Positions 1-51,335 of a stretch of 51,335 bases of DNA are shown here, piece after piece. The notes beneath the pieces are model-generated. The model saw only the letters and a program-made list of their open reading frames with translations, did not search any database and was not told the DNA's origin. The position numbers and the translations under genes are program-made. Where the stretch lies: NCBI GenBank assembly GCA_902610905.1, contig CACLXS010000006.1:1-51335 (forward strand), written 5' to 3'. Source of the stretch: an uncultured SAR86 cluster bacterium (lineage in GTDB: Bacteria > Pseudomonadota > Gammaproteobacteria > Magnimaribacterales > D2472). Within the stretch, counting starts at the first letter, position 1. Each line of letters begins with the position of its first letter.

Positions 1-330
1 TTTTACATCAATCTGAAAATAAGTATCTGGAAATGTTTTAAGAGCTTCATCAAGTCTTGGTATTTTATGAGATTTAAATATTCTTAATCTATCTATCTCA
101 TTTGAATCTAAACTACTGAATTTTTTACTTATACCAGTTAGTCTTTTCAAGGTTTCATCATGAAATATATAAGGAATGCCGTCAGATGATACTTGTACAT
201 CAGTTTCAATAAACTTGCATCCAAGTGAAATCGAGTAATGAAATGATTCAATAGTATTTTCCAAAGACTCGATAGAGCCACCCCTGTGAGCTAAAACCGC
301 CAGACCTGAATAATTAAGATAAGATTTCAT
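1..330 (-). CDS. Glycerophosphodiester phosphodiesterase, N-terminal part
   Basis: The minus-strand frame opens with ATG at 330 and runs off the left edge, leaving 110 residues. The reading contains LAHRGG near residue 13, an ETDV segment and an IFHDE segment. These are the His/Arg/Gly, Glu/Asp and HD motifs of the GDPD TIM-barrel family, which hydrolyses glycerophosphodiesters to glycerol-3-phosphate and an alcohol. There is no signal peptide, so a cytoplasmic UgpQ-like enzyme is likelier than periplasmic GlpQ. It diverges from the acyltransferase at 394. The C-terminal half is outside the window. Confidence 0.85.
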   Translation of the reverse strand, partial: MKSYLNYSGLAVLAHRGGSIESLENTIESFHYSISLGCKFIETDVQVSSDGIPYIFHDETLKRLTGISKKFSSLDSNEIDRLRIFKSHKIPRLDEALKTFPDTYFQIDVK

Positions 331-393
331 GTAAAATATTGTATACATTAATAATGTAAAATATAAGGGAACTATTTTGAGTACTTTATAGCA

Positions 394-1503
394 GTGAGTA
401 AATTTGATTCCATACGTCCCTACGAAGATCATGAGGTTGAAAAAGTTTTATTAGAGCTAACTAAAGACAAAGACGTTATAAAAACCATATTAACGGTCAA
501 TAAAAATAAATGGCTCCAGAATATTCCGATGATCGAGAAATTAGTAGCATTTTTCTTAAGACGAAGAACAAAAAATATTAAAACAATAAAAGATTATCAA
601 AAATTCTTTGAATCAATAGTAGTAGATGTTGTTAATAAAACTGTCGATAATTTTTCAATTGAAGGAATTGAGAACATCAAGATTGGGAAGGGTTATCTAT
701 TTTTGTCTAACCATAGAGATATTACTTTAGATTCAGCCTTGTTAAATTTAAAACTCCATCAGAGTGGAATTAATACTACAAATAATGCAGTCGGTAATAA
801 CTTGATGAATGAAAAATGGGCTTCAGATTTAATGAGACTCAATAAAAGTTTCATAATTGATAGATCTGGTAAATCAAAAAAAGATATATATAAAAGTTTA
901 CATCTAGCTTCTGAATATATTATTAATTCCATTTTAAACAATAGTCAGTCAGTATGGATTGCGCAAAAGCAGGGCAGGTCTAAAGATGGTATTGATTATA
1001 CTGATTCAGCTGTATTAAAAATGATTCATTTAAATGCAAGAAAAAATACTTCAGTGAGTGAATTTTTTAATAATATTTCTTTAATTCCTGTAGCAATATC
1101 TTATGAAAAAGATCCAAACGACCTTTTGAAAGCACAGGAACTATATTTAACCTCGATAAATAGTGTTTATGAAAAAGAGCCTAGAGAAGATCTTGTAAGT
1201 ATTTCAGATGGTATTACTGGAAACAAAGGCAATGTTCATTTGTATATTGGTGAGTCAATGAAATTTGAATCAGATAATTATGATGATATAGCTGAGTTAA
1301 TAACCAATAAAATTAAAACCTCATATAAAAACCATTCAACAAATATAGCTGCATGTATTATGCAGGGCATTAATATACCCAATCATGAATTCACTGAAAA
1401 TGAGATAGATGAAGCCATGGAGTATTTAAATCAAAGGATGCATTTAATTCCAGAAGAAATGCATCCTTTTCTTTTAAAACAATATAGTAATTCTGTTTTA
1501 TAA
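394..1503 (+). CDS. Lysophospholipid acyltransferase-like (PlsC/LPLAT) protein
   Basis: A 369-residue protein starting at GTG. The segment SNHRDITLDSALL at about residues 105-117 resembles the acyltransferase block I (NHxxxxD) that holds the catalytic His. Here His107 is followed by Asp113, one residue further than the usual H-x4-D, with another Asp at 109. A later Gly-Arg-rich segment (KQGRSKDG, about residues 192-199) would fit the acceptor-binding block. The family moves acyl groups onto glycerol-phosphate or lysophospholipid at the inner face of the inner membrane. No strong ribosome binding site precedes the GTG. Its 3' end overlaps the convergent amt gene by 6 bases. The acyltransferase assignment is good; the substrate is unknown. 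Confidence 0.7.
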   Translation: MSKFDSIRPYEDHEVEKVLLELTKDKDVIKTILTVNKNKWLQNIPMIEKLVAFFLRRRTKNIKTIKDYQKFFESIVVDVVNKTVDNFSIEGIENIKIGKGYLFLSNHRDITLDSALLNLKLHQSGINTTNNAVGNNLMNEKWASDLMRLNKSFIIDRSGKSKKDIYKSLHLASEYIINSILNNSQSVWIAQKQGRSKDGIDYTDSAVLKMIHLNARKNTSVSEFFNNISLIPVAISYEKDPNDLLKAQELYLTSINSVYEKEPREDLVSISDGITGNKGNVHLYIGESMKFESDNYDDIAELITNKIKTSYKNHSTNIAACIMQGINIPNHEFTENEIDEAMEYLNQRMHLIPEEMHPFLLKQYSNSVL

Positions 1504-2781
1504 ACTATAACCCTGTTCGTTATGTTCACTCATATCTAAACCAACATTCTCATCTTCATCTGATGCTCTAACATCAGTTACTAAACTAACTAATTTTAGA
1601 ATTACGTATGTAACTATGGCTGTATAGGCTGAGATAACTATAACTCCCTGAAGTTGAATCATTAACTGTGCAATTGCACCATCTTCAGAAATACCAGCAG
1701 CTCCAGATCCAAAAAAACCATCAGGATTACCAACAAAGGCAATCATAATAATTCCAAGAATACCGCCGACACCATGAACAGGGAATACATCTAGTGAATC
1801 ATCTATTTTGAAGTAAGATTTGACTGCCTGTGTGGCATAAAAACATACTAATCCTGCTAAGAATCCAATTAATAATGCACCAGCCGGACCAACAGATCCA
1901 GAGGCTGGTGTGATAGTAGCTAAACCGGCTACCATACCTGTAGCTATACCAATCATTGTAGCTTTACCTGATTTAATCCATTCAATGGCCATCCATGTTA
2001 ATGCACCTGTTGCAGCACTAATATGAGTTACCAACATAGCCATACCTGCTGAACTGTCTGCAGCAACAGCACTACCAGCATTAAAACCAAACCATCCAAC
2101 CCAAAGCATTGATGCACCAATCATGACCATTGTTCTGTTATGCGGTGGCATTGGTGATTTCATGAATCCATTTCTTTGGCCTAAGTAGATTGCTGCTACT
2201 AGTGCTCCAATTCCACATGTGGCATGTACAACAAGACCGCCTGCAAAATCAATAACACCTATACTGCCTAGATACCCACCTCCCCAAACCATATGACATG
2301 CAGGTAGATATACAAAAGTAAACCATGCAACTGAAAAAATACACATAGCAGTAAATTTCATTCTTTCTGCAAATGCACCAACTACAAGAGCCGGAGTTAT
2401 AATTGCAAAAGTCATTTGGAAAGTTATGAATACTGATTCAGGTAGTGTTCCTGAAATAGAGTCTCTTTCTACGCCATTTAAAAATAGTGCACTGAGATCA
2501 CCAATAAATAAACCATCACCCTTAAAGGCTAAGCTGTAACCATATACAACCCAGCAAACTGACATTAAACAAGCAATTGTAAAACATTGCATCAATACGG
2601 AAAGAACATTTTTTGATCGAACTAATCCACCATAAAACAATGCTAATCCAGGTAATGTCATCAAAAGAACCAATGCAGTAGATGTTAAAATCCAGGCAGT
2701 ATCACCAGAATTAATTTCATCTCCCTGAACAAATTGAGTAGCCAAAAGGCTACCAAAGATTAAATATATCTTATTCATCAT
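1498..2781 (-). CDS. amt: Ammonium transporter (Amt), copy 1
   Basis: 427 residues, the usual Amt length. An N-terminal hydrophobic stretch ending near GDEINSGD looks like the cleaved signal of AmtB-type proteins, followed by about 11 membrane segments. The two pore histidines are visible as VVHATCG (His186) and FPVHGVGG (His336), and the DRMK-like loop is conserved. The family conducts NH4+/NH3 across the inner membrane. The start is ATG at 2781 behind AGGGAGAT. It lies downstream of the second amt but is separated from it by a strong terminator (2872-2912), and it has its own sigma-54-type promoter at 2824-2841. It can therefore be transcribed independently under nitrogen control. Confidence 0.97.
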   Translation of the reverse strand: MMNKIYLIFGSLLATQFVQGDEINSGDTAWILTSTALVLLMTLPGLALFYGGLVRSKNVLSVLMQCFTIACLMSVCWVVYGYSLAFKGDGLFIGDLSALFLNGVERDSISGTLPESVFITFQMTFAIITPALVVGAFAERMKFTAMCIFSVAWFTFVYLPACHMVWGGGYLGSIGVIDFAGGLVVHATCGIGALVAAIYLGQRNGFMKSPMPPHNRTMVMIGASMLWVGWFGFNAGSAVAADSSAGMAMLVTHISAATGALTWMAIEWIKSGKATMIGIATGMVAGLATITPASGSVGPAGALLIGFLAGLVCFYATQAVKSYFKIDDSLDVFPVHGVGGILGIIMIAFVGNPDGFFGSGAAGISEDGAIAQLMIQLQGVIVISAYTAIVTYVILKLVSLVTDVRASDEDENVGLDMSEHNEQGYSL

Positions 2782-2823
2782 ATCTCCCTAAAAATATATA
2801 TATTTATTACATTTAATTTATAC

Positions 2824-2841
2824 ATGCAATTTATATGCCAC
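2824..2841 (-). promoter_or_regulatory. Sigma-54 promoter candidate for amt copy 1
   Basis: On the minus strand the sequence reads GTGGCAT-ATAAA-TTGCAT. It matches the -24/-12 consensus TGGCAC-N5-TTGCA with one mismatch, and the GG and GC doublets are correctly spaced. It lies about 43 bases upstream of the amt start codon. A near-identical element is found in front of torF-glnK-amt, which supports both calls. I saw no NtrC-binding palindrome in the short spacer. Confidence 0.75.
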
Positions 2842-2871
2842 GTATATTTAATAAAAATGATTAAAATGAGT

Positions 2872-2912
2872 GCAAAAAAAAAGAGCCGTTAAAAGGGGGG
2901 ATAACGGCTCTT
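2872..2912 (-). terminator. Strong intrinsic terminator after amt copy 2
   Basis: On the minus strand a perfect 10-bp stem AAGAGCCGTT / AACGGCTCTT (2903-2912 with 2881-2890) has a 12-nt loop ATCCCCCCTTTT. It is followed by a run of about nine T. This is a textbook Rho-independent terminator for the torF-glnK-amt transcript. The apical loop carries six consecutive C, which terminators do not need; see findings. Confidence 0.92.
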
Positions 2913-2926
2913 TTCGTGTTTTTATA

Positions 2927-2960
2927 AGTTAGGTATAAAAGGGGGAGATATGACCTAACT
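2927..2960 (-). other. Second stem-loop with C-rich loop in the amt 3' UTR
   Basis: An 8-bp perfect stem (AGTTAGGT at 2927-2934 with ACCTAACT at 2953-2960) begins 7 bases past the stop codon of amt copy 2. On the transcribed minus strand its 18-nt loop contains TCTCCCCCTTTTAT. This nearly repeats the loop of the terminator 14 bases further on, although the two stems are unrelated in sequence. The pair could be a 3'-UTR-derived small RNA. Confidence 0.6.
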
Positions 2961-2967
2961 CATAAAC

Positions 2968-4209
2968 TTAAAATTCTGGATAAGCTTCAACTCCTATCTC
3001 AGAACTATCTAGACCAGCATACTGTTCGTCATCACTTGCTCTAATTGGCAATACAGCATTAATCGCATAGATTGTTAACAAACTAGCAATAAACGTAAAT
3101 CCTGCAATTGCAATTACACCAATGAATTGTGCGATGAATGAAGCATCAGATGTAAATGGAACAACCATAACACCTAGGATACCGACAGTACCATGAGCTG
3201 AAATAGCACCAACTGGATCATCAAGTTTTAGTACGTTATCAAAGAATAAGATTGAAAAATATACTAATACACCACCTAATGCTCCAATTAAGATTGCAGC
3301 ACCGCCAGATGGAGCACTTGGACCAGCTGTAATTGCTACTAGACCAGCAATAGCACCATTCATAGCCATTGTTACATCCATTTTACCTGTTCTAATTAAG
3401 CTCATTAAGATTGCAGCAACAACACCACCACATGCAGCCATGTTTGTATTCATAAATACCTGACTAACTGCAATAGCAGACGCTTCGTTACTAACAATTA
3501 ACTCAGATCCACCATTGAATCCGAACCAACCTAACCAAAGAATCCATACACCTAATGCAGCCATTGGTATATTAGATCCAGGCATAGGCAAAGATGTTCC
3601 GTCAGGAGCATACTTACCATTTCTTGGCCCTAGAACTGTTACAACTGCTAAAGCTGCAGCTGCACCACATAAATGCACCGTTCCTGATCCTGCATAGTCA
3701 GAATAACCAAGAGTTCCACTTAAGAAACCACCGCCCCAGTTCCATGCACCCTGAATAGGGTATATTAAACCTGTTAATACGATAGCAAATAAGTAGAAAG
3801 GTATAAGTTTCATTCTTCCAGCTACAGCTCCTGATACTATCGACATTGCCGTAGCAACAAAAACTACTTGGAAAAAGAAGTCAGCTTGTTGTGAATAATC
3901 CATACCATATGGCATACCTATATCTTCATTCGGTAATGAAGTAGATAATCCAAAAGAACTTGTCCCAAGAATTGATGGTAAAACACCTTCAATAATATAT
4001 GAACCAGGGTACATGATTACAAAGCCACAAGCTAAGTACATAATACAAGCTATTGAGTATAAGCCTATATTTTTCGTTACAATTTCTGATACATCTTTCT
4101 TTTGCACAAGTCCTGCTTCAAGCATGGTAAAACCAGCTGCCATAAACATAACAAGAGCTCCTGCCATTACTGCGTAAAATGTATCTAAAGCAAATGCAAT
4201 TTCTTCCAT
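2968..4209 (-). CDS. amt: Ammonium transporter (Amt), copy 2
   Basis: 413 residues with about 11 membrane segments. It lacks the cleavable signal of copy 1, starting MEEIAFALDTFYAVMAG, as in many Amt proteins of the second bacterial subtype. The pore histidines are GTVHLCG (His179) and SAHGTVG (His339). ATG at 4209 follows AAGGAGTAAAAG. The gene is 10 bases downstream of the PII gene, the common glnK-amtB pairing in which uridylylation-sensitive PII plugs the channel. The two copies are clearly diverged, so this is not a recent tandem duplication. Confidence 0.97.
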   Translation of the reverse strand: MEEIAFALDTFYAVMAGALVMFMAAGFTMLEAGLVQKKDVSEIVTKNIGLYSIACIMYLACGFVIMYPGSYIIEGVLPSILGTSSFGLSTSLPNEDIGMPYGMDYSQQADFFFQVVFVATAMSIVSGAVAGRMKLIPFYLFAIVLTGLIYPIQGAWNWGGGFLSGTLGYSDYAGSGTVHLCGAAAALAVVTVLGPRNGKYAPDGTSLPMPGSNIPMAALGVWILWLGWFGFNGGSELIVSNEASAIAVSQVFMNTNMAACGGVVAAILMSLIRTGKMDVTMAMNGAIAGLVAITAGPSAPSGGAAILIGALGGVLVYFSILFFDNVLKLDDPVGAISAHGTVGILGVMVVPFTSDASFIAQFIGVIAIAGFTFIASLLTIYAINAVLPIRASDDEQYAGLDSSEIGVEAYPEF

Positions 4210-4219
4210 CTTTTACTCC

Positions 4220-5187
<968 letters not shown>

Positions 5188-5232
5188 TTTTACTCCTTAA
5201 TTATGAAAAATAATTTATATTCAATATTAGTA

Positions 5233-5250
5233 ATGCAATTTTTGTGCCAA
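5233..5250 (-). promoter_or_regulatory. Sigma-54 promoter for torF-glnK-amt
   Basis: The minus strand reads TTGGCAC-AAAAA-TTGCAT, an essentially perfect match to the -24/-12 consensus TGGCAC-N5-TTGCW. It sits about 45 bases upstream of the torF ATG, which places the start of transcription near 5222. It fits the nitrogen-starvation role of the operon. Confidence 0.85.
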
Positions 5251-5282
5251 TAATAGTTTTTTTATATTTTTTCTATTAAAGG

Positions 5283-5288
5283 TATAAT
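5283..5288 (+). promoter_or_regulatory. Candidate -10 box for the SDR gene
   Basis: A consensus TATAAT lies 30 bases before the SDR ATG. The -35 region is T-rich without a clear TTGACA. It shares the divergent spacer with the sigma-54 element of the opposite strand. Confidence 0.35.
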
Positions 5289-5317
5289 TTTTATTATCTA
5301 TAGAAAGGAGTATTCAC

Positions 5318-6088
5318 ATGGAACTTAAAAATAATATTGCATTAGTTACAGGTGGTGCCTCAGGTTTAGGTAGAGGAACTGTTGAGCATTTTGTTTCCAG
5401 AGGGTGTAAAGTTGCAATACTAGATATTAATGATGAAAAGGCAAATGAGGTTATTTATCAGTTAGGCGAAGATAATGTTATTTATTTTAATACCGATGTT
5501 ATGAAAGAAGATTCTGTAAAGACTGCTATAGATGGTATAAAAGAAAATTTTGGAAAGCTTAATTTTATAGTTAATTGTGCCGGCACAGGTTATGGCGCAA
5601 GAATACTTGGTAAAAATGGACCTCATCCTCTAGATATATTTAAATTTATTATAGATTTAAACTTAGTTGGCACTTTTAATGTAATGAGGCTTGGAGCTGA
5701 GTTAATTGATGCAAATGATCCAGACCATAAAGGTGAGAAAGGCGTAGTAATAAATACTGCATCAATTGCTGGTTATGAAGGACAAATTGGGCAATCAGCA
5801 TATGCTGCATCAAAAGCTGGTGTAATTGGGATGACTTTAACTTCGGCTAGAGATCTTGCTAGACATAGCATCAGAGTATGCACTATAGCACCCGGTATAT
5901 TTGATACACCTTTAATGGCACTTGCTAAAGATGAAAATAAAGAAGCTCTTTTAAAATCTACTCAATTTCCACATAGATTTGGAGATGTTAAAGAGTATGC
6001 TCAGCTAACTGAACATATTATTAATAATACTTATCTTAACGGTGAAACAATCAGACTAGACTCAGCAATGAGAATGGAAGCCAAATAG
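5318..6088 (+). CDS. SDR dehydrogenase, 3-hydroxyacyl-CoA dehydrogenase type 2-like
   Basis: 256 residues, a classical short-chain dehydrogenase. The NAD-binding TGGASGLG motif is at residues 11-18 and NCAG is near 88-91. The catalytic set is Ser149, Tyr162 and Lys166 (YAASK). The GPHPLDIFKFIIDLNLVGTFNV and APGIFDTPLM segments resemble the HSD17B10/type 2 3-hydroxyacyl-CoA dehydrogenases, which oxidise 3-hydroxyacyl-CoA in beta-oxidation or branched-chain catabolism. ATG at 5318 follows a good AAAGGAG. The substrate is inferred from resemblance; the SDR fold is certain. Confidence 0.85.
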   Translation: MELKNNIALVTGGASGLGRGTVEHFVSRGCKVAILDINDEKANEVIYQLGEDNVIYFNTDVMKEDSVKTAIDGIKENFGKLNFIVNCAGTGYGARILGKNGPHPLDIFKFIIDLNLVGTFNVMRLGAELIDANDPDHKGEKGVVINTASIAGYEGQIGQSAYAASKAGVIGMTLTSARDLARHSIRVCTIAPGIFDTPLMALAKDENKEALLKSTQFPHRFGDVKEYAQLTEHIINNTYLNGETIRLDSAMRMEAK

Positions 6089-6090
6089 TA

Positions 6091-6225
6091 TTATTGACTT
6101 GCAACCCAGTAGGTCATTGCTATTACAGATACTATAACAAGAAATAAAATTACGTTAGCATCTGACTTACTATCATCATTAGCTTCTTTTGATTCGTAAA
6201 ATTTTTCAAAATCATCATTATTCAT
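6091..6225 (-). CDS. 44-aa single-pass membrane protein
   Basis: A short frame starting at ATG 6225 with GGAGATTAAAT upstream, a real ribosome binding site. The RBS overlaps the stop codon of the acuI-like gene, so the two are probably cotranscribed. The protein has an acidic, soluble N-terminal half (MNNDDFEKFYESKEANDD) and one membrane segment at residues 25-41. I recognise no family. The well-placed RBS and tight spacing on both sides argue for a real gene. It could be a small partner of the reductase or of a membrane complex. Confidence 0.6.
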   Translation of the reverse strand: MNNDDFEKFYESKEANDDSKSDANVILFLVIVSVIAMTYWVASQ

Positions 6226-6227
6226 AT

Positions 6228-7211
6228 TTAATCTCCATGTTTTATAACCACTCTCCCAACTTGTTTGCCATCTAAAATTTTTGTAATCTCATTTCCTACA
6301 TCTTCAAGCGCTATTACTCTACTATATTCGTCTAAGTCAAGTGACCATTCATTTGAAAAAAGACCCCAAATTTCTTTTTTGAAGTTTATATCTGATTCAG
6401 CTGAATCAATTCCGATTAATGATATACCTCTTAAAATAAATGGAAATACTGAAGATGTGAATTTCATACCAGCTACATTTCCACAACATGCAACACTTCC
6501 ATGACTTTCGATCATTGAGAGCATTTTTGAGAGAATATCACCACCAACAGTATCAACGGCTGCTGAATAAATAGCCTTATCAAGAGCCTTAACAGGTTCA
6601 GCTATAAACTCATTCCTATCAATAACTTTTAATGCACCCATTTTTTTTAAAATACTTTCTTCATTTGATTTCCCGGTAATTGCGTGAACTTCAAAATTTA
6701 AATTAGATAATAAATTAACAGCCACCGAACCAACACCCCCTGTAGCACCTGAAACTAAAACTGGATTTTTGAATGATGGATTATTATTTAAAATTTTCTT
6801 AACACAAGCCCCAGCAGTTAAACCAGCTGTACCAAGCGACATGGCACTGAGAAGTGAAAAACCTAATGGAAGTGGTACTACCCATTTTTGAGGTATTTGA
6901 ACTAATTCACCAAAACCTCCAAAAACTGACATACCAAGCTTATAGCCAGTTGCTATTACTTTATCACCGATTTTAAAGTTATCTGATGCAGATTCTAAAA
7001 TCTCTCCAGCAACGTCTATTCCTGGTACGAAAGGGTAGGAGGATGCAACTCCTTTTACACCTGAAGCAGCTAAAGCATCTTTATAATTTAATGAAGAATA
7101 ATGAACTTTAATGATTACATTTTCTGGTTCTATGTCATGCATTTGAAGTTCTTTTATAGACCCTGAATATAATCCGTCTAATTCTTCAACTAAATATGCT
7201 TTATAGTTCAT
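6228..7211 (-). CDS. acuI: Zinc-free MDR reductase, AcuI/YhdH (acryloyl-CoA reductase) family
   Basis: 327 residues, as in AcuI/YhdH. An N-terminal GroES-like domain carries YSSLNYKDALAASG and the VPGIDVAGE segment. It is followed by a Rossmann domain with VSGATGGVGSVAVNLL (NADPH-binding GxGxxG type), and no zinc-binding cysteines are seen. Family members reduce acryloyl-CoA to propionyl-CoA with NADPH, which detoxifies acrylate in DMSP users. E. coli YhdH shows the same activity. It is 6 bases downstream of trxB in the same direction. No other DMSP gene is in the window, so the physiological role is not fixed. Confidence 0.85.
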   Translation of the reverse strand: MNYKAYLVEELDGLYSGSIKELQMHDIEPENVIIKVHYSSLNYKDALAASGVKGVASSYPFVPGIDVAGEILESASDNFKIGDKVIATGYKLGMSVFGGFGELVQIPQKWVVPLPLGFSLLSAMSLGTAGLTAGACVKKILNNNPSFKNPVLVSGATGGVGSVAVNLLSNLNFEVHAITGKSNEESILKKMGALKVIDRNEFIAEPVKALDKAIYSAAVDTVGGDILSKMLSMIESHGSVACCGNVAGMKFTSSVFPFILRGISLIGIDSAESDINFKKEIWGLFSNEWSLDLDEYSRVIALEDVGNEITKILDGKQVGRVVIKHGD

Positions 7212-7217
7212 AAGATT

Positions 7218-8204
<987 letters not shown>

Positions 8205-8217
8205 TTATACATAACTA

Positions 8218-8244
8218 TTAAAAACAATACTTAAAAACAATACT
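8218..8244 (+). repeat. 13-bp tandem duplication in the ftsK leader
   Basis: The sequence TTAAAAACAATACT occurs at 8218-8231 and again at 8231-8244, a tandem copy with period 13. It abuts the GTG start of ftsK directly and occupies the place where a ribosome binding site would be. Confidence 0.85.
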
Positions 8245-10539
8245 GTGTTATCAAATTACGTAAAAAATACTTTATTAAATTTCTTTAGCTTTTTTTTAAT
8301 AGCATTTTCTTTATATATTCTAATTGCATTAATTTCTCATGATTCATCTGATTCTGGTTTTTTCTATAAAACTTCATCGCAAACTATAAATAATTTAGGA
8401 GGCCCTTTAGGTGCTAATATTTCAGATTTTTTGTTTACTATTTTTGGATTTGGATCATATCTAATCTTAGCTGTGGGCGTTGTTTGGGCTTTACAATCAA
8501 TTTTTATAAAAGACCCATATAATTCAAAAATTAAAATTGCAGTCAGAACAGTAAGCTCAATTATCTTATTAATAAGTTTTTGTTCAATTCTAGAATATTA
8601 TTTTCAAAATAATAGCGGAGGATATTTAGGTAAAATCTTTTTTGTAAATCTTTCCTCCAATCTTGGCTATATTGGCAGTCTAATTTTTTTAGTAATTTTT
8701 ATAATACCTGCATCGTCTCTAGCATTTAATTTTTCTTGGTTGAAAAATATTGATTGTATTGGAATGATTATTTTTAGCATTTTCAACATTTCTAAAAATT
8801 TTATTACTAAATTATTCAGCGTTATCTCTACAAACCTAAACAGTATTTTAAAAAGATTTAAGGATATAAGAGATATTCAAAAAATTGAGAAAGAAGAAGC
8901 TAAGATCTTAAAATCAAAAATTGTATCAGCAAAGGATAAAGATAATTTAATCAATAAATCCAATACTCCTAATGTTCCACAACAACCAGACTTACCAAAT
9001 ACTTCTGAACCAACAATTAAAGAAGTTCAATCTAAAGAGCCTATTGCTGAAACTACTCCAGAAAAAACAGTTATGCCTAGTACTCAATTACTTGATAGAG
9101 CTTTAGATGATGGCTCATCTCTTACAGAAGAAGAATTAAGTCAGATAGCGTCACTACTAGAAACTAAACTTGAAGAATTTGGAATTGAGGCTACTGTTGA
9201 ATCTGTATTACCAGGTCCAGTTGTTACTAGGTTTGAGATACAACCCGCACCAGGCACAAAAGCAAGCAAAATTACAAATATTGCACAAGATATTGCTCGC
9301 TCATTATCAGTTAGTAGCGTCAGGGTTGTTGAGGTTATAGAGGGGAAATCTTATGTTGGTATTGAGATACCAAATACTAATAGAAAGATGGTTCGTCTGA
9401 CTGAAATTTTATCTTCACAAGCCTTTAAAAAATCACCATCCAGTTTAACACTTGCTTTAGGGCATGATATTTCAGGTAACCCTGTTGTTGTTGATTTAGC
9501 TAAAATGCCACACCTTTTGGTTGCTGGCACCACTGGATCTGGTAAATCTGTTGGTGTAAATGCTATGTTGTTAAGTTTATTATTTAAATCGGATCCTAAA
9601 GATGTAAGGTTAATTTTAATTGACCCAAAAATGTTAGAACTATCTGTATATGATGGCATTCCTCATTTATTGACACCAGTAATCACTGATATGACAGATG
9701 CATCTAATGGATTGAGGTGGTGTGTGGTTGAAATGGATAGAAGATATAAGCTCATGTCATTAATGGGGGTTAGAAACCTAGCTAGTTACAATAAAAAAGT
9801 TGAAGAAGCTGCTGCAAATGGCAAACAACTTATCAATCCATTGCATCCTGAAGATGAAGAGTATTTAGAAGTACTTCCATCAATTGTTGTGGTCGTAGAT
9901 GAATTTGCTGACATGATGATGTTGGTTGGAAAAAAAGTTGAACATTTAATTGCGAGAATTGCGCAAAAAGCTAGAGCGGCTGGCATTCATTTAATATTGG
10001 CTACACAGCGACCATCTGTTGATGTAATAACGGGTCTTATAAAAGCAAACATACCAACTAGAATTGGTTTTCAAGTTTCAACAAAGATTGATTCAAGAAC
10101 TATTTTAGATCAGGGCGGAGCTGAACAGTTATTGGGTTATGGAGATATGCTTTATTTACCACCGGGTGTTGGAGTTCCTATAAGAGTTCATGGAGCTTTT
10201 GTTGGAGATGATGAAGTTCATAGAGTTGTAAACGACTGGAAATCAAGAGGTGAGCCAGAATATATTGATGACATTGTGTCTTCAGCACAGGAAACTGGTC
10301 CAATACCAGGTTGGTTAGGCTCTGAATCATCATCTTCTGAAGACTCAGACGATCTTTATGATGAGGCTGTCAGTTTTGTTTTAGAATCTAGAAGGGCATC
10401 TATATCTGCAGTTCAAAGAAAACTCAGAATTGGCTATAACAGAGCTGCCAGATTAATTGAATCAATGGAAGAAGCTGGTTTGATTTCAGAGATGAGTAGC
10501 AATGGCTCAAGAGAAGTTCTCGTTCCGAAAAGAGACTAA
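8245..10539 (+). CDS. ftsK: DNA translocase FtsK
   Basis: 764 residues. Four membrane segments in the first ~170 residues anchor it at the septum. A charged, low-complexity linker (about 200-280) follows. The motor has Walker A GTTGSGKS near 428-435 and Walker [10 protein letters not shown] near 550, and the C-terminal gamma winged helix is at about 700-764 ([23 protein letters not shown]). The protein pumps chromosome ends through the closing septum and activates XerCD. The linker is short compared with E. coli (1329 residues), as usual in compact genomes. The start is GTG with no visible Shine-Dalgarno. lolA begins one base after its stop. Confidence 0.97.
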
Positions 10540-10540
10540 G

Positions 10541-11020
10541 TTGAAAATAAAGTTTCTAATTTTATTTATTTTTTCATTTAACATTCAATCAAGTAACCTT
10601 GTTTTAGATTTCAATAATTTAATAGTTAATAATTTTGAGTTTACTCAAAAAACAGAAACAAATTCATCAACTACTGAGTCTAAAGGCAAGATATTTAGAA
10701 TGGAGAATGAAATTAAAATTGAAATCACAGAACCCTCTAAAGAACTTTACAGGATAATAGAAAACAAAATTGAAATTTATGATTATGATTTTAATCAAAC
10801 AAGTATTTATCAGATTGATGAAAACAATGGTCACATTCTAGATTTTATTATTAACGGAGTTAAAAAAGCTGATGTAAAAGATTTAACCAATTCATCATTT
10901 AGCATAAAAAATGATGATAATGATATTTTAATTGAGCTCAATGAAGATAACGGTTTTAGTTTAATTTATATAGATAATATGCAATTCAAAAATATTATTA
11001 ATTTTCATGTGATTAAATGA
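10541..11020 (+). CDS. lolA: Outer-membrane lipoprotein carrier LolA
   Basis: I choose TTG at 10541, one base past the ftsK stop, because it gives a signal peptide MKIKFLILFIFSFNIQSS. A longer in-frame start at 10502 would overlap ftsK and bury the signal. The mature part of about 140 residues is rich in beta-strand patterns. It keeps the LolA layout: a FEFTQ segment, GKIFRMENEIKIEI, and a YRIIENKIEIYDYDF block. LolA ferries lipoproteins across the periplasm from LolCDE to LolB. At 159 residues it is short against about 200 in E. coli. Position between ftsK and serS supports the call. Confidence 0.85.
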   Translation: MKIKFLILFIFSFNIQSSNLVLDFNNLIVNNFEFTQKTETNSSTTESKGKIFRMENEIKIEITEPSKELYRIIENKIEIYDYDFNQTSIYQIDENNGHILDFIINGVKKADVKDLTNSSFSIKNDDNDILIELNEDNGFSLIYIDNMQFKNIINFHVIK

Positions 11021-11027
11021 TTTATTT

Positions 11028-11381
11028 ATGAATATCTTAGGAATAGGTTTTGGTGGGGCATTGGGAGCAATTGCCAGATATTTAATAAATGAAATTTTAA
11101 CAAAATACCTACCACCTTCATTCCCAATTGGAATATTTTTAGTCAATATAATTGGATGTTTTTTAGTTGGTTATTTTATAAATAATTTGATAATGACCAA
11201 AGACCATAATTATTATTTTTTTATCGTTGGGTTTTTAGGCTCTTTTACAACAATGTCTGCTTTTACATATCAAAGTATTGAGTTGTTTAATACTAATCCT
11301 TTAACAGGAAGTTCATATATAATTTCAACTATAATTTTTTGCATCATTGCAACATATATAGGTTTAACCTTTTCAAGGTAG
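11028..11381 (+). CDS. crcB: Fluoride ion channel CrcB/Fluc
   Basis: 117 residues with four membrane helices. Visible signatures are GGALGAIARY near the start, NIIGCFLVG with the pore Asn, and GFLGSFTTMSAFTYQS carrying the Phe-box and Na+-site region. Dual-topology dimers export fluoride. It lies 7 bases after lolA and 4 bases before serS within the ftsK operon. There is no room for a fluoride riboswitch, so it is probably constitutive. Confidence 0.93.
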   Translation: MNILGIGFGGALGAIARYLINEILTKYLPPSFPIGIFLVNIIGCFLVGYFINNLIMTKDHNYYFFIVGFLGSFTTMSAFTYQSIELFNTNPLTGSSYIISTIIFCIIATYIGLTFSR

Positions 11382-11385
11382 AAAA

Positions 11386-12639
11386 ATGTTAGATATTAAA
11401 GAGTTAAGAGAAAATATTGATCAAGTACAAAGCTCTCTCCTTGAAAGAGGCTATTCTTTGGATGTTAGGAAATTTAAAGAACTAGATGCAGAAAGGAAGG
11501 TTTTACAAGTAAATGTTGAAAATCTTCAATCATCTAGAAAAAAACTATCCGAAGACTTCGGAAAGCTGAAAGCAACTGGTGAAAAAGTTGATGACTTAAA
11601 AGATAAAATTGATCACTTAAACAAAGAGCTTAAAAAAGAAAGTATTGAACTAGATAAAATTTTAGAGTCATTAAATGCTTTGTTGCTTGACATGCCAAAT
11701 GTGCCGCATTTTTCTAGTCCAGTTGGTGCCAGTGAATCTGATAATGTTGTTATCAAAAAGTATGGAACAGTAGATGCATCAAAAAAAGTTGATCATTTAT
11801 CAATAACAAAACAAATAGATACTGAAATGGCAACAAAGATTGCAGGACCAAGATTTGCTCTGTTAAAAGGAAATATGGCAAAACTACAACGATCATTAAT
11901 TACTTTAATGTTAGAAACAGCAATAAAAAATGGCTATGAAGAATATTATGTACCATATATGGCAAATAGAGATTCATTAATTGGTGTTGGTCAACTACCT
12001 AAATTTGAAGAAGATTTATTTAAGACAACAGAGGGCCTATATTTAATTCCTACTGCCGAGGTTCCTCTTACTAATATTTTTAGAAATACTGTTGTAGACG
12101 AAGATGATTTACCAATTAAGGTTACAGCTCACACACCATGTTTTCGATCTGAGGCTGGCAGTTATGGAAGGGATACTAAAGGTCTAATAAGACAGCATCA
12201 ATTTGAAAAAATTGAATTAATGCAGGTAACTCATCCAAGTCACTCCTTGGATGATTTAGATGGCTTGCTTAATAATGCTAAAGAAATACTTGATTTATTA
12301 GAATTACCATATCAAGTAGTTGAACTATGCACAGGTGATCTTGGTTTTTCATCATGTAAAACATTTGATATTGAGGTTTGGATGCCAGGGCAAAGTAAAT
12401 ACAGGGAAATATCTTCATGCTCAAACTTTTCAGATTTTCAAGCAAGAAGATCTAATATCAAGTTTAAAGACAAAAATAATAACAAATCTTTTGCACACAC
12501 AATAAATGGGTCAGGCCTTGCTCTTGGAAGAACATTAATTGCTTTGATTGAAAATAATTACGATGAAAATACTAAACAAATAGCTATCCCAAAGGCATTA
12601 CAGAAATATTTTGATAAAAATTTAATAAATATTGATTAA
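11386..12639 (+). CDS. serS: Serine--tRNA ligase
   Basis: 417 residues. The N-terminal long coiled-coil arm (about 30-105) that grips the tRNA-Ser variable arm is followed by the class II core. Motif 2 reads FRSEAGSYGRDTKGLIRQHQ and motif 3 contains NGSGLALGRTLIALIEN. The serine-binding TAEVPLTN segment is present. It charges tRNA-Ser; one such tRNA is encoded at 42853. It is the last gene of ftsK-lolA-crcB-serS, and no hairpin terminator was found after it. Confidence 0.98.
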   Translation: MLDIKELRENIDQVQSSLLERGYSLDVRKFKELDAERKVLQVNVENLQSSRKKLSEDFGKLKATGEKVDDLKDKIDHLNKELKKESIELDKILESLNALLLDMPNVPHFSSPVGASESDNVVIKKYGTVDASKKVDHLSITKQIDTEMATKIAGPRFALLKGNMAKLQRSLITLMLETAIKNGYEEYYVPYMANRDSLIGVGQLPKFEEDLFKTTEGLYLIPTAEVPLTNIFRNTVVDEDDLPIKVTAHTPCFRSEAGSYGRDTKGLIRQHQFEKIELMQVTHPSHSLDDLDGLLNNAKEILDLLELPYQVVELCTGDLGFSSCKTFDIEVWMPGQSKYREISSCSNFSDFQARRSNIKFKDKNNNKSFAHTINGSGLALGRTLIALIENNYDENTKQIAIPKALQKYFDKNLINID

Positions 12640-12792
12640 TTGTTTCAATAACGCCATAAATTAGATTCAAATCAATTAATATAATTAACATAGTTAATTA
12701 AAAAAACTATTTAAACAGTTTTAATTTACATTAAACAACTGTATTATTTAATGAATTAAAATTGTATTTTTCTAATATAAGAGGATATATCT

Positions 12793-15700
12793 ATGAATAA
12801 TTTCAAAAAGCTTACATTGTCTGTATTTTTTATTTTCACGTCATCTGTATTCGCTAATTCAACTACATCTAATATTAAAGGTTCTGTTGAAGATGCTTCT
12901 GGCACTGGAATATCAGGTGCTCAAGTCACAGTTACCAACGAAGTAAATAATATTTCAAAAACGGTAGCGGCTGATGCAAATGGTAATTTCTACTTTTTAA
13001 ACCTAAAACCAGGCGGTCCTTACACAGTATCATCAGATAGATCAAAAGTTTCTGATGTATTTTTAAGTATCGGTAAAACTACAAATGTTTCTTTAGTTAT
13101 CGAATCTGGTGGAACTATCGAAGATCTTGTTGTCACCGCATCTAGATTAAATACAGTTGAGACAACCTCTGGTCCAAGTTATGTCTTCACAAGTTTAGAT
13201 CTAGCCAATACTGCAGCGTATGATAGAGATATTAAAGAAGTTCTTGCGCAGCATCCTTCAATATACATCAATCCTGACGACAATAAAGCAATGCAATGTG
13301 CTGGTAATAATCCAAGATTTAATGGTTTAACAGTTGACGGTATTGCACTTAATGATACATTTGGTCTTAATTCAAATGGTTATCCAGCAGAAAGAATGCC
13401 TTTCTCTTATGACGCGATCGACCAGGTAGCAGTTGAGTTTGCCCCTTATGATGTTCAGTATGGTGGATTCTCAGCTTGTGTAGTTAATGCTGTCACTAAG
13501 TCTGGAACTAGTGAAATCACAGGTAGTTTCTTTTACGAAATAACCAATGACAGTTTAACCGGTGATGAGGCAGACGGAAGACCAATCACAATCCCTGCAT
13601 ATGATGAAGCAAAATATGGCTTTACAGTTGGCGGACCTATACTTAAAGATTCATTAATTAATGGAGAAATGTTCTTTTTTGTTGCATATGAGCAATATGA
13701 TGATCAAGATTTGGGTGAATACGGTTATGTAGGATCTGGAATGCCTACTGAGCTAAGTTGGCTTTCTCAAGCAGATTATAATCGTATTGTTTCTATAGCT
13801 AACGATGTATATGGTTTTGATCCAGGCGGTCTACCTTCAGCACTTGATTCAGAAAGCGAAAAGCTATTAGCTAAGATTGATTATTATTTAAGTGATAACA
13901 CTAGAGCTGTATTAACGTTTAATTCAAGCGAAGGTTTTACCAACCAACCTTCAGATGCATCTCCAACTGAATTTGAGTTTGCAAATCACTTCTACAAAAG
14001 AGGTAACGATCTTGAATCATATATGCTGCAAGTTTTTTCATCTATTGGAAAAGTAAATACTCAATTTAAATACGGGACTACAGAATTAAAAAATACTCAA
14101 TTTGGCCTTGGTGGCTCATTTGGTGATTTTCAAATTGGTGGTGTTAATGGAGGAAAAGTTTATTTTGGTGGAACCGATGATTCGAGACAAAATAACAAAC
14201 TTAATTACGAAACTACTAACATGGCTTTAATTGGTGATTATCAGATGAATAATAACTTATTAACTTTTGGTTATGAGTACCAAGATAATACAATATTTAA
14301 CATGTTTATGCAGGAATCCATAGGAGGAGAGTGGGATTTTAACAGTATTGATGATTTAGAAGCGGGAAATGTTGCTTTAGATTTTCAAAACACTGTCACT
14401 CTTGTCCCAGAAGATGCTTCAAAAGAATGGACGTATGATGTAACCACATTATTTATACAAAATGAAGTTGCTGTTTCAGATAATTTAGATTTAACTTACG
14501 GTGTAAGATATGAAAAATATGGAGTTGACGAAGGACCGTTAGAAAATCCTGATTTTGTTAGCACTTATGGCTTTTCAAATGCCGCAACATTTGACGGAGC
14601 TGAAGCTATTATGCCTAGAATTTCATTTAGCTACAGAGTTAATGATACTGAATTTTATGGTGGTTTCGGTGTGTTCTCAGGAGGTAATCCTGCTGTATGG
14701 TTCTCCAATAATTATTCTAATAACGGTATAACCATTCAAGATGGTGATGGTCGTTATAGTTTATTCGATGGAACTGTTACATATTGTGACGTAACTAATG
14801 GTGGTCCTGCGGCCGATCCTCGTCCAGGATACGCAATTCCATGTGCTGCAATTGCTCAAGTACAAGAAGGCGGGGCTTCTGGTGATACAAACTCATTTGA
14901 TCCTGATTTAAATATGCCGACTCATAAAAAGCTCTCAGTTGGTATGAAAAAACAAATAGGTGAATATGATGTATCACTTGATTTTATGAGATCTAGAAAT
15001 AATGATCCTTTCTATGTTTACAATTTAGCAAATACAGTTAGTGGTTATACTAATACTGGACATGCAGTTATGGCATCAAATGGTTGTTGTACTGGTGACT
15101 ATAACTTAGCAAACTCTGAATATTCACCAATGACAACTGTAATTTCTGCAATAGCTTCAAGATCTTTTGATAATGATGTTGACGTTACCTTTGGATACTC
15201 ATATACAAATGCTAATGATGTTAGTCCAATGGGATCTAGTGTAGCCTACTCAAATGCTAATGAAAATTTAGTTACAACTAATCCAAATGATCCGCAACCA
15301 GCTAGATCAGATTGGGAAATTGAGCATAGGTTTACAACTACTGTAAATTTTGCTGCATCTGAAAAAACTGATATATCTCTATTTTTTCAATATGAGAGTG
15401 GTAACCCTTATTCATTATCTGCCTATGGTAATTGGACAGAGTTAGGTATCCAGCCTGGTTGGAGAACTGAAGACTTTCCATCAATACCTCTATATATAGG
15501 TGAGAATGCAACCTATGATGAAACTTCGATAGCACTAGCTAACATGAAACCAGGTTTATATGAGAGAAATGCCTTTGAATCGGATTCTTCGACAAGATTA
15601 GATATGAAGTTAACTCATTCTCTGATGGACAATTTAGATTTGTATATGGTTGTTAGAAACCTCGGTAACTTAATTAGCGGTAATAATGGAGCTTACAAGA

Positions 15701-15849
15701 GAAGCTCATTTGCTAACGGTATAGTTACGGCTGACTTTGATTCTGACGGTAATGTTTCATATTCTGATTACAATGCTCCAGCAGTTAATGCTGTAATTGG
15801 TTCAGCTTCAATATGGAATGTTAAATTAGGATTTAAATACTCATATTAA
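12793..15849 (+). CDS. Oar-like TonB-dependent receptor with carboxypeptidase-regulatory domain
   Basis: 1018 residues. A signal peptide (MNNFKKLTLSVFFIFTSSVFA) is followed by a CarboxypepD_reg-like beta-sandwich (about 25-105, GSVEDASGTGISGAQVTV). A TonB-box-like EDLVVTAS, a plug domain and a long barrel come next. The plug holds AMQCAGNNPRF, with a second Cys at FSACVVNAV, probably a disulfide. This architecture is that of Oar/TonB receptors proposed to bind peptides or large organic ligands. Near the C-terminus residues 981-992 (DFDSDGNVSYSD) form a calcium-binding EF-hand/dockerin-like loop. ATG at 12793 follows AAGAGGATATAT. A terminator follows at 15866. The ligand is unknown. Confidence 0.9.
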   Translation: MNNFKKLTLSVFFIFTSSVFANSTTSNIKGSVEDASGTGISGAQVTVTNEVNNISKTVAADANGNFYFLNLKPGGPYTVSSDRSKVSDVFLSIGKTTNVSLVIESGGTIEDLVVTASRLNTVETTSGPSYVFTSLDLANTAAYDRDIKEVLAQHPSIYINPDDNKAMQCAGNNPRFNGLTVDGIALNDTFGLNSNGYPAERMPFSYDAIDQVAVEFAPYDVQYGGFSACVVNAVTKSGTSEITGSFFYEITNDSLTGDEADGRPITIPAYDEAKYGFTVGGPILKDSLINGEMFFFVAYEQYDDQDLGEYGYVGSGMPTELSWLSQADYNRIVSIANDVYGFDPGGLPSALDSESEKLLAKIDYYLSDNTRAVLTFNSSEGFTNQPSDASPTEFEFANHFYKRGNDLESYMLQVFSSIGKVNTQFKYGTTELKNTQFGLGGSFGDFQIGGVNGGKVYFGGTDDSRQNNKLNYETTNMALIGDYQMNNNLLTFGYEYQDNTIFNMFMQESIGGEWDFNSIDDLEAGNVALDFQNTVTLVPEDASKEWTYDVTTLFIQNEVAVSDNLDLTYGVRYEKYGVDEGPLENPDFVSTYGFSNAATFDGAEAIMPRISFSYRVNDTEFYGGFGVFSGGNPAVWFSNNYSNNGITIQDGDGRYSLFDGTVTYCDVTNGGPAADPRPGYAIPCAAIAQVQEGGASGDTNSFDPDLNMPTHKKLSVGMKKQIGEYDVSLDFMRSRNNDPFYVYNLANTVSGYTNTGHAVMASNGCCTGDYNLANSEYSPMTTVISAIASRSFDNDVDVTFGYSYTNANDVSPMGSSVAYSNANENLVTTNPNDPQPARSDWEIEHRFTTTVNFAASEKTDISLFFQYESGNPYSLSAYGNWTELGIQPGWRTEDFPSIPLYIGENATYDETSIALANMKPGLYERNAFESDSSTRLDMKLTHSLMDNLDLYMVVRNLGNLISGNNGAYKRSSFANGIVTADFDSDGNVSYSDYNAPAVNAVIGSASIWNVKLGFKYSY

Positions 15850-15865
15850 TTCTAAAACATAAATC

Positions 15866-15895
15866 AAAAGGGCAGTTTCTACTGCCCTTTTTTTT
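15866..15895 (+). terminator. Terminator after the Oar-like receptor
   Basis: An 11-bp perfect stem (AAAAGGGCAGT / ACTGCCCTTTT) has a TTCT tetraloop and runs into eight or nine T. The 2OG-oxygenase start codon lies only four bases past the T run. Confidence 0.93.
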
Positions 15896-15898
15896 GAT

Positions 15899-16807
15899 AT
15901 GATAAATGCTATGCTTAATATACCAAGAATCTCACTTAAAAATCTTGAAGCAAAGGATTTGGATACAATTAAAGAATTAAAAGATGCTCTCGAACATCAT
16001 GGTTTTTTTACCTTATATCACCATAGTATTGATCTTAAAATTATTGAACAGTGTTATCAAAAATCAAAAGAATTTTTTGATTTAGAAACTGAAATTAAAA
16101 ATAAATATGCTAATCCAAGTATAGGGGGAGCTAGGGGTTATACGCCTTTTGGTAAAGAAACAGCATTAGGAGAATCTGTACCAGATTTAAAAGAGTTTTG
16201 GCATCACGGACCACAAATTAATAAGACATTTGATAAAAGAATTCATAAAAATATTACAATTGATGAAGTTAGTGATTTTAATTTAGTATTTGATGACTTA
16301 TTTGTTCAGCTTAATGATTTAGCTACAAATATTTTATCTTGTATAAGCTTAACTATTGGTCTGACTAAAGATTATTTTTCACCATGGGTTGTTAAAGGAA
16401 ATTCATTACTAAGAATGATTCATTACCCACCATCAGATAATGATAATATTTACAGAGCTAGAGAACATGCTGACATCAATTTAATAACTCTGCTTATTGG
16501 AGCAGAAGAAAGAGGTCTTGAAGTTAAAAATAAAGATAATTCATGGATACAAATTTCTGCAAATAAAAACGATATAGTTTGCAATATTGGAGATATGTTG
16601 CAACTTGTCACTGAAGGAAAACTAAAGAGCACTCCGCATAGAGTTGTAAAATATAAAAACGAAGAACCTAAGTCTAGATATAGCATACCTTTCTTCTTAC
16701 ATCCATCGCCTGATATTATGCTTAAATCTGTATTTAATTCTGAGGACAAAGGCGTTCTAGCACACGATTTTCTCGATGAAAGATTGAGAGCTATTAAGTT
16801 ATACTGA
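15899..16807 (+). CDS. 2-oxoglutarate/Fe(II) oxygenase, isopenicillin-N-synthase family
   Basis: 302 residues. The iron ligands are His190 and Asp192 (EHADIN) and His247 (TPHRVV). The 2-oxoglutarate-binding pair is Arg260/Ser262 (RYS). The N-terminal DIOX_N-like region has RGYTPFGKE. Such cytoplasmic enzymes hydroxylate or oxidise small organic molecules, and the substrate cannot be read from sequence. Either ATG 15899 or the in-frame ATG at 15911 could be the start. The gene begins right behind the terminator of the receptor and has no clear Shine-Dalgarno. It is 5 bases from the nucleoside transporter gene and probably cotranscribed with it. Confidence 0.88.
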   Translation: MINAMLNIPRISLKNLEAKDLDTIKELKDALEHHGFFTLYHHSIDLKIIEQCYQKSKEFFDLETEIKNKYANPSIGGARGYTPFGKETALGESVPDLKEFWHHGPQINKTFDKRIHKNITIDEVSDFNLVFDDLFVQLNDLATNILSCISLTIGLTKDYFSPWVVKGNSLLRMIHYPPSDNDNIYRAREHADINLITLLIGAEERGLEVKNKDNSWIQISANKNDIVCNIGDMLQLVTEGKLKSTPHRVVKYKNEEPKSRYSIPFFLHPSPDIMLKSVFNSEDKGVLAHDFLDERLRAIKLY

Positions 16808-16812
16808 AAATT

Positions 16813-18063
16813 ATGGAATTACAAAATTACCTTCAAATATTTATTGGCTTTATAGGTTTAGTTGTTCTTGCTATACCTTTTTCAGAAAATTACCGGAATA
16901 TAAATTATAAATATATTATCTATGGAATTGTGTCTCAGCTAATTATTGCAGCTATTCTTTTAAAAGTTCCTTTTATAATAAATTTCTTTGAAGTTTTAGG
17001 TAATGGTGTAACTATTCTTCAAAATGCTACAGTTGAAGGAGCTAGCTTTGTATTTGGATATCCGCCATCTGATAGTGATTATGTATATCGATCGTTATTA
17101 GAAACTTTTGCATTTGGAGTTTTACCATACATCATAGTCATGTCATGTATTTCAGCAATTTTATGGTACTGGGGTGTATTACCATTTATCGTTAATATTA
17201 TTTCAAAGGGCTGTCAAAAATTATTTAATATTGGTGGGCCTGTTGGTTTGGGAGCTGCTGCAAATGTTTTTATTGGTCAAGTTGAAGCACCTTTACTAAT
17301 TAAACCTTATATTAATAAACTCTCGCGAAAAGAATTACTTATTTTAATGACTGCAGGTATGGCTACTGTAGCCGGTTCTGTAATGGTTGCATTAATAACA
17401 ATACTTGAAGTTCAATTTATTAATGAAAATTTAATTCAGCACTTTTTAACCGCTTCTATTTTGTCTGTATTTGCAGCAATTATGTATGCAAATATTATGA
17501 TACCTTCAAACGATATTACAAATTCTGATGTTAAAAAAACCTCAAAAGTTTATAAAAGTACGATGGACGCAATTACTACAGGCACTGCACAGGGTTCAAA
17601 TATTGCTGTAAGTGTAGGAACAATATTAATTGCTGTAATTGCACTAGTTTTTATTGCCAATTCATTTCTAGCATTTATTGGTTCATTTATAGGCATTGAT
17701 TTATCTATAGAACAAATACTTGGTTATATTTTTGCTCCAATAACATGGCTAATGGGCATACCATGGGATGAAGCATTGATCGCTGGAGAATTATTAGGCA
17801 TCAAAACAACTTTAAATGAATTTATAGCTTATCCAGCTTTAGCTGCTTTAGAGGATGGAGTTTTATCAGATAAATCAAAGTTGATTATTTTTTATGGTTT
17901 ATGTGGCTTTGCAAATTTATCCTCTGTAGGTATTTTAATTTCTGGTATAGGCTCAATGGCACCTGAAAGAAAAGATGATTTAATTAATGTTTCATTTAAG
18001 GCACTTATAGCTGCAACGCTCGCATCTTGCATGACAGGTCTTGTAGTAGGATGTTTTATTTAA
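16813..18063 (+). CDS. Concentrative nucleoside transporter (CNT/NupC family)
   Basis: 416 residues with about ten hydrophobic segments. The CNT signature GQVEAPLLIKPYI lies near 155-167, followed by LMTAGMATVAGSVMVAL. The second repeat contains the conserved GICGFANLSS-type segment (here GLCGFANLSSVGI). CNT proteins bring nucleosides into the cytoplasm with Na+ or H+. It probably shares a transcript with the upstream oxygenase. It ends directly against the convergent TspO gene, with no spacer. Confidence 0.92.
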   Translation: MELQNYLQIFIGFIGLVVLAIPFSENYRNINYKYIIYGIVSQLIIAAILLKVPFIINFFEVLGNGVTILQNATVEGASFVFGYPPSDSDYVYRSLLETFAFGVLPYIIVMSCISAILWYWGVLPFIVNIISKGCQKLFNIGGPVGLGAAANVFIGQVEAPLLIKPYINKLSRKELLILMTAGMATVAGSVMVALITILEVQFINENLIQHFLTASILSVFAAIMYANIMIPSNDITNSDVKKTSKVYKSTMDAITTGTAQGSNIAVSVGTILIAVIALVFIANSFLAFIGSFIGIDLSIEQILGYIFAPITWLMGIPWDEALIAGELLGIKTTLNEFIAYPALAALEDGVLSDKSKLIIFYGLCGFANLSSVGILISGIGSMAPERKDDLINVSFKALIAATLASCMTGLVVGCFI

Positions 18064-18507
18064 TTAATTATTAATAACGATAAATAAATTTAAATAAGAA
18101 GCAAACAAAAGCCAAATTATATATGGCACATATAAGAATGCTGATAACTTATCAACTTTAAACATACTTAAAAGTATTTTCATATTTAAAAAAATAAGCA
18201 ACCAAATGTTTAATAATGCAAATAATGGCAGTTGAAATGCAAAAAACAACCATGACCAAAGAGCATTAAATATCAGCTGAAGGTAGAAGAGATTTTTTGA
18301 AATTTTAAATGTACGAAAAGCTGATATTGACATTAATAAATACAAAATAGGCCATACAACAGCAAAAACATATCCCGGTGGGTTTAGGTTGGATTTATTT
18401 AATTCAATGTACCAAATATTATTTGCGGTATCAGCAGATGATAATCCACCCAGAACTAGAGCTAATAAAACAAAGGGAAAAACGAGATACTTATTGGATA
18501 AAGACAA
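18064..18507 (-). CDS. tspO: TspO/MBR family tryptophan-rich membrane protein
   Basis: 147 residues with five membrane segments. Family marks are NPPGYVFAVVWPILYLLM, an FNALWSWLFFAFQ segment, and a final IWLLFASYLNLFIV. TspO proteins bind porphyrins and sterol-like ligands and are linked to light and oxidative stress responses. The start is a TTG at 18507, 8 bases after the stop of the 45-aa protein, which suggests translational coupling. No alternative ATG nearby would keep the first membrane segment. Confidence 0.9.
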   Translation of the reverse strand: MSLSNKYLVFPFVLLALVLGGLSSADTANNIWYIELNKSNLNPPGYVFAVVWPILYLLMSISAFRTFKISKNLFYLQLIFNALWSWLFFAFQLPLFALLNIWLLIFLNMKILLSMFKVDKLSAFLYVPYIIWLLFASYLNLFIVINN

Positions 18508-18515
18508 GACTATCT

Positions 18516-18653
18516 TTATCTGAAAAATCTAGAGATATTATTAAATATATCTTTAAAAAGTGAGGAACCTTTAGGTCTTGCTTCAATAAAAATATAAAAA
18601 CCAACAAAAATTGTACTTATTATAAAAACCCAAACTGCGTCGTATTCACCCAT
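18516..18653 (-). CDS. 45-aa single-pass membrane protein upstream of tspO
   Basis: The ATG frame at 18653 encodes MGEYDAVWVFIISTIFVGFY and so on. There is one membrane segment (about 6-23), then a basic C-terminal tail rich in Arg/Lys/Phe. It ends 8 bases before the TTG of tspO and is preceded by a plausible promoter. I know no family for it. Its small size and position suggest a leader or partner of TspO. Confidence rests on position and composition, since the RBS is weak. Confidence 0.5.
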   Translation of the reverse strand: MGEYDAVWVFIISTIFVGFYIFIEARPKGSSLFKDIFNNISRFFR

Positions 18654-18677
18654 ATCTTATTATAATGTTTTTATGCT

Positions 18678-18707
18678 TTTATATCTTTTTTATTTATAGT
18701 TTTTCAA
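18678..18707 (-). promoter_or_regulatory. Candidate sigma-70 promoter for the 45-aa gene and tspO
   Basis: On the minus strand TTGAAA (18702-18707) and TATAAA (18678-18683) are 18 bases apart. Transcription would start near 18671, about 18 bases before the ATG. The -35 lies inside the 3' end of the FabH-like gene. Confidence 0.35.
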
Positions 18708-19812
18708 CAATTATTGAGCAGACAGAATAGCCAGCCCCAAAAGAACAGATTACACCTTTTTGACCTGGTTCTAAATCATTATCTAAATTAAAAGCAAATA
18801 GAGAACCAACAGAAGCAAGGTTACCAAAATTTATAATGGGCATTGGTGTTATTGATTCATCAAAGTCATCAGTGCCTAGAATTTTTGAGGTAATCAGTCT
18901 TATCATTTTTCCATTGGCTTGATGTAGCCAAAATTTTGCTACCTCATGAGGTAATATATTATTTTTTTCTAATTGATTACTAATCAGAGAGGCAACTAAA
19001 GGACAGACATCCTTAAATACACCTCTACCATTTTGATGAAACAATAATTCCTCATTTGTTTTTACATCTATGGCAGCTCTATTTAAATAGCCAAAGTTAC
19101 TTCTGATATTATTTGAAAATTGTGTATGTAGTTTTCTATCGATAATCTTATAGGCATTATTTGAATTACTATTTTTTTGAACAACGCAGGCTGCACAACC
19201 ATCACCAAAAATAAAATGCTTATCCCTTTGAGTAAAATTTACATGAGGGGTGTTTATTTCTGGATTAATAACCAGAATAGTTTCAGCTAAACCTGAGGCT
19301 ATATCACTGTAAGCATTATTAATAGCAAATGTAGTAGAGGAACATCCAACAAGCATATCGTATGCATAACCTTTAATACCCATTTCATTTTGAATTTCGA
19401 TGGCCAAAGCTGGATAGTTTCTTGGTGCGTGAGAAGTACCAACAATCACAGCATCTATTTGACTTGGAGAAACATTGGCTTGTTTCATGGCTTTTTTGGC
19501 TGCCTTAATGCCAACTTTTGCGTGCATTGATAATCGATCTGGATGTTCATTATTCACTCTAGGCTTCATTCTATTTATATCTAAAGATCCTTCTTTATCT
19601 ATAAAATATCTAGATTTTATATTAGATGCTTTTTCTATAAATTCAGCAGATGAAAATTCCATTGCTTCAACAGATCCATCTTCAATAGATTCTCTATTAT
19701 TATTGTTAAAATTTTCGACATATTGGTTGTATGAATTAACAAGCTCTTCGTTAGAGACTCTAGCTTCAGGATACCAAATTCCTGAACCAGCTATAAATAT
19801 ATTATTATGCAT
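18694..19812 (-). CDS. Beta-ketoacyl-ACP synthase III-like condensing enzyme
   Basis: 372 residues, thiolase fold. The catalytic triad is visible: Cys157 in LVGCSSTTF, His297 in WLHQANGKM and Asn331 in FGNLASVGS. The C-terminal SFGAGYSVCSIIV segment is also conserved. The length and the N-terminal insert resemble, from memory, Pseudomonas PA3286, which condenses medium-chain acyl-CoA from beta-oxidation with malonyl-ACP. Housekeeping FabH is shorter, about 317 residues. The start at ATG 19812 diverges from the lipase gene 39 bases away. A role in feeding exogenous fatty acyl chains into synthesis fits the neighbouring lipase but is inferred. Confidence 0.85.
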   Translation of the reverse strand: MHNNIFIAGSGIWYPEARVSNEELVNSYNQYVENFNNNNRESIEDGSVEAMEFSSAEFIEKASNIKSRYFIDKEGSLDINRMKPRVNNEHPDRLSMHAKVGIKAAKKAMKQANVSPSQIDAVIVGTSHAPRNYPALAIEIQNEMGIKGYAYDMLVGCSSTTFAINNAYSDIASGLAETILVINPEINTPHVNFTQRDKHFIFGDGCAACVVQKNSNSNNAYKIIDRKLHTQFSNNIRSNFGYLNRAAIDVKTNEELLFHQNGRGVFKDVCPLVASLISNQLEKNNILPHEVAKFWLHQANGKMIRLITSKILGTDDFDESITPMPIINFGNLASVGSLFAFNLDNDLEPGQKGVICSFGAGYSVCSIIVEKL

Positions 19813-19851
19813 AATGATTTAATTTTACCTGATACAATTTTATTATAAATT

Positions 19852-20745
19852 ATGAATTTAAACACCTTCGCAGATAAAAAATACATCTACCGCTATTTAT
19901 CAAAGAATAATCACATCAATGGAATTTTTCACATAAGTCATGGCATGGCAGAACATATTGGAAGATATAACTGGCTAATTAATAAACTGAATGAAGATGG
20001 ATATCACGTTATAGCAATTGATCACAGAGGTCATGGAAACAGAGTAGAGGATAACTTAAAGGGTTATTTTGCTGATAAAGATGGTTGGGATTATGTCGTA
20101 AGTGACTTAGTTGATATAATCGAGGATTCGTCAAGTGAATTTCCAAACCTCAAACAATATCTTATCGGTCATAGTATGGGTTCATGGATTGCTCTTGGAG
20201 CAATGCAAAAGGGGATTGATATTGATTGTTGTATTTTATCTGGATCCTCAAAGATATCCAAAAATTTAATTACTTTACAAAGAATTATTGTTACATTTCT
20301 TATCACTTTTTTTGGCAAGAAAAGTATAGGTTATTTACTTGATCGAGTAATTTTAGGAGAATATAACAAATCATTTTCTCCTAACAGAACACCAAAAGAC
20401 TGGATTTCTTCAGATAAACAGAGTGTAGACGAATATATTAATGATCCTTTATGTGGTTATCCAGTTACTAATGGTTTGTGGAATGATTTGTTATCAGGTT
20501 TTTTAAGAGTTTTTGATAAAAGAAATTATAAAATAAGTAAAAACATTCCTATATTGATCATTTCAGGATCTCATGATCCAGTAGGTGACAATACCAAAGG
20601 TACTAAAAAATTGTATAAATTTCTGAGTACTATATTTGACAACATCGAGATTGAATTAATAAATAACGCCAGACATGAGGTATTTAATGAGATTAACAAA
20701 GAAAATAATTATAATAAACTATTAAATTTTATTGAAAAAACATGA
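19852..20745 (+). CDS. Alpha/beta hydrolase, monoacylglycerol-lipase/lysophospholipase type
   Basis: 297 residues. The ISHGMAEHIGRY oxyanion-region motif and AIDHRGHG are hallmarks of the PldB/monoglyceride lipase group. The nucleophile is Ser108 in GHSMGS. Asp in SGSHDPVGDN and His in NARHEVFNE complete the triad. No signal peptide is seen, so the enzyme is cytoplasmic. The next gene starts within its stop (ATGA overlap), so they form an operon. It would split monoacylglycerols or lysophospholipids; the acyl chains could serve the divergent condensing enzyme. Confidence 0.85.
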   Translation: MNLNTFADKKYIYRYLSKNNHINGIFHISHGMAEHIGRYNWLINKLNEDGYHVIAIDHRGHGNRVEDNLKGYFADKDGWDYVVSDLVDIIEDSSSEFPNLKQYLIGHSMGSWIALGAMQKGIDIDCCILSGSSKISKNLITLQRIIVTFLITFFGKKSIGYLLDRVILGEYNKSFSPNRTPKDWISSDKQSVDEYINDPLCGYPVTNGLWNDLLSGFLRVFDKRNYKISKNIPILIISGSHDPVGDNTKGTKKLYKFLSTIFDNIEIELINNARHEVFNEINKENNYNKLLNFIEKT

Positions 20746-21770
20746 AGAAAATATTTTTAATCCTAATATCAATAAATATCTCGTTAATACATGCTGATAT
20801 GGAGAGAGTAAATATGCTTTTTGATAATGAAGAAAGACATTACCTTGTATATGTCCCTGATAAACAGCGAGACCAAATTGATAAAATTGTTATTGGTCTT
20901 CATGGATATACTGGATCTGCAACAGGTTTTGAAATGGAGACAACAGGAGGTTTTAATACGAGCGCAGATAAATATAATTTCATTGCTATATATCCTCAAG
21001 GCTCATTTTTTTATGAGCAGAAATTGGAAAAAGGAAAAATTACCTCTGAATATGTTTCTTCTTGGAATGATCTAACTGGCTCAAAAACAAAAACACCTTT
21101 TGGTGAGACATGTGCTGAAGATGCAGTTATCTATCCAAAATATCCAAATTGTATTGGAACAGATGCAGGAAGATGTGCTTGGACAAGCTGTGGTAATGAT
21201 ATGGGCTTTATAAAAAAAATAATTGATGATGTAAAAATAAGATTTAATTTAAAAAAAATATATGTAGTTGGTATGAGTAATGGAGGCAAAATGGCTCATG
21301 CTATTGCTTGTGAATTCTCGAAAGATATTGTTGGTGTTATTAATGTTGTAGGATCTCCTCAAAATGGTCTTGCATGTGAACCAAAAACTCCAATCAATTA
21401 CATAATTTATGCTGGCGCTAATGATCAAGTCGTTCCGCCGTTTAATGTTGTGTCATTTGATAGGTATTTTTATACACCCGTTACAACCTTAATAAACAAA
21501 TGGACAAATTCATTTAATTGTAAAAAGAAAGAGTTTATAACTAATATCGAGTTTGATAGCATAAATGAACAAATTTATTCTGGTTGTGATGGTGGTGTTC
21601 GCATTGTAAGCTTGCTAAATACAGAACAAGGACATTCATGGCCTGGAACTAAAGAATATGCTGGTTTTTGTAGAACAAAATACCAAAGTGAAATTGATTT
21701 AGACCCTTGTTTAAATAGCGTCAATGAATGGGGGAATGATTTTTTGCTACAAAGGTTATTTAATTTATAA
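20742..21770 (+). CDS. Secreted PHB-depolymerase/feruloyl-esterase-like hydrolase (LpqC type)
   Basis: 342 residues with a signal peptide (MKKIFLILISINISLIHA). HGYTGSATGFE provides the oxyanion region, and YPQGS and SWND are typical of the esterase family PF10503. The nucleophile is Ser179 in GMSNGG, and His in GHSWPG closes the triad. Several Cys pairs suit a periplasmic or secreted protein. The ATG overlaps the stop of the preceding lipase by four bases. The family includes polyhydroxybutyrate depolymerases and feruloyl esterases; which ester is cut cannot be told. Confidence 0.85.
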   Translation: MKKIFLILISINISLIHADMERVNMLFDNEERHYLVYVPDKQRDQIDKIVIGLHGYTGSATGFEMETTGGFNTSADKYNFIAIYPQGSFFYEQKLEKGKITSEYVSSWNDLTGSKTKTPFGETCAEDAVIYPKYPNCIGTDAGRCAWTSCGNDMGFIKKIIDDVKIRFNLKKIYVVGMSNGGKMAHAIACEFSKDIVGVINVVGSPQNGLACEPKTPINYIIYAGANDQVVPPFNVVSFDRYFYTPVTTLINKWTNSFNCKKKEFITNIEFDSINEQIYSGCDGGVRIVSLLNTEQGHSWPGTKEYAGFCRTKYQSEIDLDPCLNSVNEWGNDFLLQRLFNL

Positions 21771-21799
21771 TAAAAACACACTTTGCTTGTGACATATTC

Positions 21800-21827
21800 T
21801 TGAAATACTTCTCTATATAGGTAATAT
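21800..21827 (+). promoter_or_regulatory. Candidate sigma-70 promoter for TBDR2
   Basis: TTGAAA at 21800-21805 and TAATAT at 21822-21827 are separated by 16 bases. The likely start near 21834 is about 30 bases before the receptor ATG, which is preceded by the RBS AGGGGGTAAATTTAT. Confidence 0.45.
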
Positions 21828-21863
21828 TAGATAAGAGTATTTTTAATCAGGGGGTAAATTTAT

Positions 21864-24284
21864 ATGTCAAAAATACAATTAAAACCACTTTTTGAAAAAA
21901 AAGTCGATCCATTATCTTATTTATTAAGAGATATTTTTAAAGATAATAACTTTGCAATCTCATGGCTTGGAGCCTTGTCAATTGGTATTGGAGTAACAAA
22001 TACAAATAATATTAATGCACAAGATAGCGTAGAAGAAGTTATTGTTACTGCCTCTAAAAAAGAACAACGTATACAAGATGTTGCTATGAGTGTGCAAGCT
22101 ATTTCTGCAGCTGATCTTGAAAGAAAGAATGTAAAAAGTCTTGAGGATATCGCCAATTTATCACCAGCTGTTACTTTTGAAAATGTTGGACCAGGCAAAT
22201 CTAATTTTTATATAAGAGGAGTTTCTGATGGCTCAGCCATGAACAGTTATGCTGGTACTGAAGCAACTGCAGCACTGTATTTAGATGAACAGCCATTGAC
22301 CGCTGCAAGTCTGACGCCTGATTTGCATGTATATGATGTTGAAAGGGTAGAAGTATTAATGGGTCCTCAAGGTACACTTTATGGCTCAAGCTCTACCTCA
22401 GGCAATATTAAAATTATTACTAAGAAACCAGATCCTTCATCAATTGATTATGGGTTCGATGCTGAATATGGATCAATAACTGATGGTGGAAATGATCAAT
22501 CTCTTGAAGCATTTGTAAATATCCCGTTAGGCTCAAATTTTGCAGCAAGATTAAGTACATATGATGTACAAGATGGTGGGTGGATAGATAATCAAAGAGC
22601 GACATATACCTATCAAAACTATGGCATTAATTACACAATTGATAATTATACTGCGCCATACAATGTTGCAAAGGATGATTATAACGAGTATGACAAAAAA
22701 GGAAGCAGATTAAGATTATCAACTAATTTTGATAATATTAATTTAGATCTTTCTTTTTTAAATCAAGATTCTACATATTCAGGATCATATGAAGCTGATG
22801 TTCTTACAGATGACCAAAGCAAGGCAATGCCTGCAAGAACCAATACAAGGTTTACTCCAGAAACTTATGAAGATGAGTTTGACCAAATCTCTGCAACTCT
22901 AAGTGGAAATATAAATGACGATATAGATTTTGTGCTTACCTCGTCTATCTTCGAGAGAGATACAGCATATACTTATGACTATTCAAGTTATGTAGAGTAT
23001 TACTATTATGCTGCATATCCATCATATGTATGTGACTATTACGATTATTATTATTATGGAAATATTTCTAATTGTAGAGATCCAAGAATGTCTTATGCAC
23101 AAACTAATGATATTCAAAGAACAGCTACAGAGTTCAGAATACAGTCTAGTAGTGATTCAGGCTTTAGTTGGGTCCTTGGTGCTTTTAAGGAATCTAGTGA
23201 TAAGGTAACTGATGTAGATTATATACAGCCAGGTAGTGTTAATGGTTTATGGTGGGAGGCTGATTTAGATAGAGAAACTAAAACTGAAGCAATATTTGGT
23301 GAAGCTTATTTTGACTTAAGTGAAAAAACATCTCTTACTCTTGGTTTCAGAGATTATGAACATACCACAGATCTGGTATCCAGTGACGGTTATTATGGAA
23401 GCTATTCATATACGTCTGGTGGAATTGATGGAAAATTCTCCTCGTCAGAGTCAGGAATTGTTCCAAAAATAAATCTTAAGCATTACATAAAGGATGACGT
23501 TATGGTTTATGGAAATTATACTGAAGGATTCAGACCAGCAGGTGTAAATCGTGTTAGAGCAGACAGGAGAGGTCTAGTTCCTGTTAATTATGATGCTGAT
23601 TATCTTGAAAGTTTAGAATTCGGTGTCAAATCGACTTTAAATGATGGAAAGCTTATTTTAAATGCTGCTTATTATCAAATGGATTGGTCAGATTTTCAAA
23701 CGACTACTTATAATCCTGATTTAGAGTCTGTAGCATTTGTTGATAATGTTGGTGACGCAGAAATTAATGGTTTTGAATTAGACATAACCTATCTTATTAA
23801 TGACGTTACTTCTGTTACTGCATACTTTAATTCAAACGATCCTACATTATCTGAAGATTATTATGGAGATGAGGGCGTTTTAACTGCCAATGCAGGTAAC
23901 AGATTATCAAATATGCCAAAGTCTTCATATTATTTATCATTAGACAGAGACATTGTTCTTATGGGTCTGCCAGGATTTTTGAATATAGATTATTCATTTG
24001 TTGGTGATAGATTTAGTACTTTTGAAAATGTTTCATCAGGTTCAGATATAAGAGAGGTTTTACCTTCATATGGACTAGCTAATATGCGCTTAGGTGTAGA
24101 GATGGATAATTCTATAATTGAAGCTTATATCTCAAATATTGCAGATGAAGACGGTTATCTATCAAGATACGATGACTTTGCACAAGCCGGAGATCCTGCT
24201 ACTTCAGGTTATCCTGGATTTGGTATTAGAAGGACAGGCACTAAGCCAAGAGTCATCGGAATAAGATATAGATATAGATTCTAA
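21864..24284 (+). CDS. TonB-dependent receptor TBDR2, with tyrosine-rich extracellular loop
   Basis: 806 residues. The N-terminus is unusual: about 30 polar residues come before a weak hydrophobic stretch (ISWLGALSIGIGV) ending NINAQD. The TonB box-like EEVIVTASKKEQ and plug follow (LEDIANLSPAVTFENVG, MGPQGTLYGSSSTSGNIKI), then a barrel ending in YRYRF, a standard aromatic C-terminus. A loop around residues 373-408 holds about 13 tyrosines with a Cys at each side. It resembles the iron-siderophore-like receptor family expanded in marine Gammaproteobacteria and sphingomonads. TBDR3 at 32766 is a paralogue with the same plug layout. The ligand is unknown. Confidence 0.93.
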   Translation: MSKIQLKPLFEKKVDPLSYLLRDIFKDNNFAISWLGALSIGIGVTNTNNINAQDSVEEVIVTASKKEQRIQDVAMSVQAISAADLERKNVKSLEDIANLSPAVTFENVGPGKSNFYIRGVSDGSAMNSYAGTEATAALYLDEQPLTAASLTPDLHVYDVERVEVLMGPQGTLYGSSSTSGNIKIITKKPDPSSIDYGFDAEYGSITDGGNDQSLEAFVNIPLGSNFAARLSTYDVQDGGWIDNQRATYTYQNYGINYTIDNYTAPYNVAKDDYNEYDKKGSRLRLSTNFDNINLDLSFLNQDSTYSGSYEADVLTDDQSKAMPARTNTRFTPETYEDEFDQISATLSGNINDDIDFVLTSSIFERDTAYTYDYSSYVEYYYYAAYPSYVCDYYDYYYYGNISNCRDPRMSYAQTNDIQRTATEFRIQSSSDSGFSWVLGAFKESSDKVTDVDYIQPGSVNGLWWEADLDRETKTEAIFGEAYFDLSEKTSLTLGFRDYEHTTDLVSSDGYYGSYSYTSGGIDGKFSSSESGIVPKINLKHYIKDDVMVYGNYTEGFRPAGVNRVRADRRGLVPVNYDADYLESLEFGVKSTLNDGKLILNAAYYQMDWSDFQTTTYNPDLESVAFVDNVGDAEINGFELDITYLINDVTSVTAYFNSNDPTLSEDYYGDEGVLTANAGNRLSNMPKSSYYLSLDRDIVLMGLPGFLNIDYSFVGDRFSTFENVSSGSDIREVLPSYGLANMRLGVEMDNSIIEAYISNIADEDGYLSRYDDFAQAGDPATSGYPGFGIRRTGTKPRVIGIRYRYRF

Positions 24285-25153
24285 TTAATTATTTCTTCTA
24301 AATTTAATGCCAGTTTATCTGGCATTTCAAAATATGGGAAATGCCCACATCCTTCAATAATTTTTACATTTTTAGAAATATCAATTTTTTGAATTAATTC
24401 AGATTCATCGTTGAATCTGGCTAATTTGTCTTTTTCACCAAAAATAAATTTAAACTTTTCTATATTGTTTATTTCATCAATATTAACTTTATAAGTTGAA
24501 CAAGCTTTGAGGTCTTTAGAAAGAATTTCTTTATGGGTTTGATTAAAAATTTTCTTTAATGGGTAAAGCTTTATTTCTCTTTCAGGATCTGATTCAACCA
24601 CTTTAGTTCCATATGGAGATTTTATGACACCCTTTGATCTTCCATAAAAACCTGAGCCTTGAACACCAAATCCGGCAGATTTAATTTCAACATCTGGTAG
24701 CTCACGAACACCATACTTCGTTAGAAATTCAGCAGCTTGATCAAGATTACCTTTTGCATATTCCAATAAAATCTCTCCAACTAAAAGAGGATAACTAGTA
24801 TTCATTAAGATCGGATTAGTATTTTTATTAATTTTTGATAAATCTAGTGCAACAAGTCCACCCATACTATGTCCAACAATGAAAGGATTATCAATCTTTA
24901 ATTCTTCTAGTGCCTCATTGCAAAATAATGAATATTCACAAATATTAGCCTCAACTGGTCCAGATGTGTAACCATGTCCTGGAAGATCAATTGATAATAT
25001 ATTGTATTTGTTAATTAGATTTGAAAAGTTAAATAACTTACCCATTCTATGATCCATTCCTGCACCAGGAATAAGAATAATTGATTGTTTAGAATCATCA
25101 AATTCATTGTGATTAAAGATATGAGCTTTATGATTCTTTAATTCGATAAACAT
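24281..25153 (-). CDS. Alpha/beta hydrolase
   Basis: 290 residues, cytoplasmic. IPGAGMDHRM gives the oxyanion region, LPGHGYTSG follows, and the nucleophile is Ser96 in VGHSMGG. Asp in FGEKDKLA and His in CGHFPYFE complete the triad. It lies downstream of BCCT1, whose 3' end overlaps its first 26 bases, so both form an operon. Its 3' end overlaps the end of TBDR2 by four bases on the opposite strand. It may hydrolyse an ester taken in through the adjoining transporters; this is inference from context. Confidence 0.8.
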   Translation of the reverse strand: MFIELKNHKAHIFNHNEFDDSKQSIILIPGAGMDHRMGKLFNFSNLINKYNILSIDLPGHGYTSGPVEANICEYSLFCNEALEELKIDNPFIVGHSMGGLVALDLSKINKNTNPILMNTSYPLLVGEILLEYAKGNLDQAAEFLTKYGVRELPDVEIKSAGFGVQGSGFYGRSKGVIKSPYGTKVVESDPEREIKLYPLKKIFNQTHKEILSKDLKACSTYKVNIDEINNIEKFKFIFGEKDKLARFNDESELIQKIDISKNVKIIEGCGHFPYFEMPDKLALNLEEIIN

Positions 25154-26612
25154 TTTTTAAAATTGAATATATCAATAAACAGTTAATAAATAATAATGGA
25201 ACTGAGAATATTACCATTATCCACTTAAAAGAATCGACCCCATTTAGATACATTAATAGGGTTGGTTGAACGACTAACAACAATGCAAATATTAATCTCA
25301 ATGATTTAGATCCTGTCATACTTGATTTTTTCATTGAAGCAGACGCAAGTACATAAGATGCTGAGTCATATGTAGTGCATAAAAAAATAATTATAATAAA
25401 TGCAAAAATAACCAATAAAGGAAAACCAAAATTTAGACTTAATATTGTATTTACTACCAGGTCAGCTCGAGAAAATATTTTATTTTCAATAATATTAGGC
25501 GCATTAATTATCTCTTGTTCAAAAAGTGATATTGATACATTTGATAATATAGTCATGCTTAAAATACAACCTAAGCTCCCAATCAATAACGCTCCAAATA
25601 TTATCTCTCTAAGTGTTTTATTATTGGAAATATTGACAAGAAAAGTTCCAACCATTGGTGCCAATGCATACCACCATGCCCAGTAAAAAACTGACCAATC
25701 AAGGCTTATTTCAGTGCCAGTAGCTAAGCTCATCTGTATGTAATTATTAGCTAAAAAACCTAGTGTCTCAGATGAATTTTTTAAAATGTAATTAGTTGGA
25801 CCTAAAAAAAGAACAATAAATAAAAACATTATTACTAAAGCCATATTAAGATTGCTTAATCTCTTAATACCATTTTGAACTCCCACATAAGCACTAGTTG
25901 CAAAAATGATGGAACAAAAAATGATTGTAAAAATATCTAATGTAAAAGTCCTTTCTATCATTAATATTTTTGAAATAACTGATGATATAAGTGGAAATGA
26001 TAATCCCAAGCCAACTCCAGAACCACAAATGATTGCACCAATAAACAAAACATCTAGAACAAATCTAAATATTTTATTTTCAATTCCCAATATTCCTGAG
26101 AAAGTCAGACTGGAATCAGGTTTTACTGTTAATGCAAGTCCAAATGCAACAACAGGAAGACAATATATTGCCCATGCAGTAAAAGTCCAATGAAATATTG
26201 GATATGATCTTGAGTAAAGTAGGACTTCCTTGGAAGTTAAATTTGTATCATTTTTTAAAATATTGTAATAATCAATCCATTCAACAGTTGACCAATACAA
26301 AAGAGTAGCACCAATACCCGCAGCAAAAAGCATTGAACTCCAAGAGATCATTGAATAGGTAGGTTTATTTTTAATATTTAATTTTATTGACCCAAATTTT
26401 GATAAACCAAGAATTATTAAAAAGATTAGTAACAAGAAACTTCCATACATGAAAAATTCTTCAAACGTTATTGATAATAATTTATATGTTTCAGATAAAA
26501 CTGAAGAACTAAACTCAGGATTTGCTAAAACAAAAATTGATAGCAATATTGATAATAAAATAGTTATACTAATTAAAGATTTATTCCAATTTGGATCAAT
26601 TATTTTTAACAT
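25128..26612 (-). CDS. BCCT-family transporter, copy 1 (divergent)
   Basis: 494 residues from ATG 26612 (a GTG 18 bases upstream is also in frame). Twelve membrane segments. BCCT features include SWSSMLFAAGIGATLLYW and the Trp-rich WAWWYALAPMVGTFLV of TM8. The family imports betaine, choline, carnitine or similar trimethylammonium or sulfonium solutes. Where BCCT2 has IARISFGRTVKEF, this copy has VNISNNKTLREI, so the usual Gly-Arg is lost and the substrate or coupling may differ. Its start codon overlaps that of the divergent TPR-sulfotransferase. It forms an operon with the hydrolase. Confidence 0.88.
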   Translation of the reverse strand: MLKIIDPNWNKSLISITILLSILLSIFVLANPEFSSSVLSETYKLLSITFEEFFMYGSFLLLIFLIILGLSKFGSIKLNIKNKPTYSMISWSSMLFAAGIGATLLYWSTVEWIDYYNILKNDTNLTSKEVLLYSRSYPIFHWTFTAWAIYCLPVVAFGLALTVKPDSSLTFSGILGIENKIFRFVLDVLFIGAIICGSGVGLGLSFPLISSVISKILMIERTFTLDIFTIIFCSIIFATSAYVGVQNGIKRLSNLNMALVIMFLFIVLFLGPTNYILKNSSETLGFLANNYIQMSLATGTEISLDWSVFYWAWWYALAPMVGTFLVNISNNKTLREIIFGALLIGSLGCILSMTILSNVSISLFEQEIINAPNIIENKIFSRADLVVNTILSLNFGFPLLVIFAFIIIIFLCTTYDSASYVLASASMKKSSMTGSKSLRLIFALLLVVQPTLLMYLNGVDSFKWIMVIFSVPLLFINCLLIYSILKNVYRIKES

Positions 26613-28578
26613 GTCAGAACTTAGTAGCACTCAATTTGCTTTTGATAATGCAGTAAATCTATTCAAGGATAATAATCTAAAAGAGTCCATAGAACAACTT
26701 GAAGAAATTCTAAAAGTATATCCAAATAACTTTGAGTCTCTAGACTTGCTATCGACTGTATTTATTAAAGGTAATAATCCAAAAGAAGCTATTAAATATG
26801 TTAATAAATGTCTGCAATTGGACAAAAGCAATAAAAAACATCTTGAATTAAGGTATAAGATTTTGACATACCTAGGAGATCATACAAGTGCATTAAAGTC
26901 TCTAGAGAATTTACATAAACTGCATCCTGCTTTAAATACAGCTAGAATTTTATCTAATCATTATTTATCTCTAGATAATGAAGACAAATCAGATCAAATT
27001 ATTCAAGATTTTCTTGAATCGGATAAAAATTATGCCGAACTTTATAAAGGTATTCGACACGTAAAGGCGGGTCGCTTTAAGCTTGCTGAAAAATCATACA
27101 AAAATGTACTTCTTAAAGATAAAAATAATATTGATGCTCTCCGATTGTTTGGTTTACTAGCATTTAAAAATAAAAATTATGTGATCGCAGAAAAATTATT
27201 TATAAAAGCGATAAAAATAGATCCATACTTTCATCTTGTTTGGGACAACCTAGCAAAGGTCTATAGGATTCAAAATAAATTGGAAAAAGCAAAGAAGTCA
27301 TTTAAAAACCTAATTAAATTAGATCCTAACAACATGGAGGCACTTGTTGCACTTGGAACAATTCATATTAAATTAGCTCAATATCAAGAAGGTATTGATG
27401 TTTATCAAAAAGCACTTGATTCTAATAATAAGAATCCTAGAGTTTATTTAAGTATGGGGCATGCTCTTAAAACTTTAGGTAAAAGAAAGGATTGTGAAGA
27501 CGCTTATAAAAAAGCTATTAATTTATTTCCATTATCTGGTGAAGGTTATTGGAGCCTAGCAAATCTTAAGACCTATAAATTTTCATCTAAAGAAATATCG
27601 TTAATGGAAAAATCATTAAATAAAGATATTCAGGACCAAGAAAAAATTCAAATGTTATTTGCATTAGCAAAGGCATATGAAACGAAGAAAGATTATAAAA
27701 AATCATTTAGTTACTACAAGGACGGTAATTGGATGCAAAGAAAAATAGTTGAATATAATGCAAATGAAAATGCAGATTCTGTTGATTTGATAATAAATTT
27801 TTTCAATTCACATAAAGATACAATAGACTTTTATTCTGGGCATAAAAATAATCATCCTATATTTATACTAGGTCTACCACGAGCAGGCTCAACACTTTTG
27901 GAGCAAATATTATCTTCACATAGTCAAATAGAAGGAACTCAAGAACTTCATAATATTATGACTATTGGTAGAAAAATTAAAACTTTAAATGATTCTGAAA
28001 ATTACCTTGATAACCTGCTTAAGCTTAGTAACAAGGAAATTAATTCTTATGGAAAAAACTATATTGATGAAACTTTATGGGCAAGAAACGAAAGGACTTT
28101 TTTTATAGACAAAATGCCAAATAACTTTCCTCACATCGGTTTAATTAAAATGATTTTGCCAAATGCTAAGATTATTGACGCTAGAAGAAATCCAATAGAT
28201 GGATGCTTTAGTTGTTACAAGCAATATTTTGCAAAAGGACAACACTTTACATATGACCTAGACGATGTTGCAAGATACTATAAAGATTATTTAAAAATAA
28301 TGAAATTTTGGAATAGTTATTTCCCTAGTGAGATTCATACAGTTTGTTATGAAAATGTCATTGAAAATCCAGAAAAAGAGGTTAGATCAATGTTGAAGTA
28401 TCTTGATTTAGACTTTGAAGAATCATGTATGAGTTTTTATGAATCTTCTCGTCCTGTAAAAACTGCAAGTTCAGAACAAGTCAGACAACCAATATATAAG
28501 TCTGGCATGAATTATTGGAAAAATTATGAAGATGATTTGATTGTGTTAAAAGAACACTTTCCTGATTATGCAAAATAA
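26611..28578 (+). CDS. TPR-repeat sulfotransferase, copy 1
   Basis: 655 residues from ATG 26611. A longer in-frame start at 26449 would only add antisense BCCT sequence and is rejected. About ten TPR units fill residues 1-400, for example FGLLAFKNKNYVIAEKLF and AYKKAINLFP. A sulfotransferase domain follows, with the PAPS-binding motif GLPRAGST at 421-428 and a second site around ARRNPIDGCFSCY. The ending PVKTASSEQVRQPIY is shared with copy 2. These fusions transfer sulfate from PAPS to an unknown acceptor, probably peptide or glycan held by the TPRs. There is no signal peptide. The nuclease gene overlaps its end by 11 bases. Confidence 0.87.
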   Translation: MSELSSTQFAFDNAVNLFKDNNLKESIEQLEEILKVYPNNFESLDLLSTVFIKGNNPKEAIKYVNKCLQLDKSNKKHLELRYKILTYLGDHTSALKSLENLHKLHPALNTARILSNHYLSLDNEDKSDQIIQDFLESDKNYAELYKGIRHVKAGRFKLAEKSYKNVLLKDKNNIDALRLFGLLAFKNKNYVIAEKLFIKAIKIDPYFHLVWDNLAKVYRIQNKLEKAKKSFKNLIKLDPNNMEALVALGTIHIKLAQYQEGIDVYQKALDSNNKNPRVYLSMGHALKTLGKRKDCEDAYKKAINLFPLSGEGYWSLANLKTYKFSSKEISLMEKSLNKDIQDQEKIQMLFALAKAYETKKDYKKSFSYYKDGNWMQRKIVEYNANENADSVDLIINFFNSHKDTIDFYSGHKNNHPIFILGLPRAGSTLLEQILSSHSQIEGTQELHNIMTIGRKIKTLNDSENYLDNLLKLSNKEINSYGKNYIDETLWARNERTFFIDKMPNNFPHIGLIKMILPNAKIIDARRNPIDGCFSCYKQYFAKGQHFTYDLDDVARYYKDYLKIMKFWNSYFPSEIHTVCYENVIENPEKEVRSMLKYLDLDFEESCMSFYESSRPVKTASSEQVRQPIYKSGMNYWKNYEDDLIVLKEHFPDYAK

Positions 28579-29251
28579 ATTTAATTATCCATTACTTGAG
28601 AGGGTGGATACAGAAATTGGTCGCCATTACTTAGATTCAAATAATGATCCTGTTCCTAGTGTTACAACAGTATTATCAGGAACATCATCAAGTAAGTCGG
28701 GTATTGATCAATGGAGGCAAAGGGTAGGAGACATAGAGGCTGATAGAGTTATTAAACAAAGTACTGATATAGGCACCGCAGTTCATGAAGCTATAGAGCA
28801 TTATTTAAATAAACATGATTGGGATAACTTTGGTCAGGATAGTGATCAACTTACGGCAAAAAATATAACTAACAAATTTATTGCAGATGGATTAAATGGT
28901 ATTGATGAGGTATGGGGATTAGAAGTAGGGTTAATTTTGAACAAACTTTATGCTGGCACTGCAGATTGTGTTGGCATTTATAATGGAGTACCAACTTTAA
29001 TAGATTTTAAGACAGCAAAAAGAATTAAAAAAAGAGAATGGATAGAGGATTACTTTTTACAAGGCTGCGCCTATGCAAATGCACATAATGTAATGTTTGA
29101 TACAAACATTCAGCAAGTTGTTATCTTGATGGTCGATAGAGATTTACTATTCAAAGAATTCTTAGTTACTTCACCTGAATTCAATCATCTAACAACAAAA
29201 TGGAAACAAAGATTAATTGATTTTGATAAAAAATTTAAAGCAGTGAAATGA
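28568..29251 (+). CDS. PD-(D/E)XK nuclease, MGME1/RecB-like
   Basis: 227 residues with a complete active site: His73 (GTAVHEAIE), Asp133 (GTADCVG), Asp146-x-Lys148 (DFKTAK) and Gln165-x3-Tyr169 (LQGCAYA). This His/Asp/DxK/QxxxY order is that of the Cas4/RecB/MGME1-like exonucleases. Similar single-domain nucleases occur in marine phages and in some small marine genomes. It overlaps TPR-ST1 by 11 bases upstream and the peptidase gene by 4 bases downstream, so it is translated within that operon. DNA end processing is likely; no partner helicase is encoded here. Confidence 0.82.
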   Translation: MQNKFNYPLLERVDTEIGRHYLDSNNDPVPSVTTVLSGTSSSKSGIDQWRQRVGDIEADRVIKQSTDIGTAVHEAIEHYLNKHDWDNFGQDSDQLTAKNITNKFIADGLNGIDEVWGLEVGLILNKLYAGTADCVGIYNGVPTLIDFKTAKRIKKREWIEDYFLQGCAYANAHNVMFDTNIQQVVILMVDRDLLFKEFLVTSPEFNHLTTKWKQRLIDFDKKFKAVK

Positions 29252-29946
29252 AACAAATTATAGCAATTGGTGGCGGAGGGTTCGGAAGAGAAATCAAAGA
29301 TCTCAAAATAGAAAAATATATTGTTGATCAATCTAAAGCTAGAACACCTAAAATTTGTTTTATACCAACTGCTACAGGCGATGATCAAGCTTATATAGAT
29401 ACTTTTTATAAAGCTTTTAATTCATTGGGATGCATAACTTCTCATATTAATTTTTTTAAAAGAACAATTAATCTTAAAGAACATATCTTAGATCAAGATA
29501 TTATTTATGTTGGTGGCGGTAATACTAAAAGCATGTTAGCAGTTTGGAGAGAATGGAATCTAGATTTAATTTTAAAACAAGCATATAAAAACAATATTAT
29601 TATGAGTGGTGTAAGTGCTGGAGCAATATGTTGGTTTGAAAAAGGAATAACAGATTCATGGAAAAACCATCAATCAATTCTTCCTTGTCTTGGATTTGTG
29701 GAAGGAGTCTGCTGTCCTCATTACGATGAAGAGCCTGAAAGAATACCTTTTGTAAAAGAAATACTTGAAGCAAAAAAAATTGATGAATGCATTGCTATTG
29801 AAGGCTATTGTGCTCTTCATTTAATAAATGATTCTCCTAAATTCTCTATTAGCTTTAAAAATAAAGCCGATACCCATTCTGTTGTATGTAATAATGACAA
29901 GATATTACATAAATCATTATTAGGTGTAGAAAAAAAGATAATATGA
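29248..29946 (+). CDS. Peptidase E-like (S51 family) protein
   Basis: 232 residues with the glutamine-amidotransferase-like fold. The N-terminal IAIGGGGF, central YVGGGNTKSML and the nucleophile elbow GVSAGAICWF (Ser123) are classic S51 features. The His region near CCPHYDEEP also fits. Family members are aspartyl dipeptidases or related cyanophycin/isopeptide hydrolases acting in the cytoplasm. It overlaps the nuclease gene (ATGA) and the next membrane gene (ATGA), so translation is coupled. The exact peptide substrate is not evident. Confidence 0.86.
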   Translation: MKQIIAIGGGGFGREIKDLKIEKYIVDQSKARTPKICFIPTATGDDQAYIDTFYKAFNSLGCITSHINFFKRTINLKEHILDQDIIYVGGGNTKSMLAVWREWNLDLILKQAYKNNIIMSGVSAGAICWFEKGITDSWKNHQSILPCLGFVEGVCCPHYDEEPERIPFVKEILEAKKIDECIAIEGYCALHLINDSPKFSISFKNKADTHSVVCNNDKILHKSLLGVEKKII

Positions 29947-30320
29947 AAATAGCAAATATATTGTCAATTATATTAGCTTTAATCCTAGGCATAATCTCTT
30001 TGCAATGGATATTCTCTCCAGAAGAGGCAGCAAATTCACTAGGTATGATTTATATGGAAGGGGATGCAAGGAATACTCAAGTTAGGGACTTTACAGCTTT
30101 TTTTCTTGGCACTGCCATAATGTCATTTCTCTCTTTTATAACTAAACAATATCAATGGATACTTAGTGCAGGAATAATTTATTTAGTTGCTGCTATCTTC
30201 AATGTTTTGACATCCATTAATTATGAAACTGATATTGCAGTTGCATCATTAATATCTGAAATAATATTTACATTTATGGCATTTACAGCCGCATACATTT
30301 ATAAGAAAAATAATTTATAA
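29943..30320 (+). CDS. Small four-helix membrane protein, paralogous to the C-terminal half of the protein at 39709
   Basis: 125 residues with four membrane segments. Marks are WIFSPEEAANSLGM, RDFTAFFLGTA and AGIIYLVAAIFNV. The protein at 39709-40539 carries WVFTPESAAADYGF, RDFTSFFISTF and AGIIYYGAAVFNL in the same order, so the two share a domain. I do not recognise a named family with certainty; DUF4345-like proteins look similar in size. It overlaps the peptidase gene by four bases and converges on the nitroreductase gene with a short overlap. Confidence 0.7.
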   Translation: MKIANILSIILALILGIISLQWIFSPEEAANSLGMIYMEGDARNTQVRDFTAFFLGTAIMSFLSFITKQYQWILSAGIIYLVAAIFNVLTSINYETDIAVASLISEIIFTFMAFTAAYIYKKNNL

Positions 30321-30866
30321 ATAGCTAATATAATCGTTGATATCTAATTCAGGTATTTTTTTATTAGTGCCTTCAGCAGTTCCAACATAAATATAACCAA
30401 GAATTTCCTGGTTATCAGTAAGATTTAATTTTGAAGCAATATATGGATTAAATGCAAGCTTGCCAGTTCTCCATATTGCTGAATATCCTAATGCACTTAA
30501 AGAGAGGAGTATATTTTGAGCAGATGCTGCAGTTGATAATTTTTGTTCAATACCTGGAACTTTTGGATGATCTTTAAACGTGCTTACTAGAATAATAATC
30601 ATTGGAGCTCTAAATGGAGCATTTTTATACTTAGTTATAATTTCATCTTTAATGTTTGGGATTGTTTTAGCATATTCTTCAAAAATTTTTGAAAGTTCCT
30701 TAATTCCATCCCCTGTAACTTGAATAAAACTACTAGGCCTTAACCAGGCATGATCTGGAGCTCGCAAGGCTGCTTTATAAACTTTATTCATTTCTTCATT
30801 TGAAGGATAAGGTTCTTTTAATAATCTTGCTGAGACTCTATTTAATATATTATCTATTGCATCCAT
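30315..30866 (-). CDS. Nitroreductase family protein, YdjA-like
   Basis: 183 residues, the exact length of E. coli YdjA. The flavin-binding start NRVSARLLKEP (family R-x-S), the RAPDHAWLRPSSF segment, NAPFRAPMIII, and GYSAIWRTGKLAF follow the YdjA pattern closely. These small FMN proteins reduce nitro compounds in vitro; the true substrate is unknown. ATG at 30866 diverges from the 51-aa protein. Confidence 0.9.
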   Translation of the reverse strand: MDAIDNILNRVSARLLKEPYPSNEEMNKVYKAALRAPDHAWLRPSSFIQVTGDGIKELSKIFEEYAKTIPNIKDEIITKYKNAPFRAPMIIILVSTFKDHPKVPGIEQKLSTAASAQNILLSLSALGYSAIWRTGKLAFNPYIASKLNLTDNQEILGYIYVGTAEGTNKKIPELDINDYISYL

Positions 30867-30918
30867 GTGTAGTTTTATTATATAAATTAGATAGTCTAAT
30901 TATATATAGGAAATCCAT

Positions 30919-31074
30919 ATGATGTATCAGATCGGTTTGATTTTAATATTGGTTGTTATAGCTTTAATTGTTGCTAAAAAATATAGAAATAATGATGATA
31001 ACTCTGAACAACTTATTTATGAAGATGAGATGAATGATGAAGAGTTAAAAGAATTAGATGATGAAATAAATTAA
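30919..31074 (+). CDS. 51-aa single-pass membrane protein with acidic tail
   Basis: The ATG at 30919 follows ATAGGAAATCCAT. Residues 3-19 (YQIGLILILVVIALIVA) are hydrophobic, KKYR follows, and the last 30 residues are strongly acidic (Asp/Glu in more than half of the positions after 35). Its stop overlaps the stop of the convergent BCCT2 gene by four bases. No family recognised. The N-out or N-in topology and a regulatory role for the acidic tail are open. A good RBS and clean fit between neighbours support it. Confidence 0.6.
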   Translation: MMYQIGLILILVVIALIVAKKYRNNDDNSEQLIYEDEMNDEELKELDDEIN

Positions 31075-32552
31075 TTAGCTACTTCTTTTTCAAAAGATCT
31101 ATAAAGTTCTCTACATGCAAAAACAGTTATTATTGAAAAAGGTATCCCAAATATAACAACTGCTGTTTGTAGAGCTCCCAGTCCTCCAGCTTTTAATAAT
31201 ACAGCAGCCAAAACACCTAAAAGTGTTGCCCAAGTAATTCTTGAAATTAATGGTGAATCACCATTAATTTCTGCACCTTTTTTTGAAGAAAGCATAGAAG
31301 CAACTAAAGCACCTGAGTCAGAAGATGTAACAAAAAATGTAACAATTACAAACAAAGTCAAGACAGATAGTATTAATGAAAATGGAAATGCATCATATAA
31401 AACAAATAATGCAGTCGTTACATCATCACTTACAGCATTGGCTATATTCCCTATATTATTTAAAACTTGATAAATTGCTGCATTACCAAAAACCCCCATC
31501 CAAATAAAAACAATTAAAGAAGGAACAAACAAAACACCAATTACAAACTCTTTAACTGTTCTACCAAATGAAATTCTAGCAATAAACAGTGAAACAAAAG
31601 GCGCCCATGCAAACCACCAGCTAAAATAAAATAATGTATAGCCATTTTGATAGACCGTTGAGTCATATGCCTCTGTCCATGTCGCAAGCTGAATTAATTG
31701 ATTTAAATACACACCTGCATTTTGAATTACAGAATTAAGAATAAATAATGTTGGACCTAAAATTAATATAGCTAACAATAAAATTCCTGCAATCGTTATA
31801 TTTAATTGTGATAGTCTTTTGATGCCTTTATCCAGACCTAATGAAACACTTATTAATCCTAAAATTGTTATTAAGACTATTATTATCATTTCACTAATTT
31901 CAAGATTAAAGACATAATTTAAACCTCCACTTATTTGAGATGCACCTAAGCCTAATGAGGTTGCTATTCCAGTGATGGTGGTAAGAATTGCAATGATATC
32001 TATAGAAGCTGCCATAAGCTTATTGTTTTCAATTGATGAACCTAATAAGGAGCTAACTCTGAATGGCTTATTTCTATTATATGATGCATATGCTATGCAC
32101 AGTCCAAGAGCAGAATATATGGCCCAACCATGTAAACCCCAATGAAGATTGGCTAAGCTTAATGCTTTACTGGCATTATATGAAAGATTACCTTCAATCA
32201 TTCCAGGGTAATCATTTAAATTACCAATAGGTTCGGCTACTCCATAGAACAGAAGACCAATGCCCAAACCTGCACTAAACAACATTGCAATCCAACTTTT
32301 ATAAGAATAGGCCGGATTAGCATTAGTGCCACCAAGCTTAATATCTTTAAATTTACTAAATACTAGATATGTAGAAAATATTAAAAAGCCATTAGCAATA
32401 ACAATTATCAACCAACCCAAGTATTCGGATAGAAATAGTTGTGTAGATGAAAAAAAAGCCGATGATGCATCTAAATTTAAGTAAACAATAAAAGTAACTA
32501 TTATTAAAAGCAGGACTGATATTAAAAATCTGGGTTTGTTAAGGTTTTTCAT
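31071..32552 (-). CDS. BCCT-family transporter, copy 2
   Basis: 493 residues with 12 membrane segments. The canonical signature is present: SAGLGIGLLFYGVAEP in TM3 and the Trp-rich FSWWFAWAPFVSLFIARIS of TM8, followed by FGRTVKEF and MGVFGN. The family takes up betaine, choline, carnitine or DMSP-like solutes with Na+ or H+. The SDSGALVASMLSS segment near the end is typical as well. It diverges from TBDR3 over 213 bases. A pairing of outer-membrane receptor and inner-membrane carrier is suggested by position only. Confidence 0.95.
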   Translation of the reverse strand: MKNLNKPRFLISVLLLIIVTFIVYLNLDASSAFFSSTQLFLSEYLGWLIIVIANGFLIFSTYLVFSKFKDIKLGGTNANPAYSYKSWIAMLFSAGLGIGLLFYGVAEPIGNLNDYPGMIEGNLSYNASKALSLANLHWGLHGWAIYSALGLCIAYASYNRNKPFRVSSLLGSSIENNKLMAASIDIIAILTTITGIATSLGLGASQISGGLNYVFNLEISEMIIIVLITILGLISVSLGLDKGIKRLSQLNITIAGILLLAILILGPTLFILNSVIQNAGVYLNQLIQLATWTEAYDSTVYQNGYTLFYFSWWFAWAPFVSLFIARISFGRTVKEFVIGVLFVPSLIVFIWMGVFGNAAIYQVLNNIGNIANAVSDDVTTALFVLYDAFPFSLILSVLTLFVIVTFFVTSSDSGALVASMLSSKKGAEINGDSPLISRITWATLLGVLAAVLLKAGGLGALQTAVVIFGIPFSIITVFACRELYRSFEKEVAN

Positions 32553-32616
32553 TTTTTATTTTTTAGTGAAACATAAAATATGCTATTTATCTAGAAATTT
32601 AATAGACTTAATAAAT

Positions 32617-32644
32617 TTGCATACTTATTATTTACTGTTATTAT
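32617..32644 (+). promoter_or_regulatory. Candidate promoter for TBDR3
   Basis: TTGCAT (32617-32622) and TATTAT (32639-32644) are 16 bases apart. The leader would then be about 115 bases long. It includes two G-runs (TTGGGGGAAACAGGGGAC) that I cannot explain. Confidence 0.35.
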
Positions 32645-32765
32645 AGACTCAAGACCGATTTACAGAAATTGCTGGTCGTTAAATAAAGCTAAACTTCTCT
32701 TGGGGGAAACAGGGGACATCTTTATTTATTCGCAATTTATAATAACTATAAATAGGGAATTATAT

Positions 32766-35249
32766 ATGTTTAATTTAGATAAAGTAAAAGAACAACTTTC
32801 TAAATACTCAAACAAACTATCTATTGGTATTCTTGGTTCAGTAGCTGCTATTGTTCCACAGACTGCTGAATCACAAGATAGGCAAATTGAGGAAGTCGTT
32901 GTTTCTGCTACTAAAAAAGATGAAAGTGCTTCAGATATACCTGTAACCGTTACAGCTCTTACTGAAGATACTTTAAAAGAAATGAATGTTTCAAACTTTG
33001 ATGAGTACGTAGAGTATTTACCAAATGTTACTTCAGGTGGAAGAGGTCCTGGACAGTCAACTATCTACATTAGAGGTTTGGCAGTTGATCCAGTGAACGT
33101 TTTCTTATCTGCTGCACAAGGATCAGCTCCAAATGTCGCACTTTATTTAGATGAACAACCAGTTCAAGTTCCTGGTCGTAATTTAGATGTATATGTAGCT
33201 GATATGGAACGTATTGAAGTTCTTCCTGGACCACAAGGAACTCTTTTTGGAGCAAGTTCACAGGCTGGTACTGTTAGACTTATTACTAATAAACCTAAAT
33301 TTGAAGTTTCTGAAAGTGGCTTTAATGCATCTCTTTTTAATACCCACAATGGTGACATGAGCTCATCATTTGATGCCTTTATTAACGTGCCTGTAAGTGA
33401 TACATGGGCAATAAGAGGTGTTCTATATAATGCTAATAATGGAGGTTATATAGATAACGTAGCTGGTGTATGGAGCTCTGAAGGTAAAGGTGGTTTTGGC
33501 GGACCTTTAGGAAATTATGCTAATGCATCTTCGTATGTTGAAACTTCTAATAATCATTTAGTAGAGACTGATTTTAATGATTCTTCATATGAAGGATTTA
33601 GAATTTCATCAGCTCATACAATCAATGATGATTGGGATCTCTTAATTAGTCACATGGATCAGACAATTGAAGCTGATGGTGTATGGGACTACGATCCTGC
33701 TGTCGGTGATCTTCAAGTACAAAGATATGTCCCAGACACATTAGAAGATTCTTTCTCACAAACATCTATTACCCTTGAAGGTAGACTTGGTAAGCTAGAT
33801 GTTGTTTATACAGGTTCTGTTCTTGATAGAGAGGCTGAGCAAACAGTGGATTACTCAGGTTACATTAATGTTGGTGGTTATATGCCATATTACACATGTA
33901 TATATGCATCAGCTACAAGCGCTGGATCATGTGGTGCTGGTACAGTTCAGGTAGATCTATTAGATAATAATGAAAGAACCACCCACGAGTTTAGGGTTTC
34001 CTCAAACGAACTTAATGAACTACCTTTCTCTTATACTGCAGGTGTATTTATAGAAGAAAGCAATCTTAAAACTCAAAATGATTATGGATATCTTGGATTT
34101 TTAGACTCCTATCCAAGTGTAGGGCCAAACCCTATAATAACTGGAGTATATGCTAATAATCCAAACCCAAGATCCCCTGAATATAGATTTTTCAATGATA
34201 TTGAAAGAAATGATGAACAAACAGCATTCTTTGCTGAGTTAACATTCCCTTTAACTGAAAAATTAGATCTTCTTTTTGGAGCTCGTAACTATGACTTAGA
34301 TATAGATTACAAAGGTCAATCCAAATTTGGTGGGTTGATTGTTCAGGATGAATGGGGAAGAAATTATGATACTTCTGGTGGTCACACCGACCAGCCGTTA
34401 AATCTTTCTGATACTATAACTAAATTTACAGCTAGTTATAAAGTTGATGACGATACATTAGTCTACTTTACTCAATCCGAGGGTTATAGACCTGGTGGAT
34501 ATAACAGGGGTGGTGGTCTTGTGAATTCATGTGCTAATAGAGATCCTTCTGCTGATGGATATTGTGGTGAAGGAGCTGGAGAAAACTTCAGAGCTAATGT
34601 AAGTACCACTTTTGAGTCTGATGAAGTATTAAATACAGAATTGGGCATCAAAACTGTTGTTGCAGATGGAACAATGAGAATTAATGCTACCTACTATATG
34701 GTTGAGTGGACAGATATCCAAGTTTCACAATTTGATCCAACTAATATCTCAATCTTAACATTTGTTGAAAATGCTGCTGATGCTGACATTAGTGGTTTTG
34801 AAGCTGATGTATTGTGGTATCCGGCTGACAATTGGACAATTGCTGCTGCATTATCATTGAATGATACAGAGATAGTGAAAGATGTTTCTCAAACAGTGCC
34901 TATAGTAGATATCGGCAGTCCTTTACCATTATCACCTGATAGACAATACAATATTAGGTTAAGAAGAGATGGTACATTTAAAGGCAATCCATCCTATACA
35001 CAGTTTGCATTCAAAAGTGCATCAGAAACTTATAATTCTTTTGAATCTGCTAAGGTATTAGAACAAGCTGATTATCAAGTACTTGATTTAGCTTTCGGAA
35101 TGACCTTAAATGATACGGATATCGAGTTCTTTGTAAGAAACCTTACTGATGAAAGAGCAAATCTTTATTATAACGATCAAGATGATATTCCGAGAATTAC
35201 AACGAATAGACCAAGAAATATGGGTGTCCGTATTTCTCGTAAATTCTAA
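32766..35249 (+). CDS. TonB-dependent receptor TBDR3
   Basis: 827 residues from ATG 32766, which has AATAGGGAATTAT upstream. A TTG-initiated extension to 32700 exists but lies in the G-rich leader and is rejected. The N-terminus resembles TBDR2: a long polar stretch, a weak hydrophobic part (LSIGILGSVAAIVPQ), then IEEVVVSATKKDE. The plug has LPNVTSGGRGPGQSTIYIRG and LPGPQGTLFGASSQAGTVRL. The barrel ends in VRISRKF. At the loop matching the Tyr-rich one of TBDR2 it has YTCIYASATSAGSCG, again with two Cys. The ligand is unknown; BCCT2 and TPR-ST2 flank it. Confidence 0.94.
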   Translation: MFNLDKVKEQLSKYSNKLSIGILGSVAAIVPQTAESQDRQIEEVVVSATKKDESASDIPVTVTALTEDTLKEMNVSNFDEYVEYLPNVTSGGRGPGQSTIYIRGLAVDPVNVFLSAAQGSAPNVALYLDEQPVQVPGRNLDVYVADMERIEVLPGPQGTLFGASSQAGTVRLITNKPKFEVSESGFNASLFNTHNGDMSSSFDAFINVPVSDTWAIRGVLYNANNGGYIDNVAGVWSSEGKGGFGGPLGNYANASSYVETSNNHLVETDFNDSSYEGFRISSAHTINDDWDLLISHMDQTIEADGVWDYDPAVGDLQVQRYVPDTLEDSFSQTSITLEGRLGKLDVVYTGSVLDREAEQTVDYSGYINVGGYMPYYTCIYASATSAGSCGAGTVQVDLLDNNERTTHEFRVSSNELNELPFSYTAGVFIEESNLKTQNDYGYLGFLDSYPSVGPNPIITGVYANNPNPRSPEYRFFNDIERNDEQTAFFAELTFPLTEKLDLLFGARNYDLDIDYKGQSKFGGLIVQDEWGRNYDTSGGHTDQPLNLSDTITKFTASYKVDDDTLVYFTQSEGYRPGGYNRGGGLVNSCANRDPSADGYCGEGAGENFRANVSTTFESDEVLNTELGIKTVVADGTMRINATYYMVEWTDIQVSQFDPTNISILTFVENAADADISGFEADVLWYPADNWTIAAALSLNDTEIVKDVSQTVPIVDIGSPLPLSPDRQYNIRLRRDGTFKGNPSYTQFAFKSASETYNSFESAKVLEQADYQVLDLAFGMTLNDTDIEFFVRNLTDERANLYYNDQDDIPRITTNRPRNMGVRISRKF

Positions 35250-35267
35250 GTAAAGCGTATAGAATTT

Positions 35268-35296
35268 AAAGGCCAGTATTAACTGGCCTTTTTTTA
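35268..35296 (+). terminator. Terminator after TBDR3
   Basis: A perfect 10-bp stem AAAGGCCAGT / ACTGGCCTTT has a 4-nt loop and seven T. Its design matches the terminator after the Oar-like receptor. The TPR-ST2 ATG follows six bases after the T run. Confidence 0.93.
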
Positions 35297-35301
35297 TATT
35301 A

Positions 35302-37257
35302 ATGAAAACTGATAATAAGATAAATCAAAAAATACGTGATTTAATATCTGCAAAAGATTTTGATAAATCTCTAATATTTATTGAAGCTAATAAAGATAAA
35401 CTAAGTGAACTAGATTATTGGTTTTATATATCAGTTAATCTTAGATATTTAGAACGCTTTCAAGACGCTTTAGCATCTTTATCAAAGCTAATAAAGATAG
35501 ACAGCACATATGGTCGAGCATATCAAGAATATGGACATAACTACGTAAAACTAAATAAAAAAGATTTAGCATTGAAAGCTTATACAAGAGCTGTTAACTA
35601 CAATCCATCTTTACAAGCATCATGGCTAGGAATTCTTGGATTAGATAATGCTACCGAAGATATTATTAATTTAGCAAATAAAAATATTATATATTTAAAA
35701 AACTTGCCCCCAGAACTTAAATCAGTTTTAAGTTTTATACATGAAGGAAAACTCAAAAAAGCTGACGACTTATGCAGATTTTATTTACAAAACTCACCTC
35801 ATCATATTGATGGTATGAAATTATTAGCTACTATTTGTTCAGAATTACATGTTTATGATGATGCAGAATTTCTATTAGAAAGTTGTCTAGAGTTTGAGTC
35901 AGACAACTTAGATACATTAATTCAATATATAAATATTTTAATAAAAAGACAGAAATATGGATCAGCTCTTGAACATGCAAAAATAATGTATAGTAAATTT
36001 CCCAATGATATAAATGCTGAAATTACATATGCTGTCACACTCCAACAAACCGATAATCAAATAGAAGCATTAGACCTTTATAAAAAAATTCTAAAGAAAA
36101 ACCCTGCAAACTATCAACTTCATTTGTCTTGTGGACATTTATATAAAAATTTTGGTGTGATTGAAAATTCAATAATTTCATATAAAAAGTCATACGAAAT
36201 TAATAATTTCTGTGGTGATGCTTATTGGAGTTTAGCAAATCTAAAAACTTATAATTTTGATGATAGTGAAATAAAAAAACTAGAGGAAATGGTTTTAGAT
36301 GAATATATAAATGATGAAGAAAAGATATACATGCATTTTGCTTTAGGAAAAGCTTACGAGGATGCAACTGAGTATGAAAGATCCTTCAGTCATTATAAAA
36401 AAGGAAATGATTTAAAACTTCCATATACTAAATATAAGACCAAAGACTTTATAATTGAATGTTCCAATCAAAAAGAAGTTTGTACGGAAGACCTATTTAA
36501 CATAAAAAAAGATTGGGGAAATTCATCAAATGAACCAATTTTTATTCTTGGTCTTCCAAGAGTTGGATCTACATTGGTTGAGCAAATACTTGCCTCTCAT
36601 AGCATGGTTGATGCCACGCATGAATTACCAAATATACTTGCAATATCACATAAATTAAATTTAAGGAGAGCTCAAGATAAAGAATCTCGCTATCCAGATA
36701 TACTTTTATCTTTATCAGCTCCTCAATTTAAACTAATTGGTGAGAACTATATAAATGATTCAGAAGTCTTCAGAAAAGATGGGGTATATTTTATAGATAA
36801 AATGCCTAATAATTTTAGGCATATTGGGTTAATTAAGCTAATTTTACCAAATGCAAAAATTATTGATATTAGAAGAAATTCTATGTCAGCTTGTTTTTCA
36901 TGTTACAAACAGCTATTTGCAGAGGGCCAAGAATTTACTTATAGCTTCGAAAGGTTAGGTAATTATTATAATAATTATATTGATCTTATGGATCATTGGA
37001 ATAAAGTTTTACCCAATCAAATACTTTCAGTCAATTATGAAGATCTTGTAAATAATTTTGAATTTACAGTAAAAGAAATATTAGATTATTGTAAATTACC
37101 TTTTGAAGATGCATGTATAGAATTTTATAAAAGTAAAAGGTCTGTAAAAACTCCAAGTGCTCAACAGGTTCGTCAACCCATTTACACATCTGGTTTAGAT
37201 TATTGGAAAAATTATGATCCTTATCTAGATGAACTTAAAAAACATCTAAATTATTAA
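35302..37257 (+). CDS. TPR-repeat sulfotransferase, copy 2
   Basis: 651 residues and a clear paralogue of the protein at 26611. TPR units fill about 1-390 (FQDALASLSKLIKIDSTYGR, KKDLALKAYTRAVNYNP). The sulfotransferase domain has the PAPS motif GLPRVGST at 417-424, DKMPNNFRHIGLIKLILPN, and RRNSMSACFSCYKQLFAEGQ. The end carries PSAQQVRQPIY like copy 1. It begins right behind the TBDR3 terminator and has no Shine-Dalgarno, so it is either read by leakage or has a promoter inside the receptor gene. The acceptor is unknown. Confidence 0.88.
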   Translation: MKTDNKINQKIRDLISAKDFDKSLIFIEANKDKLSELDYWFYISVNLRYLERFQDALASLSKLIKIDSTYGRAYQEYGHNYVKLNKKDLALKAYTRAVNYNPSLQASWLGILGLDNATEDIINLANKNIIYLKNLPPELKSVLSFIHEGKLKKADDLCRFYLQNSPHHIDGMKLLATICSELHVYDDAEFLLESCLEFESDNLDTLIQYINILIKRQKYGSALEHAKIMYSKFPNDINAEITYAVTLQQTDNQIEALDLYKKILKKNPANYQLHLSCGHLYKNFGVIENSIISYKKSYEINNFCGDAYWSLANLKTYNFDDSEIKKLEEMVLDEYINDEEKIYMHFALGKAYEDATEYERSFSHYKKGNDLKLPYTKYKTKDFIIECSNQKEVCTEDLFNIKKDWGNSSNEPIFILGLPRVGSTLVEQILASHSMVDATHELPNILAISHKLNLRRAQDKESRYPDILLSLSAPQFKLIGENYINDSEVFRKDGVYFIDKMPNNFRHIGLIKLILPNAKIIDIRRNSMSACFSCYKQLFAEGQEFTYSFERLGNYYNNYIDLMDHWNKVLPNQILSVNYEDLVNNFEFTVKEILDYCKLPFEDACIEFYKSKRSVKTPSAQQVRQPIYTSGLDYWKNYDPYLDELKKHLNY

Positions 37258-37300
37258 AATTAATATAAAATAAATTGTTATAAATAATTTAGGAGAGTTT

Positions 37301-37681
37301 ATGTCAGATCTAATTATATGTGTTGGATTTTTTTATTTAATCCACTTGTTTTTAACTATGACTTTATCGCTACACAAGGTTCCACTTGTTCAGTGGACGT
37401 ATACCGGTGGTGATATTTCAAATATGACACCATTATCATCTCGAATGGCTTCAGCTAGTGATAATCTAAGACAATCACTGCCAGTTTTTCTTGCATTTGC
37501 ACTTTTATCAATAATATTAAATGTTGATAATTTAATGTTGGCTCAATCTTGGTTTGGCTTAAGAATTTTATATCTTTTAGGGGCAATCCTTAATTTATAT
37601 CAATACAAGTTAATAAGACCAATAATATGGATACCGTCCATAGTAATTTTGGTACTTATGGGATGTAATTTATGTATTTAA
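37301..37681 (+). CDS. MAPEG-family membrane protein
   Basis: 126 residues with four membrane segments. The Arg-rich loop SSRMASASDNLRQSLPVFLAFAL and the LGAILNLYQYKLIRP segment match the MAPEG superfamily of glutathione-linked or related membrane enzymes. ATG at 37301 follows TTTAGGAGAGTTT, a strong RBS. It stands alone behind TPR-ST2. Bacterial members mostly have no known substrate. Confidence 0.8.
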   Translation: MSDLIICVGFFYLIHLFLTMTLSLHKVPLVQWTYTGGDISNMTPLSSRMASASDNLRQSLPVFLAFALLSIILNVDNLMLAQSWFGLRILYLLGAILNLYQYKLIRPIIWIPSIVILVLMGCNLCI

Positions 37682-37683
37682 GT

Positions 37684-37719
37684 TTTGATGGCAGGAAAGG
37701 GGATGATCCTGCCATCAAA
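37684..37719 (+). other. Perfect 13-bp hairpin in the MAPEG 3' UTR
   Basis: TTTGATGGCAGGA (37684-37696) pairs without mismatch with TCCTGCCATCAAA (37707-37719), leaving a 10-nt loop AAGGGGATGA. It begins three bases past the MAPEG stop codon. No T run follows on either strand, so it is not an ordinary terminator. Confidence 0.8.
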
Positions 37720-37796
37720 TGAAAGCATCTATTAGATATTGAGGAGTACTTTCTTTTGCTAATTTAGTTGACTGATATGAAGTTAACATTGAATAG

Positions 37797-37820
37797 ATGT
37801 TACATAAAGTAACATTTTTG
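37797..37820 (+). terminator. Probable terminator downstream of MAPEG
   Basis: A 7-bp stem ATGTTAC / GTAACAT with a 5-nt loop is followed by TTTTGTT. It would end the MAPEG transcript about 135 bases past the stop codon. The stem is AT-rich and so moderate in strength. Confidence 0.5.
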
Positions 37821-37824
37821 TTAA

Positions 37825-38166
37825 TTAATTTTTAATTATAAATTTTCTATCATTTCGGGCTAAACCGCGATGAACACAACTTAGATTGCTCGTATTTTTA
37901 TCTAATAGAGTAATTATTTCATGATTAAACATACAATAAGTTTGTATAAGATCTGTTATGTAAACCTTTGAAATTGGTTCTTCAAGAAAGCTTGTTACAG
38001 ACAAAATATCATATTTATTGCACAAATTAATTTTACTAATTGCATCTTTATAGGCATCTTCAGCCGATTGAAGTCTTTTTGTAATTAAAATGGAACATTT
38101 TGTATCAAACTCTCCTAATACATTAAAAGAAAATAGTAAAAGTGATAATGAGAATAAATGTTTCAT
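37825..38166 (-). CDS. Small exported cysteine-containing protein, unknown function
   Basis: 113 residues with a signal peptide (MKHLFSLSLLLFSFNVLG). The mature part has four Cys (TKCSIL, INLCNKY, TYCMFN, LSCVHRG), enough for two disulfides, and looks helical. It ends in a basic tail. I recognise no family. ATG at 38166 lies 13 bases after the stop of the 57-aa membrane protein, with AAGGTTAT upstream, so the two form an operon. Periplasmic location is inferred. Confidence 0.6.
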   Translation of the reverse strand: MKHLFSLSLLLFSFNVLGEFDTKCSILITKRLQSAEDAYKDAISKINLCNKYDILSVTSFLEEPISKVYITDLIQTYCMFNHEIITLLDKNTSNLSCVHRGLARNDRKFIIKN

Positions 38167-38179
38167 TTAAATATAACCT

Positions 38180-38353
38180 TTAATTCATGAATGGTAGCCC
38201 AAATGCAAGTATTATAAAAAACCATTTACTAAATTTAAAAAATAACAGCATACCCATGTTTTGAGCATAGTCTGTAAATTTACTACCCTCAAAAGACCAC
38301 ATAATTCCCCCGATAAATAAAAAAATAATTGAGTAAATAAAAATAGTTTCCAT
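38180..38353 (-). CDS. 57-aa two-helix membrane protein
   Basis: The frame from ATG 38353 gives METIFIYSIIFLFIGGIMWS, a first membrane segment. A polar turn (FEGSKFTDYAQNMG) and a second segment (FFIILAFGLPFM) follow. It precedes the exported Cys-containing protein in the same direction and by only 13 bases. I recognise no family. Both ends fit their neighbours, but no strong RBS was seen. Confidence 0.5.
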   Translation of the reverse strand: METIFIYSIIFLFIGGIMWSFEGSKFTDYAQNMGMLLFFKFSKWFFIILAFGLPFMN

Positions 38354-38380
38354 AACAATATCTTTTAAGTTTGAATGTTT

Positions 38381-38464
38381 CTAAAACTTATTTTTATTTT
38401 TTACTACCCAATACAGAAGAGCTATAAAAATGATATTTCCAATCAAATAAGTCGTATAATCCAT
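38381..38464 (-). CDS. Possible 27-aa membrane peptide
   Basis: The minus-strand frame MDYTTYLIGNIIFIALLYWV continues with a Lys/Asn-rich end. It is a single membrane helix with a basic C-terminus, the pattern of many bacterial small membrane proteins. It lies upstream of the 57-aa protein in the same direction. A weak AGGT precedes the ATG. Too short to be sure. Confidence 0.3.
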   Translation of the reverse strand: MDYTTYLIGNIIFIALLYWVVKNKNKF

Positions 38465-38510
38465 TATAGGTTAATTATACCTAGATTTATTAAACTAAAT
38501 ATAAACAGAT

Positions 38511-38594
38511 ATGAACAAATGGAAATTCTTTATACTCTTATTTTTATCTTTAATCATACCTGTTATCTTCATTAGATTATTTATAGGTTTTTAG
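38511..38594 (+). CDS. Possible 27-aa membrane peptide
   Basis: The plus-strand frame MNKWKFFILLFLSLIIPVIF ends with RLFIGF: a basic start and one hydrophobic helix. It sits 35 bases before the sugar dehydrogenase gene. There is no clear RBS, and composition alone could give such a frame in AT-rich DNA. Confidence 0.25.
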   Translation: MNKWKFFILLFLSLIIPVIFIRLFIGF

Positions 38595-38629
38595 AATAAT
38601 TTATAATATATATATTTAATATAAGTATT

Positions 38630-39712
38630 ATGAAACTTTATTTACCAGCATTTTTATTTTTATTTTCAGTTCATTTGTCTTCAGAATACAAATTTGAGAC
38701 AGTGCTTGATAATCTCGATGATGCTTGGAGTTTTGTTTTTTTAAGTGAGGATAAAGTCTTATTTACTGAAATGCCTGGTAAACTAAAAATTGCATCTTTA
38801 AAAGATAAATCTATTACTAATGTTACAAATATTCCAGAAGTTGCATATTCGAGTCAGGGCGGTCTCTCTGAAGTTGTTTTAGATCCAGATTTTAACTCTA
38901 ATAATAAGATTTACATGAGTTATTCAGCAAATACTGACAATAACAAAATAACTCTTTTTTTATCAACAGCTGAACTTGTAAATGATAAATTAGTTAACAG
39001 TAAAGTTATTTTTAAAGCTGTAGCTTCAAGAAGATCTCCTGCACATATGGGAGCAAAAATTTCTTTTTTAGATGATGGAACATTGATCCTAACTAGCGGT
39101 GATGGTTATGATCATAGAGAGAAAGCTCAAAAATTAGATAATCATTTTGGTAAAACTATTAGAATAAATACTGATGGCTCTATCCCACAAGATAATCCTT
39201 TTATTTCAAACCAAAATGCTCTACCAGAGATATATTCTTATGGTCATAGAAATATGCAAGGCTTACTAGTAACTAGTGATGGACTGATATATGAGCACGA
39301 ACATGGTCCTAAAGGAGGTGATGAGTTAAATATAATAAAACCAGGACTAAATTATGGTTGGCCAGCTATAACCTATGGTATTGATTATTCTGGAGCTGTT
39401 ATAAGTCCATTTACGCAGAAGGATGGCATGGAACAACCATTACTTTACTGGGATCCATCAATTGCTCCATCTGATATGATTTATTACGAAAAAGATTTAT
39501 ACCCTGAATTTAAAAATACTTTTTTAATTACTGCATTAGTTTCTAGAGATGTTAAGCAAGTAGTTTTTGAAAATAATGAAATAAGACAAAAATCTTTATT
39601 TTCAGATCTAGGATTTAGATTAAGAAACATACAAGATTCACCAAATGGATATATTTATATTCTTACAGATGGTCCCGGTAATAAATTAATTAAAGTTATA
39701 CCCAAAAAATGA
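38630..39712 (+). CDS. PQQ-type sugar dehydrogenase (Asd/YliI-like)
   Basis: 360 residues with a signal peptide (MKLYLPAFLFLFSVHLSS). The beta-propeller family marks are WSFVFLSEDKVLFTEMPGKL near the start, SQGGLSEVVLDPDF, LTSGDGYDHREKAQ, SYGHRNMQGL, and EHGPKGGDELN. These match the soluble aldose dehydrogenases that use PQQ and calcium in the periplasm. It could oxidise sugars to feed electrons to the respiratory chain. It overlaps the next membrane gene by four bases. No PQQ biosynthesis gene is in the window. Confidence 0.88.
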   Translation: MKLYLPAFLFLFSVHLSSEYKFETVLDNLDDAWSFVFLSEDKVLFTEMPGKLKIASLKDKSITNVTNIPEVAYSSQGGLSEVVLDPDFNSNNKIYMSYSANTDNNKITLFLSTAELVNDKLVNSKVIFKAVASRRSPAHMGAKISFLDDGTLILTSGDGYDHREKAQKLDNHFGKTIRINTDGSIPQDNPFISNQNALPEIYSYGHRNMQGLLVTSDGLIYEHEHGPKGGDELNIIKPGLNYGWPAITYGIDYSGAVISPFTQKDGMEQPLLYWDPSIAPSDMIYYEKDLYPEFKNTFLITALVSRDVKQVVFENNEIRQKSLFSDLGFRLRNIQDSPNGYIYILTDGPGNKLIKVIPKK

Positions 39713-40539
39713 AAATAGCAAAATATCCATTCGCAGTTTTTTCTGCTGCTCTGTTTACTGTTATGTTAATAACACCTATTTCTTCAATTTCTAATTTACT
39801 TTGGCTAAATTCAGTAGATATGCCAGTAGGTATTATTTCATCACTTGAAGTTTTGCTCTTTGATTTTCAGCGCTTAGGAATACTTTTATATGGAGTTGTA
39901 ATTATTGGTTTTGCTATAGCCTTTAGCTTCACGGCTGTTTTAATCAATTTTACAAATATCTCAAGTAAATATCTTTATGCTTTAGCTGGTGCTGTGTCCA
40001 TAGGAGCCGCCATGTATTTAATGGTAGAACTATTATTTGAATCCGAGTTGTTAGGAGGTAATAGAACATTTGTAGGTAAAGTACTTCATTGGATTGCAGG
40101 ATTCTTTGGCGGATATTTCTATTACTCATTAATATCTAAAAATAAAAATTATACTTTTATAGTAAGATTTTTTGGTATTCTCTATGCGTACCTTATATTA
40201 GGATTCGTTTTAAATTGGGTATTTACACCGGAATCTGCAGCTGCTGATTATGGATTTGTTTTAAAAGACTTAAACGACAATGCTCAAAATGCTTTAATTA
40301 GAGATTTCACATCCTTCTTTATATCAACCTTCATTTTTACTATATTGGGTGTTATAACTCTTAATCCAACATGGTTTTTAGCAGCTGGAATAATTTATTA
40401 TGGTGCTGCAGTATTTAATCTATATGCAATATTTATTCACGGAACAAATTATAATCAAATTTATATTGGTGAAATTATTTTAGGAAGTTGGCCAACCATT
40501 ATTGCATTTGCAATTCTATATTTTAAAAAAAAAGAATAA
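39709..40539 (+). CDS. Multi-pass membrane protein with a domain shared with the protein at 29943
   Basis: 276 residues with about eight membrane segments. The first half (to ~150) is unlike anything I recognise. The second half repeats the pattern of the 125-aa protein at 29943: WVFTPESAAADYGF, RDFTSFFISTF, AAGIIYYGAAVFN. The start overlaps the stop of the sugar dehydrogenase (ATGA), so the two are translated together. It may anchor or serve the dehydrogenase; this is inference. Confidence 0.65.
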   Translation: MKIAKYPFAVFSAALFTVMLITPISSISNLLWLNSVDMPVGIISSLEVLLFDFQRLGILLYGVVIIGFAIAFSFTAVLINFTNISSKYLYALAGAVSIGAAMYLMVELLFESELLGGNRTFVGKVLHWIAGFFGGYFYYSLISKNKNYTFIVRFFGILYAYLILGFVLNWVFTPESAAADYGFVLKDLNDNAQNALIRDFTSFFISTFIFTILGVITLNPTWFLAAGIIYYGAAVFNLYAIFIHGTNYNQIYIGEIILGSWPTIIAFAILYFKKKE

Positions 40540-40551
40540 CTTGATTTTATT

Positions 40552-40790
40552 TCTTCAAAAGCTTGATATCTAGGGATAACTTTCATGACATAAATGCTTC
40601 TATAGACTTGATGAGTAGATGACTTCATTGGTGAACTGAATTCATTGCATATTTAAACTCACCTTGAATGATAGTGGTATTTATATAAATAATTGCCTTT
40701 AAATTTTTATAAGTATTGATTTTGTTTATAAAATTTTTATTAGGTTCAATAAATCTTCTTTATTACAATACATAATTATATCAATAGGAT
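40552..40790 (-). pseudogene. Decayed paralogue of the thiamine-binding-like gene at 42377
   Basis: Reading the minus strand, stretches match the intact gene closely. GATATAATTATGTATTGTAA corresponds to GATATAAGCATGTATCCTAA. ATACTTATAAAAATTTAAAG corresponds to ATACTTATGATAGTATTAAG. ATGAAAGTTATCCC corresponds to ATGAAAGTCATTCC. The copy has no start codon, a one-base deletion after the KE(D/N) codons, an in-frame TGA where the intact gene reads GAA, and a second frameshift near the 3' end. It is therefore non-functional. Confidence 0.8.
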
Positions 40791-40841
40791 GCGACAGCAG
40801 ATTTTGTGGTATCGATGGTAGAGCTGCAGTCTACTGTCGCA
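40790..40841. other. Hairpin next to the pseudogene
   Basis: TGCGACAG (40790-40797) pairs with CTGTCGCA (40834-40841) around a 36-nt loop that includes CTGCAG and ATCGAT. It abuts the broken 5' end of the thiamine-binding pseudogene. There is no T run. Confidence 0.55.
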
Positions 40842-41084
40842 GAAAAGTCATATTAAGGATATTAACTTTACTATTTTATTAAATATGAATCATGTAATAA
40901 AAAAGTTACGATGTTGTAATATTTTGTGAATTTAATGAAACTGAATAGGTATTACAGAGTTATAGAGATAACTTCCTATCTAGTTGCATTAAATTTGCAT
41001 ACTTTAACTTTGACGTAACTCAAACAACACAATTTTTAGTTTTAATAAGAATCGAAAGTTGTATATATCATTCTTTAGACTTTC
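40842..41084. other. Non-coding stretch
   Basis: No frame longer than about 15 codons with a start, no tRNA-like fold and no recognisable RNA. AT-rich spacer, possibly remains of former genes. Confidence 0.6.
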
Positions 41085-41176
41085 TATGACAGCAGGTATG
41101 GTTCTTCCCCTGGTTCCAGCTTGCTGTCATATTTTATATTTTCAAATAATAATATTAATGTTAATAGTTTCTTCAT
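41084..41176 (-). pseudogene. Remnant of an exported-protein gene (signal-peptide start only)
   Basis: The minus-strand frame MKKLLTLILLFENIKYD continues for only 30 residues and ends in the hairpin at 41085-41131. The first 11 residues look like a signal peptide start; the rest is encoded by the hairpin itself. It may be a gene start cut off by insertion of the hairpin or a chance frame. Confidence 0.3.
41085..41131. other. Hairpin with 10-bp stem
   Basis: TATGACAGCA (41085-41094) pairs perfectly with TGCTGTCATA (41122-41131). The 27-nt loop contains GGTTCTTCCCCTGGTTCC. There is no T run directly after it. The stem starts resemble those of the hairpin at 40790 (GACAGCAG in both). Confidence 0.7.
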
Positions 41177-41305
41177 ATCTCAATTATACAAACAAATTAG
41201 GCACTTCATCATTGTTACTTGCATCATAATGTTTAATAATAACATCCGTATTATCATTGATAGAATGTGAGCTATGATGATTATAAGCGATTAAATATTG
41301 CAATC

Positions 41306-41767
41306 ATGAATAAAGAACTTTTAATTTCTGAAATACTTTCTTCTGCTGTTAGCCCAGTGTTTCTTTTAGCTGGTGTTGGAGCTTTATTGAATGTAATGAC
41401 AGGAAGGCTTGGAAGAATTGTTGATAGGTTGAGACACCTTCAAGGATATATTGATAAGGCTAATGCAGAAGATAAAAAAACTTTCTTGTTAAACCGCAAA
41501 CAATCAGTTTTTAGAATGAGATTAATTTATGCTTCAATCTTTTTCTGCACACTTAGTGGTTTAATTGTTTGCATAGTAATCGGAGCATTATTTATTGGGG
41601 AACTAAATACCTACTCAATTGACGCATTTATTTCAATCTTATTTATTCTATGCATGGCATCATTAATCCTATCTTTTATTCTTTTGGCAACAGAAATATT
41701 TATGGCTACTCAAACAATTAGTAGAGACTTAATCAAAACGGAATCAATTATTTCTAAATATCGCTAG
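41306..41767 (+). CDS. DUF2721 family membrane protein
   Basis: I choose ATG 41306 (153 residues) over the GTG at 41267, because the family begins about there. The conserved block SPVFLLAGVGALLNVMTGRLGRIVDRLR lies at residues 15-42. Two further membrane segments follow at about 75-100 and 110-135. The function of the family is unknown. It converges on the 71-aa protein. Confidence 0.85.
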   Translation: MNKELLISEILSSAVSPVFLLAGVGALLNVMTGRLGRIVDRLRHLQGYIDKANAEDKKTFLLNRKQSVFRMRLIYASIFFCTLSGLIVCIVIGALFIGELNTYSIDAFISILFILCMASLILSFILLATEIFMATQTISRDLIKTESIISKYR

Positions 41768-41778
41768 AACCTTCAGAA

Positions 41779-41994
41779 CTATAAAATAATTCCCTTATAA
41801 ATAAAGTAAATAGTACCTCCAACTGCCCACTGAAATATAGTCAGAAAGAATATTGAGACTAAATATTCTAAAAAGTTTACAAATTTAAATGGGAAAAAAA
41901 TATTTATAAATTTTTCATTGGACGTGAGAATAATCATTGAGATTCCAACAGTAAGAATCATACTTACATAAACCAAAGTATCATGTATATCCAT
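41779..41994 (-). CDS. 71-aa two-helix membrane protein
   Basis: MDIHDTLVYVSMILTVGISM begins the first membrane segment; the second is YLVSIFFLTIFQWAVGGTIYF. The ATG at 41994 follows TTTTAAGGAGAAATAAA, one of the best Shine-Dalgarno sites in the window, so translation is likely. I recognise no family. Confidence 0.65.
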   Translation of the reverse strand: MDIHDTLVYVSMILTVGISMIILTSNEKFINIFFPFKFVNFLEYLVSIFFLTIFQWAVGGTIYFIYKGIIL

Positions 41995-42135
41995 TTTATT
42001 TCTCCTTAAAATTAATAACTACTAGCATATTATAGGTTCTTCCTAGTATCTATAGGTGGGTTATTTGTTATTGCAGTCATTCATTAGCGACAGGAACAAA
42101 AAAAGCCATATACGCTGCTGTAAAAGAACCTATTC

Positions 42136-42375
42136 TCAACCCATACTACCACCATCACCTTTTAGTAATTTTTCCCACTCATGTCCACATTTTTTACATT
42201 TTACCCATTCTCTGCTCCTCTTCTCACATGGCTTATCTAGAATTATTAAACCAAAACGGAAGAAATGCCATGCTCTACACTTAGGACAATGATTTTTTAA
42301 ATAATCAATAAAGACAACCAGTAAAACAATTACTGGTATAACTAAAAGAACTTCTATTGGGTCCTGATTCCACAT
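42136..42375 (-). CDS. Membrane-anchored zinc-ribbon protein
   Basis: 79 residues. An N-terminal membrane helix (EVLLVIPVIVLLVVFIDYL) is followed by CPKC at about 30-33 and CKKCGHEW at about 60-67, two Cys pairs that form a zinc ribbon. It starts one base after the stop of the thiamine-binding-like gene, so the two form an operon. The function is not known. Plus-strand frames here are shadows. Confidence 0.65.
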   Translation of the reverse strand: MWNQDPIEVLLVIPVIVLLVVFIDYLKNHCPKCRAWHFFRFGLIILDKPCEKRSREWVKCKKCGHEWEKLLKGDGGSMG

Positions 42376-42376
42376 C

Positions 42377-42628
42377 TTAATCTAGTGCTTCGTATTCAGG
42401 AATGACTTTCATTACATAAACAGCATTTTTAAATTCTTTATGACATGCTGATATTGTTTCCTTAACACAATCCATAGCATGATCATATTCCCCTTGAACT
42501 ACTGTGCTAGTAGGAAAGGTAGCAACCTTAATACTATCATAAGTATTAATCTTTTCTATGAATCCTTTAATAGGTGGAATAAAGTTCTCTTTGTTAGGAT
42601 ACATGCTTATATCTATTGTTACTTTCAT
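42377..42628 (-). CDS. Thiamine-binding-like protein (YkoF/MTH1187 type)
   Basis: 83 residues. The ferredoxin-like pattern starts with MKVTIDISMYPNKENFIPPI, followed by STVVQGEYDHAM and ends with AVYVMKVIP. Small proteins of this kind bind thiamine or hydroxymethylpyrimidine. A GAGGAG lies 15 bases before the ATG, which is rather far. A decayed second copy lies at 40552-40790. It is followed one base later by the zinc-ribbon gene. The family call is from pattern memory. Confidence 0.7.
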   Translation of the reverse strand: MKVTIDISMYPNKENFIPPIKGFIEKINTYDSIKVATFPTSTVVQGEYDHAMDCVKETISACHKEFKNAVYVMKVIPEYEALD

Positions 42629-42749
42629 AATCTAAATTTTACACTCCTCAGTATTCTTTTCATTATTTACATTGGGACTATTCATCATTCTATCTTAGCA
42701 AACGACCAATGAAGGTTGTAGGTTTTTATTACACCTAGATATGTTTCAT

Positions 42750-42796
42750 GCCCTAAAAAGAGTACGGCAACAGAACGGCAAAGCTGTTTTTAGGGC
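42750..42796. other. Hairpin upstream of tRNA-Ser
   Basis: GCCCTAAAAA (42750-42759) pairs perfectly with TTTTTAGGGC (42787-42796). The 27-nt loop holds the repeated ACGGCAA/ACGGCAA. It ends 56 bases before the tRNA. On the plus strand CAAAA follows, so it does not look like a standard terminator. The remainder of 42629-42749 shows nothing I can name. Confidence 0.65.
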
Positions 42797-42809
42797 AAAA
42801 TTAAATTTA

Positions 42810-42837
42810 TTGCAATTAGCAATAAAGCCTATAAAAT
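42810..42837 (+). promoter_or_regulatory. Candidate promoter of tRNA-Ser
   Basis: TTGCAA (42810-42815) and TAAAAT (42832-42837) are 16 bases apart. The tRNA would start about 8-15 bases past the -10 box. The G-rich discriminator (AGGCG) is common in tRNA promoters. Confidence 0.45.
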
Positions 42838-42852
42838 AGGCGTTCACAATCA

Positions 42853-42944
42853 GGAGGGATGGCAGAGTCTGGTTTATTGTAACGGTCTTGAAAACCGTCG
42901 TGCTTTCATCGGCACCGTGGGTTCGAATCCCACTCCCTCCGCCA
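42853..42944 (+). tRNA. tRNA-Ser (anticodon UGA)
   Basis: The acceptor GGAGGGA (42853-42859) pairs with TCCCTCC (42934-42940), followed by G and an encoded CCA. The anticodon stem ACGGT/ACCGT surrounds the loop CTTGAAA with anticodon TGA. A long variable arm (CGTGCTTTCATCGGCAC) and the T-arm GTGGG-TTCGAAT-CCCAC are present. The long variable arm is typical for class II serine tRNAs. It reads UCA and other UCN codons. It is 14 bases before a thioesterase gene. Confidence 0.98.
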
Positions 42945-42957
42945 ATAAATCATTGAA

Positions 42958-43377
42958 ATGTCAGATAAAAAGAAAGAAATATCAGAATTTTTTAGAGAAG
43001 TTCCTCCATTTTTAAAAGTTTTTAATATAACAAATGCATATCCAACTGATGATAATCAATTTATTGTTGAATTTAATCCTGGTAAAGAATTATCTCATTC
43101 AAATGGAATGGTTGTTCAGGGTGGCTTTGTAACAGGTATGTTAGATTGTTGCATGGCTCAGTTTTTAATTTTTAAATCAAAAGGTAAACACATACCATTA
43201 ACTTTAGATATTGATGTCAAATTTCTAAGGCCATGTTCACCCGGACCTGTAAAGACAGTTGCTAGAATAACTAAAGAGGGTAAATCAATATGTTTTACTG
43301 AGGCTGTTTTATATCAAAATGATATTCTGATTGCTACTTCATCTGCTACAAACAAAATAGTTAATAGTCCTTTTTAA
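42958..43377 (+). CDS. PaaI-type hotdog thioesterase
   Basis: 139 residues. Hotdog fold features are HSNGMVVQGGFVTGMLDCCM (the HGG-like acyl-CoA site), PLTLDIDVKFLRPCSPGPV and the closing IATSSATNKIV. Family members hydrolyse aromatic or short acyl-CoA thioesters in the cytoplasm. It begins 14 bases after the tRNA with no clear Shine-Dalgarno and may be cotranscribed with it. The next gene follows after 14 bases. Confidence 0.87.
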   Translation: MSDKKKEISEFFREVPPFLKVFNITNAYPTDDNQFIVEFNPGKELSHSNGMVVQGGFVTGMLDCCMAQFLIFKSKGKHIPLTLDIDVKFLRPCSPGPVKTVARITKEGKSICFTEAVLYQNDILIATSSATNKIVNSPF

Positions 43378-43391
43378 GATATACTCATTCA

Positions 43392-44486
43392 ATGATTGAT
43401 GGCTTTGAAAAATTTTTGGAATTAATAAGACCTATCAACTCATATGATGATACTAATCATCCTGAAACACCCGATTACAGTAACATAAATTCATGGGCTG
43501 CTCATCCTGACATAGATGGCTATCAATTTTTTACACCGGATCCTAATTTAGAAGTTAAAAAAAAAGATAATGATGTTGATGTATTTTATATCCATCCAAC
43601 AGGTTGTTTTGAAAAGACTTGGAATTCAGATATGTCTAAAGATCATTCAACCTACGAAAGAACTGAAATAATGCTTTCAAATCAAATAACACCTTTTAAT
43701 GATTCATGTAATATTTATGCTCCTGAATATAGACAAGCAACTTATTTTTCTTATTTTGCTAAAAATTCTGATGGAACAAAAGCACATGATTTAGCTTTTA
43801 AAGACATATTAAATTCTTTTAATTATTTTATTGAAAATTTTAATGATGATAGGCCATTTATAATTATGTCACATAGTCAGGGTGCTCTTCATGCGCAAAG
43901 ACTGGTTTCGAAATATATACAAAATACCAAACTTCAAAATAAAATGATTTGTGCATATATAATTGGATATATCATTCCTGATAAAGACTACGAAATACTT
44001 TTTCCAAATATTCAAAAGACTACCAAATTTAATGATACCAGTACTATCATTTCATGGTGTACAGTTGCTGAAGGATATAAGAGACCGAGAGAAAGAACTA
44101 TGCTGTGGAAACCAACAGGATGGGATATCGTACATATGGACCAAAAAATTTATTCAGTTAATCCATTTTCATGGACTGATTCAAATGATTGGTTTTCCCC
44201 ACCAAATTACCATAGCTCAATAATTACTAAAGCTGATAACTATGATTTTGCTAACAGATTTTCTAACTCTCATTCAGGTGCAAAAAAATCTATACAATAC
44301 AGTAGTACTCAAAAATTTTTAGCTAGAGTTAATTCTGTTACAGGTTTGCTTGAAGCAAAAGGACCACTTGTTGATAGGTATAAAAAAATAAGATACTTTA
44401 ATGGTGACTTACATAGTTATGATGTTATGCTTTTTTGGGGGTGTTTAAGAAAAAATATAAAAGACAGAATAAATGCCTTTATATAA
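43392..44486 (+). CDS. DUF3089 family alpha/beta-hydrolase-like protein
   Basis: 364 residues. VDVFYIHPTGCFEKTWN is the family's opening strand, with IYAPEYRQATYFSYF further on. The nucleophile elbow is SHSQGALH with Ser162, as in lipases. An FSNSHSGAKKS segment near 297 and LHSYDVMLFWG near the end are typical too. No signal peptide is seen. The substrate is unknown. The next gene starts 14 bases inside it. Confidence 0.82.
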   Translation: MIDGFEKFLELIRPINSYDDTNHPETPDYSNINSWAAHPDIDGYQFFTPDPNLEVKKKDNDVDVFYIHPTGCFEKTWNSDMSKDHSTYERTEIMLSNQITPFNDSCNIYAPEYRQATYFSYFAKNSDGTKAHDLAFKDILNSFNYFIENFNDDRPFIIMSHSQGALHAQRLVSKYIQNTKLQNKMICAYIIGYIIPDKDYEILFPNIQKTTKFNDTSTIISWCTVAEGYKRPRERTMLWKPTGWDIVHMDQKIYSVNPFSWTDSNDWFSPPNYHSSIITKADNYDFANRFSNSHSGAKKSIQYSSTQKFLARVNSVTGLLEAKGPLVDRYKKIRYFNGDLHSYDVMLFWGCLRKNIKDRINAFI

Positions 44487-45453
44487 ATCTTTATTAATTG
44501 TGTTTACTACTACTTCCTTATTTTCATTTCAAGAATCCTTTGTTTATAACGATAACGTAAAAATTGTTTATAGAGATTATGGCCCTAGTTCTGCTGATCC
44601 AATACTTTTAGTTCAAGGTCTTGGAGGCCAACTAATAAATTGGCCAGATCACATAATAAATTTTTTAATAGAAAATAATTTTAGACCTATAGTTTTTGAT
44701 AATAGAGATTCTGGCTTGTCTTCGAGACTAAACAGTAATCTTTTTTCTGAAGAAAATAAAGCTAAAACAATTAACAGAACCTATCTTAGATATTACTTAA
44801 GACTACCTATCAATGGACCATATACACTCGATGATATGGCCAATGATGCCGTAGCTATACTTGACCATTTAGATATTCAAAAATCTCATCTTCTAGGAAT
44901 TTCCATGGGTGGTATGGTTGCTCAAATATTAGCAGCTAATCACCCTGAAAGAATTAAAACTTTTACCCTTATAGCTTCATCTGTTTCAGTACCAAGCCCG
45001 TTAAATGGACCTAAACGAGATGTAAGAAAGTTATTGATGGGCAGGTCAGCAAATCCAAATGCAACAAATGAGGAAAGAATTGAACGAACAAAAAGTATAT
45101 TTAAATTGATTGGTATTGATGAAAGTGATCTTGAAAGTGAAGAATTCTATAATAAATCTATTGAATCAATTAATAGAGCAGGCCCTGACGATAGTGGTTT
45201 TAGCCGACAGCTTATGGCCATATTGGGTTCAAAAAACCGTATAAAAAAGGTTAAATCTATTGAATCTAATACTTTAATTATTCATGGAAAAGAAGATCCT
45301 TTGATACAAGTTAAAAATGCATATAAAGCACATAGATATATTAAAAATAGTAATTTAATTGTTCTTCCAAAAATGAGACATTTAATAGAAGAACCAGTTT
45401 TTGATTTATTTAAAGATGATTTATTGAGTCACTTGAGTGAAGATAATGCTTAA
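44473..45453 (+). CDS. Exported alpha/beta hydrolase
   Basis: 326 residues with a short hydrophobic start (MPLYKSLLIVFTTTSLFSF) that could be a signal. LLVQGLGGQLINWP is the oxyanion region and FDNRDSGLSS follows. The nucleophile is Ser144 in GISMGGMVAQ, with Asp in GKEDPL and His in MRHLIEEP. It resembles esterases close to the aclacinomycin methylesterase group. It overlaps the DUF3089 gene by 14 bases and the symporter gene by about 8, so the three are likely one operon. Confidence 0.84.
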   Translation: MPLYKSLLIVFTTTSLFSFQESFVYNDNVKIVYRDYGPSSADPILLVQGLGGQLINWPDHIINFLIENNFRPIVFDNRDSGLSSRLNSNLFSEENKAKTINRTYLRYYLRLPINGPYTLDDMANDAVAILDHLDIQKSHLLGISMGGMVAQILAANHPERIKTFTLIASSVSVPSPLNGPKRDVRKLLMGRSANPNATNEERIERTKSIFKLIGIDESDLESEEFYNKSIESINRAGPDDSGFSRQLMAILGSKNRIKKVKSIESNTLIIHGKEDPLIQVKNAYKAHRYIKNSNLIVLPKMRHLIEEPVFDLFKDDLLSHLSEDNA

Positions 45454-46840
45454 TAATACTTTTAAATTTAATTATTCTGTTGGGGCTATAGCTAATGGAA
45501 TCAAAACAGATACATTTACTTTTTTTTTACTTTTTTTTTATTCTAGAGTAATTGGTTTAGACCCTTTGCTTGCATCTCTTGCAATTGGTTTGGCTCTTAT
45601 TATTGATTCTTTTACTGATCCTCTTATGGGGACTGTATCTGATAGAACAAATTCTAAATATGGAAGAAGACATCCTTTTATGTATATTTCATTTATTCCT
45701 GTTTCAATTTTTTATGTTTTACTTTTTACACCTAAGCCTGACTGGGATTTATCACAAACTCAATTATTTTGGTGGATGTTTGTCTGTGCAAGCTTTACCA
45801 GGATAGGTATGACCTTTTTTGAAGTTCCACATAGATCTTTTGGAGCTGAAATTACAAAGGATTACATAGAAAGAACTAAATTATTCTCTTGGAGAGAAAT
45901 GTTTGCTTGGATTGCTGGAATTTGTAATGCATTTCTTGCTTATAATATTTTTTTTAAATCTACTGAAAAATTCTCATTTGGACAGTTAAATCCAGAGGCT
46001 TATTTTCCTCTTGCATTAACAGGTTCAATTGTTATGGTTATAAGCATTTTATATTCCTCTTTTACTACCAGTAATGAAATAAAAAATTTATCAACATGGA
46101 AAGGATCAATATCGATAAAACAGATTTTGTCTGAATTAAAGATTGCACTATCAAATAGAAGTTTTATTTTATTTTTTTTAGGTAGTTTATCTTTGTCAAT
46201 ATGCTGGGGTCTTTTAAATAGTCTTACTCTGTTTATAAATACTGATTTTTGGCAGCTTAAAGGGAGTCAAATTGGTATTTTTTTATACATATATTTTGGA
46301 GCTGCATTTTTAGCTTTTTATATAACACCTAAACTTGTTAATCTTTTTGGGAAAAGAAATTTTGTATTGATTTGTGTAACAGGCGTAGCATTATCAAGTC
46401 CTATTGCATTTATTTTTTATAACTTAGGTTTAACACCAGAAAAAGGTACTACAACTTTGGTTTTGTTTTTATGCATGCCTTTAATATTTATCTCTACACT
46501 AAGTATTGCCGGTAATATGACTAGGGATGCAATGATTGGAGATATTGCTGATGAAGTTGATCTTCAAAGTGGTAAAAGACAGGAAGGGGTTTTATATTCC
46601 GCAGTTTCTTTTATACAAAAGGTTAATACAGCATTTGGTGCCTTAACTGGAGGATTAACTTTATGGGTATTAAAAATCACTTCTGATACACCAACATATG
46701 ATCAAGCATATTCATTATTTTTCATTCAAGGTGTTGTTGGACCTGTTTTACTATCAATACCTTTTATATTTTTTTATTACTATAACCTTGATAAAAAAAG
46801 ACATTCAGAAATCCTGATCGAACTCAAAAATAGAAAATAG
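45446..46840 (+). CDS. MelB-type (GPH) sugar:cation symporter
   Basis: 464 residues from ATG 45446 (a GTG at 45437 is possible). Twelve membrane segments. DSFTDPLMGTVSDRTNSKYGRRHPFM is the GPH hallmark: Asp pairs for the cation and the RR loop. It continues with FEVPHRSFGAEIT and DEVDLQSGKRQEGVLYSA. The family carries glycosides or related compounds into the cytoplasm with Na+ or H+. Linked with two hydrolases, it might import their products. It converges on the DUF349 gene. Confidence 0.9.
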   Translation: MLNNTFKFNYSVGAIANGIKTDTFTFFLLFFYSRVIGLDPLLASLAIGLALIIDSFTDPLMGTVSDRTNSKYGRRHPFMYISFIPVSIFYVLLFTPKPDWDLSQTQLFWWMFVCASFTRIGMTFFEVPHRSFGAEITKDYIERTKLFSWREMFAWIAGICNAFLAYNIFFKSTEKFSFGQLNPEAYFPLALTGSIVMVISILYSSFTTSNEIKNLSTWKGSISIKQILSELKIALSNRSFILFFLGSLSLSICWGLLNSLTLFINTDFWQLKGSQIGIFLYIYFGAAFLAFYITPKLVNLFGKRNFVLICVTGVALSSPIAFIFYNLGLTPEKGTTTLVLFLCMPLIFISTLSIAGNMTRDAMIGDIADEVDLQSGKRQEGVLYSAVSFIQKVNTAFGALTGGLTLWVLKITSDTPTYDQAYSLFFIQGVVGPVLLSIPFIFFYYYNLDKKRHSEILIELKNRK

Positions 46841-46843
46841 TAT

Positions 46844-48262
46844 TTATATAAGTTCTGGTAAAGCTTTTGAGATTCTTTTCCAAAGTGTTTTTTCTGGAGC
46901 AGTTGGTTTTGAAGATAAGTTATTAATAAAATTTAATACAAGTTCATCAATTGAGCTTAAATCATTGGATGTTTTATTGAATTTATTAGTTAACATTTCC
47001 ATTTGAATTGATTGCCTTAATTCTGAATCTTTTTTTAACGAGTCTATATTTGCAAGTATTTCTAATTTAATACATGAGTATTTAAGTGAATCAATATTTG
47101 ATTTTGTTAAAGGTTTTTTATTCAATTTATTTATCATTGAGGAGGGTAAGTCAATGTTTTCAAAATTATTGCTAAGAAAAGAATCTAATAAATTTATATA
47201 TGAATTAACCTTAGTTTGTTTTTGTTTTTCCTCATATTGACTTTGTTTGATTTTAATTTCTTTATGAATTAATTTATATTCCTTTGTTTTAGTTATATTT
47301 TTTAAATTCTCAATTTTGCTCGAAATCTCTTTAAGTGTAACTTGATTATTTTTGAATTCTGATAATAAATTTTTTGCTTCAGTTAGCTCTGAATCAATAA
47401 GTTCTTTTTTAGCATGAAAAAATCTATCAGCTGCTTTATTAAATTTATCCCAAAGCTTATTATCTATCTTGCGGCCTGCAGAGCCAGCTTTTTTCCAATC
47501 ATTTTTTAAATCATTAAATTTTTTAATGCATATATCGTTATCTTCATTAGAAATAGCATCAACTTTTGTAATTAAATTTTCTTTTGTTTTTATAACTATC
47601 TGTTCATGCTTTTTAATAGCATCATTAATTGGTTTCTTTACTTCAAAATACGCATTTCGTAGTTTATTAAGGTCTTTATCTAGGACAGGTGCATATTGTT
47701 GCCAATCTTCAAAAGATTTCCTTAAAAATTGTATTAAAAACTTTGGTTGAGGCCAGTTAGATGAATTTTGCTGAACATATGAATTAATGTTATCAATAAT
47801 TTTTTGTCTTTGTAGCGCATTTTTTATCTTAACTTGTTTAAGTTCATCAAAGTATTCACTACATGGCTCCCATGCTTTATTAGTTAATTCATTAAACTTA
47901 TTCCATTGTTCTTTCGATGCAGGCCTGCTTGATAAATCAAGTAGTTGCCATTTAGTTTGAATATCATGAATTAAGTGGGCTTGTTTTTTTGGACTTTCCA
48001 AAGGACTTTCAATAATTGTAGATATTTCTTTAATTAACTCTTCTCTTTTTGGGTTAGTAGCAAAAGATGACATATCATCAAAATATCTTGATTGGCCGAT
48101 TGCAAAATTAAGTTTATGTCTGAGCTTGTTTGGTACTTTATCTAATTCTTTAGATTTTGTTATAACTTCTCTAACCTTTTTTTGGGCATCTTTTATCGAA
48201 CCTTTTGTAAATAAAGATTCAGCCTCATCTAATTGCTTAAATAAATCTTGACTTGTTTTCAC
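46844..48262 (-). CDS. DUF349 repeat protein
   Basis: 472 residues, almost entirely helical and charged. DUF349 units are recognisable by repeated (L)-x-x-x-W-(K/Q) patterns: IQTKWQLLDLSSRPASKEQW, EDWQQYAPVLDKDLNKL and LKNDWKKAGSAGRKIDNKLW. Proteins of this family are long cytoplasmic coiled-coil-like chains of unclear function. It diverges from trpS over 33 bases. Confidence 0.85.
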   Translation of the reverse strand: MKTSQDLFKQLDEAESLFTKGSIKDAQKKVREVITKSKELDKVPNKLRHKLNFAIGQSRYFDDMSSFATNPKREELIKEISTIIESPLESPKKQAHLIHDIQTKWQLLDLSSRPASKEQWNKFNELTNKAWEPCSEYFDELKQVKIKNALQRQKIIDNINSYVQQNSSNWPQPKFLIQFLRKSFEDWQQYAPVLDKDLNKLRNAYFEVKKPINDAIKKHEQIVIKTKENLITKVDAISNEDNDICIKKFNDLKNDWKKAGSAGRKIDNKLWDKFNKAADRFFHAKKELIDSELTEAKNLLSEFKNNQVTLKEISSKIENLKNITKTKEYKLIHKEIKIKQSQYEEKQKQTKVNSYINLLDSFLSNNFENIDLPSSMINKLNKKPLTKSNIDSLKYSCIKLEILANIDSLKKDSELRQSIQMEMLTNKFNKTSNDLSSIDELVLNFINNLSSKPTAPEKTLWKRISKALPELI

Positions 48263-48295
48263 ATTAATCTCTTTTGAAGTTTATAATTATAACAA

Positions 48296-49288
48296 ATGAA
48301 AAAACGAATTCTAACAGGTATTACAACAACTGGTACTCCTCATATTGGAAATTATTTAGGAGCAATAAAGCCTGCCCTAGAACTTGCACAGAATTATGAT
48401 GAATCATATTATTTTTTAGCTGATTATCATGCAATTATTAAAAATTCTGATAATAAAGAAGTATCAGAATCTGTAAAAAATGTTGCTTTAGCATGGCTTG
48501 CTTCAGGTATTGATGTAGATAAATCTTTTTTTTATCGACAATCAGATATACCAGAAATTCTTGAACTTAGCTGGATTTTAAATTGCGTAACGGCTAAAGG
48601 TTTAATGAATAGATCGCATGCGTATAAAGCAGCTATTGATAATAATAAAGGAGATGTTGACAAAGGTATAACAATGGGCCTTTTCTCATATCCTATCTTA
48701 ATGGCTGCTGATATATTAATGTTTAATGCTACATATGTTCCTGTTGGAGCTGATCAAATTCAACATCTTGAAATGACAAGAGATATTGCAGCACGCTTTA
48801 ATCATATTTACAAAAAAACTTTTGAATTACCAGAAGCTATAATCCAATCTAAAAAGGACACAGTGCCTGGTACTGATGGTCAAAAAATGTCTAAATCTTA
48901 TGGAAATATAATTCCATTACTATCTACTGAAAAACAACTCAAAAAAGCTATAGCAAAGATACTTACAAATTCATTAGAACCAGGAGAAGCTAAAGACCCA
49001 TCAAATTGCACGGTATTTAAGTTATATAAATATTTTGCTTCAGATGAAATGATTGCTGAATTTGAAAGCGATTACAAAGATGGCATTGGTTGGGGTGATG
49101 CTAAAAATAAATTATTTAACGTTGTTAATAATGAAATGAATCCTATAAGAGATAAATATAATTCATTGGTTAATGATAAAAATTTACTTAATGATTTGTT
49201 AAATGAGGGGTCTAATAAGGTAAGGCCTATAGCCAAAGAAATGTTATCCTCTATCAGAAATATTATAGGTATAAAAAAAATATCTTAA
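48296..49288 (+). CDS. trpS: Tryptophan--tRNA ligase
   Basis: 330 residues, the usual bacterial length. The class I signatures are TPHIGN at residues 14-19 and KMSKS at 197-201. The LMAADILMFNATYVPVGADQ segment is conserved. It charges tRNA-Trp. The MFS gene starts in its stop codon (TAATG), so they are coupled. Confidence 0.98.
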   Translation: MKKRILTGITTTGTPHIGNYLGAIKPALELAQNYDESYYFLADYHAIIKNSDNKEVSESVKNVALAWLASGIDVDKSFFYRQSDIPEILELSWILNCVTAKGLMNRSHAYKAAIDNNKGDVDKGITMGLFSYPILMAADILMFNATYVPVGADQIQHLEMTRDIAARFNHIYKKTFELPEAIIQSKKDTVPGTDGQKMSKSYGNIIPLLSTEKQLKKAIAKILTNSLEPGEAKDPSNCTVFKLYKYFASDEMIAEFESDYKDGIGWGDAKNKLFNVVNNEMNPIRDKYNSLVNDKNLLNDLLNEGSNKVRPIAKEMLSSIRNIIGIKKIS

Positions 49289-50472
49289 TGAATAAATCTG
49301 GTTCTTCCTGGCTTAAATTTGGCCTATTTACAGTTGGATTAGGGCAATCATTTGTTTTTGTCATTGTACCACCTCTAGCTAGAGAGTTAGGTTTATCTGA
49401 AGTACAAACATCGTCAATATTTGCATTCTCGGCTATTGGCTGGGCCTTAACTAGTGCAACATGGGGTAGGGCTAGTGATCGCTATGGAAGACGTAATATA
49501 GCTATTCTGGGGCTTCTTGGTTACTCAGCATCATTAATAGCTATGATAACCCCATTGTTTTTAGTTGAAAAAGATTTATTAGATTTAGTTTATCTTTTTC
49601 CATTACTGGTATTTGGTCGTATGTTGAATGGTTTATTGGGGTCTGCTACTAGGCCGGCTTCTTTTGCATATGTCGCAGATATATCATCAAAAGACAAAAG
49701 AACTGTTAAATTTGCTCGACTTGAATCAAGTTTTTTAATTGGTACAGTCGCAGGGCCTTTGATTGGTGGTTTTTTAATTCTTATATCAAAAGAAACACCG
49801 TTTTATATTTTTAGCTTTTTAGGAGTAATTGCATCATTAGGAATTTATAAAAATCTAGAGAATATGACTCCATTAAAACTAAATAAAAGAAATCTATCAA
49901 AAAAAGTTTCATGGACATCAAATACTGTGTGGCCATTTTTATTTGTAGCTTCTATATCTAGCTTGTGTCTTGCTTCGTTGATTCAAACTATTGGTTTTTA
50001 TCTTTTTGATACATTCCCGAATATCGATGATTTACCTGTTGTAATTAGTATGACTTTTGCTTTACTTTCTATATCTACAATAGTTAGCCAATACATCTTT
50101 ACGGATGCTTTTCCACTATCAAATAATAAATTACTGATATACGGTATTATATTATTATCTTTTTCATATACAGTTATGGCTTTATATCCAAAGATTTCAA
50201 TTTATTACTTATCAATTATTGTTAATGGTCTAGGTGGAGGATTGTTGCGTCCAGCCATTTCATCTTCATTATCTTTAGCACAATCACCTGAATACCAAGG
50301 TTCAGTAGCAGGATATTTGGGATCTGTTTATCCAATAGGTCATATTTTGACACCTGTGGTTGCTATGCCAATATATGCGTATAACCCAGCATATTTATAT
50401 TATTTTTCTTCGATTCTGTGTTTAATATGCTTTATATTTATAATTACTAATCCTATTTTTAGAAAAAATTAA
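49288..50472 (+). CDS. MFS exporter, TetA/multidrug-like
   Basis: 394 residues with 12 membrane segments. The MFS motif A is present as WGRASDRYGRRNIAILG (about 66-82) and motif C-like GPLIGG lies near 155-160. This layout is that of drug:H+ antiporters with 12 helices. It begins on the last base of the trpS stop and is 5 bases before hemH. The substrate is unknown. Confidence 0.88.
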   Translation: MNKSGSSWLKFGLFTVGLGQSFVFVIVPPLARELGLSEVQTSSIFAFSAIGWALTSATWGRASDRYGRRNIAILGLLGYSASLIAMITPLFLVEKDLLDLVYLFPLLVFGRMLNGLLGSATRPASFAYVADISSKDKRTVKFARLESSFLIGTVAGPLIGGFLILISKETPFYIFSFLGVIASLGIYKNLENMTPLKLNKRNLSKKVSWTSNTVWPFLFVASISSLCLASLIQTIGFYLFDTFPNIDDLPVVISMTFALLSISTIVSQYIFTDAFPLSNNKLLIYGIILLSFSYTVMALYPKISIYYLSIIVNGLGGGLLRPAISSSLSLAQSPEYQGSVAGYLGSVYPIGHILTPVVAMPIYAYNPAYLYYFSSILCLICFIFIITNPIFRKN

Positions 50473-50477
50473 AAAAT

Positions 50478-51335
50478 ATGAAAAAAACGCTTTTACTTAT
50501 AAATCTTGGAACACCTGATAGTCCATCATATTGGCATGTTTTTAAGTATTTAAGACAATTTCTATCTGATGAAAAGGTTCTAGATATTAATCCAATACTG
50601 AGGTTTTTATTAGTTAATTTTATAATTTGTCCATTTAGATCCTTTAGTTCTGCAAAGATTTATAAAAAAGTTTGGAGTGAACTATATGGATCGCCATTAC
50701 TTTATAATACGGAACAGCTTACGCAAGTCTTACAGAAAAAGTTACCTAGTGTTAGTGTTAAATTTGCTATGCGATATCAATCACCATCAATTAAAAGTGT
50801 ATTGGATGACATTCTAAGCGAAAATCCAGATGAATTAATAATTCTACCTTTATTTCCTCACTATGCAGCTGCTACCACTGGTTCTGTATACAAGGAAGTT
50901 TCAAGATGTTTAGGAGAAAAGTGGGTAATACCAAATGTAACCTTTATTAATCAATTTTATGATAATCCATTATTCATCAATGCATGGGTAGATAAAGCAA
51001 AACAATTTGATATGGCTTCATACGATAAAATAATTTTTAGTTACCACGGGGTGCCAAATAGTCACGTAGATAATGTTTACTCAGATAGTTTATGCTCAGA
51101 TAATGATTGTGAGCTTGGAATTACAAACAAAAATAAGTATTGCTATAAAGCTACTGTTTATGAAACAACTAAACTCATTGCAAATAAACTAAACTTAGAT
51201 GAATCACAATATGAAGTCACATTTCAATCTAGACTAACAAATAAATGGCTAGATCCATTTACTGACAAAGTTTTAGAGAAATTGCCGTCAAAAAATCAAA
51301 AAAAAGTACTAGTATTTTCACCAGCTTTTACAGCT
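50478..51335 (+). CDS. hemH: Ferrochelatase, N-terminal part
   Basis: The frame from ATG 50478 runs off the right edge after 286 residues. LLINLGTPDSPSYW is the family's start, SELYGSPLLYNTEQL and LPLFPHYAAATTGSV follow, and the catalytic His190 is in SYHGVP. The segment behind it carries Cys206, Cys211 and Cys222, the place where some bacterial ferrochelatases bind an internal 2Fe-2S cluster. The enzyme inserts iron into protoporphyrin IX at the inner membrane. The C-terminal catalytic Glu lies outside the window. Confidence 0.95.
   Translation, partial: MKKTLLLINLGTPDSPSYWHVFKYLRQFLSDEKVLDINPILRFLLVNFIICPFRSFSSAKIYKKVWSELYGSPLLYNTEQLTQVLQKKLPSVSVKFAMRYQSPSIKSVLDDILSENPDELIILPLFPHYAAATTGSVYKEVSRCLGEKWVIPNVTFINQFYDNPLFINAWVDKAKQFDMASYDKIIFSYHGVPNSHVDNVYSDSLCSDNDCELGITNKNKYCYKATVYETTKLIANKLNLDESQYEVTFQSRLTNKWLDPFTDKVLEKLPSKNQKKVLVFSPAFTA

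What the first reader, a model, noticed from the sequence alone, without database searches (positions are those of the whole stretch)
21864..37257. Receptor, BCCT carrier and TPR-sulfotransferase occur twice: a candidate two-copy system
TBDR2/BCCT1/TPR-ST1 (21864-28578) and BCCT2/TBDR3/TPR-ST2 (31071-37257) contain the same three families within 16 kb, and each member is paralogous to its counterpart. The sulfotransferases share GLPR(A/V)GST, DKMPNNF and QVRQPIY. An outer-membrane receptor plus an inner-membrane solute carrier would give complete uptake. The sulfotransferase could modify the receptor, a surface ligand or the imported compound. Known families, but I know of no described pathway that joins them. 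Function is inference.
Basis: partly seen in the sequence, partly recalled or inferred. Interest (0 to 1): 0.7.

Follow-up and report, generated by a model that had tools for sequence, protein, structure and literature searches.

The report
Receptor paired with a tyrosine-sulfating enzyme
Many marine bacteria and their relatives carry an outer-membrane nutrient receptor next to an enzyme that looks like the animal enzymes that put sulfate on tyrosines, and the receptor has an unusual tyrosine-rich surface loop that may be that enzyme's target, which would be a new way for bacteria to tune a nutrient receptor.

Summary
In detail: SAR86-type window with TBDR2/BCCT1/TPR-ST1 and BCCT2/TBDR3/TPR-ST2. 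The core is a receptor-sulfotransferase PAIR, far wider than this window. A receptor of one clade lies beside 86 of 89 SAR86 TPR-STs and 57 of 62 from other Alpha/Gammaproteobacteria. In 149 gammaproteobacterial genomes, window's own included, receptor clade and TPR-ST type occur in the same 6. At one SAR86 locus receptor and ST changed type together at least five times while BCCT2 stayed. BCCT is a frequent companion; co-duplication is rejected. The ST domain is modelled closest to animal protein-tyrosine sulfotransferase; 127 of 128 rows keep its four catalytic residues; the TPR half resembles O-GlcNAc transferase's. All 128 linked receptors share two tyrosines (DY-S/T-x-Y, mostly) in extracellular loop L4; 0 of 56 control receptors do. 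Best reading: TPR-ST sulfates its receptor's loop. Not shown biochemically; SAR86 shows no recognisable ATP sulfurylase. I found no description in the papers searched.

The parts
20742..21770 (+). esterase-like protein (PHB-depolymerase family), often upstream of TBDR2
   Evidence: NCBIfam NF050058 98 bits, below its cut-off of 150; precedes TBDR2-type receptors in other SAR86 loci
21864..24284 (+). TBDR2, TonB-dependent receptor (806 aa)
   Evidence: Pfam Plug and barrel; AF2 model, mean pLDDT 78.9, 22 strands counted by me from the strand list; Foldseek best match FyuA
22977..23075 (+). Tyr-rich, Cys-bounded loop L4 of TBDR2 (D372 to C404): proposed sulfation site DY373-S-S-Y376
   Evidence: Y373 and Y376 in 128 of 128 linked receptors; lies between strands 354-372 and 410-428 on the long-loop side of the barrel (parts of the loop have pLDDT under 50)
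24281..25153 (-). alpha/beta hydrolase, overlaps BCCT1 (operon-like)
   Evidence: PF12697; kept beside BCCT1 in many SAR86 loci
25128..26630 (-). BCCT1 carrier
   Evidence: PF02028 315.6 bits
26611..28578 (+). TPR-ST1: TPR superhelix plus sulfotransferase domain (catalytic part about 27820-28575)
   Evidence: Pfam; AF2 mean pLDDT 88.7; top structural matches tyrosylprotein sulfotransferases, Z 21.4-22.0
31071..32552 (-). BCCT2 carrier, divergent from TBDR3
   Evidence: PF02028 520.2 bits; NF047988 glycine betaine BCCT 454 bits, below its cut-off of 650
32766..35249 (+). TBDR3, TonB-dependent receptor (first listed start TTG 32700)
   Evidence: Plug 60 bits; 27% identical to TBDR2 along its length
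33849..33932 (+). Tyr-rich, Cys-bounded loop L4 of TBDR3 (DYSGY...YYTC...C)
   Evidence: aligned with L4 of TBDR2
35302..37257 (+). TPR-ST2 (catalytic part about 36499-37254), 53 bp behind TBDR3
   Evidence: Pfam; catalytic domain 52% identical to ST1

Best explanation
Each TPR-ST is a cytosolic protein-tyrosine sulfotransferase dedicated to the TonB-dependent receptor encoded beside it. Its TPR superhelix, like that of O-GlcNAc transferase, holds the unfolded receptor before export; its TPST-like domain puts sulfate on tyrosines of the DY(S/T)xY...YYxC segment. After export and assembly this segment is extracellular loop L4, usually with a Cys pair that could close it, and its anionic aromatic side chains shape ligand capture. 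In loci with a BCCT carrier the ligand is probably a betaine/choline/carnitine-like cation, which the loop binds and the BCCT brings through the inner membrane. SHOWN by computation: dedicated receptor-ST pairing, joint change of type, TPST-like fold with all four catalytic residues, a conserved Tyr/Asp loop predicted extracellular and specific to paired receptors, frequent BCCT neighbours. INFERRED: that the ST acts on the loop, the order (before export), the sulfate donor in SAR86, the disulfide, the ligand. Rough odds: functional pair 0.95; ST is a protein-tyrosine sulfotransferase 0.7; target is loop L4 0.55; quaternary-ammonium-type ligand where a BCCT is present 0.5.
For: Pairing: receptor of the clade (>320 bits) within 3.7 kb of 86 of 89 SAR86 type-1 TPR-STs; the other three lie at an end of the contig or of the stretch fetched; outside SAR86 within 3 kb of 57 of 62. 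Genome level: receptor clade (>=590 bits) and type-1 TPR-ST (>=350 bits) in the same 6 of 149 gammaproteobacterial genomes (the window's own is one) and in none of the other 143; without the window's genome, 5 of 148, 1/C(148,5)=1.8e-9 if genomes were independent. Joint change: at the BCCT2 locus, 42 loci, receptor-ST distance correlation 0.973 against 0.12 and 0.05 with BCCT2; partial r 0.975 (largest of 999 permutations 0.259); at least 5 switches of receptor type on the BCCT2 tree; ST type matches in 42 of 42. Four of four receptor types and their partner STs are each one group in both trees; Mantel r 0.572 for 51 pairs outside SAR86, largest permutation 0.196. Enzyme: best profile matches are protein-tyrosine sulfotransferases over the whole domain; the TPST1 catalytic residues R79, E100, K159, S286 (PMC5562738, passages) align with Arg (127 of 128, one gap), Glu, Lys, Ser (128 of 128 each); model: 7 best matches all TPSTs, Z 21.4-22.0, against 17.7 and 17.2 for polyketide sulfotransferases; TPR part near OGT. 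Substrate: Y373 and Y376 in 128 of 128 linked receptors, Asp/Glu just before Y373 in 122 of 128, Tyr fraction 0.23 in L4 against 0.006-0.067 in L1-L3 and L5-L10 (L11 gave no value); human TPSTs favour Asp at -1. Control: both Tyr in 13 of 14 clade receptors (two of them the window's own) and 0 of 56 others, 29 of which score 150 bits or more with the clade model. Ligand: BCCT within 6 kb of 86 of 89 SAR86 and 23 of 62 other TPR-STs; recurring neighbours include a betaine-aldehyde-dehydrogenase-like ALDH (10 loci by similarity, one member annotated) and, at one locus annotated, a Rieske oxygenase.
Against: No biochemistry. SAR86 has no recognisable ATP sulfurylase: PF01747 in 0 of 8 SAR86 genomes, PF01507 at most 25 bits in 7; only a short APS-kinase-like protein, so its PAPS source is unknown. 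One clade receptor (L230, G209) lacks Y373 although a TPR-ST lies about 1.6 kb away. G232 has a clade receptor and a type-1 TPR-ST on different contigs, neither with its usual partner; G121 has one TPR-ST without a clade receptor in the stretch fetched. L210 pairs a TPR-ST with a TonB receptor outside the clade. Without alignment, the pattern DY[STA]xY is found in 11 of 14 clade receptors and 1 of 56 others, so the separation is less sharp. 27 of the 56 controls score under 150 bits, where the aligned columns mean little. The loop could be a ligand site that needs no sulfate; motif, clade and ST are inherited together, so the control cannot fully separate them. Adjacent genes can change together by linkage alone. 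No BCCT within 6 kb of 39 of 62 TPR-STs outside SAR86 (15 of the 31 with full flanks).
Confidence: 0.55

Rival explanations
1. The TPR-ST sulfates the imported ligand or a product of it (small molecule or peptide) in the cytosol; the Tyr-rich L4 is simply the ligand-binding loop.
For: Catabolic genes recur around some loci (ALDH, Ldh_2, M19 dipeptidase, hydrolases); the ST domain is also related to polyketide sulfotransferases.
Against: A long TPR superhelix and a TPST-type catalytic set point to a protein substrate; the ST travels with the receptor and not with the carrier BCCT2; the neighbouring enzymes differ from locus to locus while the receptor is constant.
Confidence: 0.2
2. The TPR-ST modifies another surface or secreted molecule (glycan, lipid, secreted peptide), and the receptor takes up or senses the product.
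For: RaxST of Xanthomonas sulfates a secreted peptide (PMC6637879, passages).
Against: Apart from BCCT I saw no third gene as constant as the receptor and the ST near the pairs; the clustering took only ORFs of 150 aa or more, so short peptide genes were not screened.
Confidence: 0.1
3. In SAR86 the TPR-ST no longer sulfates from PAPS: it uses another donor, or is a receptor chaperone.
For: No ATP sulfurylase recognised; only a short APS-kinase-like protein.
Against: All four catalytic residues kept in the SAR86 rows, one gap in a broken frame apart.
Confidence: 0.1
4. Adjacency without functional link: neighbours that hitch-hike and are exchanged together by linkage.
For: In 56 of 78 SAR86 pairs the two genes are within 100 bp.
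Against: The pair stays together across Alpha- and Gammaproteobacteria in several gene orders (ST before, after or divergent from the receptor), with 1.5-2.4 kb of other genes between them in 17 of 78 SAR86 pairs, and at genome level.
Confidence: 0.03

Closest known systems
Tyrosylprotein sulfotransferases TPST1/TPST2 (animals)
   Same: catalytic domain fold (Z about 22), R/E/K/S catalytic residues; substrate Asp at -1 matches the D-Y of the loop
   Different: TPSTs are membrane-bound in the trans-Golgi and have no TPRs (recalled); TPR-ST shows no signal peptide by eye, carries a TPR superhelix and sits beside one receptor gene
RaxST of Xanthomonas (bacterial tyrosylprotein sulfotransferase)
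   Same: bacterial, uses PAPS, modelled on TPST2 (PMC6637879, passages)
   Different: RaxST acts on the secreted peptide RaxX and is encoded with type I secretion genes; here the partner is an outer-membrane receptor and the protein has TPRs
O-GlcNAc transferase / SPINDLY and a Xanthomonas OGT homologue
   Same: architecture: TPR superhelix plus transferase domain; the TPR part is among the close structural matches
   Different: sulfotransferase domain instead of a glycosyltransferase
CurM / olefin-synthase sulfotransferase domains
   Same: sulfotransferase fold, next-best match
   Different: lower score (Z 17.2-17.7); act on polyketide chains (recalled); the CurM alignment does not reach the SxxQV catalytic segment
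TonB-dependent transporters with a dedicated neighbour, such as BT2172 with the DUF4249 protein BT2173
   Same: a receptor subfamily almost always encoded next to one partner family (PMC11003636, passages)
   Different: that partner is not known as an enzyme (recalled: a lid-like protein)

Membership tests
Tyrosylprotein sulfotransferase (TPST) | sulfotransferase fold of TPST type | tested here: met
   AF2 model; 7 best structural matches all TPST, Z 21.4-22.0, rmsd 2.6-3.0, 235-239 residues; hmmsearch E 1.1e-13
Tyrosylprotein sulfotransferase (TPST) | catalytic Arg, Glu, Lys, Ser (R79, E100, K159, S286 of TPST1) | tested here: met
   alignment (numbering worked out by me), residue roles from PMC5562738; R 127 of 128 (one gap), E, K, S 128 of 128
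Tyrosylprotein sulfotransferase (TPST) | sulfates tyrosine in proteins | not testable with these tools
   candidate sites only
Tyrosylprotein sulfotransferase (TPST) | type II membrane protein of the Golgi | tested here: not met
   bacterial; N-termini of ST1 and ST2 without a membrane segment by eye, helical repeats from residue 7 on. So it works like a TPST but is not filed as one
RaxST system | raxX peptide and raxAB beside the gene | not tested
   no search with RaxX or RaxAB was made
TonB-dependent receptor | plug plus 22-strand barrel | tested here: met
   Plug in both receptors, barrel Pfam in TBDR2 only; AF2 model of TBDR2 with 22 strands as I count them; FyuA TM-score 0.70/0.88
BCCT carrier | PF02028 over the gathering score | tested here: met
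   315.6 and 520.2 bits
Glycine betaine BCCT (NF047988) | equivalog cut-off 650 bits | tested here: not met
   454 and 230 bits: substrate not assigned
PAPS supply in SAR86 | ATP sulfurylase plus APS kinase | tested here: inconclusive
   ATP sulfurylase not recognised (CysN not searched); short APS-kinase-like protein in 91 of 107 genomes, above Pfam's cut-off

The most novel reading that the evidence does not exclude
A widespread bacterial tyrosine-sulfation system dedicated to outer-membrane nutrient receptors: each receptor carries a conserved tyrosine target loop, its own TPR-guided sulfotransferase modifies that loop before export, and receptor plus enzyme are exchanged between genomes as a cassette, so that a sulfated loop sets which (probably cationic) compound is taken up.
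Probability: 0.5. Interest if true: 0.92.

Novelty: new variant of a known kind. Interest (0 to 1): 0.78.

Why it matters
The one bacterial protein-tyrosine sulfotransferase described in the papers seen here is RaxST. A receptor-dedicated, TPR-guided one, found in SAR86, Alteromonadaceae, Porticoccaceae, Woeseiaceae, sphingomonads and other Alpha/Gammaproteobacteria, would be a new post-translational layer on nutrient uptake, and would give a handle on the ligands of many marine TonB receptors whose substrates are unknown. It makes concrete predictions: which two tyrosines, which enzyme, which receptors.

Tried and rejected
Co-duplication of a three-gene unit: rejected by the BCCT tree, the receptor and ST trees and the slot comparison.

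Total tyrosine content as the signal: weak. In the own genome the unlinked receptor at C3 (L020) has 7.1% Tyr, close to TBDR2's 8.2%; the position-specific motif is what separates the sets.

My first reading of the weak APS_kinase matches in SAR86 as TsaE-type ATPases was wrong: the best PDB relatives are APS kinases and APS_kinase is the best Pfam match of both proteins tried, above its cut-off (AAA_18 is also just above its own cut-off in one of the two).

Ligand from carrier identity: neither BCCT reaches an NCBIfam equivalog cut-off, so the substrate stays open.

First count of receptors near SAR86 STs: one search gave 88 of 89 with any receptor-like ORF over 60 bits. The check with the clade threshold gives 86 of 89: one of the two others has only a 105-aa receptor fragment at a contig end (L068), the other counted an unrelated receptor (L063; its own partner is in the next stretch, L064).

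Literature: ten searches gave no paper joining TonB receptors and TPR-sulfotransferases; only open-licence PMC papers are held. PMC10040529, PMC10932419, PMC5562738, PMC6637879 and PMC11003636 were seen as passages only. PMC10040529 lists TonB receptors, a BCCT and sulfotransferases among separate halotolerance-associated clusters, without joining them in the passages seen. PMC10932419 notes a TonB gene near one of 17 arylsulfate sulfotransferase (ASST) genes of Sutterella, a different enzyme type.

Which of the 80 loci are SAR86 was set by me from title or gene order. Of 133 receptor-ST pairs (78 + 55) 128 entered: receptors under 700 aa were dropped. In one search, 6 of 76 receptor ORFs were dropped as repeats of the same receptor, and the 30 loci from each are the best plug matches, not all. 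Mantel permutations do not correct for shared descent; the trees are FastTree trees used without their support values.

Full report
OBSERVATION. An alpha/beta hydrolase (24281-25153, -) stands between TBDR2 and BCCT1. The paralogues are old: 36% (ST, 52% in the catalytic domain), 27% (TBDR), 31% (BCCT) identity. The genome is 1.02 Mb, 78.6% complete; the nearest named relatives found by the ST are SAR86. It holds 2 BCCT genes, both here, 11 Plug receptors, two of them here, and 3 Sulfotransfer_3 genes, two of them here.

RECURRENCE IN SAR86. An ST-domain model finds the gene in 82 of 107 genomes of the family, often in two copies 8-9 kb apart. I fetched 60 regions of my choice. Together with the window they hold 89 type-1 TPR-STs: 86 have a receptor of the clade (over 320 bits) within 3.7 kb and 86 a BCCT within 6 kb; the three without a receptor lie at an end of the contig or of the stretch, one of them 71 bp from a receptor fragment, another with its partner in the next stretch fetched. 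Genes around the locus are conserved, but the receptor-ST pair in a slot is not always the same type.

JOINT CHANGE. In the slot beside BCCT2 (42 loci) receptor and ST distances correlate at 0.973, but receptor-BCCT2 only at 0.12 and ST-BCCT2 at 0.05; the partial correlation given BCCT2 is 0.975 (largest of 999 permutations 0.259). The receptor type changes at least five times on the BCCT2 tree (FastTree, support not tested) and the ST type follows in 42 of 42. Four receptor types (18, 19, 24 and 16 members) are each one group in the receptor tree, and their partner STs each one group in the ST tree; no two receptor types are sisters, while in the ST tree the partners of TBDR2-type and of the fourth type are. 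So the unit of inheritance is the receptor-ST pair. BCCT1 and BCCT2 are each one group, but BCCTs of other bacteria lie between them: no co-duplication.

RECURRENCE ELSEWHERE. Of 62 type-1 TPR-STs outside SAR86, 57 have a receptor of the same clade within 3 kb; of the five others three lie near a contig end, one (L210) has another kind of TonB receptor immediately upstream and one (L211) shows only a receptor fragment upstream. BCCT lies within 6 kb of 23 of 62 (16 of the 31 with full flanks). Gene order varies: receptor before, behind or divergent from the ST; BCCT divergent from the receptor or behind the ST. Hosts of the TPR-ST include Alteromonas, Bowmanella, Colwellia, Woeseia, Porticoccaceae, Litorirhabdus, Kordiimonas, Hyphomonas, Phenylobacterium, Novosphingobium, Erythrobacter and Steroidobacter. 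Among 149 gammaproteobacterial genomes drawn across the class (the window's own plus 148 of at least 90% completeness), the receptor clade (>=590 bits) and the type-1 ST (>=350 bits) occur in the same six, the window's own among them, and in no other. Of the 11 clade receptors in these six genomes, 10 have a type-1 ST nearby, with at most about 2.2 kb between; one in G232 has not, and G232 and G121 each have one ST without a clade receptor in the fetched region.

THE ENZYME. The closest solved relatives of the ST family profile are protein-tyrosine sulfotransferases (E 1e-13), aligned over the whole domain including the C-terminal S-x-x-Q-V segment. The catalytic residues of human TPST1 are R79, E100, K159, S286 (PMC5562738, passages). 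By my reading of the alignment they fall on the Arg of GLPRxGS, the Glu of GTxEL, the Lys of DKMPNNF and the first Ser of SSEQVRQP; among 128 TPR-STs the Arg is present in 127 (one gap, in a broken frame) and the other three in 128. The AF2 model of TPR-ST1 (mean pLDDT 88.7) has TPSTs as its seven best matches (Z 21.4-22.0), ahead of polyketide sulfotransferases (17.7, 17.2); its TPR superhelix is near that of O-GlcNAc transferase and of peptide-binding TPRs. The N-termini of ST1 and ST2 show no signal peptide by eye.

THE CANDIDATE TARGET. The AF2 model of TBDR2 is a plugged barrel close to siderophore receptors. I count 22 strands in its strand list; the loop of residues 373-409, partly of low confidence, lies between strands 354-372 and 410-428, on the side of the long loops, hence extracellular (L4). 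Over 128 linked receptors (77 SAR86, 51 others) Y373 and Y376 are present in 128 of 128, Asp (121) or Glu (1) just before Y373 in 122, Y388 in 126, and each of the two Cys in 117; the Tyr fraction of L4 is 0.23, against 0.006-0.067 in L1-L3 and L5-L10 (L11 gave no value). Human TPSTs favour Asp at -1. In 70 receptors collected by plug or clade searches, both Tyr occur in 13 of 14 clade members (two of them the window's own) and in 0 of 56 others, among them five near relatives at 369-437 bits; 29 of the 56 score at least 150 bits, and for the 27 below that the aligned columns mean little. Without alignment, DY[STA]xY occurs in 11 of 14 and 1 of 56. The exception in the clade, L230, has Ala at position 373.

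MECHANISM. The simplest reading is a protein-tyrosine sulfotransferase with a TPR substrate-holding arm, dedicated to the neighbouring receptor, acting on L4 before export (inferred). Sulfated tyrosines could form an anionic aromatic cage. Where BCCT is present, and where a betaine-aldehyde-dehydrogenase-like ALDH (10 loci by similarity, one member annotated) or, at one locus annotated, a Rieske oxygenase occurs, a quaternary-ammonium-type ligand is plausible; other loci have an SSF symporter, phosphodiesterases, esterases or amidohydrolases, so the ligand probably differs between receptors.

AGAINST. SAR86 shows no ATP sulfurylase: PF01747 in 0 of 8 genomes and PF01507 at most 25 bits in 7; CysN was not searched. 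It has a 135-aa APS-kinase-like protein in 91 of 107 genomes, whereas 5 of 5 other gammaproteobacteria with the pair have ordinary APS kinases. How SAR86 would charge the enzyme is open. Clade, motif and ST are inherited together, so a pure ligand role of the loop is not excluded. Nothing here is biochemical.

KNOWN OR NEW. Protein-tyrosine sulfation by a bacterium is known for RaxST (PMC6637879, passages), and a TonB transporter subfamily with a dedicated neighbour is known (PMC11003636, passages). I found no paper that joins TPR-sulfotransferases with TonB receptors (open-licence PMC only). I file it as a new variant of a known kind: TPST-like chemistry in an OGT-like architecture, paired with an outer-membrane receptor.

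Noticed in passing
window 12793-18063 (+): A CarboxypepD_reg/OMP_b-brl_4 outer-membrane protein, a 2OG-Fe(II) oxygenase and a Na+/nucleoside transporter in a row; parts of the same row recur in other SAR86 loci. Looks like another receptor-plus-carrier set, perhaps for nucleosides.
   Followed up: partly
L252, L253, L254, L255, L256, L257, L258: A second type of TPR-sulfotransferase (about 110-295 bits with the A4 model) occurs in other gammaproteobacteria, often in twos or threes and sometimes beside large ORFs of about 830-1340 aa that I did not annotate; in L252 one is divergent from a receptor outside the clade that lacks the tyrosine motif.
   Followed up: partly
G000:C2:67979-68230; L260, L281: A short (about 135 aa) APS-kinase-like protein in 91 of 107 SAR86-family genomes although no ATP sulfurylase was recognised; function unknown.
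   Followed up: partly
L153:5059-6753 (-), also L165: A 564-aa lipoprotein-like ORF without a Pfam match at 1e-10 stands divergent from the third SAR86 receptor-ST pair, where BCCT2 stands for TBDR3.
   Followed up: no
window 28568-29251, 29943-30320, 37825-38166: Three ORFs without a Pfam match at 1e-4 keep their place beside the two modules in many SAR86 genomes.
   Followed up: no
L065, L066 (G044), L072 (G040): Receptor, carrier or ST genes of the module appear in several pieces, as by frameshifts or sequencing errors.
   Followed up: no
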